From contig NZ_KE159703.1 of assembly GCF_000403435.2 (NCBI RefSeq), forward strand, positions 675,033 through 739,032: a stretch of 64,000 bases of DNA. Direction: 5' to 3'. Shown here piece by piece: positions 1 to 64,000 of this stretch. The notes under the pieces are model-generated. The model did no database searches and had not been told where the DNA came from. It saw nothing but the letters and a program-made list of their open reading frames with translations. Source of the stretch: Oscillibacter sp. 1-3. GTDB taxonomy: Bacteria; Bacillota; Clostridia; Oscillospirales; Oscillospiraceae. The first letter of the stretch is position 1, and every line of letters starts with the position of its first letter. The position numbers and the translations under genes were made by a program.

Positions 1-166
1 CCCCAGCGCCTTTTCTCTTTTGGACCGTGCACGGCCCGTTTTCTCTTTTCGGCGCAACCGAAAAGAGAAAATGGGGGGTGCATTGCCCAGCCATCATCAT
101 GGCTGAAATCCACCCCGCCCGTCAGGGCGACAACAAAACCCCGCCCAGGCGGAAACCCAGACGGGA
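1..166. repeat. Dispersed structured repeat, copy 1
   Basis: This gene-free stretch matches 40905-41062 closely. Shared parts are the block CTTTTGGACCRTGCACGGCC, a T-rich/A-rich hairpin (arms 49-63 and 69-83 here), an AATGGGGGG tract, and a small hairpin CAGCCAT..ATGGCTG. The two copies differ at paired positions of the large hairpin while keeping it foldable. Copy 1 is cut by the window edge, so its left limit is unknown. It lies downstream of the leftward XRE gene and could end that transcript. I see no open reading frame or recombinase. It is an extragenic repeat of unknown origin. Confidence 0.7.
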
Positions 167-427
167 TCACTCAGGATATTTTTCGTAAAAATCAGAGAGA
201 AGATCCTTTTCAGAGATATGGAGAACGCGGCAAAAGCAGACAAGCTCATAATCTTTTACAAAGCGCTGATTAAGCTCGATTTTGCTGATAAGAGGTTGGG
301 TGATGTCTGCACCAAGCAGCTGCATCTGTGCGGCAAGTTCCTCTTGTGAAAGATTGCTTTTCTTGCGAAACTTTCGGAGCTTTTTGGAAATAATGTTGGA
401 ATCTGCGTTGAAATAGGATTTGTTCAT
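167..427 (-). CDS. Small XRE-family helix-turn-helix regulator
   Basis: This 86-residue protein is almost entirely one Cro/CI-type helix-turn-helix (residues about 14-72), with the typical pattern LRKFRKKSNLSQEELAAQM followed by ITQPLISKIE. No second domain is present, so it should bind DNA as a dimer without an obvious ligand pocket. The ATG at 427 has a GGAG seven to eight bases upstream. It is divergent from the small gene at 520, and a perfect 10-bp inverted repeat lies between them, so autorepression together with control of the neighbour is likely. The targets are inferred. The fold is secure. Confidence 0.85.
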   Translation of the reverse strand: MNKSYFNADSNIISKKLRKFRKKSNLSQEELAAQMQLLGADITQPLISKIELNQRFVKDYELVCFCRVLHISEKDLLSDFYEKYPE

Positions 428-440
428 TATTTTTACTCCA

Positions 441-495
441 AGACGACATATTTTCTTGACTATATCATGTCACTTGTTATATAATTATGTCGTCT
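441..495 (+). promoter_or_regulatory. Divergent promoter with perfect inverted-repeat operator
   Basis: A sigma-A promoter reads TTGACT (456-461), 18 bp, TATAAT (480-485) toward the + strand. It is bracketed by AGACGACATA (441-450) and its exact reverse complement TATGTCGTCT (486-495). A repressor bound to both arms would cover the promoter. The adjacent XRE gene is the obvious candidate. The predicted start of transcription near 492 lies after the ATG at 487, so translation of the + gene should begin at 520. Confidence 0.7.
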
Positions 496-519
496 TATAA
501 TAAAACGGAGGATATGACT

Positions 520-783
520 ATGGATGATAGAGAATTTTACGCAAGCATTCTGGCAAGAGTATTGATCGACGCCGGGGCGGGCGTCGTTGTCGGCGGAACC
601 GATTCAGACGAGATCATCAAATATATGGCAGAGACAGAGTGCTGTGAGGCCCTGCGTAAAATACGGGATATATTGGACGACGACTCCTTGAGCGACGAGG
701 CCTGCTTCGGCCGTATCAGCCGTATCGTCTCCCTCTATGAGGAGCTGGGCCCCGGAGGCGGAGCCCGCCACGATTTCGGCTGA
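520..783 (+). CDS. Small acidic protein of unknown function
   Basis: I do not recognise this 87-residue protein. It begins MDDREFYASILAR, is rich in Asp and Glu, and has no membrane segment or signal peptide. I chose the ATG at 520 because GGAGG at 507-511 sits eight bases ahead of it. An in-frame ATG at 487 lies upstream of the expected transcription start. It is controlled by the promoter/operator shared with the XRE gene, so the pair resembles a regulator with its one target. A toxin-antitoxin arrangement is possible but nothing in the sequence shows it. Confidence 0.65.
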   Translation: MDDREFYASILARVLIDAGAGVVVGGTDSDEIIKYMAETECCEALRKIRDILDDDSLSDEACFGRISRIVSLYEELGPGGGARHDFG

Positions 784-836
784 ATTTATCTTTCCCCAAA
801 CCACCAAAAATTTTTTTCAATTTTCATGAAAAACAG

Positions 837-876
837 AGAAAATCCTCTTGACAATGGGAGGATTTTCTTTTATTAT
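837..876 (+). promoter_or_regulatory. S10-operon promoter inside a terminator-like hairpin
   Basis: TTGACA (848-853), 17 bp, TATTAT (871-876) forms a near-consensus sigma-A promoter for the ribosomal supercluster, with transcription starting near 883. The -35 box lies exactly in the 10-base loop of a perfect 11-bp inverted repeat (AGAAAATCCTC 837-847 and GAGGATTTTCT 858-868), followed by a T-rich tract. The same DNA can therefore end the transcript of the upstream gene and start the next one. Confidence 0.8.
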
Positions 877-882
877 AGGTAA

Positions 883-1170
883 GTCCGCGCGGGAAGGCCG
901 TATCTTGCCGCGCAGGCTTGCGATGAACCGGGAGATTGCTCCGTCAGGAGGTAACTTTCGGGGAGTATGTCCGATAATCGGGCGGCTGAGAGGGATCTGT
1001 ACGCTGCGTAGATCGCTGCGCCATGATCAATGTACCGGCCGGAATTGCCCTGCGCCGGTATTTTTCATGAGCTGGAATGATACGCACGGTTAAGCGTATA
1101 GAAAATTTTCTCGCCGTAGGTCGTCGAGACTCAAGAAAAAACGACGTACGAAACAGGAGGAATCAAAACC
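883..1170 (+). promoter_or_regulatory. S10-operon leader with intrinsic-terminator-like attenuator
   Basis: About 290 nt of untranslated leader precede rpsJ. Near its end TACCGGC (1033-1039) pairs with GCCGGTA (1054-1060), followed directly by TTTTT (1061-1065), which has the form of an intrinsic terminator inside the leader. A smaller hairpin involving GTCGT and ACGAC lies at about 1118-1145, just before the rpsJ ribosome-binding site. In E. coli the S10 leader is controlled by ribosomal protein L4, whose gene is third in this operon. Control by L4 here is inference. An 81-codon open stretch from 848 has no ribosome-binding site and overlaps the promoter, so I do not call it. Confidence 0.6.
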
Positions 1171-1482
1171 ATGGCACAAAAAGAAATGATCCGCATCCGG
1201 CTGAAAGCCTATGACCACCAGGTCATCGACCAGAGCGCCGAAAAGATCGTCGAGACCGCCAAGCGCACCGGCGCCGAGGTCTCCGGTCCCATCCCGCTGC
1301 CCACCAAAAAAGAGATCATCACCATCCTGCGCTCCGTCCACAAGCACAAGGACAGCCGGGAGCAGTTCGAGCGCCGCACCCACAAGCGCCTCATCGACAT
1401 CACCCGCTCCACCCCCAAGACCGTGGAGGCCCTGATGGCCCTGGAGCTGCCCGCCGGTGTGGACATCGAGATCAAGCTGTAA
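1171..1482 (+). CDS. rpsJ: Small ribosomal subunit protein S10
   Basis: S10 (103 residues, full length) sits in the 30S head and also acts with NusB in antitermination. The family is clear from the N-terminal [14 protein letters not shown] stretch and the [11 protein letters not shown] loop. The ATG follows CAGGAGG by eleven bases. It is the first gene of the S10-spc-alpha cluster and is read from the promoter at 848. Unusually, 265 bp of non-coding DNA separate it from rplC. Confidence 0.98.
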
Positions 1483-1747
1483 GGCCGGCCTCATCCGCAA
1501 TACCTCATTATAAAGGCTCCCCGCGCAAATCGGAAGACATTTGTGGCGGGAAGCGGAAAAGAAACGGAGCGCGCGGCGTTTTCACCCTGCGGCGGAGACG
1601 GAGCGAAGCGGAGTTTCTTTTGACGAGTTTGCTGTCCGTGCCCGTCGACTTGCGAGGCGGGCGGGTCATGTCGGCAGAGCAATGCGGCCCGGGGTTTCGG
1701 CTCCGCCGTATCTAAGCCGACCAATAACCTATCAAGGAGGAACATAC
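1483..1747 (+). other. Non-coding gap inside the S10 operon
   Basis: A 265-bp stretch without a credible gene separates rpsJ and rplC, whereas most neighbours here are 0-25 bp apart. It holds AAAAGAAAC (1556-1564) facing GTTTCTTTT (about 1613-1621), arms that could close a roughly 65-nt structured region. A frame open into rplC from 1541 has no start signal and is not family-like. The rplC ribosome-binding site AAGGAGG closes the gap. It may be an mRNA structure or the remnant of an inserted repeat. Confidence 0.45.
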
Positions 1748-2467
1748 ATGAAAGCGATCATCGGCAAAAAAGTGGGCATGTCCCAGATTTTTGACGAGAA
1801 CGGCCATGTGATCCCCGTCACCGTTATCGAGGCGGGTCCCTGCGTGGTCGTTCAGAAGAAGACTTCCGAAAAGGAAGGCTACCAGGCTGTTCAGCTGGGC
1901 TTTGAGGACGTCCCCGAGCGCAAGCTGAGCAAGCCCGAGATGGGCCACCTGAACAAGGCTGGCGTCAGCCCCAAGAAGCACCTTAGAGAGTTCGACCTGG
2001 AGAACGCCGGCGAGCTGAACGTGGGCGACCTGGTGAAGGCCGACACCTTCGCCGTGGGCGACTTCGTGGACGTCACCGGCACCAGCAAGGGCCACGGCTT
2101 CCAGGGCGTTGTCAAGCGCCACGGCGCAGCCGTCAAGCGCAACACCCACGGCGGCGGCCCCGTCCACCGCCATCAGGGCTCTCTGGGCGCCGGCACCACC
2201 CCCGGCCGCATCATGAAGGGCCGCGACGGCGCGGGCCACATGGGCGTGGATCAGGTCACCGTCCAGAACCTGTCCGTTGTGAAAGTTGATCCCGAGCTGA
2301 ATATGCTGGTCGTCTGCGGCGCGGTGCCCGGCCCCAAGGGCGGTCTGGTCACCGTCAAGTCCACTGTGAAGGTCCACAAGATCAAGCAGGCCGGCGCCGA
2401 CATCAGCAAGAACCCGCAGAAGGCTTCCGGCCGCAACCCGCAGAAGGCCTCCGCGAGAAATCACTGA
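1748..2467 (+). CDS. rplC: Large ribosomal subunit protein L3
   Basis: L3 (239 residues) starts assembly of the 50S subunit and lies near the peptidyl-transferase centre. The N-terminus MKAIIGKKVGMSQIF and the later block HGGGPVHRHQGSLGAGT are diagnostic. I start it at the ATG at 1748, seven bases after AAGGAGGAAC, although the frame stays open upstream to 1541. The C-terminus carries a short imperfect repeat (NPQKASGRNPQKASARNH). It is followed 18 bp later by rplD. Confidence 0.98.
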   Translation: MKAIIGKKVGMSQIFDENGHVIPVTVIEAGPCVVVQKKTSEKEGYQAVQLGFEDVPERKLSKPEMGHLNKAGVSPKKHLREFDLENAGELNVGDLVKADTFAVGDFVDVTGTSKGHGFQGVVKRHGAAVKRNTHGGGPVHRHQGSLGAGTTPGRIMKGRDGAGHMGVDQVTVQNLSVVKVDPELNMLVVCGAVPGPKGGLVTVKSTVKVHKIKQAGADISKNPQKASGRNPQKASARNH

Positions 2468-2485
2468 GAGAGGGGTGCTTAGAGT

Positions 2486-3109
2486 ATGTCTACCATGAAA
2501 GTTTTGAACATGGCCGGCGCGGAAGTCGGCACTGTGGAACTGAACGATGCGATCTTTGGCATCGAGCCCAACGAGGCCGTTGTGCATGAGGTCGTGAAGA
2601 ACCACCTGGCCAACTGCCGGCAGGGCACCCAGAGCGCCCTCACCCGGGCCGAGGTCTCCGGCGGCGGCAAGAAGCCCTGGCGCCAGAAGGGCACCGGCCA
2701 CGCCCGCCAGGGCAGCACCCGGGCTCCCCAGTGGACCCACGGCGGCGTCGTGTTCGCCCCCAAGCCCCGGGATTACAGCTACGTGCTGAATAAGAAGGTC
2801 AAGCGCCTGGCGCTGAAATCCGTCCTCTCCGCCAAGGCGGCCGAGGGCAAGCTGGTGGTCGTCGACTCCATCAAGATGGACGAGATCAAGACCGCCGTGT
2901 TCCGCAAGTTCCTGGACGCGGTGAAGGTGGACGGCAAGGCCGTCGTGGTCACCCCCGCCGTGGACCAGAGCGTCGTCAAGAGCGCTCGGAACATCCCCGG
3001 CGTGCTGACTACCCCCGCCGTGCAGCTGAGCGTCTATGACATCATCAACGCCCGCTACCTGGTGGTGGATCAGGCCGCCCTCGCAAAAATCGAGGAGGTG
3101 TACGCGTAA
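2486..3109 (+). CDS. rplD: Large ribosomal subunit protein L4
   Basis: L4 (207 residues) is a 23S rRNA-binding assembly protein with a globular domain and an extended loop through the exit tunnel. The loop region is visible as GGGKKPWRQKGTGHARQG, around residue 55. In enterobacteria L4 represses its own operon by binding the S10 leader, which makes it the natural candidate ligand for the attenuator-like leader here. That role is not shown by this sequence. Its stop overlaps the rplW start (TAATG), implying coupled translation. Confidence 0.98.
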   Translation: MSTMKVLNMAGAEVGTVELNDAIFGIEPNEAVVHEVVKNHLANCRQGTQSALTRAEVSGGGKKPWRQKGTGHARQGSTRAPQWTHGGVVFAPKPRDYSYVLNKKVKRLALKSVLSAKAAEGKLVVVDSIKMDEIKTAVFRKFLDAVKVDGKAVVVTPAVDQSVVKSARNIPGVLTTPAVQLSVYDIINARYLVVDQAALAKIEEVYA

Positions 3110-3405
3110 TGGCAACCGCATACGATATTGTTATCCGCCCCATCATCACCGAGCGCGCCATGGCCGGAGCCGCCGACAAGAAATATGTCTTCGAGGTGGC
3201 CAAGGACGCCGGCAAGATCGAGATCAAGAAGGCGGTTGAGGAGATCTTCGGCGTAAAGGTCGCCTCCGTCAACACCCTGACGGTGCCCGGCAAGGAAAAG
3301 CGCATGGGCGCCGGCCGTCCCGGCATGACGAAGACCTGGAAAAAGGCCTACGTCCAGCTGACCGGCGATTCCAAGACCATTGAGTTCTTCGAAGGCATGG
3401 TCTGA
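3109..3405 (+). CDS. rplW: Large ribosomal subunit protein L23
   Basis: L23 (98 residues) surrounds the exit of the peptide tunnel and is the docking point for trigger factor and SRP. It begins MATAYDIVIRPIITERAM, a typical bacterial L23 start, and keeps the extended lysine-rich loop around residue 65 (GKEKRMGAGRPGMTKTWKK). It overlaps rplD by one base and is followed by rplB after 22 bp. Confidence 0.97.
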   Translation: MATAYDIVIRPIITERAMAGAADKKYVFEVAKDAGKIEIKKAVEEIFGVKVASVNTLTVPGKEKRMGAGRPGMTKTWKKAYVQLTGDSKTIEFFEGMV

Positions 3406-3427
3406 TTTTACGGAAGGAGTGTAAAGC

Positions 3428-4264
3428 ATGTCTATCAAAACCTTTAAGCCGACGACTCCCTCCCGGCGTCAGATGACGGTCTCCGGATTCGACGGCATTG
3501 ACAAGAAGGCCAAGCCCGAGCCCAGCCTGGTGGAGCCCCTGAAAAAGAGCTCCGGCCGCAACAGCTATGGCCGCATCACCGTCCGCCACCGCGGCGGCGG
3601 CAACAAGCGCAAGTACCGCGTCATCGACTTCAAGCGCGACAAGCACGACATGTTCGCCACCGTCCTGCGCCTGGAGTACGACCCCAACCGCTCCGCCAAC
3701 ATCGCCCTTCTCGAGTATGAGGACGGCGAGCGCCGCTACATTCTGGCCCCCGTGGGCCTGAAAGCAGGCGACAAGGTGGAGTCCGGCGCGAACGCGGACA
3801 TCAAGGAGGGCAACGCCCTGCCCCTGTCCAGCATCCCCGTGGGCACCATGATCCACAACATTGAGCTGCATCCCGGCAACGGCGCCCAGCTGGTGCGCTC
3901 CGCCGGCACCGCCGCCCAGCTGATGGCCAAGGAGGGCCAGGACGCCCAGATCCGCATGCCCTCCGGCGAGGTCCGCATCGTGCGCACCAACTGCATGGCC
4001 ACCATCGGCCAGGTGGGCAACATCGACCACGCCAACATCAACATCGGCAAGGCCGGACGCAAGCGCCACATGGGCTGGCGTCCCACGGTCCGCGGCTCCG
4101 TCATGAACCCCAACGACCACCCCCATGGCGGCGGCGAGGGCCGCGCTCCGGTTGGCCGTCCCGGCCCTGTGACCCCCTGGGGCAAGCCCGCCATGGGTTA
4201 CAAGACCCGGAAGAAGAAGAATCCCACCAGCAAGTTCATCGTCAAGCGCCGCAACGAGAAGTAA
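3428..4264 (+). CDS. rplB: Large ribosomal subunit protein L2
   Basis: L2 (278 residues) bridges the subunits and supports peptidyl-transferase activity. Diagnostic parts are [14 protein letters not shown] early on and the C-terminal block [20 protein letters not shown], which contains the conserved histidine needed for activity. The ATG at 3428 follows GGAGTG. It has normal length and lies between rplW and rpsS with short spacers. Confidence 0.98.
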
Positions 4265-4280
4265 GGGAGGCAAGTAAAAT

Positions 4281-4541
4281 ATGAGCAGATCCATTAAAAA
4301 AGGCCCGTATGTTGCCCCGGAGCTTCTGAAGCGGGTCGAGGAAATGAACGCGAAAAACGAGAAGAAAGTGCTGAAGACCTGGAGCCGCAGCTCCACCATC
4401 TTCCCCGCCTTCGTGGGCCACACCATCGCCGTCCACGACGGGCGCAAGCACGTGCCCGTGTATATCCAGGAGGATATGGTGGGCCACAAGCTGGGCGAGT
4501 TCGCCCCCACCCGTACCTTCCGCGGACACCGGAAGGACTGA
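4281..4541 (+). CDS. rpsS: Small ribosomal subunit protein S19
   Basis: S19 (86 residues) forms part of the 30S head near the A site with S13. The sequence [11 protein letters not shown] at the start and [16 protein letters not shown] block (here [14 protein letters not shown]) are diagnostic. The ATG follows GGGAGG. The next gene starts within 20 bp. Confidence 0.98.
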
Positions 4542-4560
4542 GTAAAGGAGGATGCTGAAC

Positions 4561-4905
4561 ATGGAAAACAAAACCGCTAAGGCCTATCTGCGCTATGTCC
4601 GCATCTCTCCCCGGAAGGTCCAGATCGTCTGCGACCTGATCCGCGGCAAGGATGCCGGCACCGCCATGGCTATTCTGATGCAGACTCACAAGTCTGCCTC
4701 CGAGCCTCTCCAGAAGCTGCTGAAGAGCGCCGTCGCAAACGCCGAGAACAATTTCGGCATGGACCCCAGCAAGCTGGTGGTCTCCGAAGTGTTCGCCACC
4801 CCCGGCCCCATCCTCAAGCGGATGATGCCCCGGGCCCAGGGCCGCGCCTACCGTATCAATAAACGCACTTCTCACGTCACCCTGGCTGTGACGGAAAAGG
4901 CATAA
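4561..4905 (+). CDS. rplV: Large ribosomal subunit protein L22
   Basis: L22 (114 residues) lines the exit tunnel with L4 and is a macrolide-resistance hotspot. It shows [18 protein letters not shown] and a C-terminal beta-hairpin region ([20 protein letters not shown]). I prefer the ATG at 4561, nine bases after GGAGG (4547-4551). The ATG at 4552 is directly next to that ribosome-binding site and would add only three residues. Confidence 0.97.
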
Positions 4906-4924
4906 GAGGGAGGAGAACAGTTTT

Positions 4925-5818
4925 ATGGGACAGAAAGTAAACCCCCACGGCCTTCGCGTGGGCGTCATCAAAGACTGGGATTCCCGTTGGTATGCCAGTG
5001 ACGAGAAGGTCGGCGATCTGATCGTGGAGGATCAGAAGATTCGCAAATACCTGAAAAAGACACTGTACGGCGCCGGCGTTCCCAAGATCGAGATCGAGCG
5101 TAGCAACGACGTGGTCACCATCTTCCTGCACTGCGCCCGGCCCGGCATGGTCATCGGCAAGGGCGGCGAGCAGATTGAGCAGTACCGCCTGGCCGTTGAG
5201 AAGCTCATCGGCAAGAAGGTGAAGCTGAACATCGTCGAGGAGCGCAACCCCGACATGAACGCCCAGCTGGTGGCGGAGAACATCGCGGCGCAGCTGGAAA
5301 AGCGCATCTCCCACCGCCGCGCCATGAAAAACGCTATGGCCCGCGCCATGCGCGCCGGCGCCAAGGGCATCAAGACCTGCTGCTCCGGCCGTCTGGGCGG
5401 TCGTGAGATCGCCGGCGTGGAGCACTACCACGAGGGCACTATCCCCCTGCAGACCATCCGCGCCGACATTGAGTACGGCTTCGCGGAGGCCGCCACCACC
5501 TTCGGCCGCATCGGCGTGAAGGTGTGGATCTACAAGGGCGAGGTTCTGAGCCAGACCCTGCGGACCACCCCCCGCACCATGGATACCTCCAAGCCCTATC
5601 AGGAGCGCCGTGAGCGCCGTCCCCGCCGGGATGGCGACCGCCGCGGCGGCTTCAATCGGGGCCAGGGCGGCGGCTTTAACCGCGACCGTCAGGGCGGCGG
5701 CTTCAACCGCGGGCCCGGCGGCCAGGGCGGCCGTCCCCAGTTCCGGCCCAACACCAACACCAGCCGCCCCGCTGCCCCCGCAGCCCCCGCGGCTCCCAAG
5801 GAAGGAGGGGCGCAGTAA
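4925..5818 (+). CDS. rpsC: Small ribosomal subunit protein S3 with RGG-like tail
   Basis: S3 binds the 30S head and helps unwind mRNA at entry. Residues 1-215 are a complete S3: N-terminal [13 protein letters not shown], the KH domain with the GKGG loop (about 78-81), and the C-terminal S3 domain ending near WIYKGE. Unlike the usual length of about 210-230, it continues to 297. Residues 227-297 are a low-complexity Arg/Gly/Asn-rich tail with repeated GGGFNR units followed by Pro/Ala. The tail is in frame and its stop overlaps the rplP start, so it is not an annotation artefact. Similar tails bind RNA in other proteins; that function here is inference. Confidence 0.96.
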
Positions 5819-6240
5819 TGCTGATGCCGAAGAGAGTGAAATACCGCCGGGTGCACCGGGGCCGCATGACCGGCAAGGCTACCCGCGGCAATACCCTGGC
5901 CTACGGCGAGTTTGGCCTGGTGGCCACGGAGCCCGCCTGGATCACCAGCAATCAGATCGAGGCCGCCCGTATCGCCATGACCCGCTACACCAAGCGCGGC
6001 GGTCAGGTCTGGATCAAGATCTTCCCCGACAAGCCCGTGACCAAGAAGCCCGCCGAGACCCGCATGGGCTCCGGTAAGGGTTCCCCCGAGTTCTGGGTTG
6101 CCGTGGTGAAGCCCGGCCGTGTCATGTTCGAGATCGCCGGTGTTTCTGAAGAAGTCGCCCGCGAGGCGCTCCGTCTGGCCAGCCACAAGCTGCCCATCAA
6201 GACGAAAGTGATCGCCCGCACCGAGGAAGCAGGTGAGTAA
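5818..6240 (+). CDS. rplP: Large ribosomal subunit protein L16
   Basis: L16 (140 residues) contacts A-site tRNA and completes the 50S subunit. It starts [15 protein letters not shown] and contains the basic block [16 protein letters not shown] sequence (here [17 protein letters not shown]). The start overlaps the rpsC stop (TAATG). AAGGAGG just inside the rpsC end serves as ribosome-binding site. Confidence 0.97.
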
Positions 6241-6242
6241 AG

Positions 6243-6455
6243 ATGAAGGCAAATGAAATCCGTGAGATCCGCAAGATGACCCCCGAGCAGCTGAATGAGA
6301 AGCTGGCGGGCCTGAAGAAGGACCTGTTCTTCCTTCGTATGCAGCACGCCACCAACCAGCTGGACAATCCCGTGAAGATCCGGGAGACCAAGCATGATAT
6401 TGCCCGAGTCAAGACCGTTCTGGCGGAGCTCGCCGCGGCCGAGAGCAAGCAGTGA
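6243..6455 (+). CDS. rpmC: Large ribosomal subunit protein L29
   Basis: L29 (70 residues) lies beside L23 at the tunnel exit. It is an all-helical protein with the typical EIREIRKMTPEQLNEKLAGL start and the NPVKIRETKHDIARVKT helix. It follows rplP by two bases, indicating coupled translation, and precedes rpsQ as in almost all bacteria. Confidence 0.96.
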   Translation: MKANEIREIRKMTPEQLNEKLAGLKKDLFFLRMQHATNQLDNPVKIRETKHDIARVKTVLAELAAAESKQ

Positions 6456-6472
6456 GAAGGAGGTAAGGTAAA

Positions 6473-6736
6473 ATGGACGAAAAGAGAACTTCCTCCCGCA
6501 AGACCCGGGTCGGCAAGGTGGTTTCCGACAAGATGGATAAGACCGTTGTGGTCGCCATTGAGGACCGGGTTGCTCATCCCCTGTATAAGAAGATCGTCGG
6601 CCGCACCTATAAGCTCAAGGCGCATGACGCCGAGAACGCCTGCGGCATCGGCGATAAGGTCAAGGTCATGGAGACCCGGCCTCTGTCCAAGGACAAGCGC
6701 TGGCGCGTGGTCGAGATCATCGAAAAGGCGAAGTAA
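6473..6736 (+). CDS. rpsQ: Small ribosomal subunit protein S17
   Basis: S17 (87 residues) is an early 16S rRNA-binding OB-fold protein. The stretch [17 protein letters not shown] and the [20 protein letters not shown] end are diagnostic. The ATG follows AAGGAGG by ten bases. The rplN start is 15 bp downstream. Confidence 0.97.
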
Positions 6737-6751
6737 GGAGGTGCCGAGTAT

Positions 6752-7120
6752 ATGATTCAGCAGGAAACTTTTCTGAAGGTCGCCGACAATACCGGCGCCA
6801 AGGAGATCAAGTGTATCCGCGTTTTGGGCGGTTCCAAGCGTAAGTTCGGCAACATCGGCGATGTGATTGTGGCCTCTGTCCGCAAGTCCACACCCGGTGG
6901 CACCGTGAAGAAGGGCGAGGTCGTCAAGGCCGTCATCGTCCGCAGCGCCAAGGGCGTCCGTCGGGCCGACGGCACCTATGTCCGCTTTGACGATAACGCC
7001 GCCGTCCTGATCAAGGACGACAAGAACCCCCGGGGCACCCGCATCTTTGGGCCTGTGGCCCGCGAGCTGCGCGACAAGGATTACATGAAGATCCTGTCCC
7101 TCGCCCCCGAAGTGATTTGA
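6752..7120 (+). CDS. rplN: Large ribosomal subunit protein L14
   Basis: L14 (122 residues) forms an intersubunit bridge and is the binding site of the silencing factor RsfS. It begins [19 protein letters not shown], with [18 protein letters not shown] in the middle, both family hallmarks. This is normally the first gene of the spc group. No separate promoter is evident, so the S10 and spc groups appear to be one transcription unit. Confidence 0.98.
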
Positions 7121-7133
7121 GGAGGGGAACGAA

Positions 7134-7463
7134 ATGGCTATGAATATCAAAAAGGGCGATACCGTTGTCCGGATCTCCGGCGACGGCGGTAAGGACAGAG
7201 ACCTTACCACCCACCAGGGAAAGGTCATCGCCACCCTTCCCAAGGAGAACAAGGTCGTGGTGGAGGGCCTGAACATGGTCACCTGCCACATCAAGCCCCG
7301 CCGTCAGGGCGAGGAGGGCGGCATCATGAAGCGCGAGGCCGCCATCCACGCCTGCAAGGTGCAGGTGGTGTGCCCCAAGTGCGGCAAGCCCACCCGCGTC
7401 GGCCACAAGGTCGAGGACGGCAAGAAGAGCCGCGTCTGCAAGAAATGCGGCGCCGAGCTGTGA
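7134..7463 (+). CDS. rplX: Large ribosomal subunit protein L24
   Basis: L24 (109 residues) initiates 50S assembly. It has an N-terminal KOW motif (IKKGDTVVRISGDGGKD) and a C-terminal zinc-ribbon-like part with two CxxC pairs (CPKCGKP and CKKCG), common in Gram-positive L24. The ATG at 7134 follows GGAGGGG by about six bases. Confidence 0.97.
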   Translation: MAMNIKKGDTVVRISGDGGKDRDLTTHQGKVIATLPKENKVVVEGLNMVTCHIKPRRQGEEGGIMKREAAIHACKVQVVCPKCGKPTRVGHKVEDGKKSRVCKKCGAEL

Positions 7464-7480
7464 GAAAGGAGAGTTGACAA

Positions 7481-8020
7481 ATGGCCAGACTGAAAGAGAA
7501 ATACAAAGCCGAAGTCGCTCCCGCCCTGATGAAGCAGTTCGGCTACAAGAGCGTCATGCAGATCCCCAAGATTGACAAGGTCGTCGTGAACGTCGGCTGC
7601 GGCGAGGCCCGCGAGAACGCCAAGATTCTGGACAATGTGGTGGGCGATCTGACCCAGATCACCGGCCAGAAGCCGGTTGTCACCCGGGCCCGCAAGTCCA
7701 TCGCCAACTTCAAGCTGCGTGAGGATATGCCCATCGGCGCGAAGGTGACCCTCCGCGGCGAGAAGATGTGGGAGTTTTTGGACCGCCTTTTCAACGTGTC
7801 CCTGCCCCGCGTCCGCGATTTCCAGGGCATCAACCCCAACTCCTTTGACGGCCGCGGCAACTACGCCCTGGGCATCAAGGAGCAGCTGATCTTCCCCGAG
7901 ATCGAGTATGACAAGATCGACAAGATCCGCGGCATGGATGTCGTCATCTGCACCACCGCCCACACCGATGAAGAGGCCCGGGCCCTGCTGGAGCAGGTCG
8001 GCGCCCCCTTCGCCCGCTAA
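7481..8020 (+). CDS. rplE: Large ribosomal subunit protein L5
   Basis: L5 (179 residues) binds 5S rRNA in the central protuberance and contacts P-site tRNA. It carries [14 protein letters not shown] near the start and the loop [16 protein letters not shown] near the end. It has normal length, with GAAAGGAG ahead of the ATG. Confidence 0.98.
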
Positions 8021-8032
8021 GGAGGAAGAACG

Positions 8033-8218
8033 ATGGCTAAGAAATCTATGATTCTCAAGCAGCAGCGTCCCGCCAAGTTCTCCAGCCGGCGGTACAACCG
8101 CTGCAAGCTCTGCGGCCGCCCCCACGCCTATCTGCGTGATTATGGCGTGTGCCGCATCTGCTTCCGGGAGCTGGCCTACAAGGGCGAGATCCCCGGCGTC
8201 CGCAAGGCCTCCTTCTGA
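8033..8218 (+). CDS. rpsZ: Small ribosomal subunit protein S14, zinc-binding type
   Basis: This 61-residue S14 is the short zinc form. It has two cysteine pairs (CKLCG and CRIC) and the C-terminus [15 protein letters not shown]. No zinc-independent S14 is seen in the window. The ATG follows AAGGAGG. It is followed by an unusually long 464-bp gap before rpsH, although these two genes are normally nearly adjacent. Confidence 0.97.
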
Positions 8219-8682
8219 GCGCTTTCCTTTCAAGAGCGGAAAGCTGACTCGCCGCGAAACTGGCGGCTGAGGCAGCGGGAGCGCCGATTGAATGTCTTTA
8301 GGCTCTCCCCATTCCGGAGGTCAAGGGGTGGGGAGAGCTGAAAGAGCAGATTTGCCCTCTATAGATTTTCCTTGAGGAAAAGAGTTCTTTATGGTGGGCA
8401 ATCTTGCCGTTGCCGCCGCAGAGGCTTGGATCTGTTCCCGGACTTTGCAGCGCGCAAAAGGTCTTTTTCGTCACTTTTTCCACTTCGTGGACGTACTCCA
8501 CTGAGATTTGCTTTGCAAAATCAAGTGTTGTTACAGTCTTACAAGAAAAAGTGGCCGGATGGCGAAAGGTCATGGGCAATTGGGCACCACGCGCGAGCGG
8601 ACTGCTCCATTGGCCACGATACCTCGCCGCCGAAGCGGCTCCAGGAGGAGACCGCAACTCTAAAAATAGGAGGATTACCCAA
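8219..8682 (+). other. Long structured non-coding gap inside the spc operon
   Basis: No convincing gene lies in these 464 bp. A frame open into rpsH from 8404 has no start signal. Visible structure includes CTCTCCCCA (about 8304-8312) pairing with TGGGGAGAG (about 8330-8338), and CACTTTTTC (about 8473-8481) facing GAAAAAGTG (about 8545-8553). The last lines hold the rpsH ribosome-binding site (TAGGAGG at about 8668-8674). I see no promoter as good as the others here. It may be an inserted repeat or an mRNA structure that separates expression of rpsZ and rpsH. Confidence 0.45.
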
Positions 8683-9081
8683 ATGCATATCACCGATCCT
8701 GTTGCGGATATGCTGACCCGCATCCGCAACGCAAACAGTGCCAAGCACGACACCGTTGATGTACCTGCCTCCAAGATGAAGAAGAGCATTGCTCAGATTC
8801 TGCTGGATGAGGGCTATATCAAGAGCTTCAACGTGGTGGACGACGGCCTTCAGGGCGTGATCCACATCACCTTGAAGTACAACGCGGGCAAGGAGAAGGT
8901 CATCACCGGCCTGCGCCGCGTTTCCAAGCCGGGCCTCCGGGTCTATGTGGGCGCCGACGAGCTGCCCCGTGTGCTCCGCGGCCTGGGCATCGCCATCATC
9001 TCTACGTCCAAGGGCGTCATGACCGACAAGAAGGCCCGCGAGCTCCATGTCGGCGGCGAAGTCCTGGCGTTCGTCTGGTAA
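8683..9081 (+). CDS. rpsH: Small ribosomal subunit protein S8
   Basis: S8 (132 residues) organises the central domain of 16S rRNA and in E. coli represses the spc operon. The start [17 protein letters not shown] and the end [15 protein letters not shown] are diagnostic. I use the ATG at 8683, preceded by TAGGAGGA. The upstream frame is not family-like. It lies after the 464-bp gap. Confidence 0.98.
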
Positions 9082-9097
9082 GGAGGGTGTTTGAACA

Positions 9098-9643
9098 ATG
9101 TCTAGAATTGGCAGAATGCCCATTACCGTTCCCGCCGGCGTGAGCGTGAACATCGCCGAGGGTAATGTGGTTACCGTCAAGGGACCCAAGGGCGAACTGA
9201 GCCGCGCGCTGCGCCCTGAGATGATTATTAAACAGGAAGGCACTACGATCACCGTGGAGCGTCCTTCCGAGGATAAGCTGCACCGCAGCCTCCACGGCCT
9301 GACCCGGACCCTGCTCAACAACATGATCGTCGGCGTGACCGACGGCTATAAGAAGGAGCTGGATGTCAACGGCGTCGGCTACCGTGTGGCCAAGGAGGGA
9401 AAGAACCTGGTCATGAACCTGGGCTTCTCCCATCAGGTGATCGTTTCCGAGGTGGAGGGCATCACCATCGAGGTCCCCTCTCCCAATAAGATTGTGATCC
9501 ACGGATGCGACAAGCAGGCCGTCGGCCAGTTCGCGGCCGAGGTCCGCGAGAAGCGTCCTCCCGAGCCCTATAAGGGCAAGGGCATCAAGTATGCCGACGA
9601 GACCATCCGCCGTAAGGTCGGCAAGACCGGCGCTAAGAAGTAA
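9098..9643 (+). CDS. rplF: Large ribosomal subunit protein L6
   Basis: L6 (181 residues) sits at the factor-binding region near the sarcin-ricin loop. It begins [15 protein letters not shown] and ends with the conserved [13 protein letters not shown] block. It has two similar domains, as in all L6 proteins, normal length and an AAGGAGGG site. Confidence 0.98.
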
Positions 9644-9657
9644 GGAGGTGTGCCGAT

Positions 9658-10017
9658 ATGATTAAGAGACCGAATACCAACAAGCAGCGCTTAAAGCGCC
9701 ACAAGAGAGTGCGCGCCAAGATCTCCGGCACCCCCGAGATGCCGCGTCTGAACGTGTTCCGCAGCGAGTCCAACATCTATGCCCAGATCATCGACGATGT
9801 GGCGGGCGTGACGCTGGCCTCCGCTTCCTCCCTGGACAAGGCCGTTGAGGGTTACGGCGGCAACGTGGCCGCCGCCGAGGCTGTCGGCAAGCTGATTGCC
9901 GAGCGGGCCAAGGCCAAGGGCATCGAGACCGTGGTCTTTGACCGCGGCGGATACCTGTATCACGGCCGTGTGCAGGCTCTGGCCGACGGCGCCCGCGAGG
10001 GCGGCCTGAAATTCTAA
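9658..10017 (+). CDS. rplR: Large ribosomal subunit protein L18
   Basis: L18 (119 residues) binds 5S rRNA together with L5. It has the basic N-terminus [16 protein letters not shown] and the end [19 protein letters not shown], typical of bacterial L18. It is spaced 14 bp after rplF with AAGGAGG ahead of the ATG. Confidence 0.97.
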
Positions 10018-10034
10018 GGGAGGAGGAACGACAA

Positions 10035-10535
10035 ATGCCTAGATTTGAAAGAGAGCAGAGCGAGTATATCGAGAAGGTTGTGTACCTGAACCGTGTTTCC
10101 AAGACGGTGAAGGGCGGCCGCGTCATGAAGTTCTCCGCCCTGGTGGTCGTCGGTGACGGCAAGGGCAAGGTGGGCTACGGCCTGGGCAAGGCCGCCGAGG
10201 TTCCCGAGGCCATTCGCAAGGGCATCGAGGCCGCCAAGAAGAACATGATTACCGTGACGCTGTCCGGGACCACCATTCCCCATGAGACCATCGGAGAGGC
10301 AGGCGCCGGCCGCGTGCTGATGAAGCCCGCCGCCCCCGGTACCGGCGTAATCGCCGGCGGCGCCGTCCGTGCCGTGGTCGAGGCCGCCGGCATTAAGGAC
10401 ATCCGTACCAAGTGCCTTCGGTCCAACAACCCCAACAACGTCGTTGCCGCCGCCTTCCAGGGCCTGAAAGAAATGCGTGGCCCCGAGGAGGTCGCCCGCA
10501 TCCGCGGCAAGAGCGTCGAAGAGATCGTGGGTTAA
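10035..10535 (+). CDS. rpsE: Small ribosomal subunit protein S5
   Basis: S5 (166 residues) forms part of the mRNA entry and the accuracy centre with S4. It carries [22 protein letters not shown] and [12 protein letters not shown], the double-stranded-RNA-binding-like N-terminal domain. Normal length. It is followed by rpmD after 13 bp. Confidence 0.98.
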
Positions 10536-10548
10536 GGAGGCGCAAAAC

Positions 10549-10731
10549 ATGGCAAACTTAAATATTAAGCTCGTCAAGAGCCTGAACGGCCGCCTGGAAA
10601 AGCAGGTCGCCACAGCCCATTCCCTGGGTCTGCGCAAGATCGGTGACGTCACCGTGCAGCCCGACAACGACCAGACCCGCGGTAAGATTGCCAAGATCGG
10701 CTATATGCTGCAGGTCACAGAAGTGAACTAA
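10549..10731 (+). CDS. rpmD: Large ribosomal subunit protein L30
   Basis: L30 (60 residues) is a small 50S protein. It reads [12 protein letters not shown] at the start, with [15 protein letters not shown] in the middle. The ATG at 10549 follows AAGGAGG by eight bases. An in-frame start at 10477 would overlap rpsE and lacks a ribosome-binding site. Confidence 0.96.
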
Positions 10732-10744
10732 GGAGGCACCCATT

Positions 10745-11185
10745 ATGAAATTGAGCGAACTGTCTCCCGCCGAGGGCTCTGTCCGCCAGGCATACCGGAA
10801 GGGCCGGGGCTCCGGCTCCGGCAACGGTAAGACCGGCGGCCGCGGCCACAAGGGCCAGAAGGCCCGCTCCGGCGGCAAGGTCCGCGTGGGATTTGAGGGC
10901 GGCCAGATGCCTCTGGCCCGCCGTGTCCCCAAGCGCGGCTTCAACAACATCTTCGCCAAGCCCCTGGAGATCGTGAACCTCAGCGCCCTCAACGCCTTTG
11001 ACGACGGTGAGACCGTCACCGCCGAGGCGCTGCTGGGCAAGGGCATCCTCTCCAAGTGCGAATACGGTTACAAGGTGCTGGGCAGCGGTAAGGTGTCCAA
11101 AAAAGTCACCGTCCAGGCCTCCGCTTTCTCCGCTTCTGCCAAGGAGGCTATCGAGGCGGCTGGCGGGAAGGCCGAGGTGATCTGA
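10745..11185 (+). CDS. rplO: Large ribosomal subunit protein L15
   Basis: L15 (146 residues) is a late-assembly 50S protein. The N-terminal half is the expected glycine/arginine-rich segment ([20 protein letters not shown]), and the C-terminal half is the folded domain. Its stop is one base before the secY GTG, so secY translation is probably coupled. Confidence 0.97.
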
Positions 11186-11186
11186 C

Positions 11187-12563
11187 GTGATTCAAACGAT
11201 TCGTAAGGCGTGGGGCGTCCCTGAGCTGAGGAAGAAGCTGATCTTCACGGTCCTCATTCTGCTGATCTTCCGGATCGGCAACGCCATTACGGTCCCCTAC
11301 GTCAACGTTGATCTGTTGCAAAGCCAGCTCCAGAGCATGGGCACCACCATTCTGGGACTGTACAACGTGATGAGCGGCGGCGCCTTTGCTACCGCCACGG
11401 TGTTCGCCCTGGGCGTGCAGCCCTATATCAACAGCTCCATCATCATCCAGCTGCTCACCGTGGCCATCCCGGCCCTGGAGCGGCTGGCGCGGGACGGCGG
11501 CGAGGAGGGACGGAAGAAGATCCAGTCCATCACCCGTTATACCACGGTGGCCATCGCCGTTCTCCAGGCCTTTGGCTACTATATGATGATGAAGAACTAC
11601 GGTCTGCTGGCCGCCGGCGCTGACGGCGTCTGGCCCGCCCTGGTCATTATGGTCTCCATGATCGCCGGCTCCTCCTTCGTCATGTGGATGGGCGAGCAGG
11701 TCACGGAGTTCGGCGTGGGCAACGGCGTTTCCATCATCCTGTTCGCGGGCATCATCTCCCGCGTGCCCAATATGATCTCCGGCATGATCGACGGTGTGCG
11801 GATCTACAACGGCATTGGCAATGGCACTATCACCATGGAGACCCTGACCGCCGCCGGGGCCAGCCAGGCGCAGGCCCAGGCTCAGCTGGACAGCGCCATC
11901 CCCGTGTGGGGTGTAATTCTCCTGCTGGTGGGCATTCTGGCCCTGGTTGTGTTCATCGTGTTCATCAATGACGCCGAGCGCCGCATTCCTGTGCAGTACG
12001 CCAAGCGCCAGGTGGGCCGGAAGATGTACGGTGGTCAGAGCAGCAACCTGCCCATGAAGGTGGGCATGGCCGGCGTCCTGCCCGTCATCTTCGCCCAGAG
12101 CATCGCGTCTTTGCCGATCACGGTTTGGAGCTTCATCGGCATCCCTCAGGAGGGCACCGTGTCCCGGACCATCTATGACGCAATTGACGCCCGGTCCTTT
12201 GTGTATATCGTGGTGTATTTCATCATGATTATCGGGTTCAGCTATTTCTATTCCAGCATTCAGTTCAACCCCGTTGAGATCGCCAACAACCTGAAAAAGC
12301 AGGGCGGTTTCATCCCGGGCTTCCGTCCCGGCAAGCCCACGGTGGACTTCATCAAGCGGGTGCTGAACAAGGTCACTCTCTTCGGCGCCATTTACCTGGC
12401 CATCGTGGCCATCTGCCCCATCCTGGTGAGCAAGGTCATCGGCAACAGCTCTGTGGCCATCGGCGGCACCTCCGTTATCATCGTGGTGGGCGTGGCTCTG
12501 GAGACGGTGAAGGCTTTGGAGTCCCAGATGCTGATGCGTCAGTACAAGGGCTTCCTGGAGTAA
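11187..12563 (+). CDS. secY: Preprotein translocase channel subunit SecY
   Basis: SecY (458 residues) is the ten-helix channel for secreted and membrane proteins, working with SecE, SecG (19449) and SecA (43822). It begins at a GTG with MIQTIRKAWGVPELRKK. Hallmarks are VQPYINSSIIIQLL and the plug/loop regions, with the cytoplasmic loop ERRIPVQYAKRQVGRKMYGG. It is longer than the usual 430 residues because of an Ala/Gln-rich insertion near residues 215-235. Confidence 0.98.
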   Translation: MIQTIRKAWGVPELRKKLIFTVLILLIFRIGNAITVPYVNVDLLQSQLQSMGTTILGLYNVMSGGAFATATVFALGVQPYINSSIIIQLLTVAIPALERLARDGGEEGRKKIQSITRYTTVAIAVLQAFGYYMMMKNYGLLAAGADGVWPALVIMVSMIAGSSFVMWMGEQVTEFGVGNGVSIILFAGIISRVPNMISGMIDGVRIYNGIGNGTITMETLTAAGASQAQAQAQLDSAIPVWGVILLLVGILALVVFIVFINDAERRIPVQYAKRQVGRKMYGGQSSNLPMKVGMAGVLPVIFAQSIASLPITVWSFIGIPQEGTVSRTIYDAIDARSFVYIVVYFIMIIGFSYFYSSIQFNPVEIANNLKKQGGFIPGFRPGKPTVDFIKRVLNKVTLFGAIYLAIVAICPILVSKVIGNSSVAIGGTSVIIVVGVALETVKALESQMLMRQYKGFLE

Positions 12564-12577
12564 GAGAGGCGTTTCAA

Positions 12578-13210
12578 ATGAAATTGATTCTGCTGGGCGC
12601 CCCCGGCGCCGGAAAAGGAACCCAGGCCGAAAGGCTCTGCAAAACCCTGGAGATCCCTACCATTTCTACCGGCAATATCCTCCGCGCCGCCATCAAAAAC
12701 GGCACTCCAACGGGCTTGAAGGCCAAGAGCTTTATGGACGCGGGGAAGCTTGTTCCGGATGAGGTCATCATCGGCATCATCACGGAGCGGCTTGCGGAGG
12801 AGGACTGCAGGAACGGCTATATCCTGGACGGGGTGCCCCGCACCATCGCCCAGGCCGAGGCCATGGAGCAGGCCGGGATTGTATTTGACGCCGTCGTCTC
12901 CATCGAGATCGCCGACGAGGCGATCATGGAACGCATGAGCGGGCGCCGCGTGTGCGAGTCCTGCGGGGCCAGCTACCATCTGGTGGCTGTGCCCCCCAAG
13001 CAGGAGGGCGTGTGCGACAGCTGCGGCGGCAGGCTGGTCCAGCGAAAAGATGATGCCCCCGAGACGGTGAAGAACCGGCTCGAGGTCTATCATAAGGAGA
13101 CCGAGCCTTTGAAGGCGTTCTACAAAGAGCGCGGCCTCCTGAAGCCTGTGGAGAACCAGAAGGGTGTCGAGGACACCACACAGGCCATCCTCCGCGCACT
13201 GGGGAGATGA
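12578..13210 (+). CDS. adk: Adenylate kinase, zinc-lid type
   Basis: This 210-residue enzyme converts ATP and AMP to two ADP. It has the P-loop GAPGAGKGTQAE near the start and the conserved DGVPRTIAQAEA motif. The LID domain (residues about 125-160) contains four cysteines in two CxxC pairs, CESCG and CDSCG, the zinc-binding form typical of Gram-positives. It lies between secY and map in the classic order. Confidence 0.98.
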   Translation: MKLILLGAPGAGKGTQAERLCKTLEIPTISTGNILRAAIKNGTPTGLKAKSFMDAGKLVPDEVIIGIITERLAEEDCRNGYILDGVPRTIAQAEAMEQAGIVFDAVVSIEIADEAIMERMSGRRVCESCGASYHLVAVPPKQEGVCDSCGGRLVQRKDDAPETVKNRLEVYHKETEPLKAFYKERGLLKPVENQKGVEDTTQAILRALGR

Positions 13211-13214
13211 GTGT

Positions 13215-13967
13215 ATGATTACCCTGAAATCCCAGACAGAGATCGAACTGATGCGCCGGGCCGGAAAAATTACCGCGGCTGCCCGTGCCTTGGCAGGGGA
13301 AATGGTAAGGCCCGGCGTAACAACCCATGAGATCGACAGCGCGGTGGAGCAGTTCATCCGCAAACAGGGCGCGGTTCCGTCTTTCCTCCACTACAACGGC
13401 TATCCGGCCAGCGTCTGTGTCAGCGTCAACGACGAGGTCATCCACGGCATTCCCGGCAAGCGGGTGCTGGTGGAGGGCGACATCGTCAGCATTGATGTGG
13501 GCGCGTACATTGGAGGGTTTCACGGCGACTGCGCGGCCACCTTCGCCTGCGGAAAGATCTCTCAGGAGGCCCAGAGCCTGATCGACGTGACCAGGCAGAG
13601 CTTTTTTGAGGGCATCCGGTACGCCAGGGAGGGCCACCGCCTTCAGGACATATCCGCGGCCATTCAGTCTTACGTGGAGAGCCACGGCTGCAGCGTCGTC
13701 CGGGAGTATGTGGGCCACGGCGTGGGAGCCAAGATGCACGAGCCGCCGGAGATCCCCAATTACGGCCATCCCGGCCGGGGACCCCGGCTGCTGCGGGGCA
13801 TGACCCTTGCAATCGAACCCATGGTGAACGCGGGAAAGGCCGCCATCCAGGTCCTGCCGGACGGCTGGACCGTCAAAACGGTGGACGGCAAGTGGGCGGC
13901 CCACTATGAGAATACGATCCTGATTACCGATGGGGAGCCGGAGATTCTGACGGCCCCCGCCATCTGA
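13215..13967 (+). CDS. map: Methionine aminopeptidase type I
   Basis: This 250-residue metallo-enzyme removes the initiator methionine from new proteins. The two metal ions would be bound by Asp in SIDVGAYIGG, Asp in HGDCAATF, His in GHGVGAKMHE, Glu in AIEPMVN and Glu in HYENTIL, all present. I start it at the ATG at 13215, just after the adk stop. The in-frame upstream codons lie inside adk. Confidence 0.97.
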   Translation: MITLKSQTEIELMRRAGKITAAARALAGEMVRPGVTTHEIDSAVEQFIRKQGAVPSFLHYNGYPASVCVSVNDEVIHGIPGKRVLVEGDIVSIDVGAYIGGFHGDCAATFACGKISQEAQSLIDVTRQSFFEGIRYAREGHRLQDISAAIQSYVESHGCSVVREYVGHGVGAKMHEPPEIPNYGHPGRGPRLLRGMTLAIEPMVNAGKAAIQVLPDGWTVKTVDGKWAAHYENTILITDGEPEILTAPAI

Positions 13968-13983
13968 GGGTAAGAAGAAGCGT

Positions 13984-14268
13984 ATGGAAATTGCAAAATC
14001 AAATATCGTCCGATCCGACGCCGGCAGGGACAGAGGGAAGCTCTTCGTCGTTCTTGCGGTGGAGGGGGAGTACCTTCTGCTGGCGGACGGAAAGTCCAGA
14101 AAGGTGGAGTCGCCCAAGCGCAAAAAGCGCAGGCATGTGCTCTTTGTGGCCGACGACGGCACCCGCCTTGCTGAAAAAATCAAGGGCCAAGAGAAGATCA
14201 CCAACAGTGAGCTTCGCAGAACCCTCGCGGCTTACCGCGGGGAGGTTCATCCGGACCAGGAGGGATAA
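13984..14268 (+). CDS. KOW-domain RNA-binding protein, L14e/L6e-like
   Basis: A 94-residue protein with an SH3-like KOW fold: DAGRDRGKLFVVLAVEGEYLLLADGK, then a basic stretch with SPKRKKRRH. Related genes stand between map and infA in many Clostridia and resemble eukaryotic ribosomal proteins L14e/L6e. A ribosome or rRNA role is likely from position and fold but not shown here. infA follows after three bases. Confidence 0.85.
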   Translation: MEIAKSNIVRSDAGRDRGKLFVVLAVEGEYLLLADGKSRKVESPKRKKRRHVLFVADDGTRLAEKIKGQEKITNSELRRTLAAYRGEVHPDQEG

Positions 14269-14271
14269 CGT

Positions 14272-14490
14272 TTGGCAAAATCCGACATGATCGAGGTAGA
14301 GGGCGTTGTGGTGGAAGCCCTGCCCAACACGACATTCAAGGTAGACATTGGAAATGGACACACAATTTTGGCGTTCATCTCCGGAAAACTCAGGATGAAT
14401 TTCATCAGGATCCTGCCAGGCGACAAGGTTACGGTGGAGATGTCCCCCTACGACCTGACCCGCGGCCGGATCACCTGGCGCAGCAAGTGA
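14272..14490 (+). CDS. infA: Translation initiation factor IF-1
   Basis: IF-1 (72 residues) is an OB-fold protein that blocks the 30S A site during initiation. It reads [19 protein letters not shown] at the start and [11 protein letters not shown] at the end. The start codon is TTG (14272), placed eight bases after AGGAGGG. This rare start is supported by the universal IF-1 N-terminus and may keep expression low. Confidence 0.96.
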
Positions 14491-14510
14491 GCGCCGGGGG
14501 AGCAGACTGA

Positions 14511-14654
<144 letters not shown>

Positions 14655-14680
14655 CATTTAATTGGAGGTGCTTTAAGAGT

Positions 14681-15046
14681 ATGGCACGTATTGCCGGTAT
14701 TGACCTGCCGAAGGATAAGCGTATCGAGATCGGCCTCACCTATATCTACGGCATTGGCAGAAAGAGCGCCAAGGACATTCTGGCGCAGGCGGGCGTCAAC
14801 CCCGACGTCCGTGTGAAGGACCTGACCGACGCCGACGAGCAGAAGCTCCGTGACGCCATCGACGACTATACTGTCGAGGGCGACCTGCGCCGTCAGACTG
14901 CCCTGGACATCAAGCGTTTGAGCGAGATCGGCTGCTATCGCGGCATCCGGCACCGCAAGGGGCTGCCCGTCCGCGGCCAGCGCAGCAAGACCAACGCCCG
15001 CACCCGCAAGGGTCCCAAGAAGACCATTGCCAACAAGAAGAAGTAA
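14681..15046 (+). CDS. rpsM: Small ribosomal subunit protein S13
   Basis: S13 (121 residues) contacts the 50S subunit and P-site tRNA. It begins [19 protein letters not shown] with [10 protein letters not shown], and ends with the basic tail [18 protein letters not shown]. Normal length and order (rpsM, rpsK, rpsD, rpoA, rplQ). Confidence 0.98.
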
Positions 15047-15061
15047 GGAGGGAGAACAGAA

Positions 15062-15466
15062 ATGGCAACTGCGAAGTCTGGCGGCAAGAAAGTCATTCGC
15101 CGCCGCCGTGAGAGAAAGAATATTGAGCGGGGTCAGGTCCATATCCGTTCTTCTTTCAACAACACCATGGTAACTGTTACCGACGCCCAGGGCAACGCCA
15201 TCTCCTGGGCCTCCTCCGGCGGCCTGGGCTTCCGGGGCAGCAAGAAGTCCACTCCCTTTGCGGCTCAGACTGCGGCGGAGACCGCCGCCCGCGCCGCTAT
15301 GGAGCACGGTCTGAAGACCGTTGAGGTCTTTGTCAAGGGCCCTGGCCAGGGCCGTGAGGCTGCGATCCGCGCCCTGCAGGCGGTGGGCCTGGAAGTGACG
15401 ATGATTAAGGACGTCACCCCCATCCCCCACAACGGCTGCCGCCCCCCGAAGCGCCGCCGCGTCTAA
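15062..15466 (+). CDS. rpsK: Small ribosomal subunit protein S11
   Basis: S11 (134 residues) lies at the 30S platform near the mRNA exit. Diagnostic blocks are [20 protein letters not shown] and the end [24 protein letters not shown] lies ten bases ahead of the ATG. Confidence 0.98.
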
Positions 15467-15490
15467 TCAAAATAGGAGGTAACAAGGAAT

Positions 15491-16117
15491 ATGGCAAGAT
15501 ATACCGGCGCAGTCTGCCGCCTTTGCCGCAGAGAGGGCCAGAAGCTCTTTTTGAAGGGCGACCGCTGCTACACGGACAAGTGCTCCATTGAGCGTCGCGG
15601 CTACGCTCCCGGCATGCACGGCAACGCGAGAAACAAGAAGCTGTCTGAGTACGGCATGCAGATGCGTGAGAAGCAGAAGGCCAAGCGCTACTACGGCGTG
15701 CTGGAGAAGCAGTTCCATGAGTATTTCATCATGGCCAACAAGAAATCCGGCATGACCGGCGAGAACCTGCTCAGCATCCTGGAGACCCGCCTGGACAACG
15801 TGGTCTACCGTCTGGGCTTTGCCATGAGCCGGGCCGAGGCCCGCCAGCTGGTGCTCCACGGCCACTTTACCGTCAACGGCAGGAAGGTCAACATTCCCTC
15901 CTACCTGGTGAAGAGCGGTGACGTGGTGGCCCTGAAGGAGGGCTCCCGCAGTCTTGACAAGTTCAAGGGCTCCCTGGAGGCCAATTCCTCCCGCGTGGTG
16001 CCCAAGTGGCTGGAAATGGATAAGGACAACGTGGCCAAGGTCATTGCAGAACCCGCCCGCGAGGACATCGATCTTCCCATTGAGGAACACCTCATCGTCG
16101 AGCTCTACTCCAAATAA
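15491..16117 (+). CDS. rpsD: Small ribosomal subunit protein S4
   Basis: S4 (208 residues) nucleates 30S assembly. The N-terminal part holds four cysteines (CRLCRREG and CYTDKC), typical of zinc-binding S4. The S4 RNA-binding domain ([20 protein letters not shown]) lies at about residues 95-155. In Bacillus, S4 represses its own gene. Here it is in the alpha cluster with no separate leader visible. Confidence 0.98.
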
Positions 16118-16204
16118 TCGGAGGATACCCTCGAGGATGACACGTAATGTCCGCGGCATGCAGCAGTGCGCCGCCGCAATGAGAAGATGAAGGAGGGTAA
16201 CTGC

Positions 16205-17155
16205 ATGATCGAAATTGAAAAGCCCCAGATCGAGTGTATCGAAACCCCAGGCAGTGCCACCTACGGCAAGTATGTGGTGGAACCCCTGGAGCGGGGATAT
16301 GGCACGACCCTGGGCAATGCGCTCCGTCGCATTATGCTTTCGTCTCTCCCTGGCACCGCGCCGACCACCATCAAGATCGCCGGCGTCCAGCATGAGTTTT
16401 CCACCATCCCTGGTGTGAAGGAGGATGTGACGGAGATCGTCTTAAATGTGAAGGGCCTCCTGACCAAGCTGCACAGTGAAACCGTCAAGACGGTTTATAT
16501 TGAAGCGGTAGGACCCTGCGAGGTCACCGCCGGCGACATCAAGGCCGATGGTGAAGTCGAGGTCCTGAACCCTGAGATGCACATTGCCACGTTGGACAAC
16601 GGCGCAACGCTCAACATGGAGATCAGCCTGTCCCACGGGCGCGGCTATGTGCCCGCGGACCGCAACAAGCCCCAGCAGAACGTGATCGGCACCATCGCCG
16701 TGGACTCCATCTACACCCCGGTCTACAAGGTGAACTACACCGTAGAGCCCACCCGCGTAGGCACCTCCAGCGACTTTGATAAGCTGACGCTGGAGGTCTG
16801 GACGGATGGGACCATCTCCGCCCGGGACGCCGTGTCCCTGGGCGCCAAGATCCTGTGCGACCACTTCACCCTCTTCACTGACCTCAGCGAGAACGTAGGC
16901 AGCAAGCCCACCGTTGTGGAAAAGGCGGAGGCGCAGCGGGACAAGGTGCTGGAGATGACCATCGAGGAGCTGGACCTCAGTGTCCGCAGCTTTAACTGCC
17001 TCAAGCGCGCCAACATCAACACCGTCGAGGATCTGATTTCCAAGACCGAGGACGAGATGATGAAGGTCCGCAATCTGGGCCGCAAGTCCCTGGAAGAGGT
17101 TATCAACAAGCTGGCGATGATGGGTCTGCACCTGGCCGATGAAGAGAACAACTGA
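16205..17155 (+). CDS. rpoA: RNA polymerase alpha subunit
   Basis: The alpha subunit (316 residues) dimerises to start polymerase assembly. The N-terminal domain includes [21 protein letters not shown]. The C-terminal domain (about 245-310) carries [16 protein letters not shown] and [14 protein letters not shown], the promoter UP-element and activator contact region. I start at the ATG at 16205, seven bases after GAAGGAGGG. The upstream in-frame codons are not conserved. The 87 bp after rpsD hold no gene. Confidence 0.98.
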
Positions 17156-17211
17156 TTTATGGCCGGTGAACTCTGCCGGCTGACCAAAATCCTGATAAGG
17201 AGGAGATCGAA

Positions 17212-17556
17212 ATGCCCGGAACCCGGAAACTTGGCAAGACCACTGACCAGCGCATGGCGATGCTGCGTCAGCAGGTTACGGATTTCCTGGACAATGGGAA
17301 GATGGAGACCACCGTCACCCGTGCCAAGGAGATCAAGCCTCTGGCTGAGAAGATGATTACACTGGGTAAGAAGAGCGATCTGGCCGCTTACCGCAAGGCC
17401 ATGAGCTTTATTACCCGCGAGGACGTGTGCAAGAAGCTGTTCAAAGAGATTGCGCCCACCTACGCGGAGCGCAACGGCGGCTATACCCGCATTGTCCGTA
17501 CCGGTGTGCGCCGCGGAGACGCCGCGGAGACCGCCGTTATCGAGCTGGTGAAATAA
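17212..17556 (+). CDS. rplQ: Large ribosomal subunit protein L17
   Basis: L17 (114 residues) lies at the tunnel exit side of the 50S. It starts [19 protein letters not shown] and contains [17 protein letters not shown] and [18 protein letters not shown]. It is the last gene of the supercluster and is followed by a strong terminator. Confidence 0.98.
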
Positions 17557-17580
17557 TCATCCGTCCTGATTGAGAAAAGT

Positions 17581-17627
17581 CCTTTGTCATGGAATACCGG
17601 TGCCATGACAAAGGGCTTTTTATTTTT
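17581..17627 (+). terminator. Terminator of the ribosomal supercluster
   Basis: CCTTTGTCATGG (17581-17592) pairs perfectly with CCATGACAAAGG (17603-17614), followed by GCTTTTTATTTTT. It stands directly after rplQ and closes the transcription unit that begins at 848. Confidence 0.92.
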
Positions 17628-17947
17628 GGTAAAACTCTGGCGGAGGAGGAATTATTCAATTTCAGAGAAAGTATTATGATGCGTGAGGTACGCAAACTTT
17701 TGAATTTCAAATATGGAAAAGAGAGCGTTCTGATCGAGTGTGGGTATCCGGGTTCTTTGGGCTGTTGGAAATCCTATTAAAACGGCATAATAGGAGACCG
17801 AAAATTGATCCAATATCAAGGCCATTACTATATCTGCTGCCATAAGGGAATTTTCGGACAAATGGCCGGCAGTGATCCGGAGGAGAGCACTTTTCAAATG
17901 TCGAAAGTTGTGGTATGATGGGAACAGTAAAAAAGGAGGGGATTTCC
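17628..17947. other. Intergenic region with a promoter near its right end
   Basis: About 320 bp with lower GC than the surroundings and no supported gene. Short open frames on both strands overlap the terminator or lack ribosome-binding sites. At the right end TTTTCA (17891-17896), 17 bp, TATGAT (17914-17919) is a plausible promoter for the zinc-ribbon gene, followed by AAAAAGGAGGGG. Confidence 0.5.
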
Positions 17948-18331
17948 ATGCGCAAAATTCAGTGCTATGAGTGCGGGAAGAGCTATGACTTTGACGTGGA
18001 CGATTTCTGTCCCAAGTGCGGCGCGTTCAATCAGCCCGGAAAGAGCGCCAGAATCGGCGCTGATGGCGCAGTGGTCCGGTCGGAGGGCCTTAATGAGAAA
18101 AACCATGCCGGCTCCTTTCTTCATCAGGAGTTCCATTTGGAAAACCGGGTGCGGAAAGCGGTGGGACTGTCCAAGGGAGTCGTGCGCACGGTAAAAGCGG
18201 CGCAGCCGCTTCCCAAGCGGCAGGAGAGCTGGCAAAAACAGCAGAAAAGACCCGCCCTGTACATTATATGGATCATTATAGCCATTATAGTTGTCAATAC
18301 GCTGAGCAGTATCATTGGAATCCTATTTTGA
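17948..18331 (+). CDS. Zinc-ribbon protein with C-terminal membrane anchor
   Basis: A 127-residue protein with an N-terminal zinc ribbon made of two cysteine pairs (CYECG and CPKCG, residues 5-25). A basic linker of about 70 residues follows, then one C-terminal hydrophobic segment (LYIIWIIIAIIVVNTL, from about residue 105). The likely topology is a cytosolic zinc head with a tail anchor. The function is unknown; such proteins are common in Clostridia. The ATG at 17948 follows AGGAGGGG. Confidence 0.75.
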   Translation: MRKIQCYECGKSYDFDVDDFCPKCGAFNQPGKSARIGADGAVVRSEGLNEKNHAGSFLHQEFHLENRVRKAVGLSKGVVRTVKAAQPLPKRQESWQKQQKRPALYIIWIIIAIIVVNTLSSIIGILF

Positions 18332-18460
18332 GGAGAGACCGCCCGTGGATACAACGCAGGCGGAGTCTGTCCACACGCTGAAAAACAACAGATTTTGACA
18401 GCTCTATTTTTCCGCTATTCGTATAAACTATCCCTGAAAAATACGAGGAGATGGAAACGG

Positions 18461-19165
18461 ATGTGGAAAAAACGGCTGCTCTTTTTGTGTCTGGCAGGGC
18501 TGACGCTGTGGGCCGCCGCGGGCGAGGAGGCTCTGCCTGCGGACGCCGCGGCGGAGCTTCCGGCGGAGGTAAAATATATCGCGCTGACCTTTGACGACGG
18601 TCCACGCCGGGGGACCACCAGCTGTCTGCTGGATGGCCTGCAGGAGCGGGGGGCCAGTGCCACCTTTTTTCTGGTAGGCGAGGAGATCGAAGGAAACGAG
18701 GACCTGGTAGAGCGAATGAAGGCAGAGGGACATCAGGTGGGTAACCACACCTGGAGTCATGTGCGGCTGGGAGGCACCTCCTTTGAGACAGTCAGCCAGG
18801 AGGTCCGTATGACCGAGGAGGCACTGGAGGAGCTTCTGGGGGAGAAGGGGTACTGGCTCCGCCCGCCCTATGGCCTCGTCGACGAGGGGATGGAAATCAG
18901 CGTCCCCATGGTCAAGTGGTCCGTGGACCCCCGGGACTGGGAGAAGCGGAATACGGCGCAGGTGACCCAGGCTGTGTTGCGGGACGTCAGGCCCAACTCC
19001 ATCATCCTGCTCCATGACATCTACCCCACCTCGGTGGAGGCTGCTTTGCAGATTGTAGACGCTCTGGAGGAGGAGGGGTATTGGTTCGTTACGGTGGAGG
19101 AGCTGCTGCGGCTGAACGGCATCACCCCGGAGGCGGGGGTCATGTACCGCTCCGGAACGGGATAA
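18461..19165 (+). CDS. Secreted polysaccharide deacetylase (NodB fold)
   Basis: A 234-residue exported enzyme with an N-terminal signal segment (KKRLLFLCLAGLTLWAAAG). It has the NodB metal and catalytic motifs TFDDGP (about 43-48), HTWSH, RPPYG and LLHDIYP. It should remove acetyl groups from cell-wall or spore-cortex glycans. I use the ATG at 18461, ten bases after GAGGAG. The frame is open upstream but without support. It stands alone, ending in a shared bidirectional terminator with secG. Confidence 0.88.
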   Translation: MWKKRLLFLCLAGLTLWAAAGEEALPADAAAELPAEVKYIALTFDDGPRRGTTSCLLDGLQERGASATFFLVGEEIEGNEDLVERMKAEGHQVGNHTWSHVRLGGTSFETVSQEVRMTEEALEELLGEKGYWLRPPYGLVDEGMEISVPMVKWSVDPRDWEKRNTAQVTQAVLRDVRPNSIILLHDIYPTSVEAALQIVDALEEEGYWFVTVEELLRLNGITPEAGVMYRSGTG

Positions 19166-19204
19166 ATAAAAGGGCGGATGCTTCCAGCATCCGCCCTTTT
19201 TTGT
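19165..19204. terminator. Bidirectional terminator
   Basis: AAAGGGCGGATGC (19169-19181) pairs with GCATCCGCCCTTT (19187-19199), with T-runs on both strands. It ends the deacetylase transcript on + and secG on -. Confidence 0.93.
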
Positions 19205-19209
19205 GATAA

Positions 19210-19449
19210 TCAGCCCAGGATCAGCAGGACCAGCGTCAGAATCAGAAAGAGAGCCCCCACCCATTTGGTAGCCCTGGCCAGCTTGGCATCCAGCGTCTTG
19301 GCCTTGTTCTTGGCCAGGAAGGAATCGGCCACACCGCCGATGGCACCGGACAGGCCAGCGCTCTTGCCGGACTGGAACAGCACGGCCATGATGATGGCAA
19401 GGCCGCAGAGCAGCTGCAAAACAGTAATGACGATCTTCAAAGTGTCCAT
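19210..19449 (-). CDS. secG: Preprotein translocase subunit SecG
   Basis: SecG (79 residues) has two membrane helices joined by a glycine-rich loop. The first helix is VITVLQLLCGLAIIMAVLFQ, the loop reads SGKSAGLSGAIGGVADSFL, and the second helix closes the C-terminus. I use the ATG at 19449, after a GGAGG. The frame extends 12 codons further upstream without support. It works with SecY at 11187. Confidence 0.93.
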   Translation of the reverse strand: MDTLKIVITVLQLLCGLAIIMAVLFQSGKSAGLSGAIGGVADSFLAKNKAKTLDAKLARATKWVGALFLILTLVLLILG

Positions 19450-19570
19450 GTGGAAAACCTCCAAAATTTGCCCATGCACAGGCATGATATGTCATTTCAC
19501 GGATTATTATACTACCATAGATTGTCCCTGTTTTCAAGTGGAATTTTACAAATAAATCAAAAATAAAGTG

Positions 19571-19609
19571 GAACAAGTGTTTGCAATCTGTGGACAGATG
19601 TGATATAAT
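19571..19609 (+). promoter_or_regulatory. lexA promoter with overlapping SOS box
   Basis: TTGCAA (19581-19586), 17 bp, TATAAT (19604-19609) is a good promoter for lexA. GAACAAGTGTTT (19571-19582) fits the Gram-positive LexA box (GAAC, four bases, GTTY) and overlaps the -35 box, so LexA would repress its own gene until DNA damage. Confidence 0.75.
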
Positions 19610-19649
19610 ACTTAAAATAGAACCCGGGAAGGGAATCAGGAGGTCCACT

Positions 19650-20252
19650 ATGGCGGAGCTTTCCAAAATGCAGAAGCGGATCTATGACTATATTGCGGCC
19701 TGCATCCAGGAGCAGGGATATGCTCCCTCGGTGCGGGAGATCGGAGAGGCTGTGGGGCTGAAATCCCCCTCCACCGTGCATTTTCACCTGAAACGTCTGG
19801 AGGAGGCCGGCGTAATTGCCAAGGGGGCCGGCAAGGGCCGGGCCCTCGCCCTGACAGAGCAGGTACAACAGCCGCCGCAGCCGGAGGACCGCATTCCCAT
19901 TGTGGGCAGCGTGGCGGCCGGCAGTCCGATTTTGGCGGAGGAGTGTATCGAGGAGTATCTGACATTTGACACCGGCGGCCATGGGGACGACTATTTTGCC
20001 CTGCGGGTGCGGGGCGAGTCCATGCTGAATGCCGGCATCCTGCCAGGAGACCTGGTGGTGGTGCGCCGCCAGCAGACTGCCAGCAACGGCGAGATCGTGG
20101 TAGCCCTTCTGGAGAACGAGGCCACGGTGAAGCGGCTGTCCCGGCGGAATGGGGAGATCTGGCTTCTGCCGGAGAACGACGATTACAGCCCCATTGACGG
20201 CACCTATGCCACGATACTGGGGAAGGTCACTGCGGTGGTGCGGTGGTATTGA
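19650..20252 (+). CDS. lexA: SOS repressor LexA
   Basis: LexA (200 residues) represses DNA-damage genes and cleaves itself with RecA. The N-terminal winged helix carries GYAPSVREIGEAVGLKSPSTV. The C-terminal peptidase domain has the cleavage site Ala90-Gly91 (VAAGSP), catalytic Ser124 (GESM) and Lys161 (TVKRL). The ATG at 19650 follows TCAGGAGG. An SOS box sits in its own promoter. Confidence 0.97.
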   Translation: MAELSKMQKRIYDYIAACIQEQGYAPSVREIGEAVGLKSPSTVHFHLKRLEEAGVIAKGAGKGRALALTEQVQQPPQPEDRIPIVGSVAAGSPILAEECIEEYLTFDTGGHGDDYFALRVRGESMLNAGILPGDLVVVRRQQTASNGEIVVALLENEATVKRLSRRNGEIWLLPENDDYSPIDGTYATILGKVTAVVRWY

Positions 20253-20264
20253 AATGCAGGTGAG

Positions 20265-20298
20265 GCGGCACAGGGGCGTTCTCTGTGCCGCTGTTTGT
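20265..20298 (+). terminator. Probable lexA terminator
   Basis: GCGGCACAG (20265-20273) pairs with CTGTGCCGC (20283-20291), followed by a short TGTTTGT. The T-run is weak, so efficiency is uncertain. Confidence 0.6.
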
Positions 20299-20305
20299 CG
20301 CCGGG

Positions 20306-20833
20306 CTAACTTTTCCGCTTTTCATGTGAGCGGGGCGGAGGAGGAGCTTGCAGGGCGGCCCGCAGCTTCTCCAGGGCCCGTTTTTCGATGCGGGATACAT
20401 AGCTCCGGGAGATCCCAAAGGAGGATGCGATCTCCCGCTGGGTCAGCGGCACAGTGCCGCCCAGGCCGTAGCGCAGACGGATGATCTCTGCCTCCCGGCT
20501 GGTCAGACACTCCCGCAGCAAGGTGTGGAGCCGCAGGGCGTTGTCACGGTCGTGGAGATCTTCCAGCATGGTGTCATCCACGCCCACCACGTCAATCAGC
20601 TGCAGGGCGTTGCCCTCCTTGTCGTTTTCGATGGAGTCCGACAGGGAGACCTCCCCCTGGAGTTTTTTCTGACTGCGGAAGTACATCAGGATCTCGTTTT
20701 CAATGCACCGTGCGGCATAGGTGGCCAGACGCGCTCCCTTGGAGGGGTCAAAGCTGGAGATCCCTTTAATAAGTCCAATGGTGCCGATGGAGATCAGGTC
20801 CTCCTGGTCGGCGCTTTGGGTGTAGTATTTTTT
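20306..20833 (-). CDS. sigK: Sporulation sigma factor SigK, 3' (C-terminal) half
   Basis: These codons give residues from KKYYTQSADQEDLISIGTIG to the end, about 175 residues. They match SigK from the end of region 2.1 through regions 2, 3 and 4 (GRSYVSRIEKRAL-type sequence, here GISRSYVSRIEKRALEKL). The start is missing. Upstream codons in the same frame (to 20884) are not sigma-like and belong to the inserted element. The matching 5' half is at 36616-36809 on the same strand. Joining them at the AA core gives AHIIKKYY in frame and a 239-residue SigK, close to the 241 of B. subtilis. SigK drives late mother-cell genes after forespore engulfment. Confidence 0.95.
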   Translation of the reverse strand, partial: KKYYTQSADQEDLISIGTIGLIKGISSFDPSKGARLATYAARCIENEILMYFRSQKKLQGEVSLSDSIENDKEGNALQLIDVVGVDDTMLEDLHDRDNALRLHTLLRECLTSREAEIIRLRYGLGGTVPLTQREIASSFGISRSYVSRIEKRALEKLRAALQAPPPPRSHEKRKS

Positions 20834-22461
20834 GGACGGGTGAAGCAAAGGGAGGGATGTTCCCGGTTGAAAACGGCCTCCCATGGGCCGCCGAATTTCA
20901 AATGGATGTCCAGGTGGATTTCTTCTTTTATACTGCTTTTTTTAACCACTATTTTGTCCAGAATCGTAGTGACCAGGGCGGAATTGACGCCGTTTTGGAA
21001 AGTGAGCTCCCGCTCCAGGGCGGCGCGGATTTCCTCCATCCGTCCCACGGTCTGCTGCCCTTTTTCCGCTTCCGCCCGGAGGGCTTCCAGCCGTTCCGCC
21101 AGGGCCTGCGCCTGCTGGTTAAAGCCGTCGTTGCGCTGCTTGAACTCCGCCATGGTGATGACACCCTCGACGCTCATCTCCAGCAGGTGGTCTTTTTTTG
21201 TCTGGATGGCAGACAAGTCCTCCTCGATGCGTCGGATGTCCTGGTCATAATTGTGCTCGTCAGGAACGGACTGGAGAACGGTAATCACCGCATCAATGAC
21301 AGATTGCTTGTTTTGCGCCAGCTTGCTGAAGATGCCGGCCATGATCCGGTTCAGCTCCGCTGTCCTGAGCTGAGGCGCGGAGCAGGCTGCCCGGCCTTTA
21401 TCACGGTAAATCCGGCACTGCCAGACCTCCTGATTTCCCTTGGCGCTTTTCAGTACCTGCCGGTGGAAGCTGGTCCCGTGCTCCTCACAGAGAATCTTTC
21501 CGCTGTATGGGTAGCGGTTGTGAAATTCCGCTCCGCTCTGGTGGGACATCATCTGCCGGCTTCGGCGTTTGTAGAGGGCGTTGGCCCGGTCCCACAGCTC
21601 CTCCGACACAATAGCTGGTATGGACGGGTCCGGATACAGGACCCACTCGTCTTCGTCCAGGAAGATCTTCCGCTTGCTGCGGTAGTCCACCGTCTGGGAC
21701 TTATTGGCGCAGTACCAGCCCTTGTACTTGGGATTGCAGAGAATGTGCCGGATGGTCAGGACGTTGAAGGAATTGCCCTTCCGGCTGGTGAATCCCTCGC
21801 TGTACAATATCTGTGAAATGCGGCGGATGCCGATCTGCTGGTTGGCGTAGAGGTCGAAGATCCGCCGCACCACCTGGGCCTCGGTTTCGTTGATGGTCAG
21901 CACACAGTCCTTTTTGTCGTACCCCCACAGCTTATCGTTGCCTAGCACATGGCCGTTTTTGATGGCCTGCCGGAAGCCGAACTTCAGCCGTTCGGAGAGC
22001 TTGCGCACCTCATCCTGAGCCACCCCGGCCATGACCACCAGCCGGAACTCACTGTCGCTGTCCAGCGTGTTGATGTTGTCGTTTTGAAACAAGACCCCCA
22101 CATCGTGCTCCAGCAGCTCCTGAGTGTACTGGATGCTGTCCAGGGTGGAACGGGAAAAGCGGGAGATCTCCTTTGTGATGATGAAGTCGAACCGCCCCGC
22201 TTTGGCATCCTTTATCATCCGTAAGAAGCTATCCCGCTTTTTCGTGCTGGTGCCGGAAATACCCTCGTCCACATAACCCTGAATATAAGTCCAATTCTGC
22301 TTTTCCTGAATGAATTGGGTGTAATACTGCACCTGGTTTTCCAGACTGTTGATCTGTTCGTCCTTGTCGGTGGAAACTCTGGCATAGAAAGTCACCCGCA
22401 GGGGCAGATCAAAAATGGTTTTCCCATTTCGCATTTCATTGCGTATCCTGAGCACATTCAT
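20794..22461 (-). CDS. Large serine recombinase of the skin element (SpoIVCA type)
   Basis: This 555-residue protein would cut and rejoin DNA through a serine-DNA bond to excise the sigK-intervening element. The N-terminal resolvase domain (about 21-165) has the catalytic Ser in YARVSTDKDEQ and conserved arginines in EISRFSRS. Next come a recombinase domain (about 180-290, LWGYDKKDC), a cysteine-containing zinc-ribbon region (about 325-375) and a coiled coil (about 405-490). The ATG at 22461 follows AAAGGAGG. Its last twelve codons read across the attachment site into sigK DNA, so the C-terminus would change after excision. It is the right type and place for SpoIVCA. Confidence 0.95.
   Translation of the reverse strand: MNVLRIRNEMRNGKTIFDLPLRVTFYARVSTDKDEQINSLENQVQYYTQFIQEKQNWTYIQGYVDEGISGTSTKKRDSFLRMIKDAKAGRFDFIITKEISRFSRSTLDSIQYTQELLEHDVGVLFQNDNINTLDSDSEFRLVVMAGVAQDEVRKLSERLKFGFRQAIKNGHVLGNDKLWGYDKKDCVLTINETEAQVVRRIFDLYANQQIGIRRISQILYSEGFTSRKGNSFNVLTIRHILCNPKYKGWYCANKSQTVDYRSKRKIFLDEDEWVLYPDPSIPAIVSEELWDRANALYKRRSRQMMSHQSGAEFHNRYPYSGKILCEEHGTSFHRQVLKSAKGNQEVWQCRIYRDKGRAACSAPQLRTAELNRIMAGIFSKLAQNKQSVIDAVITVLQSVPDEHNYDQDIRRIEEDLSAIQTKKDHLLEMSVEGVITMAEFKQRNDGFNQQAQALAERLEALRAEAEKGQQTVGRMEEIRAALERELTFQNGVNSALVTTILDKIVVKKSSIKEEIHLDIHLKFGGPWEAVFNREHPSLCFTRPKNTTPKAPTRRT
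20828..20845 (-). other. Skin-element attachment site, recombinase side
   Basis: On the minus strand the element arm CTTCACCCGTCC (20845-20834) meets the core AA (20833-20832) and then AAAATACTAC of sigK. Its mirror partner at the far end is at 36604-36617. The two element arms are similar when read toward the core (CTTCACCCGTCC and CTTCAACCCTTG, 8 of 12 identical), as expected for a circular attP site of a serine recombinase. The exact crossover is inferred. Confidence 0.75.
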
Positions 22462-22630
22462 ATTCGCCCGCCTCCTTTGTCAAGCGCACAGGACACTGGA
22501 AAAGCTCCGGGAAGTCGATCATAGAGTATACCAAATCCACCGCTCCGGAATAAGTGGAATTCGATATGAGACCAAGCGAACGGATATGGTCCAGCAGGAC
22601 GCTGACCAGTTCTCTCTGTGCACTTTCCAT
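22436..22630 (-). CDS. Small protein ahead of the recombinase, candidate directionality factor
   Basis: A 64-residue protein beginning MESAQRELVSVLLDHIRSLG, mostly helical and without a known domain. The ATG at 22630 is preceded by GAGGTGAT. Its end overlaps the recombinase start by 26 bases, so the two are likely translated together. Large serine recombinases need a small partner to excise, and in the C. difficile skin element such a factor is encoded within the element. A similar role here is inference from size and position only. Confidence 0.6.
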   Translation of the reverse strand: MESAQRELVSVLLDHIRSLGLISNSTYSGAVDLVYSMIDFPELFQCPVRLTKEAGEYECAQDTQ

Positions 22631-22664
22631 GCTGCATCACCTCGGTCTATGCATATGTTGAAAA

Positions 22665-22702
22665 GAAAGAAAAATGCCAGGCGGACAAGCTCCGTCTGGC
22701 AT
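22665..22702 (-). terminator. Terminator after the thioredoxin-domain gene
   Basis: ATGCCAGGCGGA (22674-22685) pairs with TCCGTCTGGCAT (22691-22702) with one wobble, followed on the minus strand by TTTTTCTTTC. It separates the redox operon from the recombinase pair. Confidence 0.88.
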
Positions 22703-22714
22703 CTGTTGAAATTC

Positions 22715-24652
22715 TTACAAAACGGGCAGTTCGTTGACGGGCGGCAGGCAGCTGCAGCCCTGGCAGACATAGAAGGTCGTCTTCCCGTTTTTCAGCGGAT
22801 ACGCTGCTTCCGGCTCCCGCAGGATTACAGCCGCTTCAGCAGGCAGTCTCAACGGCAGATATTCCGCCTCGGATCTGTCCGAACAGACTGCCGTCACCTT
22901 GGGCGGCGGGTCCCGATCATCCAGCAGCGCCAGCAGAAACATGGCATAGCCGGCGGGATACTGACTTGCGTCTCCAGCCAGAAAGTCCAGCTGCTGTTCT
23001 GCCGACGGACCGAAGCGCTCCTCCGAAGCGAGCTGGCTGAGCCGCACCAGATTCCAGGCCATCAGGGAATTTCCGCTGGGCAGCGCCCCGTCATAGGTCT
23101 CCTTGGGCCGGAGAATCAGGGCCTCGTGATCCTCTCCATAGAGATAAAACCCGCCGTTTTCGGCATCGTGAAAGCGAGAGAGGGTGTCTCGGCAGAGCTT
23201 TTCCGCCTGCGTCAGATACGTTTGCTCCAGCGTGGCGCCGTACAGCGCCAGCTGGGCGAAGAGACAGGCAGCGTAGTCGTCCAGGAATCCCTTTGCGCCC
23301 CGCTGCCCGCTCCGAAAGCTGACGTAGAGCGCGCTGCCGTCCCAGAGATTTTCCCAGAGGAAGCGGTTCGCCTGCTTTGCGGCGGCCAGGTATTTCTCCT
23401 CTCCGCCGGCCTGATACAGCCGGCACAGCGCCGCGATCATCAGACCGTTCCAGGCAGTCAGGATTTTATCGTCCAGGCGGAGGACACAGCGGCGTTTGCG
23501 GTATTGATATACAGGTTGCAGCAGGTCGTCAAAGAACCGATTCGCCGGGTCGCTGCGCAGGAGATTGGGGATGCTCTCCCCCTCAAAATTCCCGGCGTCC
23601 GTGATGTCAAAATGCCGGTTGAAGGCCCCGCCCTGTTTCGGGCCGAGGAGGCGGACAAGCTCCTCTGGCGTAAACAGATAATACTTTCCCTCCACGCCGC
23701 CGCTGTCGGCGTCCTGGGCGCTGTAAAATCCGCCCTCCGGCGCGGTCATCTCCCGCAGGACGAAATCCGCGGTCCGTTTCGCCGCCAGCAGGTACAGCTC
23801 TTTTCCGGTGACTGCGTACGCTTCGCAGTATGCCAAAATCAGCAGAGCGTTGTCATACAGCATTTTCTCAAAGTGGGGAACAAGAAACCGCTCGTCGGTG
23901 GAATAGCGGCAGAATCCGCCGCCGATGTGGTCAAACAGCCCGCCTCGATACATCTGCAGCAGCGTCCGCTCCGCCATCTCCAGACACTCGCGGTCTCCCC
24001 GTCTGCGATGGTATGCCAGGAGGAACAGAAGGTTGTGGGGAGAGGGAAATTTGGGTGCGCCGCCAAAGCCGCCGTTTTTCGGGTCGAACAGCCGCTTGTA
24101 CAGCTGGACAGCATCCTCCAGCAATTCCGGTTCTGCGTTATCCTCCGCTGCCCTCGGACGAGTCAGCAAAGACATGATTTCCCCGGCCGGACCCAGCAGC
24201 GCGGAACGGTTCTGTTCCCACCTGTCATGAATCAGCGTCAGCAGTTCCCCAAAGCTCACCATACCGCCCTGACGGCGTTTGGGGAAATAGGTTCCCGCAA
24301 AGAAGGGCTGCTTCTCCGGCGTAAGAAAAATACTGGCGGGCCACCCGCCGCTGCCGGTAAACGCCTGGCAGACGCTCATATAGACGCTGTCCAGGTCGGG
24401 CCGCTCCTCCCGGTCCACCTTGATGGAGATAAACCAGCGGTTCAGCAGCGCCGCCGTCTTTGGGTCTTCAAAGCTCTCATGGGCCATGACGTGGCACCAA
24501 TGGCAGGTGCTGTAACCGATGCTGAGGAAGACTGGCTTGTCCTCCTCTCTGGCCCGGCGGAAGGCATCCTCGCCCCAGGGGTACCAGTCCACAGGGTTTT
24601 CCGCGTGCTGAAGGAGGTAGGGGCTGGTCTCGTTTTTCAAGTGGTTTGACAC
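22715..24652 (-). CDS. Thioredoxin-domain DUF255 protein (YyaL/SPATA20 family)
   Basis: A 645-residue protein. The first 160 residues are a thioredoxin-like domain with an STCHWCHVM active-site motif, and the rest forms an alpha/alpha barrel of the cellobiose-epimerase type. The start [20 protein letters not shown] is the family signature. The reaction is not known; a redox or sugar-related role is suspected. It lies downstream of a TlpA/CD1871A/ferredoxin set on the same strand, 145 bp away, and ends at a strong terminator. Normal family length. Confidence 0.92.
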
Positions 24653-24797
24653 AGTATCACATCCTTTTGCTGTGCAGGCGCAGGGCAGTAATCAAAATGC
24701 GCCGCTTCCCCGCCCCTTCGGGCAGCCGGAGATGATGCGCAAAAACTTCATGCGCACAGACGGCTGCCTGTTCCTGTGATGCGGCAGGCGATTTTAT

Positions 24798-25661
24798 TTA
24801 GGATGACTGTGATTCTGCGGAATTATACCAGGGACGGCCGGTGAAATGCAGGCATTTCTTCGGGCAGGCGTCCGCGCACTTGCCGCACCGGATGCACTCC
24901 GGGGAACGGGAAATCTCCTGTAAGGACAGCGCCGCCGGACAGGCCCTCTCACAGGCCCCGCAGGAGACACAATTCCCCTGGTCCCACTGAATTTGCACCA
25001 GGCTGAATCCGTTGAACCAGCCGTAAATGGCTCCCAGCGGGCACAGGTATTGGCAGAAGGGGCGGTAAACCTTCACGGAGAGCAGCAGGATTCCCAGCAG
25101 GATTCCCAGCTTCCAGAGAAACAGGCCGGCGGCCTGGCCCCGCAGGGCCTCGTTCGCGCTAAGCAGGGGAATCGCGCCCAGCAGGGTGCCGGAGGGACAG
25201 AGATATTTGCAGAAGGCCGGGACCTTTGCAAGACCGCCGAACAAAAACATGGAACCGCCACACACCAAAAGAATCAGCGCCGCGTATTTTCCGTATTTCA
25301 GGATGCGGTGAAAGGGCAGGCGCTTTCTCTTTTTGAATAGGGGAATCTTATGGAGAAGGTCCTGCGCCAGCCCAAAGGGACACAGCCAGCCGCAGACAAA
25401 GCGCCCCAGCAGGCTTCCGAACACGAAGAAGACCCCCAGAGCGGCGAAGGGGATCTGAAAGCCCCGCTGGTTCAGCAGCGCCTGCAAGGCCCCGATGGGG
25501 CAGGCGGCGACGGCTCCGGGACAGGAATAGCAGTTTAGTCCCGGCACACAGGCGTATTTCAGGCCGCCCCGGTAAATCCTCCCATTCAAAAAGCCGTACA
25601 TATATCCGTTGGTTACGATGGTAAACAGCAGCTGTACGGTCAGTCGAAGTCTGTTTCTCAT
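24798..25661 (-). CDS. Membrane 4Fe-4S ferredoxin-type protein
   Basis: A 287-residue protein of the NapH/YccM type. It has four or five membrane helices, cysteine motifs facing the membrane (CGWLCPFG and CQYLCPLG), and two C-terminal 4Fe-4S sites (CVSCGACERACP and CIRCGKCADACP). It should pass electrons across or along the membrane. It begins three bases after the CD1871A-like gene and probably feeds reducing power to the extracytoplasmic TlpA protein. This gene set recurs in Clostridia. Confidence 0.9.
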   Translation of the reverse strand: MRNRLRLTVQLLFTIVTNGYMYGFLNGRIYRGGLKYACVPGLNCYSCPGAVAACPIGALQALLNQRGFQIPFAALGVFFVFGSLLGRFVCGWLCPFGLAQDLLHKIPLFKKRKRLPFHRILKYGKYAALILLVCGGSMFLFGGLAKVPAFCKYLCPSGTLLGAIPLLSANEALRGQAAGLFLWKLGILLGILLLSVKVYRPFCQYLCPLGAIYGWFNGFSLVQIQWDQGNCVSCGACERACPAALSLQEISRSPECIRCGKCADACPKKCLHFTGRPWYNSAESQSS

Positions 25662-25664
25662 AGC

Positions 25665-25817
25665 TCACCCAATCCCGATGCACTCCAGGCAGATCATCAC
25701 CGCTTTTTTCCAAATCACGTCAAACTGCCCTTGAACGGCCCCGATCCCAAGGAAGAGAACACCTGCCAGGGCGCCCAAGACCCAGCCGTACGGTTTACAG
25801 TTCTTCCAGAAGTCCAT
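25665..25817 (-). CDS. CD1871A-family small CXXC membrane protein
   Basis: A 50-residue protein with one membrane helix (VLGALAGVLFLGIGAVQG) and a C-terminal CLECIGIG motif. This matches the small CXXC-motif proteins placed beside TlpA and ferredoxin genes in Clostridia. The ATG at 25817 follows GGAGGAGC and overlaps the end of the TlpA gene. The cysteine pair probably shuttles electrons or disulfides. The function is inferred from context. Confidence 0.82.
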   Translation of the reverse strand: MDFWKNCKPYGWVLGALAGVLFLGIGAVQGQFDVIWKKAVMICLECIGIG

Positions 25818-26499
25818 GGATGAGCTCCTCCCACTCTGATTTTTCCGCGGAACCGACGACGCTGCCCAGGTATGCCCCCTCCCCATCAAAAAAGAAGGTG
25901 GTGGGTACGGCGCTCACGCCCGCCAGGAGCGCGTAGTCGATGGAGTCGTTGGCGAGCAGATGGGGGTAATTCGCCCCTGTGTTTTGGACCAGACTTTCCG
26001 CAAGGGCCTGGTCCTCTCCCTCCCTCACATCGCTGACAATGCCGATGATCTGGAACTCCTCCGCGTCATGCTCCGCCGCCAGCTCGCCAAGTCCCGGCAT
26101 TTCGCTCAGGCAGGGATTGCAGTAGGTGGCCCACACGTTGACCATGGTGAGTTTGGACTGGGTGAAGATGTCCTGTGAGATCGTGTTCCCCTCCAGGTCC
26201 GTTCCCTCGAAGGTGATGAAGATGGGCGAGGCTTCCTCCGACGGTTCCTCTGCGGTGGGGGGCTCGCCTGCGGTTTCAGAAGCGGCCGGCGGTCCGCCGC
26301 TGTCCCCGGCGCAGCCGCACAGCAGGACCAGTGACAGTATCAGGAAACTGATACTGGAATTCATTAAAAGACGCGATAAGCTTTTTGGGGCGCCCAAGGC
26401 GCGTTGGCCCCTTGTGAGACAGGCTTTGCGCCATTTCAGATGAAACGATTTCATTTTATCTGAAACTGGTATCAAAAAAATCTCGTGCAGTTTGCCCAT
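25795..26499 (-). CDS. TlpA-like thiol-disulfide oxidoreductase lipoprotein
   Basis: The C-terminal two thirds is a thioredoxin fold with a VNVWATYCNPCLSEMP active site and the cis-proline loop VSAVPTTFFFDGEG, so it acts outside the cell on protein disulfides. A lipobox (LVLLCGCAG) follows a hydrophobic segment, then an acidic Pro/Glu linker. The ATG at 26499 has an excellent GGAGGAAG site but puts 45 non-secretory residues before the hydrophobic segment. The internal ATG at 26364 would give a normal lipoprotein start but lacks a site. Possibly a new 5' end was fused on during insertion. Confidence 0.85.
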   Translation of the reverse strand: MGKLHEIFLIPVSDKMKSFHLKWRKACLTRGQRALGAPKSLSRLLMNSSISFLILSLVLLCGCAGDSGGPPAASETAGEPPTAEEPSEEASPIFITFEGTDLEGNTISQDIFTQSKLTMVNVWATYCNPCLSEMPGLGELAAEHDAEEFQIIGIVSDVREGEDQALAESLVQNTGANYPHLLANDSIDYALLAGVSAVPTTFFFDGEGAYLGSVVGSAEKSEWEELIHGLLEEL

Positions 26500-26912
26500 G
26501 TCGCTTCCTCCATATGTTATAATTTTTCTGCCTTGTTAAAATACACGTCTCAACGCGGTCCGTAATGGCGGCCCGGCCCCGCCGGGGATAGTAGTCCAAA
26601 ATTTGCCGCAGGACTGCCCGAATATGACCTGCCGTCAGGTTGGGTATCATCAGCTGCGGCCCATACAGGCTTCGGGCCGCGTGCATCTGCCGGGTGAATG
26701 CGGTGTTGAGGGGTCTGGCCTGTAAAGCGGGTATCAGCCGCGGGCGCTCCCGTCCATGGACCGGCAGGCGGCGGACAAACGTGAAGGGCGTGTCTGTTTC
26801 AAGGCCGCTCTGCTCCGGCAGTACGGAGACAGCGGTTTCTGCCAGCTGTCCCGGCGGCAGAGCTGATATTGATTTTTGCTATTCGCCGATTTATTTTTCA
26901 CCCCTTTGGCTT

Positions 26913-26941
26913 ATTGTATATCATTCGGTACGAATAATCAA
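26913..26941 (-). promoter_or_regulatory. Minus-strand promoter with dyad in its spacer
   Basis: Read on the minus strand: TTGATT (26941-26936), 17 bp, TACAAT (26918-26913). The spacer contains the small palindrome ATTCG-GTA-CGAAT, which could be an operator. It points toward the TlpA operon, about 400 bp away. Confidence 0.5.
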
Positions 26942-26990
26942 TGTTAAAGGAATCTCTGCGGCCAGGGACTTTTTCAGCGCTTCTATCAAA

Positions 26991-27040
26991 GAGAACATTT
27001 GTCAAGGGGGATTTCACCCAAAAGATGAAATCCCCCCGAT
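26991..27040. repeat. Cassette end hairpin, copy A
   Basis: GGGGGATTTCA (27006-27016) pairs with TGAAATCCCCC (27025-27035) around a CCCAAAAG-type loop. The flank GAACATTTGTCAA is shared with copy B. It stands just after the cargo gene and should act as its terminator. Confidence 0.85.
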
Positions 27041-27111
27041 AAACTGGAAGGCGTATTACTCCTCGTCAAAACTCGTTTTCTTGTGGAGCAGGATCATTTT
27101 CTGTAGAGCCA

Positions 27112-28014
27112 TCAGGCCAGAATATCCAACTGTTTATAATCCGCGATTCTTTTCCCGACCTCCTCCCAGGTGAAACGGTCCCGGACAAACTCATAGTCGC
27201 TCCAGATACGCTCCAGTTCCGCCTTAATCTGGGGGACTTCGTTCAGGTCTCTTGCCCCAGTGCGGACATAGTAGTCAGGCAGCAGGGCGCAGGCCACAAT
27301 GCTGCTCTCGGCCTGGGGCAGCTCCTCCGCCCCCTGGCTCAGAGCGGCCAGCAGCCGCAGATGATTGTCGGTATAGCTGTTCAGCTCCTGTTCTACTCCA
27401 AACAGGCCGTTCAGGTCGAACAGCTGGAAGGGGGGCCTGCCTGGAACCTCAATCTCACCGCTGTAATAGACCAGCTTTCCGTTGAGTTCATAGAGTGCGT
27501 TGCACATATCCATCAAGCGTTGGTATGCCTCTTGAGAGGGTAAGGTCTGAAGGGAGCGAAACATCAAATCAACCGCCCAGTCCAGTTGGCCCAGCACCTC
27601 ACAGTCTGGTAGTCTGGACAACTGCTCTCCCAGCCGCACAAGCCGGGCAATGGACAGCAAACCCCATACCCGAACCTCGGCACCGCTCAGTTCCTTCGCC
27701 CTGGCCTCAATTTCGGCGGGAATGTCGTTGTAGAACAGTCCGTCCTTATCCTCCAGCCGCCCAATACGGTCGGAGCAATCGTCCATCAGTTTCTCCCCCA
27801 CCTTATCATAGATATTGTCATCAGCACTATAAATGGTGTCCGCCCGGTGGAGCCACAGCTGGGCTTCATGCAGGTTGCCCGCATCCATAGCGGCCACACC
27901 CAGTTCATAATAAGTTCTGGACACCCCAGCCCAGTCCTTTTTTCTCTGGAACTCAGCCAGCCGCTTCTCTGGGGCGTTATCCTCCTTTATTTTCTTTTTT
28001 CCAAATCCAAACAT
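27112..28014 (-). CDS. TPR-like protein of unknown function, cassette A cargo
   Basis: A 300-residue soluble protein starting MFGFGKKKIKEDN, with helical repeat-like stretches (YYELGVAAMDAGNLHEAQLWLHRAD, about residues 35-60) that resemble a tetratricopeptide hairpin. I do not recognise the rest. The ATG at 28014 follows AGGAGATG. It is read from the promoter in the conserved block 120 bp upstream and ends 72 bp before the conserved hairpin. A partner-binding or immunity-type role is possible; nothing proves it. Confidence 0.75.
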   Translation of the reverse strand: MFGFGKKKIKEDNAPEKRLAEFQRKKDWAGVSRTYYELGVAAMDAGNLHEAQLWLHRADTIYSADDNIYDKVGEKLMDDCSDRIGRLEDKDGLFYNDIPAEIEARAKELSGAEVRVWGLLSIARLVRLGEQLSRLPDCEVLGQLDWAVDLMFRSLQTLPSQEAYQRLMDMCNALYELNGKLVYYSGEIEVPGRPPFQLFDLNGLFGVEQELNSYTDNHLRLLAALSQGAEELPQAESSIVACALLPDYYVRTGARDLNEVPQIKAELERIWSDYEFVRDRFTWEEVGKRIADYKQLDILA

Positions 28015-28133
28015 AAAAATCATCTCCTGTTGTATTTTGCTGACACGAAACAATCATGCTATTCTTAAATTCTGTAATTTACTTTTCTTTCTATAAATTC
28101 CCAGAAAATTCCGATTTGTCGAATTAACACGGG

Positions 28134-28595
28134 CAAAGTATAACACCGGTGCGGGCGATAGTCAACCTTTGTCTTTGGACGCTGATAATAGTAGTGGCAA
28201 GCAATGCCCCGGTATATACCCGGCACAGCTTGTTGGGGGCCAATGCCCCCCCAGTGCATCGGCGCAGCTCCACCCGATGCACAAACCGCTGGTGGTGTCT
28301 GCTGGCCTGTCCATACTGGGCAGGAAAGGGACGCCCGGTGGACCGACCCTCGGAGATCGCACGACTGCCGGAGGCAGTACCACCGCCGGCCTTGGCAGGT
28401 GGTGAGTAAGTGCGCTCTCCGAGAGGGCCGGCAAGGAGAACGGAGCGCCCAGGTCATCCCCGGACGCTCCCGCTTCGATCCTCTCCTGCTGGTCGATCAC
28501 TGCCTTTCCAGCCTATGCCATTCTGCCACAAATGAACCGTCAGCCAATGTGTATTTGGATGATGAAACTACCCTTTACACAATACATCTCAGCAA
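28134..28595 (-). repeat. Conserved cassette block with outward promoter, copy A
   Basis: About 460 bp of non-coding DNA shared with 35142-35600 and 53216-53602. The outer end folds into a hairpin (28546-28592). A central block holds GGAGCG...CGCTCC (about 28440-28470). The inner end is a minus-strand promoter, TTGACT (28165-28160), 17 bp, TATACT (28142-28137). Open frames on both strands are not shared intact among copies, so I regard it as non-coding, though the minus strand of A and B shares a decayed peptide with CIGxxCxDALG. Confidence 0.8.
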
Positions 28596-29075
28596 AGAAT
28601 CGCTGACCCATGGATTCAAGCCGATGTTTGATCGATGCTCCAAACAAGTTACGCCGCCATTCGAGCCGGCAGGCTGTATCTGGCTGAAAGATATGTAATT
28701 TTCATTGCTGGGAGAACGGATTGGGATTGGGGTACGGATACTTCGCCGTATAGGACGGCCAATAAAAACACTCATTCGGTTCCCTTCTGGAGTCGGATGA
28801 GCATAAAAGAACGGATTGATTTGCCGGTCTCGCTTCGCCGCGCCGGTATCACTTTTCTTGCCGGGCGACAGAGCGCCTGCAAAAATCTGCCTCGATCCGG
28901 CATTCCGCCGGCTTGAAAACAGGCTCTAGGCCGGGCGGAATGCCCCAACTGCGGGAAAAGGCGGTTTTCAAGACAAAGCAGCGTCGCCTCGGTAGAAAAA
29001 TGCGCCGAGACGACGTTCTGCCATTTTTCAAACAGCTCCGAATCCTGAGCTTATGCCATATGGATTCTTCCTGCT
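28596..29075. other. Non-coding stretch with decayed inverted-repeat element
   Basis: I see nothing coding here. Positions about 28845-29035 contain pieces also found in the inverted-repeat element at 53002-53172 (TTTTCTTGCCGGGCG, CGGCATTCCGCC, GCCATTTTTCAAAC), scrambled and partly duplicated, so this is probably a decayed copy. Confidence 0.5.
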
Positions 29076-29378
29076 CTATCGGTTCTTTTTCGCCAGCGCA
29101 GCCAGCTCCCCAAACTTTGAGACTACATAGCCATAGCTTTTCCTTCCGTGAGGGATAAGACACGCGCTGCAGTCTTTCGTCCCATCGGGAAGCCAGGAGC
29201 AGTTTCCCCCGCAGGCTGATCCCAGGGTGTACAGGGGACAGTAACAGAACAGGCAGTTGAAATCCTCCGGCCGGTCTGTTTTGTGGCAGGGGAAAAATTC
29301 ACAGTCCTTATGCTGAAAGAAAGAGTACCGGCTCTCCTCCGGTTTCATAGTCAATCCAGTTTTCTCTTCTGCTGCCAT
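29076..29378 (-). CDS. Cysteine-rich small-domain protein
   Basis: A 100-residue protein with about ten cysteines in the pattern CEFFPCHKT...FNCLFCYCPLY...CGGNCSW...CSACLIPH, the cysteine-rich small domain (PF04071). Such proteins are often found near cobalamin genes, and a cobalamin riboswitch lies upstream on the same strand at 30745-31050. The cysteines probably bind metal. I prefer the ATG at 29378; a TTG at 29399 would overlap the stop of the preceding fragment. The function is unproven. Confidence 0.8.
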   Translation of the reverse strand: MAAEEKTGLTMKPEESRYSFFQHKDCEFFPCHKTDRPEDFNCLFCYCPLYTLGSACGGNCSWLPDGTKDCSACLIPHGRKSYGYVVSKFGELAALAKKNR

Positions 29379-29395
29379 CGTCTGTTTCCTCACTT

Positions 29396-29611
29396 TCAAA
29401 GATTCAAAGCGGCCATCTGCCGCAGAACTGCCGTCCGGCGTTCGGACCGGCTGCCCGCCGCCAGCTCATGGGTCAGATAGTCCGGCTCCAGATTCCAGAT
29501 CCCCTCGGCGCCCTGACAGCCCAGCTCCCTAAGCTCCTGCCGCAGTCCCTCCGCGCCGCCGTACTCCGCCAATACGGCAGAGGACAGAGGCAGACTGAGC
29601 GTCTGTTTCAC
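29396..29611 (-). pseudogene. Truncated TIM-barrel (sugar isomerase-like) gene
   Basis: A GTG start at 29611 with GGAGCAGG gives VKQTLSLPLSSAVLAEYGG and LGCQGAEGIW, which looks like the first strands of an AP-endonuclease/xylose-isomerase type barrel. It stops after 71 residues, far short of the usual 250 or more, and the next gene begins at once. I judge it a remnant whose 3' part is deleted. The family assignment is tentative. Confidence 0.5.
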
Positions 29612-29952
29612 GCCTGCTCCTCCCCAGGCCTTTTTCCGCACCTCCGGGTATCCGGCGTGCCGCTCCGCGCGGGAGGCCCGCAGGCCGGCGGCCTCCAATG
29701 CGCCGGGCCAGAGGATGAATTCCCGGTAAACGCAGAAAAGACTTTTTTACAGGGCAGCCGGTCCAATTCTTCCGCTTTCCGTCGTATTATATCCAGCGGT
29801 TCTTCATCGGAAAACGGCGGTACAGAGGCACTACGGTATAGGGTATGGTTATGGGAAATTCTCCCCTCCTGCATTGCCAATAGGTTGGATAAACGCTCCG
29901 GCAGTATTGCCGCTGGGCATGCTCGGCCATCCGGTCATAAAGATCCGCCAGT
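29612..29952 (-). pseudogene. Probable decayed 3' part of the repeat-protein gene
   Basis: About 340 bp with coding-like peptides scattered over two frames (TRDELADLYDRMAEHAQ and DEEPLDIIRRKAEELDRLP). These resemble the repeat units of the upstream protein but have no continuous frame. Two frameshifts would join them to the gene ending at 29953. Confidence 0.4.
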
Positions 29953-30615
29953 TCATCCCGCGTCTGCGGGCCGCCAGCGCCCATTGCGCGGAGGCAGTCC
30001 CGCCATGCGCAGCGCGGCAGACCATCGGCCAAACCGCTGGGCAATATACGCCCCGCCCAGAACCTCGCTTTGGAACGGGGGACGGTTCAGCTCTGCTGCG
30101 CAGCGGTGGACATAGGCAAGCAGCTGCTCGTCCGTATCGCCGCTGTGCTGCCGGCCCCACTCCATATCCCGGGCGATCCGCGCCCTGCCCAGGGCGGCGC
30201 CGGCTGCGGCCTCTGCCCGCCGGGCTTCCCGCAGGGTCTGCTGTCCCGCCCGGTATGCCTCCTCATGCTTGAACAAGAGCGCCTGCCGCTTAAATTCCCG
30301 CTTGTAGATTCGCCGCCTGGTCAGGGGCGGCAGCGGATGGGGCGGCTCCAGCCCGGCGGCCGCCACGGCCTTTTCCCAGCCGCCGAACCGTTTTGCGATA
30401 TACGGCCCTCCGATGATCTCCTCTGCGCAGGGCGTCACGCCGAACGGCTCCGCCGCCTGCAGGAGGCGGGCCAGCAGCTGTTCGTCCGTATCCTTCTGAT
30501 GGTCCCGGCTGAATTCGGCCTGCTGCCGTTCCAAAGCCTTGACTGTGCGCCCGATCACCTGTCTGTTGGACCACAGGCTGCTGTGAAACCGCTGTGTTTT
30601 TCTGTTTCCAGACAT
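29953..30615 (-). CDS. Protein with homing-endonuclease-associated repeats, probably frameshifted
   Basis: A 220-residue protein with two copies of a roughly 50-residue unit: DTDEQLLARLLQAAEPFG then GGPYIAKRFGGWEKAVAAAGL, and DTDEQLLAYVHRCAAELNRPP then GGAYIAQRFGRWSAALRMAGL. This fits the homing-endonuclease-associated (HNH) repeat, a DNA-binding helical unit. No nuclease motif is visible. After 29953 other frames continue with plausible pieces (TRDELADLYDRMAEHAQ near 29930 and IIRRKAEELDRLPCKKVF near 29760), so the original gene was probably longer and has frameshifts. The ATG at 30615 has AGGAGGA upstream. Confidence 0.7.
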   Translation of the reverse strand: MSGNRKTQRFHSSLWSNRQVIGRTVKALERQQAEFSRDHQKDTDEQLLARLLQAAEPFGVTPCAEEIIGGPYIAKRFGGWEKAVAAAGLEPPHPLPPLTRRRIYKREFKRQALLFKHEEAYRAGQQTLREARRAEAAAGAALGRARIARDMEWGRQHSGDTDEQLLAYVHRCAAELNRPPFQSEVLGGAYIAQRFGRWSAALRMAGLPPRNGRWRPADAG

Positions 30616-30744
30616 ATGCATTCCTCCTGTATTTGCGCTCTTTGTCCGGCGGCTGACGGCCGGGATGGCATGAGGCACCGAGGGGGGAGACGCTCCGGGC
30701 AGTCCCCTCCAACGCAAAAGGCCGCATAATGCCCCTTGGGAAAG

Positions 30745-31050
30745 AAAAACCGCACCAGGTAATTTTTACCTGGTGCGGCCGTTCTTTCCCGCGCCCGTTT
30801 CCCGTCACTCCCCCCTTGGGGGCCCCACAGGTTCGATCATCGTCGGTATTCTGGCTTGCGTATTGGGAACCGGAAAACCGGTCCTGCGCCTGCTGTCCAG
30901 CCTTCCCAGGGGTTACCCAGTGACCGGATCGCTCCACGGACAGCACACTCCTACGCTTACAGCAGCGGGCAAAGAGCCGTGGACTGGCCGCCAAAGCGGC
31001 TTCACCACGTTTCCTAATCACCGCGCCTGCCTTTCGGGCAGTCATTACGG
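30745..31050 (-). ncRNA. Cobalamin riboswitch with terminator
   Basis: On the minus strand from about 31050 the sequence shows the class hallmarks: GGTGATTAGGAA, a GTGGTGAAGCC stretch, GCCCGCTGCTGTAAGCG, GTCACTGG...CTGGGAAGGC, and the B12-box-like GCAAGCCAGAATACCGACG (about 30858-30840). An intrinsic terminator follows: CCGCACCAGGTA and its complement at 30778-30750, with a T-run at 30749-30745. This layout switches transcription off with cobalamin. The next gene, 130 nt on, is the repeat protein, an unusual target. Confidence 0.9.
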
Positions 31051-31084
31051 GTGACACGATGCGGCGTATTTGGTTGTTATGTTC

Positions 31085-31113
31085 AGTATATACGATTCGC
31101 TAAGGCAAGTCAA
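31085..31113 (-). promoter_or_regulatory. Promoter of the cobalamin riboswitch RNA
   Basis: Minus strand: TTGACT (31113-31108), exactly 17 bp, TATACT (31090-31085). Transcription would begin near 31078, just before the riboswitch aptamer. Confidence 0.75.
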
Positions 31114-31182
31114 GAGCGCCTTTTGCCGCGGAAGTGTCCAACCGCGCATATTATCATCTGCGATTTTGGTTTTGCGCCGTCA

Positions 31183-31593
31183 TCAGCGGCCCATATCGGC
31201 AATATGGATCTGAGGATTTGCTCTTTTCGCCAAAGCCAGCACCGCCTGGCTGTCCTCCGGCTTCATCACAAACACCCGCGTATTGACGCCCTTGCCGAAG
31301 TGCAGCATCACGTTGGGCGCCGCTTTTCGGGTGTCCTGATGAAGCGTCGTGATCTCAGACCAGGTCCAGCAGCTGTGAAGGGAGGAACCAAACAGGCGGT
31401 AGTGGATGTCCACACCCTCCTGGGACACGATATGCTCTTTTTGAAAGAAGCAGGCCAAAACCACGAACAGCACCACCGGTACGTAGAGCCACTGTCCGCG
31501 CGCGGCCTCCAGAAAGAGCATGCACAGGGCCAGAAGCAGGACGGACACTTTCACCCAGAGCCTGCGTTCGTGCAGAAGTCCATAGTATCGCAT
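31183..31593 (-). CDS. Small membrane protein with PH-like domain
   Basis: A 136-residue protein with two adjacent membrane helices (VKVSVLLLALCMLFLEAA and WLYVPVVLFVVLACFF, residues 14-50) and a cytosolic beta-rich domain (about 52-130, IVSQEGVDIHYRLFGSS) that looks like a bacterial PH-type fold. It begins directly after the NhaC stop, so the two are co-transcribed. The function is unknown; it may support or regulate the transporter. Confidence 0.7.
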   Translation of the reverse strand: MRYYGLLHERRLWVKVSVLLLALCMLFLEAARGQWLYVPVVLFVVLACFFQKEHIVSQEGVDIHYRLFGSSLHSCWTWSEITTLHQDTRKAAPNVMLHFGKGVNTRVFVMKPEDSQAVLALAKRANPQIHIADMGR

Positions 31594-33123
31594 TTACTTT
31601 TTTGCTTCTTTTGCCGAAGCGCCGGCTCTGATCCTGGCCAGGGCGGCTATCGCCCGCTCATGGGCGTCGTCCGGCGCGCCGGCAGGCGTGCCGCCGGTTT
31701 TCAGTCTGCCCAGCAGATTGGTGCGGGAGCCGTCGGCATAGAGGATGTTGCCGCCCCAGCTGGCTGTGATAATGGCATAGATGGGGTTGATAATATTCAT
31801 GAAGCAGAAGGGCAGATAGCCGAATGTGGAGACGCCCAGAATGCTGGAGTGATAAGCGCCGCAGGAGGACCAGGGGATCAGGGGAGACCAGAGGGTGCCG
31901 CCGTCCTCCAGCGTCCGGGAGAGCATATTCCGGCCCAGGCCCATCTCATCGTATTTTTCCTTATACATACTGCTGGGAATGATGAGCCCCAGGTACTGGT
32001 CGCACATCGTGGTAATGCAGAACATGGAGGTGAGGATCGTCACCACGATCAGCTGGAACGGCGTCCTGACCTTTTTAATCAGACCGCCCAGCAGAGACTC
32101 CACCGCGCCGATCTTCTGGAGAATGCCGCCGAAGCCCACGGCGATAATCACCAGGTTATTGGTCCAGAGCATACTGTTCATGCCGCCCCGGTTCAGCAGC
32201 GTGTCGCACAGGGCGTTGCCGGTCTCGGCGGAGTAGCCGTAGTGGGCCATTGTGATGCAGTCGGAGAAGCTGGCGCCCTGAAAGATCACGGCGAAGATAC
32301 AGCCAATCGTTGAGATCAGCAGCACGCCGGGAATGGCCGGGATTTTCAAAAGAGCCACCACGATGATGAACAGGACGGGCAGCAGCAGAATGGGGCTCAT
32401 GTACGCATAATGGTCCACGATGGCCTGGGACAGATCGTTTGCCATCTGCGGATCATAGCTGGCGCTGCCTCGAAGGGAAATAATGGTGTAAATGACAATG
32501 GCGATCACCAGACTGGGGAAGGTTGTTGTAACCATGGCCCGCACATGGTCGAAAAGACCGGTCTGGGCGGAGCCGGCAGCCAGATTGGTGGAGTCGGACA
32601 GGGGAGAGAACTTGTCGCCGCAGCAGGCGCCGGAGAGGATCATGCCGGCCACCAGTCCGGGATTCAGTCCCATGGTGTCGCCAATGGCCATGAAGGCGAT
32701 GCCAAGGGTCGCCACCACCGTCCAGGCGGAGCCCAGGGCGATGCCCACAATGGCGCACAAAATGCAGGCCAGTGGCAGGAACATCCCGGGAGTGATGCAT
32801 TTCAGGCCGTAATAGACCACGGCGGGAATGGTGCCGCACCACTCGAAAGAGCCGATCAGACAGCCCACGCAGAGGATGATAATGATGGCCTCCAGGGACT
32901 GATTCACCGCGTCCAGCGCGGCAGCGAGCATCTCTTTGTAGTTGTAACCGCACCGCCAGCCCACAATCATGGCTGCCGCACAGGCGATCAGCACCGGGAT
33001 GTGGGGGTCCTGGCCCCAGTCAAAGACGTAGTTGGAGATCATGATTGCCAGCAGCACTGCAATGGGGACCAGCGCCTCAATTTTGCCTGGAAGCCGCGTT
33101 TTTGTTCTCTGTTCTTTTTCCAT
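31594..33123 (-). CDS. nhaC: NhaC-family sodium/proton antiporter
   Basis: A 509-residue transporter with about eleven to twelve membrane helices. Conserved stretches include GLIGSFEWCGTIP-type sequence, GDKFSPLSDSTNLA and GWSPLIPWSSCGA-type sequence (here LWSPLIPWSSCGAYHSSIL), as in NhaC. It should export Na+ for protons. The C-terminus has an extra 40-residue Ala/Arg/Lys tail. A promoter lies at 33275-33303. It is carried inside the skin element, an unusual place for an antiporter. Confidence 0.93.
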   Translation of the reverse strand: MEKEQRTKTRLPGKIEALVPIAVLLAIMISNYVFDWGQDPHIPVLIACAAAMIVGWRCGYNYKEMLAAALDAVNQSLEAIIIILCVGCLIGSFEWCGTIPAVVYYGLKCITPGMFLPLACILCAIVGIALGSAWTVVATLGIAFMAIGDTMGLNPGLVAGMILSGACCGDKFSPLSDSTNLAAGSAQTGLFDHVRAMVTTTFPSLVIAIVIYTIISLRGSASYDPQMANDLSQAIVDHYAYMSPILLLPVLFIIVVALLKIPAIPGVLLISTIGCIFAVIFQGASFSDCITMAHYGYSAETGNALCDTLLNRGGMNSMLWTNNLVIIAVGFGGILQKIGAVESLLGGLIKKVRTPFQLIVVTILTSMFCITTMCDQYLGLIIPSSMYKEKYDEMGLGRNMLSRTLEDGGTLWSPLIPWSSCGAYHSSILGVSTFGYLPFCFMNIINPIYAIITASWGGNILYADGSRTNLLGRLKTGGTPAGAPDDAHERAIAALARIRAGASAKEAKK

Positions 33124-33274
33124 ACGTTTCTCCTATCTCGTGTGGTATATGTTTCTGCAGTGCTCCTGCGGATAGAACCATGTTCCTCCCCGGTTGGCAC
33201 CGCAGTTGTTATCAGGGCGGCAGGCGCACAATACACTCCTTTCCGATGTGACCAATCTTGATAATACCCCCTTT

Positions 33275-33303
33275 ATTTTACATTTATTGACTTATTTTGA
33301 CAA
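33275..33303 (-). promoter_or_regulatory. nhaC promoter
   Basis: Minus strand: TTGTCA (33303-33298), 17 bp, TAAAAT (33280-33275), about 145 bp before the nhaC ATG. Between 33304 and 33440 I see nothing else. Confidence 0.65.
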
Positions 33304-33440
33304 TTGATAGTTCGTAATAATTGCGGACCAACAGTTGTAAAATATCACCAAAAACGGTGGCTTGAAATTTTGACACATGGGAACCGCTATTGCCTGGCGG
33401 GCAGCTTGGTGAGCGGAAAAATGCCAGGGAATACACGCAA

Positions 33441-33490
33441 AAGAACATTTGTCAAGGGGGATTTCACCCAAAAGATGAAATCCCCCGGTA
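33441..33490. repeat. Cassette end hairpin, copy B
   Basis: GGGGGATTTCA and TGAAATCCCCC around a CCCAAAAG-type loop, with the flank AGAACATTTGTCAA. Nearly identical to copy A over 45 bases. It lies 33 bp after the cargo gene. Confidence 0.87.
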
Positions 33491-33522
33491 AATACGTGGT
33501 GGGGCGGTTAGATGCCTGTGAT

Positions 33523-35082
33523 CTATTCTACAAATAGCATATCTCTGTGATAGGAAAGGTATTCATTCATACTTTTGTTTATTTGAAGGTTAGACTTCAT
33601 CCCTTGGGATAGTCCAAGCCGCTTAATATTTTCAGCCCCAATCTGAGAAGATAAAATAATCTTGCCATATCTATCGAATGTAATGAGACCACGGTCAAAA
33701 AGTCTATCATAGGTAGCGCTAAGGAGAAGCCCGTTGTCAACACTTAAGCGCTCTTTATTAGAGCTGGCTGCCCATGGCTTAATGTGGCTTGCAACAAGCA
33801 AATCGGGATGGTCAATTCCCGTTATAATACAACGCCCATTATATTTATCAATAAGAGATTTTCTAAAGGCACCTTGACCTACTCGTGATTGAATGATGGC
33901 TGTTTTCTCGGTTTCGGGAATTTGTCTGTCATTCTCTATTGTCTCCATATAAGTACGATCGCCCGAATCTTCGGATATGGTATTAAGAAAATAGCGGTAT
34001 TGCTTAAGCGCATTTCTGTACAACAGTTTTCTGCGAGTATTTTCTGTGGCAAAATCTCTATCGTTTATGATAAGAAAGATTGCAAGATCAAGTTCAAACG
34101 GTGACATATTTTCAAGTGGTTTTTGAATTGTACCTTTTTGATGCATTTTCTTCGATATTGCGCCTACTGCATCAGAGTATGTACCAATAGAACCCTCAGA
34201 AAACCCAATATTCTGAGCCAGCCAGTCAGAAAAGGGATTGCTACTATGAGTGGTAGATAATAATGCAGATGTACGGTTAGCGGAATCTGGATTGGCTTTC
34301 TTTTCTTCATTTACCCCGGTCGAACCTCTTTTCGATGCAACGCCTAAGATACGCGCTCTCGTTTTAATAGCATTTTCTGTTCTGTTAGGCAGATATTTTT
34401 CCCGCAATTCTTTAGGTGATATTTTACCATAGTTTTTTTGCGGTATTTCATCATCTTCTTTAGTCCAGTTGGGGGTCTTTGCTGATGTGAGACCAAGCTT
34501 ATATGCTCTCCCAACGATAGCGTCTACCGTTCTGTCTGGCAGGTATATTTTCTGCAATTCTTCATTTGATATTTTGCTATAGTATGTTTGTAATATTTCA
34601 TCATCTTCTTTAGTCCAGGCGGGACTCCTTGGTGACCCAATACCAAGGAGCACTGCTCTCCCAATAATAGCCTTTATCGTTCTGTCGGGCAGGTATGTCT
34701 TTTTCAATTCCTTATTTGGTATTTTGCCATAATATTCTTGTAACTTTTTAATCTCTTCCTCGGTCCAGTCGGGACTCTTTGCTAATGTGAGGCCAAGTTC
34801 AGATGCTTTCCCAAGGATAGCATCTACTGTTCTGTCAGGCAGATATGTTTTCTGCAATTCTTCTATTGATATTTTACTATAGTATTCTTGTAACTTTTCA
34901 AGCTCTTCTTCGTTCCATTCTGGTCTCTTTGCTAATGCAATGCCAAGTTCAGATGCTTTCCATCTAATAGATTGCGATGTCCTGTTAGGTAGATATTTTC
35001 TCCGCAATTCTTTATTTGGCATCTTACCATAGTGCTCTTGCAACTTTTCAAGTTCTTCTTTCGTCCAGTCTTGGCCTTTCAA
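33523..35082 (-). CDS. HNH nuclease with five SANT-like DNA-binding repeats, cassette B cargo
   Basis: A 519-residue protein. Residues 6-255 are five repeats of exactly 50 residues, each with W(T/N)(K/E)E-x-LQ..Y.K....EL...YLP(N/D)RT...I..(K/R)A..LG, resembling Myb/SANT helix-turn-helix units. A linker follows (about 256-400). The C-terminus (about 405-500) is an HNH nuclease domain with CIITG, ASHIKPW and DNGLLLSATYDRLFDRGLI. It should bind DNA in a modular way and cut it. A defence or homing role is plausible but unproven. Codon use is AT-rich compared with neighbours. ATG at 35082. Confidence 0.88.
   Translation of the reverse strand: MKGQDWTKEELEKLQEHYGKMPNKELRRKYLPNRTSQSIRWKASELGIALAKRPEWNEEELEKLQEYYSKISIEELQKTYLPDRTVDAILGKASELGLTLAKSPDWTEEEIKKLQEYYGKIPNKELKKTYLPDRTIKAIIGRAVLLGIGSPRSPAWTKEDDEILQTYYSKISNEELQKIYLPDRTVDAIVGRAYKLGLTSAKTPNWTKEDDEIPQKNYGKISPKELREKYLPNRTENAIKTRARILGVASKRGSTGVNEEKKANPDSANRTSALLSTTHSSNPFSDWLAQNIGFSEGSIGTYSDAVGAISKKMHQKGTIQKPLENMSPFELDLAIFLIINDRDFATENTRRKLLYRNALKQYRYFLNTISEDSGDRTYMETIENDRQIPETEKTAIIQSRVGQGAFRKSLIDKYNGRCIITGIDHPDLLVASHIKPWAASSNKERLSVDNGLLLSATYDRLFDRGLITFDRYGKIILSSQIGAENIKRLGLSQGMKSNLQINKSMNEYLSYHRDMLFVE
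34318..35067 (-). repeat. Five tandem 150-bp coding repeats
   Basis: Five units of 150 bp encode the five SANT-like modules (first residues W6, W56, W106, W156, W206). The most similar neighbours share most of their protein sequence, pointing to growth by duplication. The number may vary between strains. Confidence 0.85.
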
Positions 35083-35141
35083 TGGAACCCCTCCCTTTTA
35101 TAATTTCATTATAGCCAACGCGGTTAATCAAAGTCAGGTTT

Positions 35142-35600
35142 GAAAGTATAGCATCAATATGGGCAATATTCAACCCTTGTTTTTGGACGTTGCGGTAGTG
35201 GCAAGCAATGCACCGTTATATACCCGGCGCAGCTTGTTGGTGGCCGAAGGCCCCCAAGCCCCCAGTGCATCGACGCAGCTCCGCCCGATGCAAAAGCCGC
35301 CGTTGGCGTCTGCTGGTATATACTGGAAGGGAAGGACACCCCTGGCGGAGCCGCCCCCGGAGGGCGCACGGCTGCCATCAGGCAGTACCACCATCGCGCC
35401 CTGGCAGGTGGTGGTTTAGTGCGCTCTTAGCAGAGGGCCTATAAGAACGGAGCGCCCAGGTCATCCCCGGACGCTCCCGCTTCGGTTCCCTTCTGCTGGT
35501 CGATCACCGCCCTTCCAGCCTGTGTCATTCTGCCACAAATGAGCCGCAGTCAATGTAATGTAGTGGTCTGGTGAAACCACCCTTTATACATTACATCTCA
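35142..35600 (-). repeat. Conserved cassette block with outward promoter, copy B
   Basis: Matches copy A along most of its length. The outer hairpin is TGTAATGTA (35554-35562) with TACATTACA (35587-35595). The shared middle reads GGAGCGCCCAGGTCATCCCC then GGACGCTCC. The promoter on the minus strand is TTGAAT (35173-35168), 17 bp, TATACT (35150-35145). The region from 35601 to 35697 holds only a small hairpin (GCAGTTAC and GTAACTGC, about 35660-35684), a possible terminator of the next gene. Confidence 0.82.
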
Positions 35601-35697
35601 GGAACAGCTCGTGTTGATAAATGCCTATAAGCTTTTTTCGTCAAAATGACTGAATGAGCAGTTACCCATAATGAGTAACTGCCCGATAAATAAGAAT

Positions 35698-36276
35698 TTA
35701 TTGAAATGTAATTCTCAAAAGGCAAAAATCAAATCCTTGCCGAATGCTTTGCACAATTTCTACATAGACAGGTTTTTCAAAAACAATCTCAAATAATTTT
35801 TTGTTATATCCAGCAGTGCAGTGACACCATGTTAATGAATTTGAATTTTTTGCTTTTTCTAACATAGGACATTCACAGGAAAACATTTTTGTATACAATT
35901 GATTATCTTTAATAAACCAACCGGCACCATTTTCATTCAAAGCATTGACAAATCTATGCAAATCCTTATCCAAAGAGAGATAGAGCTGTTTCAAGTTATT
36001 TGCTGTATCTTCTAACCTGCCATTTTCATTGCAATAGCACTCTTGGCGAATGTTTTTTACCGTTTCTTTATCAAATCTATTTTCAAGAATAGCAGACAGC
36101 TTTTCTACCCACTCGGCTCGAATGTCTGGTGTTGAATTTATAGATAATGGAATTTCCTTTATTATGCTCTCTGCAGCTTCCCTTGATACATTCTTTTCCA
36201 AACTATGTTTCAACCTCATTAACTCATCTATTTCTAATGTCGGAGAAATTTGCTCTGGCATAGAAAAATTTTTCAT
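35698..36276 (-). CDS. Small cysteine-containing protein, DUF6144-like
   Basis: A 192-residue soluble protein starting MKNFSMPEQISPTLEIDEL. It has a pair of cysteine clusters (ECYCNENG and CECPM, then WCHCTAGYNKKLFE) and ends in SIRQGFDFCLLRITF. The arrangement resembles the DUF6144/L-2-amino-thiazoline-carboxylate-hydrolase-like group; the assignment is tentative. The ATG at 36276 follows AAGGAG. It is the last gene before the skin-element end and is AT-rich compared with the chromosome. Confidence 0.65.
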   Translation of the reverse strand: MKNFSMPEQISPTLEIDELMRLKHSLEKNVSREAAESIIKEIPLSINSTPDIRAEWVEKLSAILENRFDKETVKNIRQECYCNENGRLEDTANNLKQLYLSLDKDLHRFVNALNENGAGWFIKDNQLYTKMFSCECPMLEKAKNSNSLTWCHCTAGYNKKLFEIVFEKPVYVEIVQSIRQGFDFCLLRITFQ

Positions 36277-36605
36277 ATTCTTTCTCCTTAAATTCCGATC
36301 TATTACCCTAATTATAGCACAGCCAATCTTCTGACTCAAGCTGCAATCCGTAAAATTGCCAGTGCCCAGTTCCATCAACACGAAAGGCAAAAGGGACAAG
36401 CAGATGCCGCCATATCTTTGTACGGCAAGGAAAATCAACGCGGAGCGGCGGAAAAAGATCCGTCGTTTGGGCGTTTTGACATTTTATAAACAAGGCCCAA
36501 AGTCTTGAAATACGGCATGTCCACCGAGAGAATATATTTTTGCTTTGTCTCTGCTCCGGCAGACCCGCATGAAAGCTGGCGGTTTGTTTGATTTCTCCTT
36601 CCGCT
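36277..36605. repeat. Element end region with partial inverted-repeat element
   Basis: Positions about 36405-36497 match, on the minus strand, the element at 53002-53172: GTCAAAACGCCCAAACG followed by GGATC..TCCGCC and TTGCCG, ending near the TTGTTTATAAAATG end. Only one end is present. No gene is supported in the interval. Confidence 0.6.
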
Positions 36606-36617
36606 TCAACCCTTGTT
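36604..36617 (-). other. Skin-element attachment site, far side
   Basis: On the minus strand sigK sequence CACATTATT meets the core AA (36617-36616), then the element arm CAAGGGTTGAAG (36615-36604). Together with 20834-20845 this reconstitutes attP as CTTCACCCGTCC-AA-CAAGGGTTGAAG, whose outer CTTCA/TGAAG arms are symmetric about the core. A slightly different core (36614-36613) would also be in frame but adds one Asn and breaks the symmetry. Confidence 0.72.
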
Positions 36618-36809
36618 AATAATGTGCGCCACCAGGCGCAGATTTCGCTCAATCAGTACATTCCTGGCCTCCGGGTCCCCTTGGGCGTAGCGGGCCAGCC
36701 ACTCCCGTTCCTCTGCGGCGGACAGGGGCTTTGGAAACGACCCGCCGCCGGACAGGCGCAGGGAAAATAACAGTGTGTTGGCAAACAGCAATAGTGCGGC
36801 AGACAGCAT
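36606..36809 (-). CDS. sigK: Sporulation sigma factor SigK, 5' (N-terminal) half
   Basis: The first 64 residues are SigK: a hydrophobic pro-sequence-like start ([15 protein letters not shown]), then [20 protein letters not shown] and [13 protein letters not shown], matching B. subtilis SigK up to region 2.1. The last three codons (NKG, stop at 36606) come from the inserted element. After excision it joins the part at 20306-20833. The N-terminal pro-sequence suggests activation by proteolysis, as in SigK of Bacillus. GGAGGAGG lies ahead of the ATG. Confidence 0.95.
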
Positions 36810-36827
36810 AAAATCCCTCCTCCCTAA

Positions 36828-36857
36828 TGTCTATGAGGCAGGGGGAAGTCCACATGC
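36828..36857 (-). promoter_or_regulatory. sigK: Possible SigE-type promoter of sigK
   Basis: Minus strand: GCATGT (36857-36852), 16 bp, CATAGACA (36835-36828). This resembles the mother-cell SigE pattern (ATA, 16 bp, CATACAAT), as expected for sigK. The match is imperfect. The remaining sequence to 37080 contains nothing else I can support. Confidence 0.35.
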
Positions 36858-37080
36858 AGACTTTACAGCGGGGGAGGAATTTGGTATAGTATAGCCAGTG
36901 AAGCTGAAAAGCTGTAAATTGCCGCCTCAGCTACCGGCGGTCCGGCGGACTGCCGGCGGGCGCACGTTCGCCGTGCAATTGGGCCGCATAGACCGGCGGC
37001 GGGCAGCGTTCTGCGGTTTTTCGAGTTTGTGAAGCGCAGAGGCAGATTTGGACGGATGTCCCGGGAGTGAGGCGGCGGAA

Positions 37081-37800
37081 ATGGCCTGGTTTGTCTATAT
37101 GCTCCGCTGCGGGGACGGATCGCTGTATACAGGCTGTACCAACGACCTCCCCCGGCGTCTGAAAGCCCACCAGACTGGCAGAGGGGCCAAGTACACTCGC
37201 AGCCGTCCGCCGGTGGCGCTGGTCTACCGGGAAGAGGCGCGGGACCGGTCCGCGGCCCTGCAGCGGGAGGCGGCCATCAAACAGCTGACAAGGCGGCAGA
37301 AGCTGGCCTTGATCGGGGAAGGAGAGGGAATTGCCATGACGGAGATGCGGCGGAAGGAGCGGCAGATGCCGGAGGAGTTCGCCTGGGAGGTGGTGGACAA
37401 GTGCGAGTACGCCTTTTTGGCCATGACGGCGGAGGACGGCAGCCCCTACGGACTGCCGGTGACCATCGCCCGGGGCGGGCGGGCGATCTACTTTCACAGC
37501 GCTCTGGAGGGGCGGAAGGCGGAGTGCCTGCGGCGCTCTCCCAGGGTCTGCCTCAGCTGCGTGGGGGACACCCGGGTTCCGCCGGGGAAGTTCACTACGC
37601 TGTTTGAGTCGGCGGTGGCCTTCGGAAGAGCGGAAGAGGTGACGGAGGACGATGAGAAGATCCACGCGCTGCAGCTGCTGTGCCAGCGTCACACGCCGGA
37701 CAACATGGAGAACTTCCCCAAAGCCGTCGCCAAGAGCCTGAGCCGGACCGGAGTCTGGAGGATCACGGTGGAGGAGATCACCGGAAAGGCGAAGCAATAA
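37081..37800 (+). CDS. GIY-YIG nuclease fused to a pyridoxamine-oxidase-like flavoprotein
   Basis: A 239-residue two-domain protein. Residues 1-80 are a compact GIY-YIG domain of the YhbQ/UPF0213 kind (FVYMLRCGDGSLYTGCTNDL, then HQTGRGAKYTRSRPP). Residues about 95-239 are a split-barrel flavin-binding domain like NimA/PPOX (EFAWEVVDKCEYAFLAMTAE, YGLPVTIARGGRAIYFHSAL). The two are normally separate proteins. A frameshift is unlikely because the frame is continuous and linked by MTEMRRKERQMPEE. An independent second start near 37337 is possible. Confidence 0.85.
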   Translation: MAWFVYMLRCGDGSLYTGCTNDLPRRLKAHQTGRGAKYTRSRPPVALVYREEARDRSAALQREAAIKQLTRRQKLALIGEGEGIAMTEMRRKERQMPEEFAWEVVDKCEYAFLAMTAEDGSPYGLPVTIARGGRAIYFHSALEGRKAECLRRSPRVCLSCVGDTRVPPGKFTTLFESAVAFGRAEEVTEDDEKIHALQLLCQRHTPDNMENFPKAVAKSLSRTGVWRITVEEITGKAKQ

Positions 37801-37803
37801 AAA

Positions 37804-37838
37804 ACAGCGGGCGTCGTGAGGACGCCCGCTGTTTTGCC
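37804..37838. terminator. Bidirectional terminator
   Basis: CAGCGGGCGTC pairs with GACGCCCGCTG around a GTGAG loop, with TTTT after it and AAAAAA before it. It ends the fusion gene on + and the lipoprotein gene on -. Confidence 0.92.
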
Positions 37839-37839
37839 T

Positions 37840-39366
37840 TCAATTCTCCCGCAGGTGGATGGTGCAGCCGGTCAGGCCGTAGAGGGGCTCCGCAGCCGTA
37901 GGGGTCAGTTCCTCCAGAACGCCGGTCTGAGTGAGGACGGAGGTGGATTTGAAGCACACCGGCAGGATGGGGGACTGCTGCCGGAGACGGCTGCACAGCG
38001 CCTCCATGGCGGCAGTCCGGTTTTCCGCGGCGTTGTAGGCGGCCAGCAGTCCGTCTGTCTCAGCGTCCATCCAGCCGCCGTAGTTCAGAGCGCCGCCGGA
38101 AGAGAGCAGGGGCGAGAGGTCCCAGTCGGCAGTGAGACGCACCTCGCCGTAGTAGAGGTCAAAATCCCCTGCCTCCAGGGCGGCGGCATACTCCTCCCAG
38201 GGCAGGACCCGGGTCTCCACCGGTACGCCGGCGGCGGTGAAGGACTCCGCCAGATAATCCGCCACGGCGGTTTTGAAGCTGTTCTCACCGTTTACCAGCA
38301 GGGTGAGGGTGCGCTCCGGGACGTAGCCGGTCCGGCTCACGGCCTGGACGGGGGCGTCAGCGGAAAAGCGGATCTCCAGCTCCTGCGGGTAGAGAGGCGA
38401 GCGGGGAGAGACGGGAAACTGGGCGGCCCTGCCGTGGCCGGAGAGGAAGCCGCTGACGATGTGCTCCCGGTTCAGGCACTCGCCCAGGGCGCACCGGAGA
38501 GCGGCGTCGTCCAGGGGCGCGGCAGCAGTGTTCAGGCCCACGTACTGCAGGACAGCGGTGTCCGCCTCCCACTGGTTGACGCTGCCGGTGAGGACCGCCG
38601 GGTCTGTGCCGGTGAGGTCGGCGGTGATCAGCTGCACCTCGTGGGAGGAGAAGCGGTAGAGGACGGCGTCCTGGCCGGAGGCCTCCGTCAGGCCGATGCG
38701 CTCCACCGGCTGGCCCCCGCCCTGCCACCAGGCGGGATTGGCGGCCAGAAAGGCTCCGTCCTCGTCCTGGGAGAGAAAATAGGGCCCGGTGCCCAGGGGA
38801 ACGCCGCCGCTCTCCTTGGAGATGGGAATGTCCAGCAGGGCCGGGAAGCCGGTGTTGGGGCGGCTGAGGGTGATGGTGACGGTACCGTCCCCGGCGGAGA
38901 TGGAGGAGATGTGAGCCAGCCGTGCCCGATAGCGTTCCGACTGTCTGGCCCGTTCCAGAGCGGCCCGCACGTCACGGGCAGTCAGAGGGGAGCCGTCGGA
39001 GAAGAGGACCCCGGAGCGGAGGGTGAAGGTGTAGGCGTACCGCTCTGAATCGTAGGTATAGCTCTCACACAGAAGATTTTCTGTCTCCAGATCGGGAGTC
39101 AGTCGGAACAGTCCCTCACAGATCAGGGAGGCCGCCGTCTGCTGCGGCCCGTCGGGACAGTCGATAGGGTCCAGGGATTGGTCCGGCGCGTAGGGCAGGG
39201 AGAAGGACTCCGGCAGCAGCAGTTCCGGTTCCGGCTCCGGCTCCTGAGGCAGTTCCTCGCCGGGAGAGATCAGACCGGTGTCCTCCGGCAGCTCCTCCTG
39301 CCAGCAGCCCGTCAGCAGCAGCGCCGGAAGGAGAAGAGAGAAAAATGTCAGCAAGTGCTTTTTCAT
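37840..39366 (-). CDS. Oligopeptide-type ABC transporter binding lipoprotein
   Basis: A 508-residue substrate-binding protein (family 5). It has a lipoprotein signal (residues 1-20 with lipobox LLLTGC, Cys21), an acidic linker rich in Pro/Glu, then the SBP_bac_5 fold with FRLTPDLETENLLCESYTYD and YTFTLRSGVLFSDGSPLTARD. No permease or ATPase gene is next to it, so it is an orphan here. The substrate is probably peptide or nickel; this cannot be told from the sequence. Confidence 0.92.
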   Translation of the reverse strand: MKKHLLTFFSLLLPALLLTGCWQEELPEDTGLISPGEELPQEPEPEPELLLPESFSLPYAPDQSLDPIDCPDGPQQTAASLICEGLFRLTPDLETENLLCESYTYDSERYAYTFTLRSGVLFSDGSPLTARDVRAALERARQSERYRARLAHISSISAGDGTVTITLSRPNTGFPALLDIPISKESGGVPLGTGPYFLSQDEDGAFLAANPAWWQGGGQPVERIGLTEASGQDAVLYRFSSHEVQLITADLTGTDPAVLTGSVNQWEADTAVLQYVGLNTAAAPLDDAALRCALGECLNREHIVSGFLSGHGRAAQFPVSPRSPLYPQELEIRFSADAPVQAVSRTGYVPERTLTLLVNGENSFKTAVADYLAESFTAAGVPVETRVLPWEEYAAALEAGDFDLYYGEVRLTADWDLSPLLSSGGALNYGGWMDAETDGLLAAYNAAENRTAAMEALCSRLRQQSPILPVCFKSTSVLTQTGVLEELTPTAAEPLYGLTGCTIHLREN

Positions 39367-39395
39367 CGTGTCACCGTTTTTTGGAATTCGGAATC

Positions 39396-39474
39396 AGGCC
39401 GTGTTTGAAAAATGGCAAAACGCCCGCGTGGCGGATTTTCCGCTGTGTATTCCGCCATTTATCAAACAAGGCCT
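39396..39474. repeat. Short inverted-repeat element (79 bp)
   Basis: AGGCCGTGTTTGAAAAATGG (39396-39415) faces its near-complement at 39455-39474, which differs at two positions. The whole could fold on itself. The ends match those of the 171-bp element at 53002-53172. It lies between pgeF and the lipoprotein gene and resembles a MITE or a repetitive extragenic palindrome. Confidence 0.75.
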
Positions 39475-39511
39475 GGAGATCAGGAGTTGGGAATTCTCTA
39501 TTCCGGAGTTT

Positions 39512-40309
39512 CTACTTGATGGAGATTACCGCCGCGTGAACGCCTCTCGCATCTCCCATCTTTCGGTGAGACCAGAAGAGGTCCGGGCGGCAGGCGGTGC
39601 AGAGGCCGCAGACGTCGATGTGCTGCGGCAGCAGTCCGGAGCGCAGGAGCCATTGGCGGTTCAGGCCCGCCAGATCCACGTGATACTTGGGACCCCGCTT
39701 CTCCAGAAACGGCTCCGCCTCCGCCCCCAGGGCAGAGCGCATGGCCTCCGGCACATCGCCGTCGGTCTCAAAGCAGCACCGGCCGATGCAGGGGCCGATG
39801 GCGGCCAGCAGATTTTCCGGCCTTGCGCCGCAGTTCCTGCCCAACTCTTTGACGGCATTTTCCAGAATGCCCCCGGCGCAGCCCCGCCACCCGGCGTGGA
39901 CGCCGCCCACCGCTCCGGTGACGGGATCGTGGAGCAGGATTACGCCGCAGTCGGCGGAGAAAACCGCCAGAGGGAGATTTTTTTCGCCGGTAATCAGGCC
40001 GTCGGCGTCGTAGTCCCGCTCCCGGTCCAGTCCCTTGCCGGCGTCGGCGGCGGTGCAGAGGCGGACGGTGGTCTCGTGGACCTGCCTGGAGAGGACCAGA
40101 CGGTCCATGTCCACGCCGGCGGCGCCGCAGAAGCGGCGGTAGTTCTCCCACAGGGCCTCTGCGCCGTCCCCCATGCCGGGGCGGAGGTTCAGGCTGTCCC
40201 AGGGAGCGGGGGAGACCCCGCCCAGACGGGTGGAGAAGGCGTGGGGGACGGGGAGCAGGGAAGAGGTCAGAAAGGCCAGACCGTCCCGCTCATGGGTTTC
40301 AAAAGCCAT
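39512..40309 (-). CDS. pgeF: Peptidoglycan editing factor PgeF (laccase-domain family)
   Basis: A 265-residue protein of the YfiH/PgeF family. Conserved histidine/cysteine metal residues appear in LVLSRQVHETTV, FSADCGVILLHD, VGGVHAGWRGCAGGI and VCGLCTACRPDLFWSHR. It corrects wrong amino acids in muropeptides or acts as a purine-nucleoside-type enzyme. Normal length. A small membrane gene stands 11 bp upstream on the same strand. Confidence 0.93.
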   Translation of the reverse strand: MAFETHERDGLAFLTSSLLPVPHAFSTRLGGVSPAPWDSLNLRPGMGDGAEALWENYRRFCGAAGVDMDRLVLSRQVHETTVRLCTAADAGKGLDRERDYDADGLITGEKNLPLAVFSADCGVILLHDPVTGAVGGVHAGWRGCAGGILENAVKELGRNCGARPENLLAAIGPCIGRCCFETDGDVPEAMRSALGAEAEPFLEKRGPKYHVDLAGLNRQWLLRSGLLPQHIDVCGLCTACRPDLFWSHRKMGDARGVHAAVISIK

Positions 40310-40320
40310 AAATACCTCCG

Positions 40321-40581
40321 TTATGGTTGCGTGTTTGGAGTCTCTTCTTGGTGTTCCACGACCTCGTGGGCCGTCCAGCCATGCCAGATATGGACCCCGC
40401 CATAGAGTATAATGATGAGGCCCGCCACCAGTAAAAGAAGAAATACATCGCCGCTTGTCAGCCAGGCGAGGCCGGTGCCCAGACCGGTGAAAATTCCTCC
40501 GAGAAGCAGAAGAGCGATGCCAAGCAATAATTCTTTGATGTCCTGGAGCAGTTTTAATGTGTTCTCGCTGTAGTGGTCCAT
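40321..40581 (-). CDS. Small membrane protein of unknown function
   Basis: An 86-residue protein with two hydrophobic helices (LLLGIALLLLGGIFTGLG and VFLLLLVAGLIIILYGGVHI) after a 15-residue head. I use the ATG at 40581, eight bases after GGAGG. The frame extends 13 codons upstream without support. It precedes pgeF by 11 bp, so they are likely one unit. Confidence 0.65.
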   Translation of the reverse strand: MDHYSENTLKLLQDIKELLLGIALLLLGGIFTGLGTGLAWLTSGDVFLLLLVAGLIIILYGGVHIWHGWTAHEVVEHQEETPNTQP

Positions 40582-41071
40582 AAATCGTACCTCCATGGTT
40601 GTTTGAGGGATGGCCTGCACAGGGGTGCAGACCCCACAGTCTTCTGCCGAAAATGCTGGAGGCTGTGGGGGTATGGCCAGCAGAGGGCTGCTGGCCTCAC
40701 AGGAGTTCTACCGGCAAACGGAAGGTCGTTGGGGGACGGGCCGGGTCAGAGCCCGGCCCCTACAAGAAAGCCGGTAGAATAGGGCGCCATCCCAGACGGT
40801 AAGCCAGGCGCGAAGCGCGGGAAGAGAAGGAAGTCCTTGCGTCTACCCATCAAATTTCCAGCGCGTCCTCCGATTAAAGCAAAAGACCTCCGCAAGCGCC
40901 AAAAAGTCTTTTTCTCTTTTGGACCATGCACGGCCCGTTTTCTTTTTTTCTGCGCTCAGAAAAAGAGAAAATGGGGGGGTGTATCTGCCCAGCCATCGTC
41001 ATGGCTGAAATCTCCTCCGCCCGTCAGAGCAGGTAAAATCCCGCCCGCCGTAGGGCGGGACCTTCCATCCA
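40582..41071. other. Repeat-rich intergenic region
   Basis: 490 bp without a gene. It contains several short inverted repeats (CAGCAGAGGGCTGCTG; GGCCGGGTCAGAGCCCGGCC). At 40905-41062 lies the second copy of the repeat seen at 1-166. CCCGCC and GGCGGG at about 41040-41062 form a hairpin that may terminate secA on the minus strand. Confidence 0.55.
40905..41062. repeat. Dispersed structured repeat, copy 2
   Basis: Matches 1-150 closely, with the shared block CTTTTGGACCRTGCACGGCC, the T-rich/A-rich hairpin and CAGCCATCGTCATGGCTG. It lies just downstream of secA. See copy 1. Confidence 0.75.
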
Positions 41072-43822
41072 TCAGTTCTGATGGTACTCAGGACAACTGC
41101 ACTTCTTCCACTTCAGCCCGCTGCCGCAGGGGCAGGGATCATTCCGGCCGATTTTGGTGACTTTCACAGGCTGCTTTTTCGGCTTGGTGCCGTCGCCGCC
41201 CACATTCTCCACCATGCCCTTGGCCACCCGCTCCCGCTTGACCTCCTCGTCCTTCTTGAGGCGCACGGAGTACAGCCGCCGGACAGTCTCGTCCTGAATG
41301 GCGGAGACCATCTCCTCGAACATGGACAGCGACTCCTGCTTGTAGGCGATGACCGGGTCGGTGTTGCCGTAGGCCTGGAGGCGGATGCCCTGCTTGAGAT
41401 CATCCATGGCGTCGATATGGTCCATCCAGTACTCGTCTACCACCCGGAGCATGACGACCCGCTCCAGCTCCCGCATGATGGCCGGGGTAATCTCCGCCTC
41501 CTTGGCCTCGTAGAAGTTCTCCGCGGCGGCGGTAAAGGCCGCGTCAAAGTCCTCCTGGCCCTTGCCGGGGATCTCCGCCTCGGGGATGGAGACGGCGCCC
41601 TTGGCAAAGTACATGCCCTCCAGACCCCGGAGCATCTCCTGATACCCGGCGGCATCCAGGTGCTGCCGCTCTCCGAAGGCCAGGGAGACGTGGTTGGCGA
41701 TGGAGGTGCGCATCATGTTCAGCACGGTGTCCTTGATGTCCAGGCCGTCCAGCACCTGGCGGCGCTGGGCGTAGATGATCTCCCGTTGCTTGTTCATCAC
41801 GTCGTCGTACTCCAGCACGGATTTCCGGGACTGGAAGTTCCGGGACTCCACGGTGGTCTGGGCGTTTTCGATGGCTTTGGTGAGCATCTTGTTCTCAATG
41901 GGGGTGTCCTCGTCGATGTCGAACCGCTCCATCATGCCGGTGATGCGGTCGCCGCCGAAGAGGCGCATGAGATCGTCCTCCAGGGAGATATAGAACCGGG
42001 TCTCGCCGGGGTCGCCCTGGCGGCCGGCGCGGCCGCGGAGCTGGTTATCGATGCGGCGGGACTCGTGGCGCTCCGTGCCGATGATGAAAAGACCGCCTGC
42101 CTCCCGGACCTTGTCCGCCTCATCGGCAATCTCCGCCTTGTGCTGGGCCATCTTTTCAGAGAAGAGCTTCCGGGCGTCCAGAATCTCCTGGTTGTCGGTG
42201 TCGGCGTAGCCCGTGGCGTCCACGATGACCTCCTCGGAGTAGCCGGCCTTTACCAGATCCGCCCGGGCCAGATACTCGGCGTTGCCGCCCAGCATGATGT
42301 CGGTGCCGCGGCCGGCCATGTTGGTGGCAACGGTGACCGCGCCGAACTTGCCCGCCTGGGCTACGATCTCGGCCTCTTTTTCGTGGTTCTTGGCGTTGAG
42401 CAGGTTGTGCTTGATGCCCTCTTTGACCAGGAGCTTGGAGAGGAGCTCGTTTTTCTCGATGGACACGGTGCCAACCAGCACCGGCTGGCCCTTCTTGTGG
42501 CACTCCTTGATCTGCTGGATCACGGCCCGGAACTTGCCCGCCTCGGTCTTGTACACCACGTCGTGGTGGTCGTCACGCTGGTTGGGGCGGTTGGTGGGAA
42601 TCTCCACAATGTCCAGATTGTAGATGGTGCCGAACTCCTCCTGCTCCGTCAGGGCGGTGCCGGTCATGCCGGAGAGCTTGCTGTACAGGCGGAAGTAGTT
42701 CTGGAAGGTGATGGTGGCCAAGGTCTTGTTCTCGCTGTTGACATTGACGTGCTCCTTGGCCTCGATGGCCTGATGGAGGCCGTTGGAGTACCGCCGGCCG
42801 AACATCAGGCGGCCGGTGAACTCGTCCACGATGATGACCTCGCCGTCCTTGACCACGTAGTCCACGTCCCGCTTCATGGTGCCGTGGGCCCGGATGGCCT
42901 GGTTGATGTGGTGGGAGAGGGTGGAGTTGGAGGGGTCGGAGAGGTTGTCGATGTGGAAGAACTCCTCCGCCTTGGCGATGCCCCGGGCGGTGAGGGTGGC
43001 GGTCTTGCCCTTCTCGTCCACCACGTAATCGGCGTCGATGTCCTCGTCCTCCTCCTCCTTGTTGTCCACCTGGACCACTACCTGCTTTTTGAACCGGGCC
43101 ACCAGCATCTCCGCCATGTCGTAGAGCTGGGTGGACTTCTCCCCCTGGCCGGAGATGATGAGGGGCGTCCGGGCCTCGTCGATGAGGATGGAGTCCACCT
43201 CGTCCACAATGGCGAAGGCGTGGCCCCGCTGCACCAGCTCCTGGGAGTAGATGCACATGTTGTCCCGCAGGTAGTCGAAGCCCATCTCGTTGTTGGTGCC
43301 GTAGGTGATGTCGGCGGCGTAGGCCTCCTGCCGCTGCTTGCTGGTGAGGCCGTGGACGATCAGGCCCACTTTCAGCCCCAGGAAACGGTGAACCTTGCCC
43401 ATCCACTCGCTGTCGCGCTTTGCAAGGTAGTCGTTGACGGTGACGATGTGGACGCCCTGGCCCGTCAGGGCGTTCAAATAGGCGGGGAGGGTGGCCACCA
43501 GCGTCTTGCCCTCGCCGGTCTTCATCTCGGCGATGCGGCCCTGGTGGAGGACAATGCCGCCCACCAGCTGTACCCGGTAGGGCCGCATGCCCAGCACCCG
43601 GTCGGCGGCCTCCCGCACGGCGGCGAAGGCCTCCGGGAGGATGGCGTCCAGCGTCTCGCCGTTTTGCAGGCGATCCTTGAACTCGGCTGTCTTGGCCTGG
43701 AGCTGGCCGTCGGTCATGGCCTTGTACTCGTCGGCCATGGCCTCGATCTTGTCCACAACGGGGTAGATGGATTTCAGCTCCCGGGAGCTGTAATCGCCGA
43801 AGATTGATTTCAAAAGACCCAT
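41072..43822 (-). CDS. secA: Preprotein translocase ATPase SecA
   Basis: SecA (916 residues) drives protein export through SecYEG. It has the Walker A motif [14 protein letters not shown] near residue 100, the DEAD-like [16 protein letters not shown], the preprotein-crosslinking region and the helicase motif [11 protein letters not shown]. The C-terminal zinc tail with CPCGSG and KKCSCPEYH binds SecB-like chaperones or lipids. Full length. ATG at 43822. It is followed by the repeat region at 40905. Confidence 0.98.
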
Positions 43823-43973
43823 GGTTTTATATACATCCTTTCAATTCATCTTTCCTGAGAAAGGGAAGAGTTCTCTTGTATAGATAATTGTTCATAATAA
43901 AACAACGATAGCATACCACAAACAGGAAGGGAATGCAAAGAAAATCAGGGGATTGGTAAAAAAGTTTACAAAG

Positions 43974-44006
43974 GGGGGCGGCGGGTTTGAAGCCGCCGCC
44001 CCCCCT
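43974..44006 (-). terminator. Lipoprotein-gene terminator
   Basis: GGGGGGCGGCGG pairs with CCGCCGCCCCCC, followed on the minus strand by TTTGTAAACTTTTTT. The rest of 43823-44017 contains no gene. Confidence 0.85.
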
Positions 44007-44017
44007 CATGGGTTGCG

Positions 44018-44476
44018 TTATTCCAGGGTAAACTCCGCCGTCAGGAGAAAATCCGTCGTGTCGCCGGGGGCCCGGTACTCGAAGAACCACTTTGTGACCC
44101 GATAGTGCCCCGGCTTCAAATCGCCGTAACCGCTGCTCCAGGTGAGGGCCAGCTCCCGGGATTCGTCCGTGGAGAAGATATACGCCTCCGCCGTGTTGGC
44201 GAACTCCCCCTTGCGCTCCAGCCAGTGCCACCGGCCATCCTGTTCCATCTGGAGCCCAAAGTCGTGCTGGTTGCCGCTGTTGATCTCCGCCTCCGTGGTG
44301 TTCAGCACCTCCACCGTGACGCCGCCGGGCATGGCGGTGCCCTCCACAACAGTCATGGTGACGCCCTCATAGTTGTTCACTTCACCCTCGAAGGCGTCTC
44401 CCACCTTGGGCGCGCCATAGCAGGCGGTGAGGGTCAGCAGGCCCAGCAGGGCCAGGGACAAAAATAATTTTTTCAT
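44018..44476 (-). CDS. Lipoprotein with Ig-like domain
   Basis: A 152-residue protein with a lipoprotein signal (MKKLFLSLALLGLLTLTAC, Cys19) and a beta-rich domain (about 40-150) with GLQMEQDGRWHWLERK and LTWSSGYGDLKPGHYRVTK. This looks like the bacterial Ig-like domain of the Big_14 type. It may bind the cell surface. The ATG at 44476 is ten bases after AGGAGG; a GTG at 44485 would be too close. Confidence 0.75.
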   Translation of the reverse strand: MKKLFLSLALLGLLTLTACYGAPKVGDAFEGEVNNYEGVTMTVVEGTAMPGGVTVEVLNTTEAEINSGNQHDFGLQMEQDGRWHWLERKGEFANTAEAYIFSTDESRELALTWSSGYGDLKPGHYRVTKWFFEYRAPGDTTDFLLTAEFTLE

Positions 44477-44530
44477 CTCAAACACCTCCTGTTGATTTAG
44501 ACGGCGTAAGATCAGAAAAGGTATCCGCCT

Positions 44531-45712
44531 TTACAGCTCTGTGTCCAGCAGCATCCGGATTCGGTTCTCCACCGTGCCGTCCCGGAGAGAGGCGTCGTAG
44601 TCCACCCCCACAATGAGGCTCCCCGGCAGCTGCCGCTGGAGGGCGGCATACTGCCCCCGGCCGTAGATGTGTCCCGGCAGGCACTGAAAGGGCAGGCCGC
44701 TGAGGACCTTGCGGTACCCCGCCCGGACCCAGGCGGCGCTCTCCGCCGCCAGCAGCCATCCGCTGCCCAGGGCGCAGCGGGTGCCGTTCAGCTCCCGCGC
44801 CAAAGCCTTCAGCTCCCGGTAGGGCGGCAGGACGGTGAACCCCGCCTCCCGCAGAATCCGGATGAAGCGGCGCTGCATGGGCCCGCCCAGGGCTGCCAGC
44901 AGCTTGCCGCCCAGCCGCATGGGCAGGGGGCCAATTTCCAGGTGACTGTCCAGATAGTACAGGGCGTACCAGGTCAGGCCGTTGATCCCCACCCGGCACC
45001 CCTGCCGCTCCAGAAAGTCCGTCAGGTCCCAGTTGCCCAAGGCGCAGTACTTGGTGTAGATGTCCCCCACCAGGGCGACGTTCTGCAAAGGCGCGGGCCG
45101 GGTCTCCACAGATTGAAAGTCCCGGGCCATTTCCCGGCAGCGGCGGAGGATGGCGGCGGGGGAGAGGTTCCGCTTTGACGCCAGGTCGCCGGAGAGAATC
45201 TCCTCCCAGCGGCGGATGAGGGCCGCCGTCTCCCCGGCGCGGCGCTCCGCGGGGCGGGTCTCGCCGCCCATCAGCAGCAGGGCGTCTCCCCAGAAGGCCG
45301 CCGCCAGGGCCCGGCGGGCCATGGTCAAAGACACCGGCAGGGCGGAGGAGCGCTCCACGCCCCGAACGTTGAAGGACAGCAGCGGCACCTGGGTAAAGCC
45401 CTCCCGGTCCAGCACCGGCCGCAGCAGCCGGATCAGGCAGGAGCCCCGGCAGCCGTCGCCGGTCTGGGAGATCAGAACGCCGGTGCGGGCCGGGTCATAC
45501 TCTCCGGAGCGCAGAGCGCGGAGCACCTGCCCGGTGATGAGGACGAAGGGGTAGCACAGGTCGTTGTGGGTGCGGCCCAGCCCCAGGTCCTCCACGTCCG
45601 CCCGGTTTCCCTCCAGTACCACAGGCGTCCACACCGGGGACTGAAACGCCCACCGGAGCAGAGGCCAGTGGGCGTCCAGCAGGGAGGGAATCAGCAGAGT
45701 TTTGGGCGGCAT
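44531..45712 (-). CDS. 2-hydroxyacyl-CoA dehydratase-like protein (DUF2229/COG3581), copy 1
   Basis: A 393-residue protein related to the D-component/activase-associated family. A CRGSC motif (in QTGDGCRGSC) probably binds an iron-sulfur cluster. It also shows NDLCYPFVLITGQVL, VGDIYTKYCALGNWDL and PGHIYGRGQYAALQRQLPG. The substrate is not known. It is a close paralogue of the next gene (45770-46963), which shares the same motifs in the same order, indicating tandem duplication. No CoA-transferase or activator gene is near. Confidence 0.85.
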   Translation of the reverse strand: MPPKTLLIPSLLDAHWPLLRWAFQSPVWTPVVLEGNRADVEDLGLGRTHNDLCYPFVLITGQVLRALRSGEYDPARTGVLISQTGDGCRGSCLIRLLRPVLDREGFTQVPLLSFNVRGVERSSALPVSLTMARRALAAAFWGDALLLMGGETRPAERRAGETAALIRRWEEILSGDLASKRNLSPAAILRRCREMARDFQSVETRPAPLQNVALVGDIYTKYCALGNWDLTDFLERQGCRVGINGLTWYALYYLDSHLEIGPLPMRLGGKLLAALGGPMQRRFIRILREAGFTVLPPYRELKALARELNGTRCALGSGWLLAAESAAWVRAGYRKVLSGLPFQCLPGHIYGRGQYAALQRQLPGSLIVGVDYDASLRDGTVENRIRMLLDTEL

Positions 45713-45769
45713 GAGGGCACCTTCTTTGATTGCGAATAGTATATAAAATAGAAAATATACAGATAGTAT

Positions 45770-46963
45770 CTAAAAATCCGGCTCCAGATCCTCGTCCAGC
45801 AGCATCCGGATGCGGCTCTCCACGGTGCCGGGGCCGGTGCTGGCGTCGTAGTCCACGCTGACCAGCCGGGTTCCCGGGAGCTTGCGCTGGAGGGCGGCGT
45901 ACTGCCCCTTGCCGAAGATGTGCCCCGGCAGGCAGGCGAAGGGCTGGACGCAGAGGATCTTCCGGCAGCCCAGCCGGGCCCACGCGGCGGCCTCGGCGGC
46001 AATGAGCCAGCCGTCCGCCACGGTGCAGTTCAGCGGGGCCAGGCCCTCCGCCTGCCTCTTCATCCGGGCGAAGGGGGGCAGGGTATGGTAGCCTGCCCCA
46101 TTCAAAATGTCCAGCATCTCCCGCTGAACGGAACCCAGGAAGCGGGCCAGAAGGCGGTAGAGCTTCCGCTGGGGGACGGAACCTTTCATGGCGTGAGAGT
46201 CCATGTAATACAGGGCGTACCAGGTGATGCCGCCCACGCCGGTCTCGCAGCCCTCTGCCGCCAGATACCGCTCCAGATCCCAGTTGCCAAGATGGCAGTA
46301 TTTGGTGTAGATCTCCCCCACCACGGCCACCCTCTGGACCTTCCGGGGCACGGTCTCCACTTGGCGGAAGGCGGCGGTCATCTCCCGGCAGCGGGCCATG
46401 ATCTGACGGCAGGTAAGGGATTTCCCTTGACGGAGACTGTCCCCCAGGGTTTTCATCCATGTCCGCCACAGGGACTCCGCCTCGCCGGGATGGAGCTCAT
46501 AGGGCCGGGTCTGATTGCGGAGAATGGCCAGCGTGTCCCCCCACACGGCGGCGGCCAGGGCGCGCCGGACCATTATGGGCGTGATGGGCAGGCCGGTGTC
46601 CCGGTCGATGCCCCGCACGTTCAGGCTCAGCAGGGCCACCTGCGGGTACCCGGCCTTGTCCAGGGCCCTCCGGGTCAGGCGGATGCCGCAGGAGCCCCGG
46701 CACTCGTCCCCGGCCTGGCCCATGAGCACGCCGCACCGGGCGGGGTCGTACTTTCCGGAGGCCAGGGCGGAGAGCACCTGCCCGGCGATCAGAAAGACGG
46801 GATAGCACAGCTCGTTGTGGAAGTACCGCAGGCCCAGGTCGGCAAGGCCCTGGTCCTCTGTCAGCAGCACAGGCTCCCAGTTGTCGGAGGAGAAGGCGTA
46901 TTGCAGCAGGGGAAACCAGTCGTCCAGCAGGGCGGGAATCAGCAGCGTGCGGCGGGCGGGCAT
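45770..46963 (-). CDS. 2-hydroxyacyl-CoA dehydratase-like protein (DUF2229/COG3581), copy 2
   Basis: A 397-residue paralogue of the gene at 44531: DEC and CRGSC (in AGDECRGSC), NELCYPVFLIAGQVL, VGEIYTKYCHLGNWDLE and PGHIFGKGQYAALQRKLPG. The two differ mainly in the middle and C-terminus. 57 bp separate them. The divergence suggests different substrates or partners that form a pair. Confidence 0.85.
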   Translation of the reverse strand: MPARRTLLIPALLDDWFPLLQYAFSSDNWEPVLLTEDQGLADLGLRYFHNELCYPVFLIAGQVLSALASGKYDPARCGVLMGQAGDECRGSCGIRLTRRALDKAGYPQVALLSLNVRGIDRDTGLPITPIMVRRALAAAVWGDTLAILRNQTRPYELHPGEAESLWRTWMKTLGDSLRQGKSLTCRQIMARCREMTAAFRQVETVPRKVQRVAVVGEIYTKYCHLGNWDLERYLAAEGCETGVGGITWYALYYMDSHAMKGSVPQRKLYRLLARFLGSVQREMLDILNGAGYHTLPPFARMKRQAEGLAPLNCTVADGWLIAAEAAAWARLGCRKILCVQPFACLPGHIFGKGQYAALQRKLPGTRLVSVDYDASTGPGTVESRIRMLLDEDLEPDF

Positions 46964-47035
46964 GGCGGGACCTCCTTCGGATGAGACGGTTGGCCTGTAA
47001 CTTTTTCCACGATCTCTGCAGCGTATAATGATTGT

Positions 47036-47081
47036 GACTTATAAACCGTTGTCTTAAAAGCGGCAAATCAGATAGACTTAT
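47036..47081 (+). promoter_or_regulatory. Possible controller-protein operator
   Basis: Two GACTTAT motifs (47036-47042 and 47075-47081) lie ahead of the controller gene. C-box sites of type II systems contain GACT/GACTTATA elements. A weak promoter TTGTCT (47049-47054) with TAGACT (47073-47078) lies between them, overlapping the second motif. Weak evidence. Confidence 0.4.
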
Positions 47082-47108
47082 CAGGAAGAGATCGGAGGTG
47101 AACGAGAT

Positions 47109-47321
47109 TTGGAAATTCAGCTGGCGTTTGGGAAACGGGTCCGGCAGCTCCGGACGGAGTACGGAATCAGCCAAGAGAAATTCGCGTTAAAAATTGAGAT
47201 GGACCGGACCTATTTTGCCTCGGTGGAGGCAGGGCGGCGCAATATTTCGCTTTGCAATATAGCGAAGATTGCTGGCGGACTGGATATAACGTTAAGCGAG
47301 CTGTTCGACGGAGTGGAATGA
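47109..47321 (+). CDS. Restriction-modification controller protein (XRE type)
   Basis: A 70-residue helix-turn-helix protein (FGKRVRQLRTEYGISQEKFALK, then RTYFASVEAGRRNISLCNI). It matches the C-proteins that delay expression of a restriction enzyme. It starts with TTG at 47109, eight bases after CGGAGGTG, and is followed by the nuclease gene after 15 bp, as in C-controlled systems. Confidence 0.85.
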   Translation: MEIQLAFGKRVRQLRTEYGISQEKFALKIEMDRTYFASVEAGRRNISLCNIAKIAGGLDITLSELFDGVE

Positions 47322-47336
47322 AAGGAAGCGAATGAT

Positions 47337-48149
47337 ATGGAAGAATTTCTGATGAGCGAGTTTTATGAAAAAATGGAAGGCGTCAATTTTGAGGCATATG
47401 GCATCCTTGATTCCGATAACAGGATTCATACGTTGGGCACGGACTCGAAGATTATCGGCCGGATTTTTGAGATGTTTACACAGCCCATATTGTCAGAAAT
47501 CGCACAAGCCCATGGAATGCTGCTGAAAACGCCTGTGTCTCAGACTGTTTATCCGGACTTTATCATGATGCGGGATGAAGCCTCCAGAGAGAAAATAGCG
47601 ATTGACGTTAAGACTACATATGTCGGCGGTAATCAGTCGACCATTAAATTTACGCTTGGATCATACGGCTCATATATGCGAAATAATACAAAGAATATTG
47701 AATATCTCTACACAGACTACGTAAAACACTACGTGATCGGCTTTGTGTATAGGAGGAACGGAGCGGCGCAGGAAAGCGCGGTCTATGATTACAGCCGGAG
47801 AGACCAGGTTGTATTTCCGTACCGTGATGTGCGGTATTTTATACAGGAGAAGTACAGGATCGCGGGAGATAAGCCCGGATCGGGGAATACGGAAAATATC
47901 GGGTCTTTCCCCACGAGGTGTTTTTCTGATCTCAGGGAGGGGAGAGGTCCTTTCGGTGAATTGGGCGTGGATGCGTTTGATTTGTACTGGAAATACTATC
48001 CCAAATACCGCAGCCCGGAAAAGGCGTATACGACTTTGGATGGCTTCCTGGAGTGGGTTCTGCAGCAGAACGGGCTGTCTCTCCTGCACCCATACGACCA
48101 CCAGGGACTGCTGGAGCGGATTGCGGACTATCAGAAGAGACATAAATAG
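47337..48149 (+). CDS. EcoRV-like type II restriction endonuclease
   Basis: A 270-residue nuclease. With the ATG at 47337 the catalytic residues fall at Asp74 (YPDF), Asp90 and Lys92 (IAIDVKTTY), the same numbers as in R.EcoRV, which supports both the start and the family. Other shared stretches are FTLGSYGSYMRNNTKNIEY and DKPGSGNTENIGS. R.EcoRV cuts GATATC to blunt ends, so the same site is expected here, as a homodimer. It stands between the controller and the convergent methyltransferase. Confidence 0.95.
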   Translation: MEEFLMSEFYEKMEGVNFEAYGILDSDNRIHTLGTDSKIIGRIFEMFTQPILSEIAQAHGMLLKTPVSQTVYPDFIMMRDEASREKIAIDVKTTYVGGNQSTIKFTLGSYGSYMRNNTKNIEYLYTDYVKHYVIGFVYRRNGAAQESAVYDYSRRDQVVFPYRDVRYFIQEKYRIAGDKPGSGNTENIGSFPTRCFSDLREGRGPFGELGVDAFDLYWKYYPKYRSPEKAYTTLDGFLEWVLQQNGLSLLHPYDHQGLLERIADYQKRHK

Positions 48150-48168
48150 AGAAGCAGATTTTTATGTC

Positions 48169-49008
48169 TTACCGCTTGATGGCCAGTACCTCTGTCATCG
48201 GATGGCGGTTGGATTCTTTCGCTCCGAAGTGATAATAATGGCTGTGTTCATACCATGTGAAATCGGACCAGTATTCAAACAGGTGTCCGTTTTTCCGAAA
48301 TTGGTTTTCCTTCCACATGGACAGGCACACGTTGGCCGGTGTCTGATGGGCATACCCGGCGAGAGACGCCGCGTCTTCTTCCGACCATTCGCCGACATAG
48401 GAGGTATCTCTTCCGATATATGGAGGGTCCAGATATATATAGTCGTTTGCCGCCGCCCCGGCAAATGCGTTTTGCCAGGGACAGCAGATAAACTCCCAAT
48501 CTCTTCCGCTCATTGCGGCGGAGACGCGGGAGACTTGATTGCAGATTTTTGTAATATATGACTTGGAAAACCGGTGCGGCTTTTGGCAGAAGGGTACATT
48601 AAATTCGCCTTTTTGATTAAATCGGATCATGCCGTTGAAGTCGGAGCGGTTTAGGAACAAAAAGTACAGGGGATCGTAGTTTTGGTTGAAGGCGCTGCGC
48701 ATTTCAAGGTAGTACTCTCCGCCCCGCTGTTCCAATATGCTGCCGTGGTATTCGAGGAAGTCTCTCACGGTGCTGCTGTTGATGATGCCGTTTTGGATGC
48801 CCTGATAGAAGGAGATGATATGCCGGTTTTTGTCGCATAGGAGCGCCCGTGCCGGCGCGATATTGAAGGCGACGGCTCCCGTTCCCACGAAAGGCTCAAT
48901 CCACAGGCCGTTCTCATCCCGTTGTACATTTTCTATGATAAAGGGCACCAATTTGGTTTTTATTCCCTGGCACTTGATGGGCGGTGTGATGATTTTCTCT
49001 CCTGCCAT
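48169..49008 (-). CDS. Adenine DNA methyltransferase, EcoRV-type
   Basis: A 279-residue N6-adenine methyltransferase (Dam/D12 class). It has the SAM-binding motif EPFVGTGAVAFN near residue 40 and the catalytic DPPY motif (YLDPPYIGR) near residue 195. It also carries LNRSDFNGMIRFNQKGEFN, shared with Dam-like enzymes. It would protect the host at the site of the neighbouring nuclease. It converges with the nuclease gene, leaving 19 bp. Confidence 0.93.
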   Translation of the reverse strand: MAGEKIITPPIKCQGIKTKLVPFIIENVQRDENGLWIEPFVGTGAVAFNIAPARALLCDKNRHIISFYQGIQNGIINSSTVRDFLEYHGSILEQRGGEYYLEMRSAFNQNYDPLYFLFLNRSDFNGMIRFNQKGEFNVPFCQKPHRFSKSYITKICNQVSRVSAAMSGRDWEFICCPWQNAFAGAAANDYIYLDPPYIGRDTSYVGEWSEEDAASLAGYAHQTPANVCLSMWKENQFRKNGHLFEYWSDFTWYEHSHYYHFGAKESNRHPMTEVLAIKR

Positions 49009-49065
49009 TTGCTACCTCCGAATTGGATAAGTTCTTTGCGCGCGCAAAACCTCAGGCAGGACTGC

Positions 49066-50439
49066 CTAAATCTTGGAGGAATCGCGTTTTGATAACAAGA
49101 CGACTGCCTCCACATGCCGCGTCCCCGGGAACATGTCCACCGCGCAGGCACGGTCCGCCCGGTAGCCGAAGCCGGCGAAGATTTTCACATCCCGCCCCAG
49201 GGTGCCGGGATCGCAGGAGACGTACACCACCCGCTGTGGTCCCATGCCGGCGATGGAGGAGATGACCTCCGGGCTGAGGCCCTTCCGGGGCGGGTCCACG
49301 GTGACGACGTCCGGCCGCAGACCCTCTGTCTCCAGCCGGGCGGCCACAGAGGCGGCGTCTCCGCAGAAGAACTCCACATTTTTGACGCCGTTTCGGACGG
49401 CGTTTTCCCGGGCGTCCGCCACGGCGGGGGGAACAATCTCCGCGCCGATGGCCCGACCGGCCTGCCGGGCCAGACACAGCGTGATGGTGCCCGTGCCGCA
49501 GTACAGGTCCAGCACCGTCTCCCTGCCCGTCAGGCCGGCGAATTCCAGGGCCTTGCCGTAAAGTACTTCCGCCTGAGCCCGGTTCACCTGGTAAAAGGAG
49601 GGGACGGACAGCTTGAACTCCAGCCCGCAGAGGGTGTCCATCAAAAAGTCCCGGCCCCAGATGACGCGGTATTTGTCCCCCAGGATCACATTGCCGGGGC
49701 GGGTGTTGGTGTTCAGCACCACGCCCACGGTCTTGGGGGCAGCGGCCTGGATGAGGGCTGCCAGCTCCGGCTCCCGGGGGAGCTGCTTTCCGTTGGCTAT
49801 CACGCAGCAGAGGCTCTCGCCTGCGGCGTTGACCCGGACATAGATGTGGCGCATCAGCCCCTTGCCGGTGGACTCGTCGTAGGCGGAGATCTTGTAGCGA
49901 TGCATCCAGTCCCCCACGGCTCTGGCAGTGCGGTCGGAGACCTCCGGCTGAATGAGGCAGCGGTCAATAGGCACCACCTGGTGGCTGCGGGAGCGGTAGA
50001 AGCCGATGGAGCCGTCGGCCCCCACGGGGTACTGGCTCTTGTTGCGGTAGCGGGCGGGCTCCCTCGCCCCCAGAATCTCCTCCACCTGGATGTCCGCACC
50101 CCCAAGACGGGTTAAGGCATCCTGCACCCGCTGGCGTTTGGCTCGGAGCTCCTCCGGGTAGCTCAGGTGCTGAAAATCGCAGCCGCCGCACCTGCCGAAA
50201 TAGGGGCACTCCGGCTTGACCCGCTCCGGGGAGGGGGCGCGGATCTTTACGATCTCTCCGGCGCAGCTGGATTTCATCACTTTTGTAATCCGCAGGTCCA
50301 TGGTCTCCCCCCGGACGGCCTGGGGGACGAAGACCACGGCGCCGTTCAGGCGGACGATGCCCAGGCCCTCGCTGGAGTAGGCCTCCACGGTGCCGGTGTA
50401 GAGCTTGCCCTTTTGCAGGGGCTGGCGCAGGTTTTCCAT
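49066..50439 (-). CDS. rlmD: 23S rRNA (uracil-1939-C5) methyltransferase RlmD-like
   Basis: A 457-residue enzyme. An N-terminal TRAM domain (about 1-60) is followed by an iron-sulfur site (CPYFGRCGGCDFQHL, about residues 75-85), then the SAM domain with LDLYCGTGTITLCLA. The catalytic Cys lies in YVSCDPGTLGRDV. It methylates a uracil in 23S rRNA or tRNA (RlmD, RlmCD or TrmA-like specificity cannot be told apart). Full length. Confidence 0.92.
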   Translation of the reverse strand: MENLRQPLQKGKLYTGTVEAYSSEGLGIVRLNGAVVFVPQAVRGETMDLRITKVMKSSCAGEIVKIRAPSPERVKPECPYFGRCGGCDFQHLSYPEELRAKRQRVQDALTRLGGADIQVEEILGAREPARYRNKSQYPVGADGSIGFYRSRSHQVVPIDRCLIQPEVSDRTARAVGDWMHRYKISAYDESTGKGLMRHIYVRVNAAGESLCCVIANGKQLPREPELAALIQAAAPKTVGVVLNTNTRPGNVILGDKYRVIWGRDFLMDTLCGLEFKLSVPSFYQVNRAQAEVLYGKALEFAGLTGRETVLDLYCGTGTITLCLARQAGRAIGAEIVPPAVADARENAVRNGVKNVEFFCGDAASVAARLETEGLRPDVVTVDPPRKGLSPEVISSIAGMGPQRVVYVSCDPGTLGRDVKIFAGFGYRADRACAVDMFPGTRHVEAVVLLSKRDSSKI

Positions 50440-50547
50440 AGGCGGGTCCTCTCTTGATAGAATGGCGTGCGGGAAAGGGCGTTCACTGCCGCTTTTCTGC
50501 GGCGGTGCGGGAAAGCGGAAGGCTTTGGCCTTCCGCTTTTTTGAGGC

Positions 50548-52155
50548 TTACGCCTCCCACTTCTCCAGCAGCAGCCGCAGCTGGTCGGCGAATTTCGCAA
50601 GGGACTTGTTGTCCCGTCCCTTGCTGCGCTTGATGGACTCGTTGAGCATGGCGCCCACGGAGACCAGCCGCTCGTAGGCGGCGGAGGCCCGGGCTCCGCT
50701 GGGAGTCACCTTGGAGACCTTCCGCTCCGGCAGGTAGCCGGGGGCCAGCTGGGTGTTGGCCGCCAGATCGTAGACCTCGGTGTACTGGGGCGCGTGGGCC
50801 GGAATCCCCATGCCCTCCAGCGTCTTGGCGAAGAAGGGGGCCACCTCCCGGTCGCCGTGGACCACGAAGACATGCTGGGGCTTGGGCTCCTGGAAGCCGC
50901 TGATCCACTTGAGCAGGTGGTCCCGGTCGGCGTGGGAGCTGAGGCCTGTGAAGTTCTCCAGGTGAGCCTGGACGGAGATCTCCTCGCCAAAGAGCTTCAC
51001 GCTCTTGGCCCCCTCCAGCAGCTGGCGGCCCAGGGTGCCCTCCCCCTGGTAGCCCACGAAGAGGATGGTGCACTCCGGCCGCCAGAGGTTGTGCTTGAGG
51101 TGGTGGCGGATGCGGCCGGCGTCGCACATGCCGGAGGCGGAGATGATGACCTTGGGGGTGGGGTCCTCGTTGAGGGCCTTGGACTCCTCGCTGGTCTCCG
51201 TCAGCTGGAGGTTGGGGAAGCGGAACATGTTGGTGCCCTTGCGGGTCAGCCACACGGCGTCCAGGTCCATGTAGCCCCGGAGGTCGCCGTCAAAGATGGT
51301 GGTGGCCTTCTTGGCCAGGGGGGAGTCGATGTAGACCGGGAAGTCCGGGCAGGAGGAGACCTTGTGCTGCTCCTTGATCTCCCGGATGAAGTACAGCAGC
51401 TCCTGGGTGCGGCCCACGGCGAAGGAGGGAATGATGACGTTGCCGCCCCGGGCCATGGTCTTGTCGATGATCCGGGCCAGGTTGTCTGTATAGCCCCAGT
51501 GCTCCGGGTGGTTCCGGTCGCCGTAGGTGGACTCCATCACCACGTAGTCCGCGCCGGTGATCTGCACCGGGTCCCGGATGATGGGCTGGTTGATGTTGCC
51601 GATGTCGCCGGAGAAGACGATGCTCTTCTTCACGCCGTTTTCCTCCAGGTCCATGGCGATGAAGGCGGAGCCCAGCAGGTGCCCCGCGTCGGTGAACTCC
51701 AGGTCCACGCCGTCGCACAGGTGGACGAACTGGCCGTACTCGCAGGTGTCCAGGAACTCCGGCACCCGCTCCGCGTCCGCCACGGTGTAGAGGGGCTCCG
51801 TCCGGGGGGCGCCGGAGCGCTCGCCCTTGCGGTTTTTCCACTCGGCGTCCTGTTCCTGGATGTGGGCGGAGTCCAGCAGCATGATCTCCAGCAGCTGGGC
51901 GGTGAGGCGGGTGGTGAGGATGCGGCCCTGAAAGCCCTGCTTGATGAGCATGGGAATGCGGCCGGAGTGGTCAATGTGGGCGTGGGTCACCAGCACATAG
52001 TCGATGGTGTTGGGGGCGAAGGGGAACTCGCCGTTGGACACCTCGTCCCGGCCCTGCTGCAGTCCGCAGTCGATGAGGATGCGCTTGCCGTTGATCTCCA
52101 GGCAGTGACAACTGCCGGTCACGCATTGGTCCGCGCCGAAAAAGCTGAGCTTCAT
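50548..52155 (-). CDS. Beta-CASP metallo-hydrolase with RNA-specificity domain
   Basis: A 535-residue protein. The metallo-beta-lactamase domain has THAHIDHSGR near residue 60, the beta-CASP insert follows (ISASGMCDAGRIRHHLKHNL), and the C-terminus carries the RMMBL motif (SSHADRDHLLKWISG and VHGD). It resembles RNA-processing nucleases of the YSH1/RNase J-related class, more like the archaeal/eukaryotic CPSF form than typical RNase J. The substrate is unknown but is probably RNA. Confidence 0.92.
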   Translation of the reverse strand: MKLSFFGADQCVTGSCHCLEINGKRILIDCGLQQGRDEVSNGEFPFAPNTIDYVLVTHAHIDHSGRIPMLIKQGFQGRILTTRLTAQLLEIMLLDSAHIQEQDAEWKNRKGERSGAPRTEPLYTVADAERVPEFLDTCEYGQFVHLCDGVDLEFTDAGHLLGSAFIAMDLEENGVKKSIVFSGDIGNINQPIIRDPVQITGADYVVMESTYGDRNHPEHWGYTDNLARIIDKTMARGGNVIIPSFAVGRTQELLYFIREIKEQHKVSSCPDFPVYIDSPLAKKATTIFDGDLRGYMDLDAVWLTRKGTNMFRFPNLQLTETSEESKALNEDPTPKVIISASGMCDAGRIRHHLKHNLWRPECTILFVGYQGEGTLGRQLLEGAKSVKLFGEEISVQAHLENFTGLSSHADRDHLLKWISGFQEPKPQHVFVVHGDREVAPFFAKTLEGMGIPAHAPQYTEVYDLAANTQLAPGYLPERKVSKVTPSGARASAAYERLVSVGAMLNESIKRSKGRDNKSLAKFADQLRLLLEKWEA

Positions 52156-52392
52156 GGGGAAAACCTCCTTGCAGATTTCTTGTGAGATAGAGACACAGCT
52201 GTTTTATATCAGTATATCACAAGTGGGGGCCGAGAACAAGGGTGGCATTCGGTAAAAGTGTCGAAAATTTGGAGGAGGCATTTTGCCGGTTGGAGCGGAA
52301 AAATGTGCTTCCCTTTTGGCGGGACATGTGATATACTGCATACGGTATACAAAATTCAAGAAAATGGACGATGGAAAGGGGAGGAACCTGAT

Positions 52393-52578
52393 ATGAGCAA
52401 AACTGCAAGCATGGTCATGAAGATCATCGGCGCCAGCCTGGCCTTCGCGGCGGTGGTCTGCCTGCTGATCGGCGGCTGGCACGACCTGTCCGTGGGCTGC
52501 TGCGGCATGAAGAAGCGGCTGAGCAAGCGCTTCCGCTCCGAGTACGACGACTACGCCGACGAGGAACTGTTCAGCTGA
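52393..52578 (+). CDS. Small single-pass membrane protein
   Basis: A 61-residue protein with one hydrophobic helix (MKIIGASLAFAAVVCLLIGGW), then LSVGCCGMKKRLSKRF and an acidic end DDYADEELFS. The function is unknown. The ATG at 52393 follows GGGGAGGAA. The C-terminal half is charged, consistent with a cytosolic tail. It is ended by a terminator at 52594. Confidence 0.7.
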   Translation: MSKTASMVMKIIGASLAFAAVVCLLIGGWHDLSVGCCGMKKRLSKRFRSEYDDYADEELFS

Positions 52579-52593
52579 CGGCTGGAGAATGGA

Positions 52594-52628
52594 GAGGCCC
52601 CGGTCCTTTTGGGACCGGGGCCTCTTTT
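52594..52628 (+). terminator. Intrinsic terminator
   Basis: GAGGCCCCGGTCC (52594-52606) pairs with GGACCGGGGCCTC (52612-52624), followed by TTTT. Confidence 0.93.
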
Positions 52629-52711
52629 CCGCATGGGAGCCCTGCCGGATTTGGGCCGCGGTGCGCAGGCGTTCAGGATGCGTTTATACTTCCCGGTGCT
52701 TCTCAGGAGAG

Positions 52712-52762
52712 CATTTATCAAGGGGGATTTCACCCAAAAGATGAAATCCCCCTTGATAAATG
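52712..52762. repeat. Cassette end hairpin, copy C
   Basis: A perfect 21-bp inverted repeat (52712-52732 and 52742-52762) with a nine-base loop. It contains GGGGGATTTCA and TGAAATCCCCC as in copies A and B, but here the outer arms are also paired. Confidence 0.9.
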
Positions 52763-52781
52763 TATTTGATTGCAAATAGAG

Positions 52782-52982
52782 TTAGCGTTGTTTTCTAAAT
52801 GTAATAACAAATGCCCCTTTTATCTGAGTTGACGTTGCCATGTAATCATATGTTACAAGTTCCCACCCATCAGCAGCTCTTTCGTTAATTAACTGGTCCA
52901 ATGCGGCTATGTCGTTTGCATTTGCCTTATCGGAAATCCATTTTACGCCTACCGTTAAAATTTCTGTTTTATAAATGTACAT
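52782..52982 (-). CDS. DUF4177-like small protein, cassette C cargo
   Basis: A 66-residue protein: MYIYKTEILTVGVKWISD, then LDQLINERAADGWELVTYDY and KGAFVITFRKQR, the DUF4177-like fold in which a helix ends in DGWELV. The function is unknown. The ATG at 52982 follows AGGGGGAA. The reading frame is open up to 53165 but that part is the inverted-repeat insertion. It should be read from the promoter at 53223-53251, although the insertion lies between. Confidence 0.75.
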   Translation of the reverse strand: MYIYKTEILTVGVKWISDKANANDIAALDQLINERAADGWELVTYDYMATSTQIKGAFVITFRKQR

Positions 52983-53001
52983 TATTTGGTTCCCCCTGTT
53001 G

Positions 53002-53172
53002 TTAGGCCATGTTTGAAAAAAGTCAAAACGCCCAAACGGTGGATCATTATCCGCCACTCTGCGTTGAATTTTCTTGCCGGGCGTCAGCCCGCCTGCGAAA
53101 ATTTGCCTTGATTGGCGAAAATATCTCTTCTCTCGCCGTTGGGCATTCCGCCATTTTTCAAACAAGGCCTAA
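53002..53172. repeat. 171-bp inverted-repeat element
   Basis: TTAGGCCATGTTTGAAAAA at 53002-53020 faces its near-complement at 53154-53172. The interior includes GTCAAAACGCCCAAACG and TTGCCGGGCGTCAGCCCGCC. It sits between the promoter and gene of cassette C. Related pieces are at 39396-39474, 36405-36497 and 28845-29035. No coding capacity; likely a MITE. Confidence 0.8.
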
Positions 53173-53215
53173 TTCTATATATTTTTTTACTGGAAACACT
53201 GACTTGCTAAAATCA

Positions 53216-53602
53216 CGGCCAAAGTATACCACGAGCGCAAATAGCAGTCAATTGCAATTTGACGGTGCTGATAGTAGAGGCAAGCAATGCGCCGATGCAC
53301 AAGCCGCGGTGGCGTCTGATGGCCTGTCCGTGCTGGGCGGGGGAAGGAGCGCGTCCGGCGGAGCCGCCCCCGGAGGGCGCACGATAGCCACAGGCCCATA
53401 CCACCACCGGCCGATGGCGGTGGTGAGTAAATGCGCACTTAGCAGAGGGTCGGCAAAGTGAATGGAGTGCCTGGGTCATCCCCGGACGCTCCTCCTGGTC
53501 GGTCACCGCTTTTCCAGTCTGTGTCATTTTGCCACAAATGAACCATCAGCCATGTAATGCAGCAGGTGGTGAAACCACCCTTTAATACATGACATCGCAG
53601 CA
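53216..53602 (-). repeat. Conserved cassette block with outward promoter, copy C
   Basis: Same order as A and B with a deletion of about 90 bp. The outer hairpin includes GGTGGT (53565-53570) with ACCACC (53574-53579). The promoter on the minus strand is TTGACT (53251-53246), 17 bp, TATACT (53228-53223). The spacer differs from those of A and B while both hexamers are kept. Confidence 0.8.
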
Positions 53603-53701
53603 TGCGCGTTTTGTCAGGCGGCGAATTTGCCGCCAAAAGCAAAAGAGAGGCCTCCGCCTCTCAAATTCACCGGCCGGGGGTAAAAAAGGACAAAATATCC
53701 C

Positions 53702-53730
53702 TTGACAACCCTGGCAGAGCATGGTAAAAT
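53702..53730 (+). promoter_or_regulatory. rpoB: rpoBC promoter
   Basis: TTGACA (53702-53707), 17 bp, TAAAAT (53725-53730), about 190 bp before the rpoB start. The usual rplJ-rplL genes are not upstream, so rpoB has its own promoter here. The leader to 53926 contains no gene; its open frame to 53846 has no start signal. Confidence 0.8.
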
Positions 53731-53926
53731 GAATCACTTATGTGATAACTGGAGATAAAACCCCATTCTCATCTCTGTTCACAGTATAGCACATTCCCCA
53801 TGGCAATGCAAGAGCGGAACGGAGAGTTTTTAACAACTCATCCGCGTGTATCACAAGCTGGCGTTTTCAGAGAAACAACGCGCGCCGCCGAACAGAGCGG
53901 GGCGGAAGAAAGGTGAATTTGAGAAG

Positions 53927-57637
<3,711 letters not shown>

Positions 57638-57697
57638 TTCAGAGGTCAACCATTCGTCAGACGCCACATTCTGAATCATTAAGGAGGAAATCGCACT

Positions 57698-61486
<3,789 letters not shown>

Positions 61487-61511
61487 TTAAAAGAGAGCCC
61501 GGAAGGGTCCA

Positions 61512-61546
61512 GCCGGGCGGCCGCATCCGCGGCCGCCCGGCTCTTT
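61512..61546 (+). terminator. rpoC terminator
   Basis: GCCGGGCGGCCGC (from 61512) pairs with GCGGCCGCCCGGC, followed by TCTTT. A very stable stem with a short T-run. Confidence 0.85.
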
Positions 61547-61637
61547 GCATAAATTGTGCAAAAAGCGGCTATATTTTCAGGGAATCTTGGATAGAACCGG
61601 GAAGTTTCAAAAATCGGGAAGCATTTTTCAGAAATAC

Positions 61638-61666
61638 TTGACGGCGGCGGACTCGTATGCTATAAT
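61638..61666 (+). promoter_or_regulatory. Promoter of the L7Ae-rpsL-rpsG-fusA unit
   Basis: TTGACG (61638-61643), 17 bp, TATAAT (61661-61666), about 95 bp before the L7Ae-like start. The str genes are thus separate from rpoBC. Confidence 0.8.
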
Positions 61667-61759
61667 TTCCAATTACGCGGGCAGATTCCGCGAATTTTGC
61701 CATGCGTGTGCGTCAATGTGCGCTTTTCCCATAAAAGCGAGTATCAGGAGGAATTTCCC

Positions 61760-61999
61760 GTGATTACGGAACTTGCTTCGCAGGAAAAGGTGATCGGCGT
61801 GAAACAGTCCCGCAAAGCCATTCGGGAGGGCCGTGCCCGCCAGGTGTTTCTGGCCTGTGACGCCGACCCGGTGATCACCGGCCCGGTGGCCTCCAGCTGC
61901 GCGGAGGCCGGCATCCCCGTTCAGGAGGGGTATACCATGACCCAGCTGGGTCAGGCCTGCCGTATTGCAGTGGGAGCGTCCGTGGTGGCGGTCCTTTGA
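61760..61999 (+). CDS. rplGB: L7Ae-family RNA-binding protein (YbxF/RplGB-like)
   Basis: A 79-residue protein of the L7Ae/L30e/S12e family that binds kink-turn RNA. It reads EKVIGVKQSRKAIREGRARQ, then VFLACDADPVITGPV, and ends QACRIAVGASVVAVL. The GTG start at 61760 follows CAGGAGGA by eight bases. This gene is normally between rpoC and rpsL in Firmicutes, as here. Confidence 0.9.
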   Translation: MITELASQEKVIGVKQSRKAIREGRARQVFLACDADPVITGPVASSCAEAGIPVQEGYTMTQLGQACRIAVGASVVAVL

Positions 62000-62116
62000 A
62001 TCCGGGGCCCTGCAATTATTTGGTTTTTTCGGAATAGCCAAGAGGTTTTCCGCAAAAAATAAAGGCTGTCCGCATCTCAAGCGGCTGCCAAAAATATGTA
62101 AGAAAGGAGAAATTCA

Positions 62117-62533
62117 ATGCCTACTTTTAACCAGCTGGTCCGTAAAGGAAGGGAGCAGGCGACCTACAAGTCCACCTCTCCCGCTCTGCAGTTTGGTCTG
62201 AACACCCTGAAGACCAAGACCACCGATCTCCCCTCTCCCCAGAAGAGAGGCGTCTGCACCGCCGTGAGAACCGCTACCCCCAAGAAGCCCAACTCCGCGC
62301 TGCGTAAGATCGCCCGTGTTCGCCTGACTAACGGCTACGAGGTCACCGCCTATATCCCCGGCGTGGGCCACTCCCTCCAGGAGCACTCCGTGGTCATGAT
62401 CCGCGGCGGCCGTGTCAAGGACCTCCCCGGCGTCCGCTATCACATCATTCGCGGCACTCTGGATACCCAGGGCGTGTCCGGCCGTATGCAGAGCCGTTCC
62501 AAGTACGGCGCCAAGCGTCCCAAGTCCAAGTAA
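62117..62533 (+). CDS. rpsL: Small ribosomal subunit protein S12
   Basis: S12 (138 residues) controls decoding accuracy and is the streptomycin-resistance site. It starts [14 protein letters not shown] and contains [20 protein letters not shown] and [33 protein letters not shown] lies ahead of the ATG. The first 20 residues are slightly different from the usual. Confidence 0.98.
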
Positions 62534-62678
62534 GGACAATCTGAAAGCTTTGCCGAACAGGTTTATATATAATGTACGTATGTACGGATATACCTCTTTG
62601 GCAGGCATACACAAGAGGCTGGAAGATGCCTTTTGAGTACCTATGAGATCATAGAATATTATGAAGGAGGGAAGCATA

Positions 62679-63149
62679 GTGCCCAGAAGAGGTAATGTTC
62701 CCAAAAGAGAAATTCTGCCCGATCCCGTCTACGGTTCCGTCCTGGTGACCCGGCTTACCAACAACGTCATGCTGGACGGCAAGAAGGGCGTCGCGCAGAA
62801 GGTGGTCTACTCCGCTTTTGACCAGATCAAGGAGAAGACCGGCAAGGACCCCGTTGAGGTGTTCACCCAGGCCATGGAAAACATCATGCCTAGCCTGGAG
62901 GTCAAGGCCCGCCGCGTGGGCGGCGCCAACTATCAGGTCCCCATGGAGGTCCGTCCCGCCCGGCGCACCACGCTGGGTCTGCGGTGGCTGACCGCCTATT
63001 CCCGGGCCCGCAGCGAACGCACCATGGCCGAGCGTCTGGCCAGCGAGATCATGGACGCCGCCAACAATACAGGCGCCGCGGTGAAAAAGCGCGAGGACAT
63101 GCACAAGCAGGCCGAGGCCAACAAGGCCTTCGCGCACTTCCGCTGGTAA
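62679..63149 (+). CDS. rpsG: Small ribosomal subunit protein S7
   Basis: S7 (156 residues) starts assembly of the 30S head and contacts the E-site tRNA. It reads [19 protein letters not shown] at the start and [16 protein letters not shown] in the middle. I start it at GTG 62679, seven bases after AAGGAGGG; the ATG at 62661 would put six extra residues ahead and overlaps that ribosome-binding site. The 145 bp before it hold a short AT-rich palindromic stretch but no gene. Confidence 0.97.
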
Positions 63150-63166
63150 GTTAGGAGAAAGACAGT

Positions 63167-64000
63167 ATGCCGAGAAAGACATCTCTCGAAAACACCAGAA
63201 ATATCGGCATTATGGCTCACATCGATGCAGGCAAGACGACGACCACCGAGCGCATCCTGTTCTACACCGGCGTGAACTATAAGATCGGTGAGACCCACGA
63301 CGGTACCGCCACCATGGACTGGATGGCGCAGGAGCAGGAGCGCGGCATCACCATCACATCCGCCGCCACCACATGCTTCTGGTCCGGCTCCAAAAACCAG
63401 TTCAATCCCACCCGCATCAACATCATCGACACCCCGGGCCACGTGGACTTCACCGTAGAGGTGGAGCGCTCCCTGCGCGTTCTGGACGGCTCCGTGACGG
63501 TTCTTTGCGCCAAGGGCGGCGTGGAGCCCCAGTCCGAGACCGTGTGGCGTCAGGCCGACAACTATAAGGTCCCCCGCATGATCTACGTCAACAAGATGGA
63601 CATCATGGGCGCGGACTTCTATCACGTGCTGGATATGATCGCCGACCGTCTCAAGTGCAACGCCGTGCCCATCCAGCTCCCCATCGGCAGTGAGGAGACC
63701 TTCAAGGGGATCATCGACCTGGTGGAGATGGACGCCGATATTTACTATGACGATCTGGGCAAGGATATGCGGGTCGAGCCCATCCCGGAGGACATGGTGG
63801 ATCTGGCCAACGAGTACCGCGAGAAGCTCATGGACGCCGTCTCCATGTTTGACGACGAGATCATGGAGCTCTACCTTGGCGGCGAGGAGGTTCCCCAGGA
63901 GCGCATCCGCACCGCCATCCGCAAGGCTACCATTGCCAACGAGATGGTTCCCGTCACCTGCGGCACGTCCTACAAGAACAAGGGCGTGCAGAAGATGCTG
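63167..64000 (+). CDS. fusA: Elongation factor G, 5' part
   Basis: EF-G moves the ribosome along mRNA with GTP hydrolysis. The visible 278 residues are the start of the G domain: P-loop [15 protein letters not shown] (about 17-30), switch regions [12 protein letters not shown] and [16 protein letters not shown], and NKMDIMGAD. It runs past the window edge. ATG at 63167 follows TTAGGAGAAAG. The order rpsL-rpsG-fusA is the normal str operon. Confidence 0.98.

Follow-up and report, generated by a model that had tools for sequence, protein, structure and literature searches.

Single-gene units with IME-like ends in Oscillibacter sp. 1-3: a candidate family of cassettes mobilized in trans

In a 64,000-nucleotide window of Oscillibacter sp. 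1-3 (contig NZ_KE159703.1), we identified three units of one layout on the minus strand, at 26987-28591, 33438-35600, and 52704-53599 (counting the TG at each junction). We will call them units 1, 2, and 3. In all three, a block of 390-480 bp leads into a promoter, followed by a single gene and a terminal hairpin. Judging from the sequences of these units and their relatives, the family has defined ends, insertion beside TG, diverse cargo, and likeness to integrative mobilizable elements (IMEs) at both ends. We propose that the units are cassettes without an integrase or a relaxase, which are probably moved in trans by a TnpX-type large serine recombinase (LSR) and perhaps transferred by borrowed relaxases. 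The initial annotation of this DNA had read the units as mobile, each supplying a promoter and a terminator of its own. An att-like end, two relaxase-associated stretches (putative oriTs) in the block, and the IME-like ends go beyond that reading, and together they suggest a mechanism and a kinship for the units.

The common architecture of the three minus-strand units, described in the initial annotation, was borne out by the sequence, by repeat comparison (pieces of the block recur among the units at 60-91% identity), and by hairpin folding. Units 1 and 2 have TG at both junctions, and unit 3 lies upstream of rpoB (a gene name from the earlier reading). Unit 1 has one T more than the other copies before its right-hand TG. 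Units 1 and 2 had been placed inside a skin element. The serine recombinase gene that adjoins the phage-like stretch is at 20794-22461, and both units lie at least 4.5 kb past it, among genes of ferredoxin, AhpC, and antiporter type; a location in the skin element is not supported. An Rfam search gave no family for units 1 and 2 at E = 1 and none for the three units of the window at the gathering scores.

The three genes are unrelated, as had been noted. Unit 1 encodes a protein of 300 amino acids from its ATG (27112-28014, minus strand, as are the features below) that has no match in Pfam (scanned from a longer start at 28053). Unit 2 encodes a restriction-enzyme-like protein of 519 amino acids with Myb-like repeats and HNH_2 (33523-35082). 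Unit 3 encodes a 66-amino-acid DUF4177 protein (52782-52982; the longer frame at 52782-53165 was scanned), which clusters with the cargo of L021 and L041. Across the family, the cargo forms 34 protein clusters, and the kinds include acetyltransferases, SnoaL, glyoxalase, and restriction enzymes. When we compared one protein from each of the 34 clusters to Pfam, no recombinase or relaxase was matched at E = 0.01. By this comparison, the cassettes lack the integrase of its own that the definition of an IME asks for.

The block begins with the left, att-like end. In unit 1, this end spans 28506-28591, contains the motif GGTTCATTTGTGGC, which is conserved in an alignment of 29 blocks, and resembles the left ends of IMEs. 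Scans for terminator-like sites found a hairpin within the block of unit 1 (28442-28470) and of unit 2 (35449-35477); the sites listed for these two units lie before the promoter, within the block. The claim that each unit has its own promoter held up: we found TTGACT-17-TATACT at 28137-28165 in unit 1, TTGAAT-17-TATACT at 35145-35173 in unit 2, and TTGACT/TATACT at 53223-53251 in unit 3. The first two are among the 16 promoter-like sites from a scan in which 6.9 were expected, and the third was recognized by eye, outside the scan. A 171-bp repeat with inverted ends and no assigned strand (53002-53172; repeats D10, D17, I1, and I7) lies between the promoter and the gene of unit 3.

The hairpin is at 26991-27036 in unit 1, where it forms the right att-like end, at 33441-33486 in unit 2, and at 52705-52763 in unit 3, where the arms are fully paired. 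Repeat comparison and folding identify all three, as does likeness to IME ends for units 1 and 2. Over 48 nt, the first hairpin is matched at 98% identity by the second and at 94% by the third, and folding of the three against shuffles gave z = -3.2, -3.6, and -8.3. No T-run accompanies the right-hand hairpin, which is absent from the terminator-like sites listed for units 1 and 2. Because those sites lie inside the block instead, the proposed terminator after the gene is not supported.

Two stretches of the block resemble DNA near relaxase genes. The first (part B) is a putative MOBQ-type oriT, which we scored against the consensus core from PMC3832669. It is at 28401-28420 in unit 1 (TAAGTGCGCTCTC on the plus strand, matching 12 of 13 positions), at 35413-35430 in unit 2 (degraded, 11 of 13), and at 53421-53440 in unit 3 (11 of 13). 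The second (part C), at 28191-28305 in unit 1 and 35195-35316 in unit 2, is another putative oriT; the stretch in unit 1 is homologous to DNA just after VirD2-like relaxase genes. TAAGTGCGCCCTY was matched at 11-12 of 13 positions in 22 of 29 blocks, as compared to 20 of 1,160 shuffles. Of the 6 loci with MobA/MobL, 5 have part B 150-250 bp before that gene (L208 has MobA/MobL and no match to part B), and of the 12 loci that match part C, 8 have it after a PF03432-type relaxase. When we searched the literature for the second putative nic sequence, none of the matches listed was about oriT by title. Elements of the iOriT class carry an oriT and no relaxase; in the cassettes, we observed a sequence match to an oriT, synteny with relaxase genes, and no relaxase among the cargo, and their oriTs are predicted ones.

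These stretches could instead be inert relics of IME descent, in which case the same cassettes would pass between cells only by carriage (in ICEs, in phage, or by uptake). This alternative overlaps with our proposal in all but the transfer step, and we consider it possible but rather unlikely. It would fit the loss of part B, which is deleted in 6 of 29 blocks; L041 reaches 10 of 13, which brings the blocks with part B deleted or matching no more than 10 positions to 7 of 29. Given these units and the degraded unit 2 (11 of 13), an intact oriT is not required for a cassette to be present. Carriage would also fit the 10 of 89 right ends that lie within LSR genes, antisense in the SxSI codons, as these genes are likely parts of other mobile elements. 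However, 19 of the 29 blocks match the MOBQ consensus core at 12 of 13 positions, and two different relaxase-associated stretches are maintained side by side, which speaks against inert relics.

The ends of the cassettes also resemble those of TnpV/LSR IMEs. We traced two of these from end to end (G125:C1:405975-431641 and G216:C7:42847-76715). Both carry tnpV, LSR, and MobA/MobL genes (the LSR of the first has a frame change), and each sits in an LSR gene, the two halves of which can be joined in frame around a single CA. Their left ends are AGAGTTACTATGTAGAGGGTGGTTTC or TGATGTAATTTATAGAGGAGGGTTTCACC and their right ends are CCCTTGACAAATCTCGTCT. The cassettes match the ends of LSR elements, with partial similarity, in the GGTTTC region on the left and at CCCTTGACAAAT on the right (CCCTTGATAAAT in unit 3). 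The core is CA in both full IMEs, whereas it is TG in the cassettes; in L130, of which one end was seen, it is TG as well. The right ends of the IMEs L127 and L129 were not found up to about 48 kb on. By sequence, the cassettes' left end resembles the tnpV end of the IMEs and the hairpin end resembles the end far from tnpV, and we dropped the opposite polarity, which came from the direction of the core. The window's genome has 48 matches to PF07508 and 6 to TnpV, and the pieces around these LSR and TnpV matches, searched with both end patterns, contained no helper IME with closely matching ends. Readings of the units as integron cassettes, group II introns, IS91/IS605, or bridge-RNA elements were set aside solely once the ends appeared on TnpV/LSR elements.

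To survey the family, we fetched hairpin ends by pattern and searched upstream with a block profile that was built from units that pair block and hairpin. A block lies upstream on the same strand in 43 of 83 ends, and in 26 of the 36 ends with at least 3 kb of upstream sequence. The initial annotation had taken usual separation of the block and the hairpin as evidence against a mobile unit. On that point, 40 of the 83 right ends do lack a detectable block, while 43 are paired and 20 of the 83 have less than 300 bp upstream. Misplaced blocks within 4.5 kb are few (4 of 96). Matches to the block are patchy: of 300 genomes from the bacterium's own family, 46 have them, many through short pieces, and none of the five other genomes listed from the genus does. 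Among plasmid records, only three from Campylobacter coli matched, and the one that we inspected is a recombinase-TnpV element. The phage records searched gave no match, nor did viral contigs with two exact patterns.

The claim of a mobile unit that is delimited by its ends and holds different genes was upheld, as block then hairpin recur with the 34 cargo clusters and near-identical units lie at unrelated sites. Four units (L004, L016, L030, and L049) are 99.6-99.9% identical over 919-921 bp, end to end, in records with four different names, and their 200-bp flanks are unlike. Another pair (L024 and L033) is 99.7% identical over 1524 bp. From near-identical units at unrelated sites, the cassettes have evidently moved recently. 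This bears on the improbable alternative that they are decayed IMEs (CIMEs), that is, deletion remnants with both att ends that travel solely in cis with a larger element. Parts of the block are homologous to parts of IMEs, some blocks have deletions, and a CIME is defined, in PMC5704250, by loss of the integration and transfer genes with attL and attR kept. But the layout is uniform across the 34 cargo clusters, and nearly identical small units occupy unrelated sites in records that bear different names, which indicates that the small unit has itself moved repeatedly.

The junctions are consistent with movement by an LSR. Among the 30 units whose left end is a true one, 28 have TG at both ends (the pattern used itself requires TG), and the junctions of L024 and L033 fit a 2-bp TG core with no longer duplication. 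Joining the flanks without the cassette gives plausible reading frames in four loci (L024, L033, L086, and L049). A Pfam domain runs across the join in three of these (Resolvase in L024 and L033, 4Fe-4S in L086). In L049, the HTH domain stops at the join, and one added base gives a frame of about equal length (116 versus 118 codons), which counts against that locus. Also against our proposal, the LSR gene to the right of L016 and of L053 is not carried on in their left flanks, and CTATTAAC borders L132 on either side, for which a 2-bp core gives no explanation. The SxSI site of LSR genes also holds the IMEs L127-L129 and L136-L138. The empty-site comparison proposed in the initial annotation, which was made for unit 3 only, covered 61 genomes of the genus and turned up no clean empty site; in a relative whose flanks are 93% identical, another gene occupies the position. 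The imperfect inverted repeats with hairpins at the ends might recall a MITE-like element that a DDE or HUH transposase recognizes and moves, but this is very improbable given the TG-core junctions of L024 and L033 and the similar ends of IMEs with LSR genes.

We therefore return to cassettes moved in trans. From left to right, the predicted layout is a left att half-site, a MOBQ-type nic stretch, a post-VirD2-like stretch, the promoter, the cargo, and a right att half-site in the hairpin. A TnpX-type LSR supplied in trans would excise the cassette as a circle, and the same LSR would insert the circle at degenerate TG sites, among which the start of other LSR genes would be favored. A relaxase, also supplied in trans, may nick the borrowed oriT, and the resident conjugation machine may then carry the nicked circle to a new cell.

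More tentatively, these cassettes may constitute a second, array-free gene-cassette system in gut Clostridia besides integrons. In this reading, one standard scaffold, made up of att ends of the serine-recombinase type, a promoter, and an oriT for each of two relaxase families, would take up arbitrary single genes, which would then spread between genera by means of a borrowed recombinase, relaxase, and conjugation pore. If our proposal is correct, then genes of Oscillospiraceae and Lachnospiraceae move singly in ready-to-express packages, which gene-based annotation of mobile elements would overlook because there is no mobility gene inside. There would be a searchable signature for small mobile genes such as lone restriction enzymes and acetyltransferases, and dependence would be stacked, with cassettes relying on IMEs and IMEs on conjugative elements.

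Integron gene cassettes have one cargo gene per unit, of kinds similar to those seen here. In contrast to them, our units have their own promoter, occur as scattered single copies, and have serine-recombinase kin. With Tn4451/Tn4453 and Tn6104-type IMEs, the cassettes share TnpV/LSR-IME-like ends (a likeness drawn from other TnpV/LSR IMEs), a 2-bp core, and insertion within genes; PMC3158075 describes a 2-bp target and the company of TnpV for TnpX. Unlike those elements, they lack recombinase, TnpV, and relaxase, are about 0.7-2.2 kb long, and consist of one cargo gene behind a common promoter, with TG as the core. As in iOriT elements (the iOriT class of PMC11389934) and in mobilizable genomic islands with oriT mimicry, there is an oriT-like stretch without a relaxase, but the cassettes also lack an integrase, carry a single gene, and have two relaxase-associated stretches. 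Like CIMEs, as described in PMC5704250, they have both att ends and no integration or transfer genes that we could see. They differ from CIMEs in keeping an oriT-like stretch, in their uniform layout, and in their evident independent movement, which exceeds that definition.

The three look-alike units that the initial annotation described are present on the minus strand of the window. Including the TG at each junction, they span 26987-28591 (unit 1), 33438-35600 (unit 2), and 52704-53599 (unit 3). Each consists of a left end, a block of 390-480 bp, a promoter, one gene, and a right end. The left end of each unit resembles TG followed, across the junction, by AGATGTAATGTATAAAGGGTGGTTTCACC, and the right end resembles GGGGGATTTCATCTTTTGGGTGAAATCCCCCTTGACAAATGTTCTCTTG, which runs up to the junction; by eye, one end is an imperfect inverted repeat of the other. 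In the strain's own genome (GCF_000403435.2), the hairpin of the right end occurs at six places (with up to 3 mismatches), and the block has eight matches, some of which are fragments of one copy. A scan of genome contigs found 81 stretches with the hairpin pattern, mostly in records named as Oscillospiraceae and relatives, with some Lachnospiraceae. The block matched in 46 of 300 sampled genomes of the family, many of them by short pieces only.

The window holds other features near these units. A second family of short repeats, with TTAGGCC..TGTTTGAAAAATGGC ends, occurs at 28836-29046, 36423-36500, 39391-39439, and 53002-53172. The last copy lies inside unit 3, and a similar sequence immediately precedes a lone hairpin end elsewhere (G000:C5:799595). 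Between units 1 and 2, an open reading frame at 29953-30717 (minus strand) has homing-endonuclease-associated HNH repeats (PF18780), and 30825-31076 (minus strand) matches the Cobalamin riboswitch at 31.4 bits, just below the gathering score of 31.5.

The block and the hairpin had been expected to recur as a pair, and this pairing is strong, not universal. The 81 stretches, fetched by hairpin alone, contain 83 distinct right ends by profile. A block piece lies upstream on the same strand in 43 of the 83, of which 20 have less than 300 bp of upstream DNA, and in 26 of the 36 with at least 3 kb; the rest have no detected block. Over all 96 loci collected, a block piece is present in 54, by a profile built from such block-bearing units, and a true left end in 30 (L098 and L133 are one place, counted twice). 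Within 4.5 kb, 4 of the 96 have misplaced block pieces (wrong side or wrong strand), with weak scores.

That the shared ends enclose different genes held up: the block-bearing units encode 34 clusters of proteins, a few of which may be spurious short frames. We compared one protein per cluster to Pfam (E 0.01), and none matched a recombinase or relaxase. Matches include HNH_2/Myb, VanZ, C39 peptidase, glyoxalase, SUKH, SnoaL, DUF3658, DUF4303, DUF6199, S66 peptidase, FMN reductase, PNPOx, NUDIX, and Mrr, as well as DUF4177 (the cluster of L021 and unit 3, and L086) and GNAT acetyltransferases (L013 and L039). The cargo of L055, L067, and L087 matched only below the cutoff; the weak match for L067:983-1516 is to Cass2, a family that takes its name from integron-associated proteins. 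Thirteen clusters had no Pfam match (unit 1, L004, L008, L011, L012, L017, L046, L057, L060, L065, L073, L093, and L101). PADLOC identified restriction enzymes in unit 2 and L072, among ten scanned.

Judging from sequence comparisons, the cassette evidently moves as a unit. Four copies with the same 120-amino-acid gene (L004, L016, L030, and L049; 919-921 bp) are 99.6-99.9% identical end to end. They come from four differently named records, including Anaerotruncus sp. G3 and Pseudoflavonifractor sp. 60, and the 200 bp on each side show no likeness among the copies. Flanks are also unlike for L024 and L033 (99.7% identity over 1524 bp), L002 and L053 (98.2%), and L015 and L074 (89.5%). We inspected the joined flanks of 12 of the 28 units with both ends placed. 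In four of them, what is left after deleting the unit and one TG reads as a plausible frame. The join falls within a Resolvase domain in L024 and L033 and within a 4Fe-4S domain in L086 (from the strain's own genome); in L049 it coincides with the end of an HTH domain, and there adding one base gives a frame of almost equal length. The other 8 of the 12 gave nothing nameable. The left and right flanks of L016 and L053 are not from one gene, perhaps owing to later rearrangement.

What might move the cassettes? In ten cases out of 89, the right end falls at the beginning of a gene for a large serine recombinase (LSR), antisense to it and past the codons for SxSI. Related left ends lie at the same codons in six loci (L127-L129 and L136-L138), each followed by a tnpV gene (Pfam TnpV for L129). 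We traced two TnpV/LSR elements to both ends: integrative mobilizable elements (IMEs) at G125:C1:405975-431641 (25.7 kb) and G216:C7:42847-76715 (33.9 kb). Each splits an LSR gene, and the two parts of that gene form one reading frame when rejoined around a single CA. Each also carries tnpV, an LSR of its own, and MobA/MobL; the carried LSR has a frame change in G125 and matches over 675 residues in G216. Both ends of a third element (L132) were found, with an LSR match of only 278 of 680 residues. The cassette left end and the tnpV-side IME ends have TA.AGG...GGTTTC in common, and CCCTTGACAAAT occurs both at the cassette right end (12/12 in units 1 and 2, 11/12 in unit 3) and at the far IME ends. 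The core of the two full IMEs is CA, versus TG in the cassettes. PMC3158075 describes a 2-bp target for TnpX of Tn4451 and, for Tn6104, a relative from C. difficile, a 2-bp repeat together with a TnpV homologue. A TnpX-type LSR is the inferred mover of the cassettes. The strain's own genome has 48 PF07508 and 6 TnpV matches; in the pieces examined, none of these had cassette-like ends.

TnpV-type elements at the N-terminal SxSIxNQ codons of other LSR genes (L127-L129, L136-L138, L114, and L122) break the recombinase gene of other elements. Also, the annotation of a Campylobacter coli plasmid (L186; NZ_CP017026.1 1-14332) includes genes for a recombinase, TnpV, a MobQ relaxase, and TnpW; near its annotated aminoglycoside phosphotransferase gene lies a stretch resembling the cassette left end.

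Judged by what its parts match, the block is pieced together from parts of mobile elements. Columns 1-86 (part A) form an att-like end that carries the conserved motif GACTG.GGYTCATTTGTGGC; in L127-L129, L135, and L136, a motif resembling it is found 15-16 bp ahead of the LSR gene. A motif like the left end's GACTG(A/G)CGGCTCATTTGTGG, seen about 15 bp before that gene in L127 (14096-14116), L129 (13830-13850), and L135 (12452-12479), is possibly a shared regulator site.

In five of the six loci with MobA/MobL (L127, L128, L129, L135, and L138, not L208; E 1.9e-91 for MobA_MobL in L129), the DNA 150-250 bp upstream of this gene matches part B (about columns 100-256). On the other strand, the core of part B in these five is TAAGTGCGCCCTT, which agrees throughout with the final 13 fixed places of the MOBQ oriT consensus NWACCNNTAAGTGCGCCCTYNN (PMC3832669). 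Of 29 cassette blocks, 19 agree at 12 of the 13 places (in L053, on the opposite strand), three at 11, and the remaining seven at no more than 10, in six cases through deletion. At least 11 places were reached by 20 of 1160 shuffled blocks; the 29 blocks are related, so their matches are not independent. A sister layout (L110, L115, and L117) has parts A and B, an att-like end and a MOBQ-like oriT, around a small membrane-protein-like gene that is seemingly read in the opposite direction.

Part C (about columns 262-432) has hairpins and is followed by the promoter. In 8 of the 12 loci that match it (L095, L108, L109, L112, L113, L119, L120, and L121), it lies 5-360 bp after the end of a match to a VirD2-like relaxase; in some of them the match covers only the relaxase's last third. 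Of the other four, L093, L104, and L105 resemble cassettes or their remains and L123 fits neither. Because of this placement and the hairpins, part C is a putative second oriT.

The best reading of the cassettes is that they are single-gene satellites of IMEs. They would keep only what is needed in cis (att ends, oriT, and promoter) and would borrow the recombinase, relaxase, and pore from other elements. A search of titles and the beginnings of abstracts, with most subscription journals outside its scope, gave no description of this family, which does not prove novelty. Two neighboring classes are known: iOriT elements (PMC11389934), whose integrase the cassettes lack, and cis-mobilizable elements or CIMEs (PMC5704250), unlike which the cassettes seem to move on their own.
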